25,591 bases of DNA from a virus. The translations under genes were made by a program, and so were the position numbers. Shown in pieces: positions 1 through 25,591 of this stretch (within the stretch, counting starts at the first letter, position 1; every line of letters starts with the position of its first letter). The stretch is from IMG/VR virus record IMGVR_UViG_3300025325_000130, positions 1 to 25,591 of that record; one strand, written 5' to 3'. The notes below the pieces were generated by a model that made no database searches, was not told the origin of the DNA, and saw nothing but the letters and a program-made list of their open reading frames with translations.

Positions 1-59
1 TTGAGTGATTTTAGGTAGGCTTCTTCGTTTTCGCGGTCATGTTTTTTGCAGTATGGCAT
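1..59 (-). CDS. Partial gene leaving the left edge, small Cys/His N-terminus
   Basis: An open frame starts at the ATG at 59 and runs off the window. It begins MPYCKKHDRENEEAYLKSL. A GGAG Shine-Dalgarno sits about 8 nt upstream, inside the end of the 62-295 gene, whose stop is 2 nt before this ATG. From residue 8 on, the visible part is identical to the C-terminal peptide DRENEEAYLKSL of the gene at 705-911, because 38 bp of DNA are exactly duplicated. The CKKH start could belong to a metal-binding knuckle, but too little is visible. Function unknown. Being a real gene rests on the SD, the tight packing and the shared peptide. Confidence 0.55.
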   Translation of the reverse strand, partial: MPYCKKHDRENEEAYLKSL

Positions 60-61
60 GG

Positions 62-295
62 CTATCGCTCCTGTTCTGCCTGGCGCTTCTCATACCACGC
101 GATGCGTAAGTCTGATTCTGCCCGTTGTTTTGGGGTCATATACGGCTGCTTTGCACGTTCGGCGGCGATCTTCCCGGCATAGTCATCCGGGTCGATGTGG
201 ACATATTGCGGGCGCTCGCCGTCCGCAGTCAAGCCTGCGGCGGCGTAGGCCAAGCGGCACTGGTCGTTATTTCGAAAACGGATGGGATGATTCAT
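62..295 (-). CDS. Small hypothetical protein, 77 aa
   Basis: The product is highly charged and ends in an Arg/Glu/Gln-rich probable helix (RIAWYEKRQAEQER). No family is recognised. The start ATG at 295 overlaps the stop of the 26-codon ORF upstream (ATGA), and a purine-rich GGCGGCAAGAA stretch precedes it. The next gene starts 2 nt after its stop. Tight coupling on both sides and sensible amino-acid composition support a real accessory phage gene. No membrane segment or signal peptide is seen. Confidence 0.6.
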   Translation of the reverse strand: MNHPIRFRNNDQCRLAYAAAGLTADGERPQYVHIDPDDYAGKIAAERAKQPYMTPKQRAESDLRIAWYEKRQAEQER

Positions 296-372
296 TTCTT
301 GCCGCCTTTTTTTGGCTTCGGCTTTGATTCTGTCGGCTCGTTCCAGCCGACGTTAGCAACGTTGGGTGTCAT
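292..372 (-). CDS. 26-aa coupled mini-ORF, Lys/Pro-rich tail
   Basis: This ORF is easily missed because of its length. It reads MTPNVANVGWNEP and then a Ser/Lys/Pro stretch ending KPKKGGKK. Its ATG overlaps the TGA of the 369-659 gene (ATGA), and an AGGTG sequence lies 5 nt upstream of the start. Its own TGA overlaps the ATG of the 62-295 gene. The two ATGA couplings mean it is at least translated through. It may be a small basic peptide, or just a coupling device between its neighbours. No function assigned. Confidence 0.45.
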   Translation of the reverse strand: MTPNVANVGWNEPTESKPKPKKGGKK

Positions 373-659
373 GATTGCACCTGCTCCGGCATGATGATAC
401 CGGCCTCGGCAAATTCGGCCAGCGTGCCAATGGTGAAATATTCCAGACCTACAATTGTGATACCAATGTAGAATTCGCCGGGATACTTTTCGCTAAACTC
501 CCTAAAGATTTCAGGGCCTTCAGGAGCGAGTTTGGCGAATAACTCACAAGTTACCTGGACGGTTGGCTCGATTCCCTCGATTCGGATAAAGCCTTGTTTG
601 TACAGTTTCGCGGCGCGCTTTTGCAGGCGCGCCACTGACTTGAAGAATTTCTCGTTCAT
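369..659 (-). CDS. Hypothetical protein, 96 aa
   Basis: The N-terminus is a basic probable amphipathic helix (MNEKFFKSVARLQKRAAKLYKQ). A mixed alpha/beta body with an aromatic core follows (GEFYIGITIVGLEYFTIGTLAEF). No recognised family, no membrane segment and no cysteine cluster beyond a single Cys. The ATG at 659 overlaps the stop of a 15-codon ORF (656-703) with its own strong SD, so initiation is probably coupled to that leader; the direct SD (AGAG) is weak. Downstream it overlaps the 26-aa mini-ORF by ATGA. Confidence 0.65.
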   Translation of the reverse strand: MNEKFFKSVARLQKRAAKLYKQGFIRIEGIEPTVQVTCELFAKLAPEGPEIFREFSEKYPGEFYIGITIVGLEYFTIGTLAEFAEAGIIMPEQVQS

Positions 660-703
660 GATTGCTCTACTTTCTGATAATTTTTGTGGGGTTGGGCGGT
701 CAT
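656..703 (-). CDS. 15-codon leader ORF upstream of the 369-659 gene
   Basis: The ORF is MTAQPHKNYQKVEQS followed by TGA, which overlaps the ATG of the next gene as ATGA. A strong SD, GGAGAG, lies 8 nt upstream of the ATG, just after the stop of the 705-911 gene. The next gene has only a weak SD of its own, so ribosomes probably enter at this leader and reinitiate. The codons show no run of a rare or regulatory amino acid, so an attenuation-type leader is not indicated. Coding status is inferred from the SD and the overlap only. Confidence 0.4.
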   Translation of the reverse strand: MTAQPHKNYQKVEQS

Positions 704-704
704 T

Positions 705-911
705 TTATTTACTCTCCTTGAGTGATTTTAGGTAGGCTTCTTCGTTTTCGCGGTCGGCGGCTTCCAAGGCCTCGATGGCGCTTTCTGCGGCGGTCGCGGC
801 GTCGTCGCGCTTCATGTTAAATTCAGTGCGTTTGATGGGCTGACCAAAGTCATAGACCTCGGCCATATAGCCTTGCTTATAAAAAAAGATGGCGTAGGTG
901 TAGTGGGGCAT
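705..911 (-). CDS. Small hypothetical protein, 68 aa
   Basis: An aromatic N-terminal half (YTYAIFFYKQGYMAEVYDFG, with the look of a beta hairpin) leads into an Ala/Glu-rich helix (AATAAESAIEALEAADRENEEAYLKSL). An AAAGGAG SD lies about 10 nt before the ATG at 911, within the last codons of the 916-1440 gene. The C-terminal DRENEEAYLKSL is shared with the partial gene at the left edge through an exact 38-bp DNA duplication (1-38 and 718-755). The helix may be an interaction module used by two proteins. Function unknown. Confidence 0.65.
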   Translation of the reverse strand: MPHYTYAIFFYKQGYMAEVYDFGQPIKRTEFNMKRDDAATAAESAIEALEAADRENEEAYLKSLKESK

Positions 912-915
912 GTGT

Positions 916-1440
916 TCATAACTCCTTTACAAAAGTTAGAATTTGATAGGCTTCTTCGGGGGTCAAGTCTGTGATTTTGAATTCCGTTTTTGTGCCATAG
1001 ATTTCGATGGTGCAATCTCCGAGGTACATTTTAGAATGGGTCTCGCTCTCGCAATAGGTTTGGTGTTTAAAGCCTGCGGCTTCGAAGGGCTCGACGGCTG
1101 CCCGGTGTGCGGCCAGTTCTGCTAGGCGTTTATGGTGATACTCCATATTTTTGATATGGAATTCGCGCGCCTCGGGCAGCAGCCGGTTTTGGATGTCGCG
1201 CGCGATGTCTTTGGGCGCGCGGTTGGGGTTGCAGGTGATGGTCTCGGTGTTGAAGTAGGATCGGACTCCTTTCGGTGTGCCCGGGGACAGGGCCAGCCGC
1301 GCGGGCCTGGGCCATTCCCTGAGATAGGCATGGATATAAGCGGTCTCGCCTTCGAGCGTGTTGCCGTCTTCGGACAGTTTGAATAATTCGCCGGTCAAGA
1401 TGGTGAGCTCTACGGTGATTTCGGTTAGGCTGGGTGTCAT
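916..1440 (-). CDS. Hypothetical protein, 174 aa
   Basis: I chose the ATG at 1440 because AGAAAGGT lies 7 nt upstream; an ATG at 1482 is in frame, but the extra stretch covers the strong intergenic hairpin at 1455-1491. The product starts MTPSLTEITVELTILTGELF. It has a central helical stretch (EFHIKNMEYHHKRLAELAAH) and a C-terminal part rich in beta and acidic residues, with YCESETHSKMYLGDC as its only Cys pair. No family recognised. The next gene begins 4 nt after its stop and takes its SD from this gene's last codons. Confidence 0.65.
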   Translation of the reverse strand: MTPSLTEITVELTILTGELFKLSEDGNTLEGETAYIHAYLREWPRPARLALSPGTPKGVRSYFNTETITCNPNRAPKDIARDIQNRLLPEAREFHIKNMEYHHKRLAELAAHRAAVEPFEAAGFKHQTYCESETHSKMYLGDCTIEIYGTKTEFKITDLTPEEAYQILTFVKEL

Positions 1441-1454
1441 GGTTTTACCTTTCT

Positions 1455-1491
1455 GCCCGGCGCATGATCTACGGTTGACCATGCGCCGGGC
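1455..1491. terminator. Strong intergenic hairpin, 12-bp stem, no U-tract
   Basis: Arms GCCCGGCGCATG (1455-1466) and CATGCGCCGGGC (1480-1491) are perfectly complementary around a 13-nt loop. On the minus strand it lies between the stop of the 1502-1798 gene and the SD of the 916-1440 gene. No T-run follows on either strand, so it may be an RNA-stability or processing hairpin rather than a simple intrinsic terminator. Confidence 0.55.
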
Positions 1492-1501
1492 TGGGGATTG
1501 G

Positions 1502-1798
1502 TTAGGCGGTCAAAAGTTCCGAGTCTTCGTACATCGGCTGGCGCGCGTTGCGCGTAAAGCGCTGGCTTCCGTGCATGTTGCGGATCTCGTCCAGGGTCCG
1601 TTTCTGGCGGTTGAACGATGGCACTCCGGCGAAATACCAGGCTTCTTTCTCATGTGCCCACCGGAAACCCTCGGCCTTGATGGCTTCAAGTTTGGCGTTT
1701 ATGGTGTGCGCTTGGCGGGCCTGTTTGCGCCTTTGCTCTTTGGGGTCTTGGGTTGTAATGTCGGACCATAGAGACATTTGTGGGGTTGTGGTAGTCAT
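1502..1798 (-). CDS. Hypothetical protein with GFRW...AWYF motif, 98 aa
   Basis: The start at 1798 has a near-perfect SD (GGAGG, about 6 nt upstream) and overlaps the stop of the preceding 30-aa ORF (ATGA). The N-terminus is polar, followed by a basic helix (EQRRKQARQAHTINAKLEAIK) and then GFRWAHEKEAWYFAG. This resembles the short GFRW-x(4-5)-AWY-type motif found in assorted phage and plasmid accessory proteins of unknown role. The C-terminus is basic (QRFTRNARQPMYEDSELLTA). It may be a nucleic-acid-binding accessory protein, but this is inference. The longer in-frame start at 1879 lies inside the upstream genes and lacks an SD. Confidence 0.7.
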   Translation of the reverse strand: MTTTTPQMSLWSDITTQDPKEQRRKQARQAHTINAKLEAIKAEGFRWAHEKEAWYFAGVPSFNRQKRTLDEIRNMHGSQRFTRNARQPMYEDSELLTA

Positions 1799-1887
1799 GA
1801 TTTCCTCCCGAATAATCTCTTGATCCAGGCAATAAAATCGCGGATTGGGTGCGCGCGAGTGCTTTGGGGGTGATTCCAACCGGCCAT
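1795..1887 (-). CDS. 30-aa coupled ORF with amphipathic C-terminal helix
   Basis: The product is MAGWNHPQSTRAHPIRDFIA followed by WIKRLFGRKS. The ATG at 1887 overlaps the TAA of the gene upstream (TAATG), a GGTG sequence precedes it, and its TGA overlaps the ATG of the 1502-1798 gene. The C-terminal IRDFIAWIKRLFGRKS would make a basic amphipathic helix of the type that binds membranes or nucleic acid. It is too short for family assignment, but overlaps on both sides and a preceding SD make translation likely. Confidence 0.5.
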   Translation of the reverse strand: MAGWNHPQSTRAHPIRDFIAWIKRLFGRKS

Positions 1888-2174
1888 TATTTCACCTCGG
1901 TATAGACTGAGACTGGCAGGCTCTCGAGCAGCCAGGGTGTAGCGGTGCGGGGGCTGCCGAACGATTCGAGCACCTCGCCGAAGCCGAAGGACAGACACAC
2001 ATTGCGCATGTGCTTGAACTCAACGGTGAGAGACGTGATTGAGTTACGCGGCGTGATTACGGCCGTTTGGCTCTCGGCGCTGGCCTCTTCGATTCGGCCT
2101 TCGTGCCAGCCAGCGGACCAGAACCAACAAGACAGGATTACGGGTTGAGATGTGGGGTTTTCGGGGGGGAACAT
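1887..2174 (-). CDS. Hypothetical protein, 95 aa
   Basis: The ATG at 2174 has a GGAGT SD. The sequence includes SLTVEFKHMRNVCLSFGFGE and a short Trp/Cys-containing N-terminal stretch (VILSCWFWSAGWHEGRIEE); nothing in it matches a family I know. There is no obvious signal peptide or full-length membrane segment. It follows the SLOG-like gene by about 50 nt and is coupled to the 30-aa ORF downstream through TAATG, so it belongs to the same accessory operon. Function unknown. Confidence 0.6.
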   Translation of the reverse strand: MFPPENPTSQPVILSCWFWSAGWHEGRIEEASAESQTAVITPRNSITSLTVEFKHMRNVCLSFGFGEVLESFGSPRTATPWLLESLPVSVYTEVK

Positions 2175-2222
2175 GGTAGGGACTCCTTTTTTGATTTGCC
2201 CGGCCAGATGACCGGGAGCGGA

Positions 2223-2753
2223 TTACAGCAGCCCGACTTGTGCGGGCTGGAACTGCCAGCAACCGAAGCCAGCAAACGACGAGCGCACCCACTGGCCGGG
2301 GGTGGACGGGATGGGAGCGGGGGGATAGGCTTGCACCCAAAAGGCGAAAACAGGAAGCCCGGCCTTGACGGCCTCGCGGGCGACAGCCAGCGAGCCGGGA
2401 CCGGGGGCAAAGAACACAGCAGCAGAGCAGCCAGCAAAGGCAGACTTAGAGCGCAAGAGATAACGGGCGCGGATGGGGACCTGAGCACCGCCACCAGCGG
2501 CCAGGACAACACGCGCACCAGCGGAGCTGGCTGCTTGCACCTGCCCGGGAGCCTGGGCCAGGCTGGGCGCAACTGCGAAAACAACGAGAGACAAAGGATA
2601 AAAGCAGGCTGCAAAAGTGACGACCTGCTGATCTGCCCCAAACTGACAGCCAACATGCACGGATGCACCAGACTGGGCGACAGCCTGAACCACCTTGCCC
2701 ACTAGGGCGGACTGGGGGAGATTGCGAGAACCACCGAAATAAACACTTGACAT
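2223..2753 (-). CDS. SLOG/DprA-like Rossmann-type protein, 176 aa
   Basis: The N-terminus has the beta-strand-loop layout of the SLOG superfamily (YspA, LOG and DprA-like): YFGGSRN at residues 5-11, a helix, then HVGCQFGADQ near residue 33. A C-terminal GPGSLAVAREAVKAGLPVF is the usual second glycine-rich loop plus helix. Family members bind nucleotide-derived ligands or single-stranded DNA. What this one binds cannot be told from sequence; roles in nucleotide signalling, anti-defence or DNA recombination are all possible. The ATG at 2753 is preceded by an AAGGTCAAGG purine stretch and, further up, a GC hairpin (2771-2786). It is the first gene after the long structured gene-free region. Confidence 0.7.
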   Translation of the reverse strand: MSSVYFGGSRNLPQSALVGKVVQAVAQSGASVHVGCQFGADQQVVTFAACFYPLSLVVFAVAPSLAQAPGQVQAASSAGARVVLAAGGGAQVPIRARYLLRSKSAFAGCSAAVFFAPGPGSLAVAREAVKAGLPVFAFWVQAYPPAPIPSTPGQWVRSSFAGFGCWQFQPAQVGLL

Positions 2754-2770
2754 GATGACCTTGACCTTTG

Positions 2771-2786
2771 CCCCCCGCAGGGGGCT
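2771..2786. other. GC hairpin upstream of the SLOG-like gene
   Basis: GCCCCC and GGGGGC pair around the 4-nt loop CGCA. On the minus strand it ends just before the purine-rich ribosome-binding region of the 2223-2753 gene. It could tune translation of that gene or be part of the structured region. Confidence 0.4.
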
Positions 2787-2850
2787 ACTTAGATTGGCGG
2801 GGCCAAAAAACGCGCAGCCCAGTTTCCACTAAGCATGGCAAAAAGGCACA

Positions 2851-2877
2851 GGGCGGCGCTCTTGTTCTTTGCCGCCC
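2851..2877. ncRNA. Stem-loop H1, 13-nt loop GCTCTTGTTCTTT
   Basis: Stem GGGCGGC/GCCGCCC (7 bp) closes the loop GCTCTTGTTCTTT. The identical loop recurs at 3043-3069 with a different but fully complementary stem. Compensatory change with a constant loop is what a functional RNA or DNA hairpin predicts. Strand of transcription is not shown by this pair. Confidence 0.45.
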
Positions 2878-2882
2878 GACAA

Positions 2883-2986
2883 GGTGCAAGTGCGATCTCA
2901 CAAAAACGGCGCGGGGAGTGCACCCCATGTTCTTAGGGGTGCACGGGCACAAGCCCCCCGCGCGCGCTTTTTGTGGCACTTGCACC
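2883..2986. ncRNA. 104-nt three-tier stem-loop
   Basis: The outer helix pairs GGTGCAAGTGC (2883-2893) with GCACTTGCACC (2976-2986), 11 bp. The middle helix pairs CACAAAAA (2899-2906) with TTTTTGTG (2968-2975), 8 bp, and then GCGCGGGG (2909-2916) with CCCCGCGC (2956-2963). The apical helix pairs GTGCACCCC (2918-2926) with GGGGTGCAC (2936-2944) around ATGTTCTTA. That is some 36 Watson-Crick pairs in nested order. It could be a structured RNA or an extruding DNA palindrome. It lies between H1 and H3, and its apical loop shares TGTTCTT with theirs. Confidence 0.5.
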
Positions 2987-3042
2987 GACTGCCTGCCATG
3001 CCCGGCCCCGCCCCGGTGCGCGAGTGGTGGGCCGAATAGGAA

Positions 3043-3069
3043 TTGCCGCGCTCTTGTTCTTTGCGGCAA
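3043..3069. ncRNA. Stem-loop H3, same loop as H1
   Basis: Stem TTGCCGC/GCGGCAA (7 bp) closes the loop GCTCTTGTTCTTT, identical to the loop at 2858-2870. The stem differs from H1 at several positions but every change is matched on the other side, so the pairing is conserved and the stem sequence is not. Confidence 0.45.
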
Positions 3070-3223
3070 GGGCACGGAGGCCGCACCCCGCGCAACCGGA
3101 TACCATGTGTGGTTCGTGTCTTAAATGCTCTTAGGCCCTGTTCGTCCGGCTTCTATATTCGGCGTTCTTCGCTTCGGGCTTCGGTGGCTGGGGTTCTTCC
3201 AGACATCCGATGCCCGACTCTCA

Positions 3224-3276
3224 GGCCGCTGTCCAGGCTGTGCCCTGGGTGTTTGTCCAGGGCACAGCCTGCGGCC
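3224..3276. ncRNA. 15-bp stem-loop H4 with GTGTTTGT loop
   Basis: CAGGCTGTGCCCTGG (3234-3248) and CCAGGGCACAGCCTG (3257-3271) are perfect complements around GTGTTTGT. Outside a 4-nt bulge, GGCCGC (3224-3229) can pair with GCGGCC (3271-3276), sharing one base with the inner stem. The counterpart in the right gene-free region is 20588-20610, with the loop GTGTTTGTT and a different stem. Confidence 0.5.
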
Positions 3277-3337
3277 TTCCTTACCGGCGTTGAAACGGGC
3301 CGCAGCAGGCGTAGCCGAGTGAGTGGAACGAACGGTA

Positions 3338-3356
3338 GCCCCGTGTTCGTCGGGGC
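3338..3356. ncRNA. Stem-loop H5 with TGTTCGT loop
   Basis: GCCCCG and CGGGGC pair around TGTTCGT. The counterpart is at 20701-20727: same loop, different stem. Nineteen bases after it comes CCCCCCTGAGAGCG (3375-3388), which is also found at 20751-20764. Confidence 0.4.
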
Positions 3357-3374
3357 GTGCGGCGGAGAACCCCG

Positions 3375-3388
3375 CCCCCCTGAGAGCG
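3375..3388. repeat. 14-nt motif shared with 20751-20764
   Basis: CCCCCCTGAGAGCG is identical in both gene-free regions and occupies the same place in the motif order, after the TGTTCGT hairpin and before GGGGGGTGTGCC (3456-3467 and 20798-20809, also identical). Confidence 0.5.
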
Positions 3389-3522
3389 GTTCGACACACC
3401 TTGCTAGACCGCTTAGCGCCCCCGAAGCATGAGGGGAGCGCTGCGGGCTAGGGGTGGGGGGTGTGCCACGCGGCAGGGGGGCGGGGTGGGCCTGCGGAGG
3501 TCCGTCGCCGGTCGGGGGTGCA

Positions 3523-3538
3523 GGGGGGTACTCCCCCC
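3523..3538. other. TACT-loop hairpin, GGGGGG/CCCCCC
   Basis: Six G and six C flank TACT. The same hairpin stands at 20922-20937. Two further TACT-loop hairpins with the stem GGCGCGG/CCGCGCC lie at 3960-3977 and 20948-20965. Confidence 0.5.
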
Positions 3539-3548
3539 GCGATTAATT

Positions 3549-3570
3549 GCGCGGATGGTCTTTTCCGCGC
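3549..3570. other. Stem-loop GCGCGGA/TCCGCGC
   Basis: A 7-bp perfect stem closes the 8-nt loop TGGTCTTT. It lies between the TACT-loop hairpin and the plus-strand terminator-like hairpin at 3590-3609, and has no clear counterpart in the right region. Confidence 0.35.
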
Positions 3571-3589
3571 TTGGCTGTTTTATAGATCT

Positions 3590-3619
3590 GCGCCGGTTTC
3601 ACCCGGCGCTTTGTTGTTT
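3590..3619 (+). terminator. Terminator-like hairpin on the plus strand
   Basis: GCGCCGG and CCGGCGC pair around TTTCAC (3590-3609) and are followed on the plus strand by TTTGTTGTTT. This is a reasonable intrinsic terminator for a plus-strand transcript crossing the left structured element, although no plus-strand gene precedes it. Confidence 0.45.
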
Positions 3620-3643
3620 AGGGGATCGCCCGCGCCTTTGCGC

Positions 3644-3822
3644 GGTTGGAGTTTGCGAGCCATCAGGCGAGCGAACCTGTCAGATGCCGTGTATTGAGCG
3701 TCCGGCATGTGCGAGCGGCCACGCGAGCACGCCGGTTGGAGTTTGCGAGCCATCAGGCGAGCGAACCTGTCAGATGCCGTGTATTGAGTGTCCGGCATGT
3801 GCGAGCGGCCACGCGAGCGCGA
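3644..3822. repeat. Two-copy tandem repeat, 90-bp unit
   Basis: Copies begin at 3644 and 3734 with GGTTGGAGTTTGCGAGCC. They agree at all but one of the first 84 positions (a C/T change in TGAGCGTCC versus TGAGTGTCC) and diverge only at the last bases. Each unit has a small inverted repeat, ATGCCG and CGGCAT. A 90-bp unit keeps reading frames open on both strands, which explains the repetitive open frames seen here. It may be an iteron-like control or replication site, or a recent duplication. Confidence 0.8.
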
Positions 3823-3929
3823 ATACTTGACGGCTTCCACCATCAGCCATGGATCCGGGAAGCCCGCGCGCACGGGTGCGCGTTCGCGCGCTGGCTTTCG
3901 CTGGGAAACGGGATTGCTTTCGGTGTGGT

Positions 3930-3988
3930 GGGGGTTCGGGGGCGCCCCCGGTAGGAAAAGGCGCGGTACTCCGCGCCGCCGAGCCGAC
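3930..3988. repeat. Repeat block A (pair of 20914-20976)
   Basis: It starts GGGGGTTCGGGGG and then has CGGTAG and the TACT-loop hairpin GGCGCGG/CCGCGCC (3960-3977), ending GAGCCGAC. From 3949 to 3988 it matches 20937-20976 at 37 of 40 positions. The two blocks lie in the same orientation on either side of the virion gene module. Confidence 0.75.
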
Positions 3989-3998
3989 CGGCGAAACG

Positions 3999-4027
3999 TT
4001 GTAATATTTATGATATTTATATATAAT
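3999..4027 (+). promoter_or_regulatory. Sigma-70-like promoter, plus strand
   Basis: TTGTAA (3999-4004), a 17-nt spacer and a consensus TATAAT (4022-4027) lie in a short AT-rich island within very GC-rich DNA. No gene follows on the plus strand; 54 nt further on is the hairpin 4081-4110. A transcript would be a short RNA, or the AT island may instead be a melting site. Confidence 0.5.
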
Positions 4028-4070
4028 ATTCATGACTCTCTGGATGCCTTCGTTGGTCGACCCTTGATGC

Positions 4071-4110
4071 AGCCAAAAGAGAAGCCCGTCCATGCCAGTG
4101 GACGGGCTTC
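4071..4110 (-). terminator. Terminator of the late (virion) operon
   Basis: GAAGCCCGTCC (4081-4091) and GGACGGGCTTC (4100-4110) pair around ATGCCAGT. On the minus strand the stem is followed by TCTTTTGG, and it lies about 65 nt after the stop of the tail-protein gene at 4175. It could also stop short plus-strand transcripts from the promoter at 3999-4027. Confidence 0.7.
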
Positions 4111-4174
4111 GTTATGATAGGGGACTCTCTGGAAAGGGGGGCAGGTTGTGATGTCCTGGTGATGCGGGTTTATA

Positions 4175-7027
4175 TCAACCTAAATATCCGGCTTCCTTTA
4201 TTACGACGATCATCGACGCCGCGCCACTGGCTGCCCATTCCGCTGTAATAATATTGCTCGTCAGTTTATATAAAAATTGTCCTGTGTTCCCGCCTGTGCC
4301 TTGCGTATTTAGTTCGACCACGATCTTGCTTGCTCCGTAAGTCTCAAACGGGTGCAGACTCATGCGGTAGTTTTCTCCAGCGGTGTCATATACGACCAAG
4401 AAAAGAAACACACTTGACTTCCCTGTAAAATCCCCGCCTGTGATTTCCAAGTCCACCCACGCCCTACTGCCCCCCGAAACAGTTTGACTGGCGATATCGA
4501 TTGTGTCCCCTACCTGCCATCCAGCCGGGACATTGGCTGTCAGGGTTACGGTGTTGGTGCCTGTCACGCAATTCGAGATAAGCGCACTCGTTCCCCGTGT
4601 TGTGTTATACAATCGCATCTTGGCAAGTTGACTAGTGGACGCGGGGACCATTGCGTTTTCATTTCCACTCGTCACGTTGTAAGTCAATGTTGCTCCGCCT
4701 GGCAGAGTCGCAATTGTTCCGACAAAAGCAGATGAACCGCAAAAAGTGCAACTCCACAGGTCGTTTATATTTACGACTGCGGCAGGTTTTCCTGATAAGG
4801 AACTATAAGCAATCTGCGCGCCGTCTCCTCCGCTGTGGTCGTGGCTGTCGCCGTTCGTGACTAGCCCGGTGTGGGTGTGGGTAGCGGTCGCGCCTTTGTG
4901 CACGTGGTCGCGCCTGGCTCCAAAGATGCTGGTCCCGTCTGCGGCTGCGCCTGCCACGTCTGCCGGATCGCCTTCGGTATCGTCAAATGCGCCTATTTCC
5001 AACTCGTCGACTTTGTCGGCCAGCGCTTGCAAGTTATTGACCGTCTCGTCAAGGTTGCCGTCGAAGTTGGTGGTGACGAGCGGCGTATACGCCGCGACTC
5101 TCTCGATGGTCGAGGGCATGGCTCCGGCGTTGGTGTTGGCAAAGCGTTCGATCAGTTCGATCTCGCAGCGCCAGCCGATGGGGGCTCCGGGGTCCAGGAT
5201 CTCGGTCACGTGGGCCAGGTAGGTGGCGGTTTGACTGGCGTTCACCCGTAGGGTGAAAATGTCTCCGGTCTTGTATTTGAGATGTATCCCGAGAGTGACC
5301 TTGGCGCGGTCGGTGTTGCGCAGGCTGCTGGGCGGCGCGTCTGTGGATTCGAGATAGCCGAGGTTATGGATGATGGATGTATCTTGCCCGGTGGTGTAGA
5401 TGGTGCTGTTTTCATCGCGCCATAGGAAGCTGGCAATCGTGCCGTTTTTGAGCAGGGTTATATCTCCCTGCGTAATGGTGTGGTCGGCTGTGATTGAGAG
5501 CACTCCCGCATGGATGGAGTGCATGACTCCGGTCCCTGCGACGGCTACGAACAAGGATAACTCTGCTGCCCAAATGACGTCTTTATAGGCTTGGTCCTGG
5601 GGTGTGGCCATGGACGTCCAGGTGAAGCCATCGGCGGAGAACATGGACCGGTTGCCTACGCCGGTTTCACAGACGGCCATAAAAAGGGCGAGTTCTCCCG
5701 ACCAGCAAACTGATTTCCAGGTGCGGAGGGCGGCAGCGGTCCGGGCTGTCCAATTGATGCCATCGGGGGAAGTGTAAATATATTGCCCGCCCGATCCGTC
5801 GCCGACCAAAACGAATAATGATAGCTCGGGTGACCAGGTAGAGCCCAACCATCCGCCGATTGCGCTGCGCTGGGTCCAGGTGACGCCGTCCGGGGACGAG
5901 AATATCTTCGATCCTGCGGCAATGAATAACGTAAGTTCCGCTGACCAGATGACAGTATATAGGGCTGCGGCTCCGTGGGTGCGCTGGGTCCAGGTGATGC
6001 CATCCGGGGAAGTTTGAATGTTGGTTGTGCCGCCAACATCTTGCGAGACAGCGACTAGTAAGTTAAGTTCCGGCGAGTAGATCACGTCCCGGATATAGGT
6101 TGCGTTGGCGGGCGTCCGGAGCGTCCAGGTCAGGCCATCGGGGGAGGTGGCGATGGCGTTCGAGCCGACCGAGACGAACAATCCGAGTTCCGCCGCCCAG
6201 CGGACTTTCTCCCACTGCTTATTATTGGCGTCGTCTGCGTCTGTCCAGTTGATCCCGTCTGTGGAAGTGGACGTGAAGCTAGTTAGACCTCCAAGGCCAG
6301 AAACAGATACGAACAGGTTTAGCTCTGGTGAGTAACACAGGCCCACCCCGCCTTTTCCAGCCTGGCCGTTCGCCCAGGTATCCAGGACGACCGGGCTGCC
6401 CAGGTGGTAGAACTGGATCTCGTCTTCGTTGTCGTCATCGCTGTTGTCGACGGCCTGGAGTAGATATTTCTGTCTGATGAGCGGTAATAGGCTGGAACGG
6501 CTTTTGAGTGTGACGGTCTTGCCGGCCGGATAGAAGTTGTAGCCCCAATGGTCGGCATTCCCGAGCGTGGCTTTGAAATCGACCGTGCCGAGTTCGTAAG
6601 CATTGGGATTGAGTGCGGTTAGGACGTTGGTGTAGGTGTCGTCTCCGGCGATGCCTGCCGGGCGTTCGTCGGGGGAGAATAGCGAGAATTGAGCGGTCAC
6701 GATCTGTTTATGGATGGCGTAATCATCGAAGCGCAAGCTTGCGCTCTTGATCCCGTATTGTGTTCCCCCCACGATCACCCCGCGTTCGAGATAGTATTTA
6801 TTCCCTACGATGAGCCCGTCATCGGCGGGCAGGTTCGCCGAGTGGTACTTGACGGTCAGTTCCAGCCCGTCGTATTTGTAATAAAGAATCTGTGTGATGA
6901 GTGTGGTATAGCCCGCGAGCGAAGCGGGCGGGCTGCCGGTGTAATTCCGCCGCCCGATGGCGAAGTAGGGGACAAAGCCGCCCGAATCAAGGGCGGTGGT
7001 AAGTTGGGCGGGCAGCGCGCGCGGCAT
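4175..7027 (-). CDS. Large tail or receptor-binding protein with seven-bladed propeller, 950 aa
   Basis: The N-terminal ~210 residues are probably the virion-attachment part (MPRALPAQLTTALDSGGFVP, then a beta-rich body). From about 225 to 500 there are seven repeats of the form [W/Y]-x-x-EL-x-LFV-x-V, six of them followed by S-x-DG-x-x-WT (SPDGLTWT, SPDGITWT, SPDGVTWT and others). This resembles the Asp-box/BNR and Ycf48-type beta-propeller repeat. The C-terminal 400 residues look like a tail fibre: a helical stretch (ETVNNLQALADKVDELEIG), a His-rich segment near residue 700 (GARRDHVHKG, DSHDHSGGDGAQI) and a terminal beta domain. It is the last gene of the late operon, as usual for host-recognition proteins. 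An AAGGA precedes the ATG by about 12 nt. Propeller identity is good; binding or enzymatic activity is unknown. Confidence 0.8.
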   Translation of the reverse strand: MPRALPAQLTTALDSGGFVPYFAIGRRNYTGSPPASLAGYTTLITQILYYKYDGLELTVKYHSANLPADDGLIVGNKYYLERGVIVGGTQYGIKSASLRFDDYAIHKQIVTAQFSLFSPDERPAGIAGDDTYTNVLTALNPNAYELGTVDFKATLGNADHWGYNFYPAGKTVTLKSRSSLLPLIRQKYLLQAVDNSDDDNEDEIQFYHLGSPVVLDTWANGQAGKGGVGLCYSPELNLFVSVSGLGGLTSFTSTSTDGINWTDADDANNKQWEKVRWAAELGLFVSVGSNAIATSPDGLTWTLRTPANATYIRDVIYSPELNLLVAVSQDVGGTTNIQTSPDGITWTQRTHGAAALYTVIWSAELTLFIAAGSKIFSSPDGVTWTQRSAIGGWLGSTWSPELSLFVLVGDGSGGQYIYTSPDGINWTARTAAALRTWKSVCWSGELALFMAVCETGVGNRSMFSADGFTWTSMATPQDQAYKDVIWAAELSLFVAVAGTGVMHSIHAGVLSITADHTITQGDITLLKNGTIASFLWRDENSTIYTTGQDTSIIHNLGYLESTDAPPSSLRNTDRAKVTLGIHLKYKTGDIFTLRVNASQTATYLAHVTEILDPGAPIGWRCEIELIERFANTNAGAMPSTIERVAAYTPLVTTNFDGNLDETVNNLQALADKVDELEIGAFDDTEGDPADVAGAAADGTSIFGARRDHVHKGATATHTHTGLVTNGDSHDHSGGDGAQIAYSSLSGKPAAVVNINDLWSCTFCGSSAFVGTIATLPGGATLTYNVTSGNENAMVPASTSQLAKMRLYNTTRGTSALISNCVTGTNTVTLTANVPAGWQVGDTIDIASQTVSGGSRAWVDLEITGGDFTGKSSVFLFLVVYDTAGENYRMSLHPFETYGASKIVVELNTQGTGGNTGQFLYKLTSNIITAEWAASGAASMIVVIKEAGYLG

Positions 7028-7067
7028 GGTCTATCCCGTTTCCTTTCTTTTTGTAAATAGAGCGGGG

Positions 7068-7748
7068 CTACAGGTCCTTCAGGCTGCCGGTCTGCCTGCT
7101 GGATGTGAGACGGATATCATTATCGAGCCAGGATGTTTTACGTAGCTCGCTCCTGGGTTCGGGCCTGCGTTCGTAGCGGGCCAGGCCGAAGCGGAAGGCT
7201 TCGAAGAAGCGCGTAGCGGCTTTCTCGTAGTCGGGCGGGGCGGTCTTGGTGAACAGGTTCAAGGCCTCCACCCGGCCAAGTGCGCGGGTGCGGCAAGCAT
7301 AGCCACAGGAGCCATCGACAAGGATCTGGTCTTGATCCGCGTTCATGGTGCTTTCGACTTCCGAGTCTAGCCCGTTGACTGTGTGCCCTTGCGTGAAGCG
7401 AATAAGCAGGTTGCCGTCACTCTCTGCGGTCCGCAAGCGGACCCAGATCCGGTTGTCTTCGAAGATCTTGTCATACTCGAGCGGTTCGTCATCCTCGCCG
7501 GAATCGTCGTTCTTCAGCACGTCGAGCACATCTAGGACTAGCGTTGGAAATGCCCCGCCCGTGAGCTCGTAGGCGAGCAGGCCGCTCGAGACCTCTACGA
7601 TCTCGGCTCCGTTGACCGGCGCGCGCTGGTTGAAATCGCGCAGCGCCTGGCGCACTGCGGCTGTAACGGTTGCTGTTGAAAATAAGGTGCCGTCGTCGAG
7701 GAGTTGGGCCTGGACGCGGGTGATGAGCGTGGTCAGGGAATCGGACAT
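7068..7748 (-). CDS. Probable head-tail connector/adaptor, 226 aa
   Basis: The start MSDSLTTLITRVQAQLLDDG, with helices followed by a DVLKNDD stretch and a C-terminal helical part (EKAATRFFEAFRFGLARYERR), resembles the mostly helical adaptor proteins of phage necks. These often begin with a short helix bundle like AAVRQALRDFNQRAP. Placement among virion genes supports a structural role. AAAGGA lies about 7 nt before the ATG. The family match is by general shape only; it could also be a tail-completion protein. Confidence 0.5.
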   Translation of the reverse strand: MSDSLTTLITRVQAQLLDDGTLFSTATVTAAVRQALRDFNQRAPVNGAEIVEVSSGLLAYELTGGAFPTLVLDVLDVLKNDDSGEDDEPLEYDKIFEDNRIWVRLRTAESDGNLLIRFTQGHTVNGLDSEVESTMNADQDQILVDGSCGYACRTRALGRVEALNLFTKTAPPDYEKAATRFFEAFRFGLARYERRPEPRSELRKTSWLDNDIRLTSSRQTGSLKDL

Positions 7749-7806
7749 GGGGTTCCTTTCTTGATGGGTGGGAGTGAAATTTTCCGGAACATACTATTGA
7801 TCCTTC

Positions 7807-8151
7807 TTACCCGTTCGGTCTGAGCATCCAATTCTCCGGCGTGATGGGCTGCCAGTTCGGGTCAGATGGAGTCTGATACCACGACTGATAAATGTTGAGA
7901 AGGTCGTGTACCTGGAACATAGCCACCGTGAATGCCAACACTGCGAATAAGATCGCCACGCCGATTACCCCGCGACGCACACGCTCGTAATGCGCCCCGC
8001 GCCGTGCCAGCCATAACGCGGGACTGGCGGCCAGGAGCGCCGTCACGATCACCACGCAGAACGAGACATATCCGGCCAAGATGGAGAGTGTGTCTGTCAC
8101 CGGCTCGCTGGCGAGCATGTCCCAAATCCACCAGTAATCGAATAGATTCAT
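7807..8151 (-). CDS. Two-TM membrane protein, holin candidate, 114 aa
   Basis: Two hydrophobic helices are evident, at about residues 19-46 (TDTLSILAGYVSFCVVIVTA and onward) and 62-81 (GVIGVAILFAVLAFTVAMF). A short basic loop (WLARRGAHYERVRR) lies between them and the C-terminus is Trp/Pro-rich. Size and two-helix topology suit a class II holin or another phage membrane protein. No endolysin gene is next to it, so lysis function is inference. The ATG overlaps the stop of the 8148-8459 gene (ATGA). Confidence 0.55.
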   Translation of the reverse strand: MNLFDYWWIWDMLASEPVTDTLSILAGYVSFCVVIVTALLAASPALWLARRGAHYERVRRGVIGVAILFAVLAFTVAMFQVHDLLNIYQSWYQTPSDPNWQPITPENWMLRPNG

Positions 8152-8459
8152 CCCTGAAAATCTCCCAGGTTGATTATGAGCGGGAACTCCACGACTTTCC
8201 CAACGTCAAACGACCAACACTCATAATCGCTCGGCCAACCCTGAACATCACAAACGATTTGCTCAGGGCGCGCAGGACTGACAATCATCAGTTGTCCATG
8301 TTGTTCTTGTTTTTCTTCGTGCGCCGGGACTATGGTGATCCAGCCGTTACGCTCAAAATATTTATACAGCAGCGCATCGGCCTGTTCCTGATCGTCTGCC
8401 ATTACGCCGAACGAACGCGCATCAGAATGCCAGGGGACGAAATAATAGTAGAGTTTCAT
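8148..8459 (-). CDS. Hypothetical protein, 103 aa
   Basis: A compact alpha/beta-looking protein that starts MKLYYYFVPWHSDARSFGVM, with a helix in the middle (DQEQADALLYKYFERNGW) and aromatic strands at the end. No family recognised, no membrane segment. It overlaps the gene before it and the gene after it by ATGA, so it is translated as part of the late operon between the lectin-like protein and the holin candidate. Confidence 0.65.
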   Translation of the reverse strand: MKLYYYFVPWHSDARSFGVMADDQEQADALLYKYFERNGWITIVPAHEEKQEQHGQLMIVSPARPEQIVCDVQGWPSDYECWSFDVGKVVEFPLIINLGDFQG

Positions 8460-9697
8460 CGCGTGTACCTATCCAGGATGTTGTACTTCCCGCCGTTGCC
8501 TTTTGCCCAGACGACAACGTTATCGAACGTCGCGCCGGTGTCGCTGGTGTAGATCCCGTGCGCGTTGCCGGTTGTGACAGCGGTGGTCAGTTCCGCTCCG
8601 ACCAGCGCGTCTCCATAATATGCCCTGATCTTGGTTGCGTTGAGAGAAATAACCAATCTTTTTGTCGCCCCATACGTGACGGCGGTCGTCTGGAGCGTGT
8701 TAGGCGTGCCTGCCACCACTTCCACAACTATTAGATTTGTACCGTCCAGGTAGGCGGCAATATAATTATTGGCATCTGTCCAGCGCAAGACCAGACCGGA
8801 ATTGCCGGCCGCACGCGTGCATATCGCTTCTACCATGACGTTCGGTGTCCCACATGGCACAGTCGCAATTCCCAGGCTTGTCGTGAGCGATGTAAAAGTG
8901 AGCATGTTCGACGCGATAGCCGACACACCCTTCTGATCCGTCCAGGTCAGACCTGTACCCCCACCTTCTCCTGACCCACCCCCACCGGTCACGCCTGGCG
9001 CGCCGTTCGCACGGGTGAATGCGTCCGATGCGAGCGGGACGATATATATCAGGTTTTGCGGGACGCGCACAAAATCTCCTGTGAACACCGCGGTAGCTCC
9101 CGCCGCTGAAATGGTGGGATACATGCTACTTTGACTGTTCAGCGCATCGGGATAAAGCAATGTCCAGTTTGAGAATGCGGTCGTTTCTTTTATCAATAGG
9201 AATGCGCCGGTTGCGCGCAAAATGGAGGCTACATAAACCGTAGCGCCCGATGCCGGGTCTGTGCCTACGACCAGCGGCGAGCCATTGTTGAAGAACACAC
9301 GTAAATTGTTGCTTGTTGTGATATTTATGCCGTGCGCGGGATTCCCCGATGTGGCACTATCCCATCCGGCGCTATAGTTGGTATTCGTGCCTGATACCTT
9401 TGCAACGCACAATCGCCCCGCTACTCTTGTGATGACTGGATACCAAATACCAGGGTCGCCAGTTCCCGCGCCGCCGGTCGCAAAATTGGCTAACCCCGAG
9501 CCAATGGATAATTTGCTGTTTACATCCGTCACCGTCCGCGTCCCCCCTATCGGCGTGGCAAGCGTGCCGTTTACAGCCCCCGCCGCGACGGTATCGTTGA
9601 AGTCGTCTTTCAGCAGCCAGTGGATGTGCCTGTCGATCTGTAATTGTTTCTGCGCCTGTATGAATGTCATAAGATCGTCTATTCTGTTTCTCCGCAT
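8456..9697 (-). CDS. Virion protein with two concanavalin/LamG-like domains, 413 aa
   Basis: After a short helix (IDDLMTFIQAQKQLQIDRHI) there are two beta-rich domains of about 190 residues. They are separated by a Gly-rich linker near residue 240 (GVTGGGGSGEGGG). The domains share features such as DxF..., IxYVxxxxSDAFTR, GLVLRWTDANNYIAAYLDG and a C-terminal TFDNVVVWAKG, typical of the LamG/concanavalin-like jelly roll found in phage tail and surface proteins. It likely binds glycans on host or capsid surface. AGGAG lies 6 nt before the ATG at 9697. Fold assignment is by motif and residue pattern only. Confidence 0.65.
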   Translation of the reverse strand: MRRNRIDDLMTFIQAQKQLQIDRHIHWLLKDDFNDTVAAGAVNGTLATPIGGTRTVTDVNSKLSIGSGLANFATGGAGTGDPGIWYPVITRVAGRLCVAKVSGTNTNYSAGWDSATSGNPAHGINITTSNNLRVFFNNGSPLVVGTDPASGATVYVASILRATGAFLLIKETTAFSNWTLLYPDALNSQSSMYPTISAAGATAVFTGDFVRVPQNLIYIVPLASDAFTRANGAPGVTGGGGSGEGGGTGLTWTDQKGVSAIASNMLTFTSLTTSLGIATVPCGTPNVMVEAICTRAAGNSGLVLRWTDANNYIAAYLDGTNLIVVEVVAGTPNTLQTTAVTYGATKRLVISLNATKIRAYYGDALVGAELTTAVTTGNAHGIYTSDTGATFDNVVVWAKGNGGKYNILDRYTR

Positions 9698-9712
9698 AGA
9701 ATGCTCCTTCGA

Positions 9713-9994
9713 TCATACATTGAGCTTTAGCCAGGACACACCCTCGCCGTTGACTACGGAATCGAGATAGATTTCACGCAGGTTGCCGACTTCCATTAAG
9801 ATTTTATCGCCAGCTGCGAGACGTAGCCCGTTTGAAACGGTGACATCGTCCGCGCCGTCGTTGCCTAGAGCAACGATGTTGGTATTGGTGTCAAGCGCGA
9901 TGATAACAATAGGTCCGTTGATCTGTTGGCTGCCGAGGGCTACGGCTGTCCCGGCTGTGGTGACGGTCTTTTGACCGGAGATGACTGTAGGCAT
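9713..9994 (-). CDS. Small beta-rich structural protein, 93 aa
   Basis: It starts MPTVISGQKTVTTAGTAVAL. Alternating strands and glycines (GPIVIIALDTNTNIVALGND, ...EIYLDSVVNGEGVSWLKLNV) suggest a small beta-sandwich virion protein of the sort encoded near decoration and tail genes. I prefer the ATG at 9994, behind a purine-rich AAAGAGAGA, over the in-frame ATG at 10054, because that one starts within the intergenic hairpin at 10035-10061. Function unknown. Confidence 0.65.
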   Translation of the reverse strand: MPTVISGQKTVTTAGTAVALGSQQINGPIVIIALDTNTNIVALGNDGADDVTVSNGLRLAAGDKILMEVGNLREIYLDSVVNGEGVSWLKLNV

Positions 9995-10034
9995 GGTGGT
10001 ATCTCTCTTTCTGGTGGTGGTGGCCACTATCGGG

Positions 10035-10061
10035 GGCAGGGATGTGGGAGACATCCCTGCC
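10035..10061. terminator. Intergenic hairpin, 11-bp stem
   Basis: GGCAGGGATGT and ACATCCCTGCC pair around GGGAG, between the membrane protein ending at 10100 and the start at 9994. There is no T-run on the minus strand, so it may be a processing or partial-termination site. Confidence 0.5.
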
Positions 10062-10099
10062 TACCGATTAGGGCACGGCGCGGAGGTGGGCGCCGGTGC

Positions 10100-10291
10100 T
10101 TACTGTTTGGGCGCTAATCCGAGCACGCGCCGGAGCGGTGCGCCGACGATCTCTACGCCCAGTTTGACCAGGACGTACAGGATCAGGACAAAAAACACGT
10201 CCTGGGAGAGCGGGAAGTCGGGCAGGAATAGCTTGATCAGCCCGTAGACAGCGCCCATGATCAGAGCGAGTAATGCGTAGTCGAGTTTCAT
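10100..10291 (-). CDS. Small two-TM membrane protein, 63 aa
   Basis: Hydrophobic helices lie at about residues 4-22 (DYALLALIMGAVYGLIKLFL) and 31-50 (DVFFVLILYVLVKLGVEIVG), followed by a basic tail (PLRRVLGLAPKQ). The short length and two helices suit a holin or small phage membrane protein. It overlaps the gene upstream by ATGA. It is the second holin-like candidate in the late operon, so one of the two may serve another purpose. Confidence 0.55.
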   Translation of the reverse strand: MKLDYALLALIMGAVYGLIKLFLPDFPLSQDVFFVLILYVLVKLGVEIVGAPLRRVLGLAPKQ

Positions 10292-10566
10292 TTGGACTCC
10301 TTTGAAGGTTTAGATCTTGTAACGGTGTTTTTGACGGTGCTGGCCATGTTCGGTGCTGGCGCTTTGGCGCGCATGTCCGCCCCGCCGATCTTTGGCGGGG
10401 TGAGCTCTTCGAGCGGATAGACCATCTTCCGCCCGTCCAGCAGGATCACGACGAGCTCGTCGGTTTCCTCGCGGATGGCTGCCTCCAGGACGCCCAGTTC
10501 GTAGCCTTTGAGTGGGGTTTCTTTGGCTATGGCCTGTAAGGCCATCGCTTTTAGTTTGGCGTCCAT
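10288..10566 (-). CDS. Hypothetical protein, 92 aa
   Basis: A helical N-terminus (MDAKLKAMALQAIAKETPLK) leads to a strand-rich middle (TDELVVILLDGRKMVYPLEE). The tail is disordered and basic (ASTVKNTVTRSKPSKESK). A GAGGA SD lies within the last codons of the upstream gene. The small size, position after the decoration-like proteins and basic tail suggest a minor virion or assembly protein, but no family is recognised. Confidence 0.6.
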   Translation of the reverse strand: MDAKLKAMALQAIAKETPLKGYELGVLEAAIREETDELVVILLDGRKMVYPLEELTPPKIGGADMRAKAPAPNMASTVKNTVTRSKPSKESK

Positions 10567-10569
10567 CGG

Positions 10570-11085
10570 CTAGATCCTCAGCGTGTAGTTGGCAACCGCG
10601 CCCAGCAGTTCGATCACGCCGGTATCTCCGGCCTGGTCACAGGTGAGCTCGACCAGAACGTAGACGTCATTGTCGATCCAGAATGGCGTAGTGATGGTGA
10701 GCGTCATCTTGTGCTGGTCCACGTCGACGCGTTCCCCGGCTGCATCGTGCCCGGTGTCGTAGGTGAACGTTTGTGCGGCCACGACTGCCACGGCCCCGTC
10801 CGCGCCGCGTGTGACTTTGTTGACCACGGCGGTTAGGGCGGTGAGTGCGGCTCCGGTCACTTCGAAGTCGATCTCGATGGATTTGAGATAAGCGCCTTGC
10901 TGGGCCACGGAATTGGATGGTATTAGGACCGGGATGTTGATCACACTGGTCTGGTTCGCATCGTTGACCTTTTTGACGATGGTCCCGGCCACTTGTCCGG
11001 CTGCTAGGCTCCATGTGCCGGTGACGCAATGGAACAGGGTCGGCGGAATGTACTGGCTTATGTGGGTATCATGCACGTATCCCAT
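10570..11085 (-). CDS. Probable capsid decoration/minor head protein, copy 2, 171 aa
   Basis: It begins MGYVHDTHISQYIPPTLFHC and is clearly paralogous to the 11093-11599 product. Shared pieces include SQYIPPT, FHCVTGT, IPSNS, GAYLKS, KxTRGADGAVAVVA, DQHK, WIDND and LLGAVANxTLR. The pattern is beta-rich with regular Thr/Val strands. Its place one gene after the capsid gene fits a decoration or cement protein forming trimers or monomers on the shell. TAGGTG precedes the ATG closely, 7 nt after the paralogue's stop. Confidence 0.6.
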   Translation of the reverse strand: MGYVHDTHISQYIPPTLFHCVTGTWSLAAGQVAGTIVKKVNDANQTSVINIPVLIPSNSVAQQGAYLKSIEIDFEVTGAALTALTAVVNKVTRGADGAVAVVAAQTFTYDTGHDAAGERVDVDQHKMTLTITTPFWIDNDVYVLVELTCDQAGDTGVIELLGAVANYTLRI

Positions 11086-11092
11086 GACACAC

Positions 11093-11599
11093 CTACAGTC
11101 TCAAGGTGAAGTTGGCAACTGCACCCAAGAAGTCGAGCGTAACGACTGCCCCGCAAATGGCGGTGATGACCAGCAGGTACTCGGCGTCATTGTCGATCCA
11201 GACCGGGGTTGTGACGGTCACGGTCAGTTTGTGCTGATCCTGGTCGGCGGCGTCCGTGGCTGCGGCCAGGTCCTGGGTGACCGGCACGTCTGCCACGACG
11301 GCTACGGCCCCGTCTGCGCCGCGCGTGATTTTGTTCATGGTTGCGGTGATGGATGTGGCTGCGGCAAGCAGGCACTCATAATCCACTTCTACGGACTTGA
11401 GATAAGCGCCTTGCAGGCCTTGTGAATTGGACGGCAGCACGATCGGGATGTTGATCACGCCGGTCGACGCAGCTGCGGCGCGGTGCTTGGCGATGGTCCC
11501 GGCCACGGCTCCGGCTGCGTCGGTGTAGGTCCCGGTCACGCAATGGAAAGCGGTCGGGGGGATGTACTGGCTCATGTGGGTGTTATGTACGTATCCCAT
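11093..11599 (-). CDS. Probable capsid decoration/minor head protein, copy 1, 168 aa
   Basis: The product begins MGYVHNTHMSQYIPPTAFHC. Length and strand pattern match the downstream paralogue throughout; the middle region (residues 25-45 and 105-120) differs most. A strong SD (AAGGAG, 8 nt from the ATG) and the position directly after the major capsid gene suggest high expression, as for decoration proteins. Two strong hairpins separate it from the capsid gene. Tandem duplication with divergence could give two surface proteins with different external faces. The decoration role is inferred from position. Confidence 0.65.
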   Translation of the reverse strand: MGYVHNTHMSQYIPPTAFHCVTGTYTDAAGAVAGTIAKHRAAAASTGVINIPIVLPSNSQGLQGAYLKSVEVDYECLLAAATSITATMNKITRGADGAVAVVADVPVTQDLAAATDAADQDQHKLTVTVTTPVWIDNDAEYLLVITAICGAVVTLDFLGAVANFTLRL

Positions 11600-11616
11600 G
11601 GTTTGGTCTCCTTATT

Positions 11617-11678
11617 ACCCCGCCGCTCTTGGGCGGGGTGGGATTAGGGTTGATCCCCGTCCGGCTCGCCGGACGGGG
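11617..11678. terminator. Two tandem hairpins after the capsid gene
   Basis: Hairpin one is ACCCCGCC/GGCGGGGT around GCTCTTG (11617-11639). Hairpin two is CCCCGTCCGG/CCGGACGGGG around CTCG (11655-11678). On the minus strand both follow the capsid stop by 19 nt or more and precede the SD of the decoration gene. Neither has a T-run, so partial termination or 3-prime-end protection of capsid mRNA is more likely than a full stop. Confidence 0.55.
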
Positions 11679-11696
11679 TGAATACAAAAGGTTGGT

Positions 11697-13928
11697 TTAG
11701 CCTGCGACGTTGTTCTTATGCAAGCCGCGGTAGTTGGACACGCCGACCGCCAGGAACTGGCGGACCTTCAGGCGGCTCTCGTCGTTCATGAACATGGCCG
11801 GATCGTTCTCCCGGCCAGCCATGAAGATCTGCGGCTTTTCGCCGAAGATCTCGGCTACGTGCAGGCAGGGCAGGATCTTGGGGTCTGCCACGGCTGCCCA
11901 GTCGGTGGCGTCGGTCCATTCGGGCACGACCAACGGCTTGACTTTGCCCATGAAAGTCCGTCCACCTGCTGAAGGGATGGCTTCCACGTCCGAAGCCCAG
12001 CGGCCAACGAACAGGGAATCGGCCTGGTTCGCCAGGTCGATGGGGACTAAGGCAAAGGCCGGGCGCACGCCCTGGCGCTTGCCGGTGCCGAGGTAGCTGG
12101 TGCCTTCGATGGTGGCGGCCACGTGCATAGGCTGTTTGAACATGGCTTTGTCTACGGCTGCCCAGGCGGTGTAATCGGTGCCCAGTGCCGTGGTCAGCAG
12201 GTTGAGATGGCCGCCCGGTGTTGCGATGGCGGTGGAGTTGAACAGCGCGCCGCCGTCTGCCAGGTTTGGGCCTACGGCGCTATTGTTGGTGAAGATGGCT
12301 GCCACCTGCTCCGAGATGTTGCGCATTCCGGCGAGCGCAAGCTCGCGCGGGAACTGCTTGAAGGCTTGCAGGTTGTCGCGCAGGATCGCTTCCAGCGTGA
12401 GTGGCACGTACCCGCCGTACTTGGTCCAGTCGGATGTCTCGACGTTGTCGCCGATGGGCAGGATTGGATACTCGCCGCGTTCTGAGATGGTGGGCAGGCT
12501 GCCGATCGTGCCGGTGATGACCCAGTCGATCTGGTTCAGGTCGGTGAAATGCTCGACCGTAACGATCTCTCTCCACCAGCCGTAACCGGCTTCCCCGTAC
12601 TGCTTCCACGCCTGGACCAGGATCTTATTCATCGAGTCCTTGACGATGGCGGGAAAGTTGGTGGTGGTGGCCAGCCCGGCCATGATCAGGTCGTAATCGA
12701 CGTTGCCGGTAAACTCGCGGTCGCCGGTGAGCATCAGATATAGATCGCGTATGCCGTTGAGCCGGGCAACTTTCAACCCCTCGGTGCCGGGGTCGCGCTC
12801 TGCGCCTAGCAGGTCATAGGCTGCCGCGCGGATCTGGTCGTCGGAATTGAACATTTGCCCGGTGCGTCCGGGGCCGGAGACGGCCAGCCGGTTGGAGACC
12901 GCGGCGATTTCGACTCGTGCTTCTTCGATCGCGCTATGCAGTTCGTTGGCCTTGAACTTGCGGCCTTTGAACTGGCGTTCGATGCGGGCTATGGTGGGGG
13001 CTGGCAGGCGGCAATTGGAGAGCGCCGATTGCAGCAGGTTGTCACAGGTGGCGATGAGAATCTGTTCGGATTCTTCCGCCTGTGCTTCGAGCGCGGCGAT
13101 GCGCTCGGTCTCGCCAAGTAATTCGGCGGCGGCTGCGCGGTTGGCGCGGATGAGCGAGCCCAGTTCCTGGGCTTCTTGCACGGTGGCGGGTTGGTTGGAC
13201 GCGACCGCGCCCGTTTGGGTGGTGCTTTCGTTCGGGTCCATGTGTACTCCTTTCAGTACAGGGGTGGGTTTGGACGCGTTGCCGTTTTGAGACGACCCCG
13301 CGTTGGATTGATCATCCCCGCCAGAGGCGGGATTGATTTCGGATTTATGTGCTGCGAGCGCAGCGAGAAGCGTGGTCCCTTCGGAAGCCGGGACAACGAC
13401 CGCGGCGGTGTGGCGGCCTGAGGGATTGACGAAAATCGGGTGCATGACTTCCATTTTGCCGTTGACTTCGTACTTCCGGCCTGGCCAATGGGTACAGGCT
13501 GGACTCAGAAAATCATTGTTGCAGATCGAGCAGCGGATCATGTCATAGAACCACGAGATAGAGAAGCGACGTACCTTGCCTTCCAGATAGGCGGTCATGG
13601 CTTCGCGGGTGGTCAGGCGGATGGTGTGTTTGAACAGACTGCCGTCGAGCCATGATCCTTGGATGGATCCAAAGAGCGCGTCCAGGTTCTCACGATGGTC
13701 TTTGACGAATGCCTGCCCTTGGAAGCTTTCGGCGAACTTCTTCCAGTCGGCTTCGAACCAATAGCCGTTGCGGTTGTCTTTGTCCCATTGGAAGACCGCT
13801 GCGTCGAACTCGATGAATTCCAGTTCGCCGCTCTCGATCTTGGCGAGTGTTTCGGCGCGGTTGGTGATGGTCAACTCGGCCACGTAGGCCGGGCTGTACA
13901 TGATGGGAAGGGTGGTTTTTACTGGCAT
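11697..13928 (-). CDS. Fused prohead protease-scaffold-major capsid protein, 743 aa
   Basis: Residues ~1-190 look like an HK97-type (herpesvirus-fold) prohead protease, with the His in FVKDHREN near residue 76 and the Ser in RFSISWF near 122. Straight after the Ser motif is a Cys knuckle, CSICNNDFLSPACTHWPG. Residues ~235-345 are Ala/Glu/Gln-rich and helical (RAAAAELLGETERIAALEAQ), the expected scaffold (delta) domain. From ~350 to 743 is a capsid protein (SMNKILVQAWKQYG, VPLTLEAILRDNLQAFKQ, GVRPAFALVPIDLANQ, FGEKPQIFMAGRENDP). All are in one frame with no stop or frameshift. Proteolytic release of the mature capsid protein is expected. AGGAG lies 6 nt before the ATG. It follows the portal cluster, the usual order. 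Confidence 0.85.
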   Translation of the reverse strand: MPVKTTLPIMYSPAYVAELTITNRAETLAKIESGELEFIEFDAAVFQWDKDNRNGYWFEADWKKFAESFQGQAFVKDHRENLDALFGSIQGSWLDGSLFKHTIRLTTREAMTAYLEGKVRRFSISWFYDMIRCSICNNDFLSPACTHWPGRKYEVNGKMEVMHPIFVNPSGRHTAAVVVPASEGTTLLAALAAHKSEINPASGGDDQSNAGSSQNGNASKPTPVLKGVHMDPNESTTQTGAVASNQPATVQEAQELGSLIRANRAAAAELLGETERIAALEAQAEESEQILIATCDNLLQSALSNCRLPAPTIARIERQFKGRKFKANELHSAIEEARVEIAAVSNRLAVSGPGRTGQMFNSDDQIRAAAYDLLGAERDPGTEGLKVARLNGIRDLYLMLTGDREFTGNVDYDLIMAGLATTTNFPAIVKDSMNKILVQAWKQYGEAGYGWWREIVTVEHFTDLNQIDWVITGTIGSLPTISERGEYPILPIGDNVETSDWTKYGGYVPLTLEAILRDNLQAFKQFPRELALAGMRNISEQVAAIFTNNSAVGPNLADGGALFNSTAIATPGGHLNLLTTALGTDYTAWAAVDKAMFKQPMHVAATIEGTSYLGTGKRQGVRPAFALVPIDLANQADSLFVGRWASDVEAIPSAGGRTFMGKVKPLVVPEWTDATDWAAVADPKILPCLHVAEIFGEKPQIFMAGRENDPAMFMNDESRLKVRQFLAVGVSNYRGLHKNNVAG

Positions 13929-13937
13929 GGTTTACTC

Positions 13938-14336
13938 CTATGGAATAAAGGACTGGTCGCCAAACGGTGTATCCAGTGGTGGCTCTGGCGCCGGTGGGTT
14001 GGGGTCATAGCCTTCGATGCCGTAATCTGGCTCGGGGACGGTCTTTGGCTTGGGTGTAAGCGTGGCGAAGGGATCGGGACAGTCCAGGTACTGCGCCGGA
14101 TTGGGCTCGCCTTCTTCCTCGGCTTCGACCATCTTGGCCGGTCCCTGGGCGAATTGGGTAAAGGTGGTGAACTCACGTTCGTAGTCGGCGCAGCCGCGCG
14201 TAAGTGTGCGGAACCCGACTTCCTCGCTGATAAAGACAATGTGTTTGCCGCGGACTCTGGTCTGTACTTCTACAGGGCGCAGAGTGAGCAACTTGCCAAT
14301 GAATCCGCCTTTGGGGTCCCATGGTCCTTTAGGCAT
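13938..14336 (-). CDS. Hypothetical virion-module protein, 132 aa
   Basis: I use the ATG at 14336 with a GGGGG SD; an upstream in-frame ATG at 14372 lies deeper in the preceding gene. The N-terminal ~60 residues are strand-rich and basic (GFIGKLLTLRPVEVQTRVRG, GKHIVFISEEVGFRTLTRG). The second half is Pro/Glu-rich and probably disordered (PKPKTVPEPDYGIEGYDPNP). No family recognised. Its position directly before the protease-capsid gene could suit a head-assembly accessory protein. Confidence 0.6.
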   Translation of the reverse strand: MPKGPWDPKGGFIGKLLTLRPVEVQTRVRGKHIVFISEEVGFRTLTRGCADYEREFTTFTQFAQGPAKMVEAEEEGEPNPAQYLDCPDPFATLTPKPKTVPEPDYGIEGYDPNPPAPEPPLDTPFGDQSFIP

Positions 14337-15210
14337 ACAGCCCCCTTGTCCAGTTACACCAGGCTTTGCCACGGGTCCCGATCCAGGGCTTGATGTAGAC
14401 GCGGTGGTCGGCGTCCGATCCGGCGCGCGGCCAGCCGGGGATGTGGTCCACGATCAACATTTCTTCGAGCAGCCTCCACTGGTCTTCGATCAGGCCGAAG
14501 ACGCGCGGGCCGGTGAAGCCGTAGGCTTCGATCAGGACTGGTTGCCCGTGCAGTGTGCCCAGGTGTGGGAGTTCGGGGAAGAATTCGAGCGCGTTCAAGG
14601 GTACGGCTGTTTGACGATTCGAGACGAACGGCCATTCCAGGTGGCCGTATACAGGGTGGCGCTTCCAGTAATCGCGTTCCGTGCTGTGACCGACTAGGCC
14701 ATGCACGGTGACGATGTCGGGACGGTTCCAGGCGGTGATGGTGGCGTCGGGTGGGTTGTAGAAGTTTTGGTATTCGATGATCGCATAAGTGCCAAGGATC
14801 TCGGTCACCCGGACCAGCCCGCCGCCGTTGCGTAGGACCGTATACGCTTCGCTGGTCCCGTCGTTGGTGTCGAAGTAACCTCGGCCTGGGATGCGTATGA
14901 TCCCCCACATAAACTCGCCTAAGGTGCGCTTGAAACCGTAATTGATCCAGGCGGGCCGGTCGGCCAGCTTGACAACGATCTTGCTGCGGTTGTCGACCTG
15001 CCCGCCGACGACGGGCCGGATTACAACCGTTTCGCCGGTTTCCCGCAGCCCGCTCTTGTTGTAGTGGGTGCGCGAGATCGCGTCATGCCGCAAGCGAGCG
15101 AAGCGATGTGAGTCTCCGATGTGCAGGGTCACGCCATAAGCCGGGTTGAAGACAGGTTCGTCGCCGATCTCGATGTAAACCAGGCCGCTGGGGAGAATCA
15201 GCTTACGCAC
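14329..15210 (-). CDS. Hypothetical virion-module protein, ~293 aa, GTG start
   Basis: The open frame reaches 15474, but its N-terminal part is the low-complexity shadow of the SH3-like gene. The first sensible start is the GTG at 15210, giving VRKLILPSGLVYIEIGDEPV, which overlaps the upstream stop by 8 nt. The body is globular and aromatic (GYFDTNDGTSEAYTVLRNGG, LPHLGTLHGQPVLIEAYG, DQWRLLEEMLIVDHIPGWP). No family recognised. The position between portal and capsid genes suggests a head or neck component. The start is uncertain by a few codons. Confidence 0.6.
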   Translation of the reverse strand: MRKLILPSGLVYIEIGDEPVFNPAYGVTLHIGDSHRFARLRHDAISRTHYNKSGLRETGETVVIRPVVGGQVDNRSKIVVKLADRPAWINYGFKRTLGEFMWGIIRIPGRGYFDTNDGTSEAYTVLRNGGGLVRVTEILGTYAIIEYQNFYNPPDATITAWNRPDIVTVHGLVGHSTERDYWKRHPVYGHLEWPFVSNRQTAVPLNALEFFPELPHLGTLHGQPVLIEAYGFTGPRVFGLIEDQWRLLEEMLIVDHIPGWPRAGSDADHRVYIKPWIGTRGKAWCNWTRGLYA

Positions 15211-15565
15211 GGAAGATGCCTTTGATGATGTTAAGCGTGCGGCGCAGGCCGCTCGTTGTGTAACCGTCAGGCGCGAGCGCATATCGAGCGCGGGAGCCGG
15301 TGGGGTCTTCCAGGATGAAGTAAGGCACGGGTTCGACCGGCTCCGGGGTGGGTGGTGGTTCCGGCTCGGTGTCGGGGTCGACCGGTTGCAGGTAGAACGT
15401 GCGGACCCACTTCCCGCGCCATGGGTTGGGGTCAGTCCCGGCGATCTGCGACCACTCCCCTGAAGTACCGACAATTTCGACGATAGTGCCGGCGGGGATA
15501 GTGTCGCGCTTGGTCTCGCCGGGTTGCAGGTAATAAGGGCAGGTGAAGGTAACGCGGTAACTCAT
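15203..15565 (-). CDS. SH3b-like domain protein, 120 aa
   Basis: Residues 1-60 look like a bacterial SH3 domain: YLQPGETKRDTIPAGTIVEI, then GTSGEWSQIAG and the closing strand GKWVRTFYLQPV. A Pro/Glu linker (DTEPEPPPTPEPVEPVP) and a short C-terminal helix follow. There is no signal peptide, unlike the SH3b lipoprotein at 23421-23816. In virions such domains can bind cell wall or act as interaction modules. GGAGG precedes the ATG, which overlaps the portal stop (ATGA). Confidence 0.7.
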   Translation of the reverse strand: MSYRVTFTCPYYLQPGETKRDTIPAGTIVEIVGTSGEWSQIAGTDPNPWRGKWVRTFYLQPVDPDTEPEPPPTPEPVEPVPYFILEDPTGSRARYALAPDGYTTSGLRRTLNIIKGIFRA

Positions 15566-16977
15566 TCATCCTCCGTTGTGCTGGTGTCTGTGGGTTCGCC
15601 GGGCTCGGTTTCTTCGCTCACGCCTTCCGGCTGCTGCACCTTGCGCCGCACGCCCTTGGGCTGCGGGCCGTCCGTGTCGTAGTCCTTGCCCAGCATCTCG
15701 TAGAACAGAAGTAAGTAAGTGGGCTCGTCGATTAACTCCCGGTCGAACAGGTCGGCCAGGACCGGCTCGATCCGGGCGGCGGCCAGGGCCAGCGTGGAAT
15801 TGTCGCGCTCGGTCACGTCATCGGCGCGCACGGCGATACCGGCCGCCTGTAAGCGTTTCTTGGTGAAGTGGATCTTCTTGACGACTGCGATGGTGCACAG
15901 GGTAGCCAGCGCGCGCTTGAAACTGTTCTGGCGCATCTTGAACTTGCGGAAGGTGGGTGTTCCGGCTGCTTCGGCTGTGGTGCGGGTAGAGCTCTCCGGT
16001 TCGGCCAGGTAGTGAAGTGGTAGCCCGATGCCTGCGGCAATGTGCTTTTTGATGGCAAGGATGTCCATGTTGGCGTCGAAGCTCTGTAAGTTGGGGCTGA
16101 GTGTGCCCCATACTTCCGTGTCGTCGTTCACGACGATGGAACCTGGTTGCGGTGGGTTGGCGTTGAGTTCGGCTTCGCGCTGTTTGCGGGTTCTGGTGTC
16201 GGTGAATTTGCCCTTCACGATGTACACGATCAGGTTGCGCAGGTGGTTCATGATGACCCGGTCGTTGAGCAGGGTTGAGAGCCTGCCCAGCCATTTGAGT
16301 ACGGGCGTCAGGTCGGCTTCGCCGAAGGTGCAGCCGACCGGCCGGTTGATCGGGAAGTGCAGCATGAACTGGGTCTGCTCGGGGTCGAGGGGATCGTAGG
16401 CCACGTAAGGCGGCGCGTTCAGGTCCTGCTGGATGTAGGCTGTTTCCTGGCGGTAGTCGTTGTTGAAGGTCTGGATTTCGTTGATCTGCTCGGACGGCAC
16501 GGCGCGGACAAATAGACTCCCGTCATTGGCGTCTACACTGCACAGTAAAAACAGGTCGCCGGATCGGGATTGTTCGGCTACCCATTCGGGGACCTGCTCG
16601 TCCAGGTTGTTGAGCGGGTGCTCCCAAAACTCTTTGACTGCTGCCGCTGTGGGCTTGTGCTTGATGTCCGGGGCCATGCCGTCGCCGACCACGAATTCGA
16701 CAATGGCGTCGGTGATACGCCGCGCGATGGGATTGGTGCGCCAGGCAAGCAGCGTCTCGGCGATGATCGTTGCCCGGTCGTAGTTCATCCGGTCGCGGAA
16801 GATGTCCCGGCCGCTGCGCGTGCCGATGATGATGGTATCGTCAGTTTCGGCCATGGTCGACAGCCGCGCGGCGACCCGGTCTTCGACCGCCCGGTCGATG
16901 GCCGCGCGGAATGGGTTGCGGACGCGTGCCCCATGAATACGGGGTACGCGGATTTCTCTGCCGAAGATTTTTGCCAT
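15562..16977 (-). CDS. Portal protein, 471 aa
   Basis: Portal-family hallmarks are visible: a helical N-terminal wing (YDRATIIAETLLAWRTNPIA RRITDA), the G-D/GM region (VEFVVGDGMAPDIKHKP) and a WVAEQSRSGDLFL strand. The stem region reads LLNDRVIMNHLRNLIVYIVK, and the C-terminal part has AAGIGLPLHYLAEPESSTRT, then helices and an acidic disordered tail. Length is normal for the family. The portal ring is the packaging motor's docking site at one capsid vertex. AAGGAG and a TAATG overlap set the start. It lies two genes after TerL, with an extra structural protein between. Confidence 0.85.
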   Translation of the reverse strand: MAKIFGREIRVPRIHGARVRNPFRAAIDRAVEDRVAARLSTMAETDDTIIIGTRSGRDIFRDRMNYDRATIIAETLLAWRTNPIARRITDAIVEFVVGDGMAPDIKHKPTAAAVKEFWEHPLNNLDEQVPEWVAEQSRSGDLFLLCSVDANDGSLFVRAVPSEQINEIQTFNNDYRQETAYIQQDLNAPPYVAYDPLDPEQTQFMLHFPINRPVGCTFGEADLTPVLKWLGRLSTLLNDRVIMNHLRNLIVYIVKGKFTDTRTRKQREAELNANPPQPGSIVVNDDTEVWGTLSPNLQSFDANMDILAIKKHIAAGIGLPLHYLAEPESSTRTTAEAAGTPTFRKFKMRQNSFKRALATLCTIAVVKKIHFTKKRLQAAGIAVRADDVTERDNSTLALAAARIEPVLADLFDRELIDEPTYLLLFYEMLGKDYDTDGPQPKGVRRKVQQPEGVSEETEPGEPTDTSTTEDE

Positions 16978-18098
16978 TAGATAAGCTCCTTCCAGGACAG
17001 GCTTGCATTGACTTCGCTATTGACGGCGCTTTGAGCGGTGATGAGCAGGGCTTCGCCTGGTGGTATTTCGAAGGTTTCGGGTAGGGACAAAATACCGTTA
17101 TCGGCTTTGGCCGCTTCGATAGCCAGCCAGAGCTTTTGACTGGCCGGTGTGGGTGTGCCGGTGTACTTCTTGGCGATGGAGGTATTGGTGTCGATGGCGG
17201 CGGATGTCCCGCCTGAGATCGTGCAGCGATAGATTCGGAATGTGACCGGCTTCGCGCCTTCTGTGCTGTAAGTAAAGTGGGTGAACTTGATCTGTGAGCG
17301 GTTGTTCCCGGTCCCGCCGAATACGTCGGTCATGTTCTCGACTGCCAGCACAATCGTTTCGGCTGTGGCGGTGTAGGCCAGGTTATGTTGTGTGGCGTGG
17401 CGCGGGCCTGGCTTTTCCAGTTGTCCGAATGCGTAGGCCGCCATGTTGCCGATGGTCACGACGATGGCGCTGGTGTTGCCGCTATTCGAGACAGCGGCGC
17501 GCAGTGGTAGTGATGGGTTGAGGATGGATGGTACGGTGAACTGGTTGGGATAGCGGATGACGTGCGCTTCCTCGAACAGGCCGGTATGCCGGTTTTCGAT
17601 CTGGAAGGAAATCACCCCGGCTCCCAGCCATTGGAAGGAGATGGCGTAGATGTTGTACTTGGACGGCTCGAACTCGAAGGATAATTGCTTGTTCCAGTCG
17701 GCCTGGCTGACCCAGTTGTCGATCACTTCCCCGCTGACAGAACTGCGGCGGTTGATTCCGAACTCAACGCCGTTGTAACCAAAGAAGTATCCGTCTTCTG
17801 CGTTTCCGTAGCCTGCTTCTTGCAGGCTACCGGTTTTACCTGGGGAAAAGACGGCGGAGAATTTGACGATGATCCCCTGCCCGCTGATGTAATGGACCAG
17901 TTGGCGCGAGTGGAGTTGTGCGGAGCCGTTCGTCTCCGTGCCGGTGGAAAGGATCGCCGTGCTGCCGCTTTGGGCGATGGTTCCATTGTTGGCTACGGTG
18001 GACCTGGCCAGTTCGGTATTGATATTGTAGTGAAAGGCCATGTAAGCCAGCAGGCTTTTTGCGGTTACTTGTAACTCTCCGAACGGTGCGAAGTGCAT
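16977..18098 (-). CDS. Beta-rich structural protein between TerL and portal, 373 aa
   Basis: I use the ATG at 18098, which overlaps the TerL stop as TAATG. The product (MHFAPFGELQVTAKSLLAYM...) is rich in Ser/Thr/Gly strands. Typical stretches are SGQGIIVKFSAVFSPGKTGS, AEDGYFFGYNGVEFGINRRS, NIYAISFQWLGAGVISFQIE and VTFRIYRCTISGGTSAA. It looks like a jelly-roll virion protein of the fibre or base type. No enzyme motif is seen. Its location between terminase and portal is unusual, since fibres normally sit at the distal end of the module. Function inferred as structural. Confidence 0.65.
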   Translation of the reverse strand: MHFAPFGELQVTAKSLLAYMAFHYNINTELARSTVANNGTIAQSGSTAILSTGTETNGSAQLHSRQLVHYISGQGIIVKFSAVFSPGKTGSLQEAGYGNAEDGYFFGYNGVEFGINRRSSVSGEVIDNWVSQADWNKQLSFEFEPSKYNIYAISFQWLGAGVISFQIENRHTGLFEEAHVIRYPNQFTVPSILNPSLPLRAAVSNSGNTSAIVVTIGNMAAYAFGQLEKPGPRHATQHNLAYTATAETIVLAVENMTDVFGGTGNNRSQIKFTHFTYSTEGAKPVTFRIYRCTISGGTSAAIDTNTSIAKKYTGTPTPASQKLWLAIEAAKADNGILSLPETFEIPPGEALLITAQSAVNSEVNASLSWKELI

Positions 18099-19594
18099 TA
18101 GTAACCTCCGTCGATCTCGCGTTGCATGTCCCGCTGAAGGATGGTGGACTCCTGCGTGATGTACCATTCCAGCCGGTCAAGGACCGCGACCTGCGCGTCG
18201 GCGGTGACGAAGTCATCGTGGATCAGTTCGCCGGTGTCGTCGTCGCGCGTACCATCAGGCACGGACCAGCGCAGGGTTTTGGCCGGGCCGGGTAGGATCT
18301 CACTCTTGATGTGGCTGTACTGCTTGTCCACGGCTGGGGATGGGTCGCAGTCGCGGAAGCGCCCGGTCTCGATCACGGCTATGTATCCATAGCCGATCTC
18401 GCTCTTTGTGGCCTGGGTGTACTTGACCGGGATGACTTTCCCCGGGAACTTGTGGTCCAGCATCGCCCAGAGTCCCTCCCCCACCCCGGTGGCGTCGATC
18501 ACAAAGTACAGCGGTCGCCAACTCTCTCCGAGCGCGGATAGTTTTCCGAACATCTTGACGTGGTTCTCTCCGGTCCATGCCTGGCGGCGGACCGCCCGGT
18601 AGGTGGGGAAGCCTAGCAATTGAAGCGATGAAAGGTCGATGTCTATGACCGTGAGCGTGAGCGAGTCACGGCTGGCGTTTGCCAGCGGCGCGTCTTCGTC
18701 CAGGTTCATGCGCGCTTCGTCCTGCCCGGCCACGTCGATGAGAAAAGCGTAAGCGTGACCAGGGACAGGCACGTCAGTGCCTGGCTGGTCACCGACCATG
18801 AGTGCTCGCCGGGCGGCGTTGAACATGCCGGTGGTCGCGTCGATCTCCTCGTTGAAGTATTGCGTTTTGATGAGCGGGTGTTGTCTTCCTAAGCGCTTTA
18901 CTTCGCCGTCCACGAACTTGCCATAGGCCGGGTTATGTTTGCGGACTTCGTCTGCGTCGTAGACGAAGACGCGCCGGATGCCGTCCGCAGCCTGGGCAGC
19001 TTCGGCTGCCCGGCGTTCGCGGGATAAGAGACTCCCGGATGTCCAGACCGTGCCCACGATGACTCTCGTGGCGTTCGTGCTGGCGGCCATGGGGCTGGCC
19101 TTTTTGTCGTAAACGATTGGCGAGATGTCCTGGGCTTCGTTGACGATTAGTAGGAGCGACGCAGTCGCGCCTACTACGTTGGCCTTGCCGTCGCCGGATA
19201 GGAACGATGTGCGCGCCTGGCCGATCATGCGCATGAAGTCCGAGCGCTTCTTCCAGCGGTTGCGCGTCAGGATATTGGTCTGAAGCCTGCTCTCGAGCCG
19301 TAGGATGGCGCGGATGGTCTGGGGTTTGTACGTGGGATTGAATTCGACGATCTCGGTGTCCTTGTGTTGCAAGCGGTGCATGAGGAATAGCTTGAGATGG
19401 CAAAGGAATTCGTCTTTGCCGGACTGCCTGGAAATGATGACCACGATGGTCAGGCCGAGATTGTGTTTAACTGAATTCCAGATCGCGTCTATCGGCTCGA
19501 CCTGGTACGGGCGGAGCTCCATTCCCCCGCCGTGCAGGCTGAAGCGGTAGGGCGTGCGTTGGATGGTCTTGGCGCGCTGCGTGAGAGTGGACAC
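18098..19594 (-). CDS. terL: Terminase large subunit (packaging ATPase-nuclease), 498 aa
   Basis: The ATPase domain has a Walker A-like loop, ISRQSGKDEF near residue 55, of the SRQ-x-GK-x-E type. The Walker B-like strand is LLLIVNEAQDI near 150, with Asn where many relatives have Asp, then a coupling motif (VIVGTVWTSGSLLSR). The nuclease domain (RNase H-like) shows three acidic positions: AFLIDVAGQDE, FVIDATGVGEG and HDDFVTADAQV. The start is GTG at 19594, forming TAGTG with the TerS stop. The enzyme cuts concatemers and drives DNA into the prohead together with TerS and the portal. Length fits the family. Confidence 0.88.
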   Translation of the reverse strand: MSTLTQRAKTIQRTPYRFSLHGGGMELRPYQVEPIDAIWNSVKHNLGLTIVVIISRQSGKDEFLCHLKLFLMHRLQHKDTEIVEFNPTYKPQTIRAILRLESRLQTNILTRNRWKKRSDFMRMIGQARTSFLSGDGKANVVGATASLLLIVNEAQDISPIVYDKKASPMAASTNATRVIVGTVWTSGSLLSRERRAAEAAQAADGIRRVFVYDADEVRKHNPAYGKFVDGEVKRLGRQHPLIKTQYFNEEIDATTGMFNAARRALMVGDQPGTDVPVPGHAYAFLIDVAGQDEARMNLDEDAPLANASRDSLTLTVIDIDLSSLQLLGFPTYRAVRRQAWTGENHVKMFGKLSALGESWRPLYFVIDATGVGEGLWAMLDHKFPGKVIPVKYTQATKSEIGYGYIAVIETGRFRDCDPSPAVDKQYSHIKSEILPGPAKTLRWSVPDGTRDDDTGELIHDDFVTADAQVAVLDRLEWYITQESTILQRDMQREIDGGY

Positions 19595-19959
19595 TAGAGT
19601 CCTTCCTCTGCGTTGAGTTCTGCTAAGGCGTCCATGATGGCCTGTTCGACCGGCTGGTACTGGCCGGTGATGATCTGCTGGGCGCGGGTCAGAGTGCCGA
19701 TGCTGGCCAGGGCGATGACCAGGGTATTGATCGCGCCGATGGTGGCGTTATTCATGTCGCCTTCTTTGCCTTCTTCGAGTCCGCTCTTTGCCAGTCGTTC
19801 CAGGATCCGGTCGGCGATGACGCGCAAGGCGTTGATCTCGCCTTGCAGCCCGCTGTCCCTGAGCGCCTTGCGTTTAAAGCGGCTGATCTCGTCGTCGGTG
19901 AAGTGCCTGGCATAGAAGCCGTGTTTGAGCGCGTTGCGGTTGCCTTTGGGTGCGGGCAT
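19594..19959 (-). CDS. terS: Terminase small subunit, 121 aa
   Basis: The N-terminus MPAPKGNRNALKHGFYARHF has the GN-x-NA...HGFY signature common in one group of phage small terminase and DNA-binding proteins. A basic helical part (DEISRFKRKALRDSG) and long helices (LQGEINALRVIADRILERLA, IGAINTLVIALASIGTLTRA) follow, as expected for an oligomerising recognition subunit. It lies directly upstream of TerL with a TAGTG overlap. The ATG at 19959 has no clear SD but is 5 nt beyond the upstream stop, so it may be coupled. Confidence 0.75.
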   Translation of the reverse strand: MPAPKGNRNALKHGFYARHFTDDEISRFKRKALRDSGLQGEINALRVIADRILERLAKSGLEEGKEGDMNNATIGAINTLVIALASIGTLTRAQQIITGQYQPVEQAIMDALAELNAEEGL

Positions 19960-19963
19960 GGGA

Positions 19964-20296
19964 TCATGGTTTGTTCAAGTCGCCGGTGTCGCGACGTTTG
20001 ATTCTGGCTTCGCGGCTGGCGGCATCATGGGCGGATAGTAGGCCGTTGAGTTGGTTGACCTGTTGGGCTATGGATTTGATTTCTTCGGCCAGCCTGCCGA
20101 TGGCTTCGACTCGATGGGCGCGTTCTTCTCGTAAGAATTCCCTCCATTGCTCGTCACGTTTGTCTTGGAATTCCCTCCACAAATCTTCGTGTTTGTTGGC
20201 GTTGGCGTCGATCCGTTTCGACCATTCCAGGATAAACCAGACGAAGATTCCGACGATTGGTAGTTGAATGAGTAAGTTGATTACACTATCTGGCAT
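19964..20296 (-). CDS. Single-TM coiled-coil protein, first gene of the late operon, 110 aa
   Basis: One membrane helix lies at residues 7-23 (NLLIQLPIVGIFVWFILEWS). A highly charged coiled coil follows (EDLWREFQDKRDEQWREFL, AIGRLAEEIKSIAQQVNQLN) and a basic tail (SREARIKRRDTGDLNKP). The layout resembles BhlA/UviB-type small holin-like phage proteins, but such proteins are poorly diagnosed by sequence. AGGAGAG, 2-3 nt before the ATG at 20296, is a strong SD. Being first after two tandem terminators makes it the reporter of how late transcription starts. Confidence 0.65.
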   Translation of the reverse strand: MPDSVINLLIQLPIVGIFVWFILEWSKRIDANANKHEDLWREFQDKRDEQWREFLREERAHRVEAIGRLAEEIKSIAQQVNQLNGLLSAHDAASREARIKRRDTGDLNKP

Positions 20297-20328
20297 GACT
20301 CTCCTGGGTAGTGCCCGCCGTCGCGGGA

Positions 20329-20353
20329 TAAAAAACAGCCGGCTGTCGGCTGT
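20329..20353 (-). terminator. Intrinsic terminator just before the late operon
   Basis: On the minus strand ACAGCCG and CGGCTGT pair around a 5-nt loop (20335-20353), followed at once by TTTTTTAT. This is a textbook intrinsic terminator. It ends only about 33 nt before the ATG at 20296. Confidence 0.75.
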
Positions 20354-20365
20354 GACCCGCTCCCC

Positions 20366-20407
20366 TTAAAAAGCGGCTAGACTCGTTGGGGGGAGCGAGT
20401 CTAGCCG
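20366..20407 (-). terminator. Second terminator-like hairpin, 12-bp stem
   Basis: CGGCTAGACTCG (20374-20385) and CGAGTCTAGCCG (20396-20407) are perfect complements. On the minus strand CTTTTTAAGG follows. Together with 20329-20353 it would block read-through from the right-hand operon unless antitermination occurs. Confidence 0.75.
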
Positions 20408-20508
20408 AAGGTATTTTGGCACATATGTTCGGGGTCGTCAATGTAGGTGCGCAAGAGTGGGACTAAAGCGTCACGAATGTTCGACCGTCCTGCAATGGTC
20501 CTGTAATA

Positions 20509-20543
20509 CACACGCCCGCGTTCGTGGCGGGGGCGGGCGTGTG
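20509..20543. ncRNA. 11-bp stem-loop
   Basis: CACACGCCCGC and GCGGGCGTGTG pair around the 13-nt loop GTTCGTGGCGGGG. An alternative inner hairpin CCCGC/GCGGG around GTTCGTG would resemble the TGTTCGT-loop hairpins elsewhere. Confidence 0.4.
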
Positions 20544-20587
20544 CTCGAACGGGAGCGGCGGGGGTTGGCCGCCGCTGTGAGAGCCTG

Positions 20588-20610
20588 CCCCGGCGTGTTT
20601 GTTGCCGGGG
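20588..20610. ncRNA. Stem-loop H6 with GTGTTTGTT loop
   Basis: CCCCGGC and GCCGGGG pair around GTGTTTGTT. The loop matches that of the 15-bp hairpin at 3234-3271, while the stem differs. It is the first of the motifs conserved in order between the two gene-free regions. Confidence 0.45.
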
Positions 20611-20632
20611 GGCTGAGCGATAGCGAAGAATC

Positions 20633-20659
20633 ACCCCGCACAGTTCCACCGTGCGGGGT
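20633..20659. ncRNA. Stem-loop with AGTTCCACC loop, copy 1
   Basis: ACCCCGCAC and GTGCGGGGT (9 bp) close the loop AGTTCCACC. A second copy at 20875-20899 has the loop AGTTCTACC and a stem with one compensatory C-G to T-A change. Confidence 0.5.
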
Positions 20660-20700
20660 CTGCGCGGCCTGCCAATGGGCGGCCTGGGCGACTGAGCGTA

Positions 20701-20727
20701 GGCTGACGCCGTGTTCGTCGGCCAGCC
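20701..20727. ncRNA. Stem-loop H7 with TGTTCGT loop
   Basis: GGCTG, a 2-nt bulge and GCCG pair with CGGC-CAGCC around TGTTCGT. Loop identical to that of 3338-3356, stem different. Confidence 0.4.
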
Positions 20728-20874
20728 GGAGGGAAGGTAGCCAGCCGAAGCCCCCCTGAGAGCGCCCGCCCCCCACTTCGAAAATGGGTACATTGCTGGG
20801 GGGTGTGCCTGGGTGGGGGGTGTGGGGGGCGGGGCGGCAGGGGGGACTGAGGGAAGGCGCACCATTGGCGTAGG

Positions 20875-20899
20875 TCCCGCATAGTTCTACCGTGCGGGA
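20875..20899 (+). ncRNA. Stem-loop with AGTTCTACC loop, copy 2
   Basis: TCCCGCA pairs with TGCGGGA, and a further T-G pair closes the 9-nt loop AGTTCTACC. The T.G closing pair is stable only in RNA read from the plus strand (U.G); the other strand would have A.C. This favours a plus-strand transcript. Confidence 0.45.
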
Positions 20900-20913
20900 T
20901 CGTGGCCGCGCAT

Positions 20914-20976
20914 GGGGGTTCGGGGGGTACTCCCCCCGGTAGCAGAAGGCGCGGTACTCCGCGCCGCGGAGCCGAC
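20914..20976. repeat. Repeat block B (pair of 3930-3988)
   Basis: It contains GGGGGTTC, a GGGGGG/CCCCCC hairpin with TACT loop (20922-20937), CGGTAG and the GGCGCGG/CCGCGCC hairpin with TACT loop (20948-20965), and ends GAGCCGAC. Same orientation as block A, 37 of 40 identical over 20937-20976. Confidence 0.75.
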
Positions 20977-20995
20977 GTGGTCATCGTCATTTATA

Positions 20996-21035
20996 GCGGT
21001 AGGGTCCGCACCGTTATTTCTGGCGGTAGGATCCG
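20996..21035. repeat. Two direct repeats GCGGTAGG(G/A)TCCG
   Basis: Copies lie at 20996-21008 and 21023-21035, 27 bp apart, 12 of 13 identical. They may be iteron-like protein-binding sites in the control region. Only two copies are present. Confidence 0.4.
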
Positions 21036-21113
21036 GAGTATGTGACCGAGCTGGCTGTTCTGTCCCTGGACCGGTCACGGTGGATCTTGATCAGTCACGC
21101 TTTTTCTGGGTTG

Positions 21114-21119
21114 TATAAT
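21114..21119 (+). promoter_or_regulatory. Plus-strand -10 element candidate
   Basis: A consensus TATAAT stands in a GC-rich surrounding. No good -35 lies at 16-18 nt; TTGATC at 21087 is 21 nt away. Immediately downstream are two hairpins, the second terminator-like, so a transcript would be about 60 nt. Weak on its own. Confidence 0.3.
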
Positions 21120-21127
21120 GTGTGCAT

Positions 21128-21180
21128 CCTGGCGTAGCCAGGCGCTGACCGTTGGGTCTTGCCCAACGGTCAGTCTATTT
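21128..21180 (+). terminator. Tandem hairpins, second terminator-like
   Basis: CCTGGC/GCCAGG with loop GTA (21128-21142) is followed by CTGACCGTTGGG/CCCAACGGTCAG with loop TCTTG (21145-21173), then TCTATTT on the plus strand. Another hairpin, ACCGCCCGG/CCGGGCGGT, follows at 21189-21212. Confidence 0.55.
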
Positions 21181-21261
21181 AAATGCGAACCGCCCGGAGA
21201 GCGCCGGGCGGTCCTGTCTTGGTCGGGGAGTCTGGTCTTCGACCTGACCAGTTCCCCTAAA

Positions 21262-21311
21262 AATAATAGCAGGCGGGTTACGGGCTGAGGGGGGCAGCCA
21301 GTCCCCCGCCT
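21262..21311 (-). terminator. Probable terminator of the right-hand operon
   Basis: On the minus strand AGGCGGG pairs with CCCGCCT (outer), with GGCTG/CAGCC inside, and GCTATTATTTTTAGG follows. It lies about 120 nt after the stop of the 21435-21758 gene. A further hairpin (CTGGTC/GACCAG) follows at about 21223-21256. Confidence 0.5.
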
Positions 21312-21354
21312 TCGTTATCTTAGCATGGGTGCTTGATGTTGGCAAGGGAAGGCT

Positions 21355-21812
21355 AACGGGGCGCGCGATAAGCTGCCAACGGAGTGCGGGGCGGGCTTAG
21401 ACGCGCTTGATATAACGGATTGATCAAGGCGCGGCTATTCATCGTCCATCCGTGCAACTTCTTCGAGTTCGCCATTTTCCAGCATGTCGCGAATTTGAGC
21501 AGATCTAGCCGCGTCCGTTTCGCTTGTAGAAATTTCCGAAACGGGATTATCCCCGTACCGTTGGACAGCTTCATTGCGTTGTTCGGCTGCGTCAGCGACT
21601 TCGTATTGCCAACGACCCATCTTGCCATCCCCATTGCTTGCAATGGTTCCTCGCAGAATTTCCCATATCACCTCTCTTAACATCGCTATGATGTCTTCTC
21701 GACTATCAGCCCACATTGTGAGCGTAAGATAAACTTCTTCGTTATCGTTTGTACTCATAATCCTTTTTCCTTTCCTAAGCAGCCAACAACGCAATGTATC
21801 GCGCGCCCCGTT
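21355..21812. repeat. 16-bp inverted repeat bracketing one gene
   Basis: AACGGGGCGCGCGATA at 21355-21370 and its exact complement at 21797-21812 enclose about 430 bp containing only the 21435-21758 gene. The right arm abuts the hairpin at 21810-21860. It could mark a mobile or exchangeable cassette; there is no transposase and I do not see a clear target-site duplication. Confidence 0.55.
21435..21758 (-). CDS. Hypothetical acidic protein, 107 aa
   Basis: I use the ATG at 21758, with AAAGGA and an earlier AAAGGAA nearby; the longer form (21794) lacks an SD. The N-terminus is a strand plus helix (EVYLTLTMWADSREDIIAML), the rest polar and very acidic (AQIRDMLENGELEEVARMDD). No family recognised; a DNA-mimic or interaction protein is possible from the charge, but this is speculation. 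It is the last gene of the right operon and is enclosed by a 16-bp inverted repeat. Confidence 0.65.
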   Translation of the reverse strand: MSTNDNEEVYLTLTMWADSREDIIAMLREVIWEILRGTIASNGDGKMGRWQYEVADAAEQRNEAVQRYGDNPVSEISTSETDAARSAQIRDMLENGELEEVARMDDE

Positions 21813-21860
21813 CGGCTGCGCAAGCCCCCCGCTTTTTGGGGGAGCGCAGCGCAGCCGAAC
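21810..21860. terminator. Long intergenic hairpin, 12-bp outer stem
   Basis: GTTCGGCTGCGC (21810-21821) and GCGCAGCCGAAC (21849-21860) are perfect complements, with a CCCCC/GGGGG pair in between. It starts at the last base of the upstream gene's stop on the minus strand. No T-run follows the outer stem. Confidence 0.55.
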
Positions 21861-22213
21861 TATGAGAAATCAGCGGCGGTGTTTTCCCGTCCGCTGTATT
21901 GGCCGTTGGCCGCTTCCGTCATCTTGCTCGTTTTCGGGTGCGCCGGGATGATCCCTTGCAAGTACATCCTGCCTTGATAAATCCCCTTGTGTGGGTTCGG
22001 CGCGCCGATGGGATAGGGCCAGTGAGCGCAAACGGTGTTCCATTCACGGAAGGATGGGTAGACGCTGGCGCGCCATATCAGCAGCCGGTAAATGGTTCCG
22101 TCTCTGCGTAGGTTTAGGGTCAGTCCCCCGCCTAGCCTGGCTTTGACTTGGTTTGGTTCCGCCGCGTCTGCGGCGGCGATGAGGTCTTCGAGTGTTTGTT
22201 CAAGGATGGGCAT
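21860..22213 (-). CDS. Hypothetical protein, 117 aa
   Basis: An acidic helix starts the protein (MPILEQTLEDLIAAADAAE). A strand-rich, aromatic domain follows (LGGGLTLNLRRDGTIYRLLI WRAS...), with a Pro/Gly-rich middle and a polar C-terminus. No family recognised. The ATG at 22213 has AAGAAAGT further up but no strong SD, and the preceding gene ends 7 nt before. It is clean, unbroken and in operon order. Confidence 0.6.
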   Translation of the reverse strand: MPILEQTLEDLIAAADAAEPNQVKARLGGGLTLNLRRDGTIYRLLIWRASVYPSFREWNTVCAHWPYPIGAPNPHKGIYQGRMYLQGIIPAHPKTSKMTEAANGQYSGRENTAADFS

Positions 22214-22219
22214 GGTTAT

Positions 22220-22681
22220 TTACTTTCTTGATCTTGGGTCCCGGTGCGCCGGGCAGTATTTCTGCCACGGCACGACCGGGACGAATTGGATGGTACAGCC
22301 TGGCTCGTCGCATTGCTTGGACTGTCCGAGTACCAGGCTCCCGGCCTGTACTTTGGCCGGGTCGGCCATGACCTGCACTTCCCGGGCATCGACGAATTCG
22401 GGCGGGACGCCGTCGATCGCGGCGGCCAGCAGGCTGACGGCGTGGGCGAAGCGCTTCGAAGGTGCGTGCCCTAATGTGTTGTGATGGACGCTTTGCACGT
22501 AGCGCCATGACCACGGCTTGCTGTGGCTCTGGCCTGCCAGCCTGGACAGGCGGGCGGCCAAATCCGTGTACAGAGCCACATCGCCCTTGCTTGCAAAATT
22601 GTCTCTGAGAAGCTCTACAATCGTATCAAGGTCGCTGGCCGATTGGTATATCGAGTTTTGATTTTTCGCGGTTTGTGACAT
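22220..22681 (-). CDS. Helical protein with C-terminal zinc knuckle, 153 aa
   Basis: Residues ~10-110 are mostly helical (SASDLDTIVELLRDNFASKG, YTDLAARLSRLAGQ, SKRFAHAVSLLAAAIDGVPP) and may be a DNA-binding helical domain. The C-terminus has CDEPGC-x(11)-KYCPAHRDPR, a C-x4-C...C-x2-H zinc knuckle like that in the gene at 24701. Probably a phage DNA-binding or regulatory protein; no named family. The start at 22681 has GAG about 9 nt upstream. Confidence 0.65.
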   Translation of the reverse strand: MSQTAKNQNSIYQSASDLDTIVELLRDNFASKGDVALYTDLAARLSRLAGQSHSKPWSWRYVQSVHHNTLGHAPSKRFAHAVSLLAAAIDGVPPEFVDAREVQVMADPAKVQAGSLVLGQSKQCDEPGCTIQFVPVVPWQKYCPAHRDPRSRK

Positions 22682-22701
22682 GGTTGTGACTCGATCTAGG
22701 G

Positions 22702-23040
22702 CTATTCCGTAGGCTGTTCCTGAACGAGTACTGCGGTGGGATCCAGGATCTGTGGGATGATCCTATTGAGCTTCTCGAGCTCGTCTGTCCAGTCCTGGTA
22801 ACGCTGCCGGGATCTGTCTGTCAGGAAGAGTCCGCCGTCTTTGTAGAGCTGGCCGATGGCGATGTTTGCCAGCCGGACCAGCTTGATCAGCCGGGCGTTC
22901 TCGATCCGGTAGCGGTCGTAATTCTCGTATAGTTCGCCGATGAGTTCATGTTCTTTCTCCCACTGGTCTAGGGCTTCCTCGATGGTGGATACGGTCCCGC
23001 CTGTGAGCTCTACAATGCGGGGGTCGAGTTCTTCGGGCAT
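22702..23040 (-). CDS. Hypothetical helical protein, 112 aa
   Basis: Largely helical and charged, with a probable coiled coil (EEALDQWEKEHELIGELYEN, NYDRYRIENARLIKLVRLAN) and a C-terminal second helix (RYQDWTDELEKLNRIIPQI). No cysteines or membrane segment. GGCGG precedes the ATG at 23040, overlapping the end of the upstream gene. Function unknown. Confidence 0.65.
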   Translation of the reverse strand: MPEELDPRIVELTGGTVSTIEEALDQWEKEHELIGELYENYDRYRIENARLIKLVRLANIAIGQLYKDGGLFLTDRSRQRYQDWTDELEKLNRIIPQILDPTAVLVQEQPTE

Positions 23041-23042
23041 GG

Positions 23043-23249
23043 CTACCGCCTGCTTTCGACTTCCTGGTCGATGTCGTCATACCAGCGGCCAGTCTTGAGC
23101 CGTTCGAGCGTGTTGGCGATGGCGGCCAGGTCTCGATCTACGATCTTCTCGAGCTCCCTGGTTCGGAACGGGTCGCCTTGCTTCTGCGCCCGGCGCATCT
23201 CTGCGATGTTGCGCACGAATTCAAGCGGGATTTGGATGGTTTCGATCAT
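23043..23249 (-). CDS. Small helical protein, 68 aa
   Basis: The product starts MIETIQIPLEFVRNIAEMRR, and two charged helices follow (TRELEKIVDRDLAAIANTLE, RLKTGRWYDDIDQEVESRR). A GGGAG lies about 10 nt before the ATG. It begins 1 nt after the upstream 57-aa gene's stop. No known family. Confidence 0.6.
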   Translation of the reverse strand: MIETIQIPLEFVRNIAEMRRAQKQGDPFRTRELEKIVDRDLAAIANTLERLKTGRWYDDIDQEVESRR

Positions 23250-23250
23250 G

Positions 23251-23424
23251 TTATTTTCTCCCTAGTTGGTGGATCTCTTTTTTCTTCAGGTCGTAGGTCT
23301 CTTTGGTTACGACCTTCCAGCCGTGGCTTTCCAGGAACTTGGCTTCGGTAATGACATTTCCCTTTATGCCTATGATCCTGAGTGCGGCCTTTTCGTTGAC
23401 TTTGAGCATGTATATGGCTGTCAT
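23251..23424 (-). CDS. 57-aa protein
   Basis: A gene of normal appearance that size filters miss. It reads MTAIYMLKVNEKAALRIIGI, then KGNVITEAKFLESHGWKVVT and ends ETYDLKKKEIHQLGRK: strand, helix and a Lys-rich C-terminal helix. GGAG lies 8 nt before the ATG, which overlaps the lipoprotein stop (ATGA). The next gene starts 1 nt after its stop. The basic tail could bind nucleic acid; function unknown. Confidence 0.65.
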   Translation of the reverse strand: MTAIYMLKVNEKAALRIIGIKGNVITEAKFLESHGWKVVTKETYDLKKKEIHQLGRK

Positions 23425-23816
23425 GGTTCACACTCCGTAAGGTTCAAATAGACCGCATTGACATAGCCGGTCATACTGGCCTGGCGTCCCTGGTCGTCGA
23501 TGCCGGTCGCGGAGACCTTCCACCAGATGATAGAGCCGGTCTCGGTCGTGATGATCTTGACCGGCGTCCCCCCGCTCACCCACCCGATGGCTTGGGCGTG
23601 CTCGCTGGGCTGGTAGCGGATGTGCAGGGAGTCGGCCTTGACGGTGGCGCATTGGGGCGAGGCGGCGAGTGATGGTGGTATCGCTGTTTGGGTGGGTGCT
23701 GACGTCGGTATCGCCGGTTGTGCTGGTGCCGGACCGGCTGGGGGTTCAAAGCCCAGGGTGGTTTGTAGACAGCCCGCCAGTAGCAGGGTCAAGCTGAGTA
23801 TCAGGTACTTTTTCAT
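23421..23816 (-). CDS. SH3b lipoprotein, 131 aa
   Basis: The signal peptide MKKYLILSLTLLLAGC has a clear lipobox (LAGC, Cys at 16), so the protein is lipidated and anchored in a membrane. A Pro/Ala/Thr-rich spacer to about residue 50 leads to a bacterial SH3 domain: ADSLHIRYQPSEHAQAIGWV, GTPVKIITTET, WWKVSATG, then GYVNAVYLNL. Phage lipoproteins of this kind can act in superinfection exclusion or at the cell wall; which, if either, is not shown. GGAG lies 5-6 nt before the ATG. Confidence 0.8.
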   Translation of the reverse strand: MKKYLILSLTLLLAGCLQTTLGFEPPAGPAPAQPAIPTSAPTQTAIPPSLAASPQCATVKADSLHIRYQPSEHAQAIGWVSGGTPVKIITTETGSIIWWKVSATGIDDQGRQASMTGYVNAVYLNLTECEP

Positions 23817-23955
23817 TTTTGCTCCATTTCAGGACTCGGAAGTTGAGCGACCGGCACGTCGCGCAGCGCGCGATGTGCCGGTCACGGTGCTGGACAAGGC
23901 GCGGCGCGCCTGTTTGGCGGCAAGTACGGCAGTAGATTGTGATGGGCGTTTTCAT
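23746..23955 (-). CDS. Four-cysteine zinc-ribbon protein, 69 aa
   Basis: Two CxxC knuckles (IYCRTCRQTG near residue 8 and ARCATCRSLN near 30), separated by a basic stretch with HRDRH, form a zinc ribbon. Such small ribbons in phages usually bind DNA or partner proteins. GGAG about 11 nt upstream and an ATGA overlap with the winged-helix gene support the start. The last 71 nt overlap the lipoprotein gene in another frame, an unusually long overlap for this window; the ribbon itself is complete before the overlap. Confidence 0.6.
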   Translation of the reverse strand: MKTPITIYCRTCRQTGAPRLVQHRDRHIARCATCRSLNFRVLKWSKNEKVPDTQLDPATGGLSTNHPGL

Positions 23956-24602
23956 GGCCTTTTTTCTCCTGTTTTGAAGGCCTCCCTTTGGTCTTGTTCG
24001 AGTTGGCGCTTTTCGAAGTAATCGCGGTATTTGGTTGATTCTGGCGGTGGCGCTGGTTGCTCCCAGCCGTTCTCTATGCGGTAGATGGCCGTGCCGATTG
24101 GGTTGCCTTCGAGTCGCGCCGTCTGTACGTGGGCATAGATATATTCGGGGGTGACGTGTGGCAAGTCTGCCAGGATGCTGGCTTTAGGTTCCCGGATCTT
24201 GGATGTCAGGCAGGCTACTAAATTGGACTCAAATTGTGGATTAATACGGAATTTTTCCGACTCTTGTTGTTGTTCTTCACTATAAATATCCACTGATTCT
24301 ATATTTAAAGAAGAAGAAGAATCGGAATTTTTCCGACTTAATCGGACATCTGTGTCCGAATTGGGAAATGTGAGTTGTAGCTGTGTGCCTTTGGCAATCA
24401 TCCACCCGGTGCGCGTGTTGGTGATCATGCTGTACTCTTTGAGTACAGCCAGCGCGCTGGCGACCGACTTGTCGGTATAGCCGGTCACGCTTACCAGCCA
24501 GCCATTAGAGACGGCTTGCTTGGACCAGGTGATAGCCAGCAGCACGGAGAGCGGCGCGCCTTTGAGCATGCGGAGTAATTTGATCGGGTTTTCGTATTGC
24601 AT
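23952..24602 (-). CDS. Winged-helix replication-initiation-like protein, 216 aa
   Basis: I use the ATG at 24602 (SD GGGAG, about 5 nt upstream); the in-frame ATG at 24656 is inside a strong hairpin. Residues ~5-80 look like the winged helix of phage replisome-organiser/DnaD-type proteins: LKGAPLSVLLAITWSKQAVS, VTGYTDKSVASALAVLKEYS, MITNTRTGWMIAKGTQ. The middle is Ser/Gln/Glu-rich and disordered. The C-terminal ~100 residues are helical with EPKASILADLPHVTPEYIYA, like a second domain that contacts DNA or helicase. Replication initiation or loader recruitment is the likely role; a transcription regulator is the alternative. Confidence 0.65.
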   Translation of the reverse strand: MQYENPIKLLRMLKGAPLSVLLAITWSKQAVSNGWLVSVTGYTDKSVASALAVLKEYSMITNTRTGWMIAKGTQLQLTFPNSDTDVRLSRKNSDSSSSLNIESVDIYSEEQQQESEKFRINPQFESNLVACLTSKIREPKASILADLPHVTPEYIYAHVQTARLEGNPIGTAIYRIENGWEQPAPPPESTKYRDYFEKRQLEQDQREAFKTGEKRP

Positions 24603-24623
24603 AGGGTCTCCCTTGTTTTGGTC

Positions 24624-24653
24624 TTGGAGGGCGGTCACAGAACCGCCCTCCAA
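24624..24653. promoter_or_regulatory. Hairpin in front of the winged-helix gene, 12-bp stem
   Basis: TTGGAGGGCGGT and ACCGCCCTCCAA pair around a 6-nt loop. On the minus strand the stem ends about 10 nt before the SD of the 24602 start. There is no T-run, so an mRNA leader structure or protein-binding site is more likely than an intrinsic terminator. Confidence 0.5.
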
Positions 24654-24673
24654 CATGCCTTGTATGCGATTCT

Positions 24674-24698
24674 GTGTTCACGGTCTGACCGTGAACAC
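24674..24698. promoter_or_regulatory. Perfect 25-bp palindrome, operator candidate
   Basis: GTGTTCACGGTC and its exact complement flank a single T. Such a compact palindrome suits a dimeric DNA-binding protein. It begins 3 nt after the stop of the upstream gene and lies about 70 nt before the winged-helix gene start. Confidence 0.5.
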
Positions 24699-24700
24699 GA

Positions 24701-25021
24701 TCACTCTGATTCGACCTGGACTGTGGCTTTGGCTCTTTCCGCGTCTCTGAGCCGTTCTCTGTATTCCATGGTCTTGTGGCTTTCCTTGCAATAGCGCTGT
24801 GAGTAGGTGGGTGTGTCGAAGGGTTGCAGGCAGCCACGATAGGCACAAGTCCAGGTATAGGTCCGAGCTATCCTACGGGGCCGGGGTCGGCTATCGGAGG
24901 GATTGGGATGCTCGTCGGGCCGTTCGCGTGGATCGTTGCGGGTTGGCCGGTCAGGTCCTGCATGTGTTCGCAAGGCTCCGGGCTGGTCCAATCCTTGCCC
25001 TCGTGAAAGCATTGCAAGCAA
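24701..25021 (-). CDS. Zinc-knuckle protein, start uncertain, up to 106 aa
   Basis: The supported part is the C-terminal ~55 residues: ARTYTWTCAYRGCLQPFDTP followed by RYCKESHKTMEYRERLRDAE. The C-x4-C...YC-x3-H layout and the trailing YRERL helix are typical of the small zinc-finger proteins common in phage genomes. The frame is open to an ATG at 25021 or 25012, and TTG codons lie in between. Everything before about 24870 overlaps the upstream gene out of frame, so the true N-terminus is unclear. The stop at 24701 is 3 nt from the palindrome. Confidence 0.55.
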   Translation of the reverse strand: MLAMLSRGQGLDQPGALRTHAGPDRPTRNDPRERPDEHPNPSDSRPRPRRIARTYTWTCAYRGCLQPFDTPTYSQRYCKESHKTMEYRERLRDAERAKATVQVESE

Positions 25022-25587
25022 AACATCCGATTGCGCTGCCCGTCCTGGGTCTCGGTCCAGACTACGGAGTCGTTGGTGCCGGTCTGTGTCTGTGGCTTCG
25101 GCCTGAGCGGGTTGCGAAGCCGGCCGAAAAAATCCGGCTTCTCTTTGTGCTCCAAGATCGCGGGAATGGCGCTGGTGGTTGCTTCTTTGGGCCAGCCAGG
25201 GGCGGGCATGGCGCGGTTGTTGCCGGTTAGGTAGCGACCGGCTGCCGAATAGACCTGCTCGGTCACGTCTGCCATGATCGCGCTACGCAGGACCGGGGCC
25301 AGGTCGTCGATCATTTGGCGGCGCGCTTCGGGTGTGTTGAGTTGCTTATAGGCTGCGTCGGCGGTCTCGTCGACCAGGTCGCGCGCCTTGGAGGTAGCCT
25401 CGGCGCTGGGGTCGAATAGCTTGAAGAAGTAGACGGCTATGATGTTGAGACCGACTGCGGCCACAGATGCGACAATGAAAGTTTGCATTTCGGATTCGGT
25501 CATCTTGAGAAGTTGGTTCTCTGCACTCACCCGGACCGTATCCGCGTAAACTAGGACGAGCTCGGCGCATAAGTCAATGATGCCCAT
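24868..25587 (-). CDS. Membrane-anchored protein with Cys/His motif, up to 239 aa, may be partial
   Basis: The frame begins at an ATG 5 nt from the window edge, so no SD is visible and the gene may extend further. An internal ATG at 25503 (MTESEMQTFIVASVAAVG) would put the hydrophobic helix (FIVASVAAVGLNIIAVYFFK) right at the N-terminus. A helical stretch with EATSKARDLVDETADAAYKQ follows, then a Pro/Lys-rich linker and CLQCFHEGKDWTSPEPCEH, a C-x2-C...C-x-H possible zinc site. The tail is Pro-rich. Membrane attachment with a cytoplasmic metal site is the likely topology. No named family. Confidence 0.6.
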   Translation of the reverse strand: MGIIDLCAELVLVYADTVRVSAENQLLKMTESEMQTFIVASVAAVGLNIIAVYFFKLFDPSAEATSKARDLVDETADAAYKQLNTPEARRQMIDDLAPVLRSAIMADVTEQVYSAAGRYLTGNNRAMPAPGWPKEATTSAIPAILEHKEKPDFFGRLRNPLRPKPQTQTGTNDSVVWTETQDGQRNRMFCLQCFHEGKDWTSPEPCEHMQDLTGQPATIHANGPTSIPIPPIADPGPVG

Positions 25588-25591
25588 GCCA

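Follow-up and report, generated by a model that had tools for sequence, protein, structure and literature searches.

Several described systems resemble parts of the locus analysed here. The SAS and ESAS repeats of cluster K mycobacteriophages, reported in 2011 with a function then unknown, occur in many copies per phage, mostly in one orientation, in intergenic positions directly upstream of start codons, and are not found in the host; SAS is a fixed 13-bp string, while ESAS consists of inverted repeats with a variable spacer whose arms have a consensus (PMC3203893). In HK022, putL starts at about +3 after its promoter and folds about 70 nt into two stem-loops, and put RNAs bring about protein-free antitermination via the zinc-binding domain of the RNA polymerase beta' subunit (PMC9378689). 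In T4, a leader pseudoknot of about 28 nt precedes the ribosome-binding site of one gene, gene 32, and nucleates gp32 binding (PMC535899). GOLLD and ROOL are large structured noncoding RNAs of phages, usually in the neighbourhood of tRNA genes (PMC12286853), and REP elements (GTAG and CGTC families) are short intergenic palindromes whose tag is fixed and whose stems are free, present in both orientations in host chromosomes (PMC3733652).

We analysed a stretch of 25,591 nucleotides from a virus (IMG/VR record IMGVR_UViG_3300025325_000130; hereafter the window), together with relatives designated by L-numbers. Two gene-free regions of the window, about 2754-4174 (region 1) and 20297-21434 (region 2), are larger than the initial annotation, which had read them on the plus strand as copies of one structured element, had indicated. 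The coordinates and common order of the five motif pairs on which that proposal rested proved correct, and the ordered similarity between 3200-3560 and 20560-20960 was above that of every shuffle (chained identical bases of 103, 88 and 72 with 7-, 8- and 9-mers, against shuffle maxima of 69, 50 and 30; 0 of 300 shuffles equalled the real value). At most one of the five motif strings was ever present in a dinucleotide shuffle of region 1 (n=2000). The relevant strand, however, is the minus strand, which carries all phage genes and on which the loops read ACAAACAC, ACGAACA and AGTA, the TACT loops becoming AGTA once transcribed. Nor are the regions colinear copies: hairpins are swapped, added and tandemly repeated, and the strongest shared block is not the proposed match of 20922-20937 with 3523-3538 but that of 20913-20976 with 3929-3988 (64 nt, about 87% identity, E 3e-16). 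The two regions draw on a set of hairpin families, and one family is also found scattered between genes in many other phages. We tentatively read the regions as modular leader RNAs that act in cis on the early and late operons, perhaps by put-like antitermination.

Region 1 is bordered by the last tail gene (4175-7027) on one side and by a conserved 176-aa ORF (2223-2753) on the other, and no strong sense promoter was found in it in the window. On the minus strand it contains a double hairpin described below, the hairpin GGGGGG-AGTA-CCCCCC (3523-3538), a three-tier long hairpin core (3369-3487; ACCCCGCCCCCCTG/CAGGGGGGCGGGGT, GGCACAC/GTGTGTC and a variable inner stem), the hairpin GCCCCG-ACGAACA-CGGGGC (3338-3356), a 15-bp hairpin with a ACAAACAC loop (3234-3271) and a AAAGAACAAGAGC-loop hairpin (3043-3069) with a second copy on another stem (2851-2877); tandem hairpin copies are present. 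A MAFFT alignment of the core, with covariation in 2 of 40 pairs, was uninformative because the inner stems are not alignable. Its architecture was judged from single-sequence folds (z -6.0 in the window); L032 (z -5.8) and L021 (z -2.9) keep it and differ in the inner stems.

Region 2, also on the minus strand, separates the early genes from the late operon (terminase, portal, capsid and tail) on the ORF map, and a homologous region lies upstream of terS in L011, L020 and L023. Its upstream end carries P1 (21317-21345), a sigma-70-like promoter with an extended -10 (TTGCCA-17-TAAGAT); L023 (TTGCCA-17-TACACT) and the L011/L020 alignment have a promoter at the corresponding position. There follow two weak hairpins, recognised by eye, of the CAGAAATA-loop family (20982-21027; 20982-21001 and 21010-21027), a second copy of the double hairpin, and a long-range hairpin core (20751-20845) in which CCCCCCTG (20838-20845) pairs with CAGGGGGG (20751-20758) and an inner helix joins 20766-20778 to 20822-20835, with GGCACACCCCCC at 20798-20809. 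Next are an ACGAACA-loop hairpin (20701-20727), a GGTGGAACT-loop hairpin (20633-20659, repeated at 20875-20899) in whose slot relatives carry different hairpins, and a AACAAACAC-loop hairpin (20588-20610) whose loop sits in L023 on the stem GCGACGGGTG/CACCCGTCGC. The late promoter P2 (20413-20441; TTGACG-17-CAAAAT, and TTGACA-17-AAAAAT in relatives) precedes a pair of interleaved hairpins and an intrinsic-terminator-like hairpin, ACAGCCGACAGCCGGCTGT plus a T run (20329-20353), which stands between this leader and the first late ORF. Both sense promoters are kept in relatives.

From P1 to the terminator, region 2 measures about 970 nt and folds with a z-score of -10.4 (region-wide scores are -7 and -10 for the two regions). 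This length, a promoter and a terminator at opposite ends, numerous conserved loops and the high conservation in G1-G3 would suit a large noncoding RNA that stands on its own, comparable to GOLLD or ROOL, region 1 being a shorter paralogue and the loops making kissing or protein contacts within a large RNA particle. We consider this unlikely, given that a second conserved promoter lies inside region 2, that relatives show large insertions and hairpin swaps there, that conservation of the overall architecture is seen in four genomes only, and that the fold of the antisense strand is almost as strong (z -9.3). Searches of Rfam gave no matching family for the window or its relatives; the regions are therefore not GOLLD or ROOL, which the initial annotation had not recognised in them either, and they differ from these RNAs also in their modular, variable layout and in their neighbours, since tRNA genes were found neither in the window nor in 12 relatives. 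With region 2 as the query, blastn found no match among phage and plasmid records.

The reading as modular leader RNAs draws most directly on the behaviour of individual hairpins. The double hairpin of region 2 (20909-20985, minus strand) comprises a CGGCTCC foot, hairpins A (20948-20965) and B (20921-20938), both with an AGTA loop, and GAACCCCC (covariance model score 69 bits, E 7e-17); in the region 1 copy (3925-3997; 57.8 bits, E 1e-13) hairpin A, again with an AGTA loop, occupies 3960-3977. CGGCTCC and GAACCC are the conserved strings of the module. Both sides had changed in 10 of its 14 pairs, a count reached by none of 500 shuffles, with 93% of cells paired and a covariation of 0.394 (0.15 when shuffled, at most 0.10 when slid). 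In the ACRARCA hairpins 12 changes affected both sides, a count equalled in 3 of 2000 shuffles, and the outer stem of the ACGAACA-loop hairpin has matched changes in relatives (GGCTG/CAGCC, AGGTG/CACCT, GAAATTG/CAATTTC). Because stem changes are matched in the double hairpin and the ACRARCA hairpins, these hairpins do pair. Identical loops occur on unrelated stems in four related genomes, bearing out the earlier observation that loops are conserved while stems differ but still pair. Across the families the loops (ACRARCA, AGTA, AAAGAACAAGAGC and others) are fixed and the stems change freely provided pairing is kept; this pattern, with its matched changes, shows that selection acts on the RNA fold. 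Orientation is strongly biased: 15 sense against 1 antisense for ACRARCA hairpins (shuffles 0.73), 13 against 2 for AGTA hairpins (shuffles 0.03), and, among 84 phage loci, 10-14 against 0 for loops related to the CAGAAATA family. The stronger covariance model matches of the double hairpin also lie on the TerL strand. A model built from a wider alignment was dropped, having lost hairpin A because stem lengths differ. As the stems vary, a linker-spanning pattern matched one record only; an exact search of viral contigs for the shared block GGCGCGGTACTCCGCGCCGCNGAGCCGAC found no other record.

Related Anaerolineae phages carry the double hairpin at junctions between genes, in up to six copies per phage, within late operons and often directly upstream of a ribosome-binding site. 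In this the module resembles SAS and ESAS, being mostly in one orientation directly upstream of translation starts and nearly absent from hosts (weak matches in 2 of 249 Anaerolineae genomes). Unlike those repeats it has free stems with a fixed loop and flanks, two hairpins per unit, copies among structural genes and Anaerolineae hosts, and the 13-bp SAS string GGGATAGGAGCCC was not seen in the aligned modules.

Copy number also raises the possibility that the hairpins represent mobile or recombinogenic DNA elements (of the REP, mitochondrial double-hairpin or Rickettsia palindromic type), their strand bias arising from insertion into the lagging-strand template during one-directional phage replication. 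Consistent with this, the module is present in some phages and absent in others at the same TerS-TerL junction, a direct repeat flanks one copy in L084, different hairpin types are exchanged at a single slot, and region 1 contains copies in tandem. Some copies lie within reading frames (L090, L092), which tolerance or mobility would explain no less well than regulation. The inversion of some copies at one slot (TACT in L011 and L020) speaks against the leader reading. We nevertheless find such an origin improbable. Target-site duplication is not general (mean longest shared flank of 6.7 nt, 5.9 nt at random), the same orthologous junctions recur with different stems (for example upstream of the capsid gene in L084, L090, L097, L077 and L112), and the 249 Anaerolineae genomes nearly lack the module. 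With REP elements the hairpins share short intergenic palindromes with free stems, but they are phage-borne and on one strand with fixed loops, their foot is CGGCTCC rather than a GTAG or CGTC tag, and the few weak host matches fall far from the high chromosomal copy number of REPs.

Region 2 ends in two interleaved hairpins (20358-20407, minus strand), S1 (20374-20407) and S2, in which CGCTCCCC (20390-20397) pairs with GGGGAGCG (20358-20365), with a U-rich linker; they likely stand at the first base of the late mRNA. The same layout lies upstream of packaging genes in many related phages, and with S2 required to be at least 8, interleaved hairpins numbered 19 sense and 0 antisense (shuffles 0-1). 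A promoter with at least 9 of 12 matches was present within 60 nt upstream at 65% of the 23 sites listed, against 1.9% of random places, and its -10 mostly ends 4-10 nt upstream of S1. This position directly downstream of a promoter, the length of about 70 nt, the stem within a few bases of the likely +1 and the paired stem-loops heading a long operon resemble HK022 putL and putR in layout; no likeness of sequence was seen, and here two helices interleave. As in T4 gene 32, a putative pseudoknot would lie in a phage mRNA leader upstream of a ribosome-binding site; unlike it, this one spans about 50 nt, at a likely transcript start, ahead of a packaging operon. If the stems form at full length, the linkers appear too short for an H-type pseudoknot of the classical kind, and an alternative-pairing switch is equally possible; MAFFT misaligned the leader. 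The terminator-like hairpin follows the leader in the window, G1-G3 and L010 and is absent in most relatives, where antitermination is therefore not required on this argument. S1 with its T run is itself terminator-like, and since the 3' arm of S2 lies downstream of S1, S2 cannot block termination at S1 in cis.

The initial annotation left the choice between a structured RNA and a DNA element whose loop or shape is recognised. That proposal is backed, with RNA much favoured on account of the compensatory changes, the strong strand asymmetry, the sense promoters kept in relatives and the folding z-scores. The length of both regions, their richness in palindromes and the terminase genes beside region 2 might suggest a replication origin, a packaging (cos/pac) site by terS or operators, at which phage proteins would bind cruciforms or single-stranded hairpins. 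But the loops are asymmetric between strands, the interleaved hairpins sit directly downstream of promoters and the dispersed copies upstream of ribosome-binding sites, and we regard a role as DNA as quite doubtful. Finally, a short protein-coding gene within region 2 is very improbable, despite a conserved 38-nt block and protein-like frames (such as LRSVAQAAHWQAAQ) in the window, L011 and L023: coding potential was rejected on the indel lengths, mostly one base and not in threes (mod 3: 18 zero, 63 one, 13 two), each genome ends or shifts the frames in its own way, and third codon positions are conserved as much as the others.

Under the leader RNA reading, for which the structure of the hairpins is well supported, we infer that both regions of this Anaerolineae phage would be transcribed from the minus (gene) strand as structured noncoding leaders, region 1 heading the early genes and region 2 the late genes, and that the nascent RNA would most likely control these long operons in cis. 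The late transcript would start at or within a few bases of S1/S2 and then meet the intrinsic terminator upstream of the first late gene, whereas the smaller AGTA double hairpin may act locally, on how the polycistronic mRNA is processed or translated or on how stable it is. The fixed loops on free stems could be docking sites for one shared factor, either RNA polymerase itself or an RNA-binding protein; Pfam searches of ten other genes of the window recognised no RNA-binding protein. It is conceivable, and we put it forward with somewhat more reserve, that fixed-loop, free-stem leaders and junction modules form an undescribed RNA code in this Anaerolineae phage family, read by such a factor, with the late transcript starting inside the interleaved-hairpin leader.

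The double hairpin, the ACRARCA hairpin and the interleaved hairpins of the late leader add three candidate RNA families, none with an Rfam match, from phages of uncultured Anaerolineae. Their sites, at likely transcript starts and upstream of ribosome-binding sites, make the proposed role directly testable. Given the shared hairpin kit, its recurrence in related phages and an interlocked hairpin at the likely start of the late mRNA, an entire tier of RNA-based control in phages appears to have gone undescribed so far.

The window is a 25.6 kb piece of a tailed phage catalogued as a virus record, and its gene strand is the minus strand, which carries TerS (terminase small subunit, 19594-19959), TerL (large subunit, 18098-19594), portal (15562-16977), protease/major capsid protein (11697-13928) and a long gene (4175-7027) without a family match, presumed from its position to encode a tail protein. 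TerL relatives occur both in other viral contigs and in genome bins of Anaerolineae/Chloroflexi, which makes an anaerolinean the most likely host. Region 2 (about 20297-21434) is gene-free and precedes the late operon; region 1 (about 2754-4174), also gene-free, follows it, ahead of the early genes. Contigs with a TerL about 85% identical to that of the window were named G1 (loci L011/L029), G2 (L020/L030/L031) and G3 (L023/L032/L033).

Several features of the genes themselves were observed. Tandem duplicate genes (10570-11085 and 11093-11599; 171 and 168 aa) lie behind the capsid gene, a duplication also present in L084, L092 and L127. The 4175-7027 protein has repeated 'SPDGITWT' blades and, unlike the products of adjacent genes, shares only about one third identity with the version of near relatives. 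The first gene past region 1 is a conserved 176-aa ORF (2223-2753) whose N-terminus (FGGSRNLP...GCQFGADQ) has, by eye, a SLOG/Rossmann-type look; against Pfam it gave nothing above the cut-off. A 38-nt exact repeat (TTGAGTGATTTTAGGTAGG...) at 1-38 and 718-755, with one copy at the very contig end, is possibly an assembly-end artefact or a duplicated ORF end.

The structured feature that the initial annotation proposed for the two regions is real, and its reading was right in the main, though on the opposite strand. The five motif pairs occur in the window at the coordinates and in the shared order that it gave. Chained identical 9-mers cover 72 bases, whereas 300 dinucleotide shuffles never exceeded 30, and none of 2000 shuffles held more than one of the five motif strings. 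The longest common block is 64 nt (about 87% identity, E 3e-16), joining 20913-20976 to 3929-3988. The initial annotation did not join these two stretches, having matched the hairpin at 20922-20937, the second one in this block, to 3523-3538 instead. A region 1 profile from four genomes also matches region 2 of L023 (E 2e-4).

The plus-strand reading has to be reversed, since it is the gene strand whose loops count (ACAAACAC, ACGAACA and AGTA). Counted across the window and G1-G3, the gene strand has 15 ACRARCA hairpins and the opposite strand 1 (shuffles 0.73); for AGTA hairpins the counts are 13 and 2 (shuffles 0.03). In noncoding regions the bare ACRARCA string is found 26 times sense versus 2 antisense. 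Recognition of these hairpins must therefore read a single strand, either RNA or one DNA strand.

The stems change while remaining paired. In 12 copies of the double hairpin (window copies at 20909-20985 in region 2 and 3925-3997 in region 1), 10 of 14 pairs show both-sided changes and 93% of cells are paired, which none of 500 shuffles equalled; slid controls gave 2-4 both-sided pairs. Among 11 ACRARCA hairpins, limited to those with seven-base loops, stem positions 2-5 each have two pair types, and both-sided changes total 12, a level reached by 3 of 2000 shuffles; as this set was preselected as hairpins, the unbiased test is the comparison of strands and shuffles given above. Three helices stack in the fold of the region 1 core (3369-3487; z -6.0). 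L032 (z -5.8) and L021, a distant relative (z -2.9), give that architecture too, with different inner stems, and the loop AAAGAACAAGAGC is carried on three different stems. At a contig end, L107 (1-78) has an almost perfect hairpin (about 29 bp) that is kin to the core's inner stem (TCTAGCAAGGTGTG); after it, an AGTA hairpin takes the place that ACGAACA has in the window.

The regions are modular. One slot is filled across relatives by AGTA, ACGAGCAC, GGTGGAACT or an unrelated hairpin, and in L011 and L020 one AGTA slot carries TACT, its inverse. Region 1 varies greatly in length and contains tandem repeats. In the window, 3643-3731 and 3733-3821 form an 89-nt tandem duplication (98%), and region 2 of L011 and L020 contains part of its unit; an array of 67-nt units ends the G1 contig; and in L033/L032, a single contig, region 1 is divided between both ends and, provided that the genome closes, would span about 4.4 kb, versus 1.4 kb in the window.

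The double hairpin is also dispersed, with covariance-model matches in L021, L071-L073, L077, L080, L081, L084, L090, L092, L097 and others, the stronger ones on the TerL strand; one phage may have up to six copies. Its conserved order is CGGCTCC, hairpin A, about nine bases, hairpin B and GAACCC, and it frequently spans the gap from a stop codon to the next ribosome-binding site, as in L071 (TerL end 5805, module 5808-5889, following gene 5899). Recurrent sites are TerS-TerL, ahead of the capsid gene and ahead of a 226-aa gene, and one and the same junction may have or lack it depending on the phage. A few copies fall within reading frames; two that apparently do, in the TerS N-terminus (L092 9402-9484) and a lipoprotein proline-rich linker (L090 5112-5189), recall Rickettsia palindromic elements. 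In L084 (8035-8153) a 17-nt direct repeat (AAAGGAAAACCAAGATA), resembling a target-site duplication, flanks one copy; none was seen at other copies. Only 2 of 249 host-class genomes gave weak matches and, since filters were strict and few candidates were scored, absence from these genomes is likely rather than proven. These junction modules share the kind of place and the orientation of mycobacteriophage SAS/ESAS (PMC3203893), but differ in that their stems are free and their loops fixed.

Region 2 contains two sense promoters, recognized by sequence and conserved in L023 (21345-21317 and 20441-20413). Directly behind the second is hairpin S1, with a loop complementary to bases past its T-rich tail (S2; S1/S2, 20358-20407). 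A search for this interleaved pattern (S1 >=8, S2 >=8) found 19 sites on the gene strand and 0 on the opposite one, while four 1.17 Mb shuffles gave 1, 0, 0 and 0. The majority are upstream of TerL, at a distance of a few hundred to 1900 bases, and their stems are mostly unrelated in sequence; the three or four located elsewhere may be chance. Promoters (>=9/12 matches, <=60 nt upstream) accompany 65% of 23 hand-listed sites, versus 1.9% of random places. Because they sit just upstream, the end of the -10 mostly 4-10 bases before S1, the late transcript probably starts with the S1/S2 structure. The clade of the window has a terminator-like hairpin between leader and first late gene.

We infer that the regions are transcribed and functional. 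S2 cannot be a classical antiterminator of S1, as it is synthesised only past the T run of S1; the leader would be better explained by action while bound to polymerase, or after transcription. It resembles HK022 putL (PMC9378689) in place and size and the T4 gene 32 pseudoknot (PMC535899) as an mRNA-leader fold. In the collections searched, no Rfam family matched the hairpin regions. In kind, the feature joins the structured RNAs and intergenic repeats already known from phages; within the reach of these tools, its modular build of free stems and fixed loops is new, and so is the promoter-linked leader.
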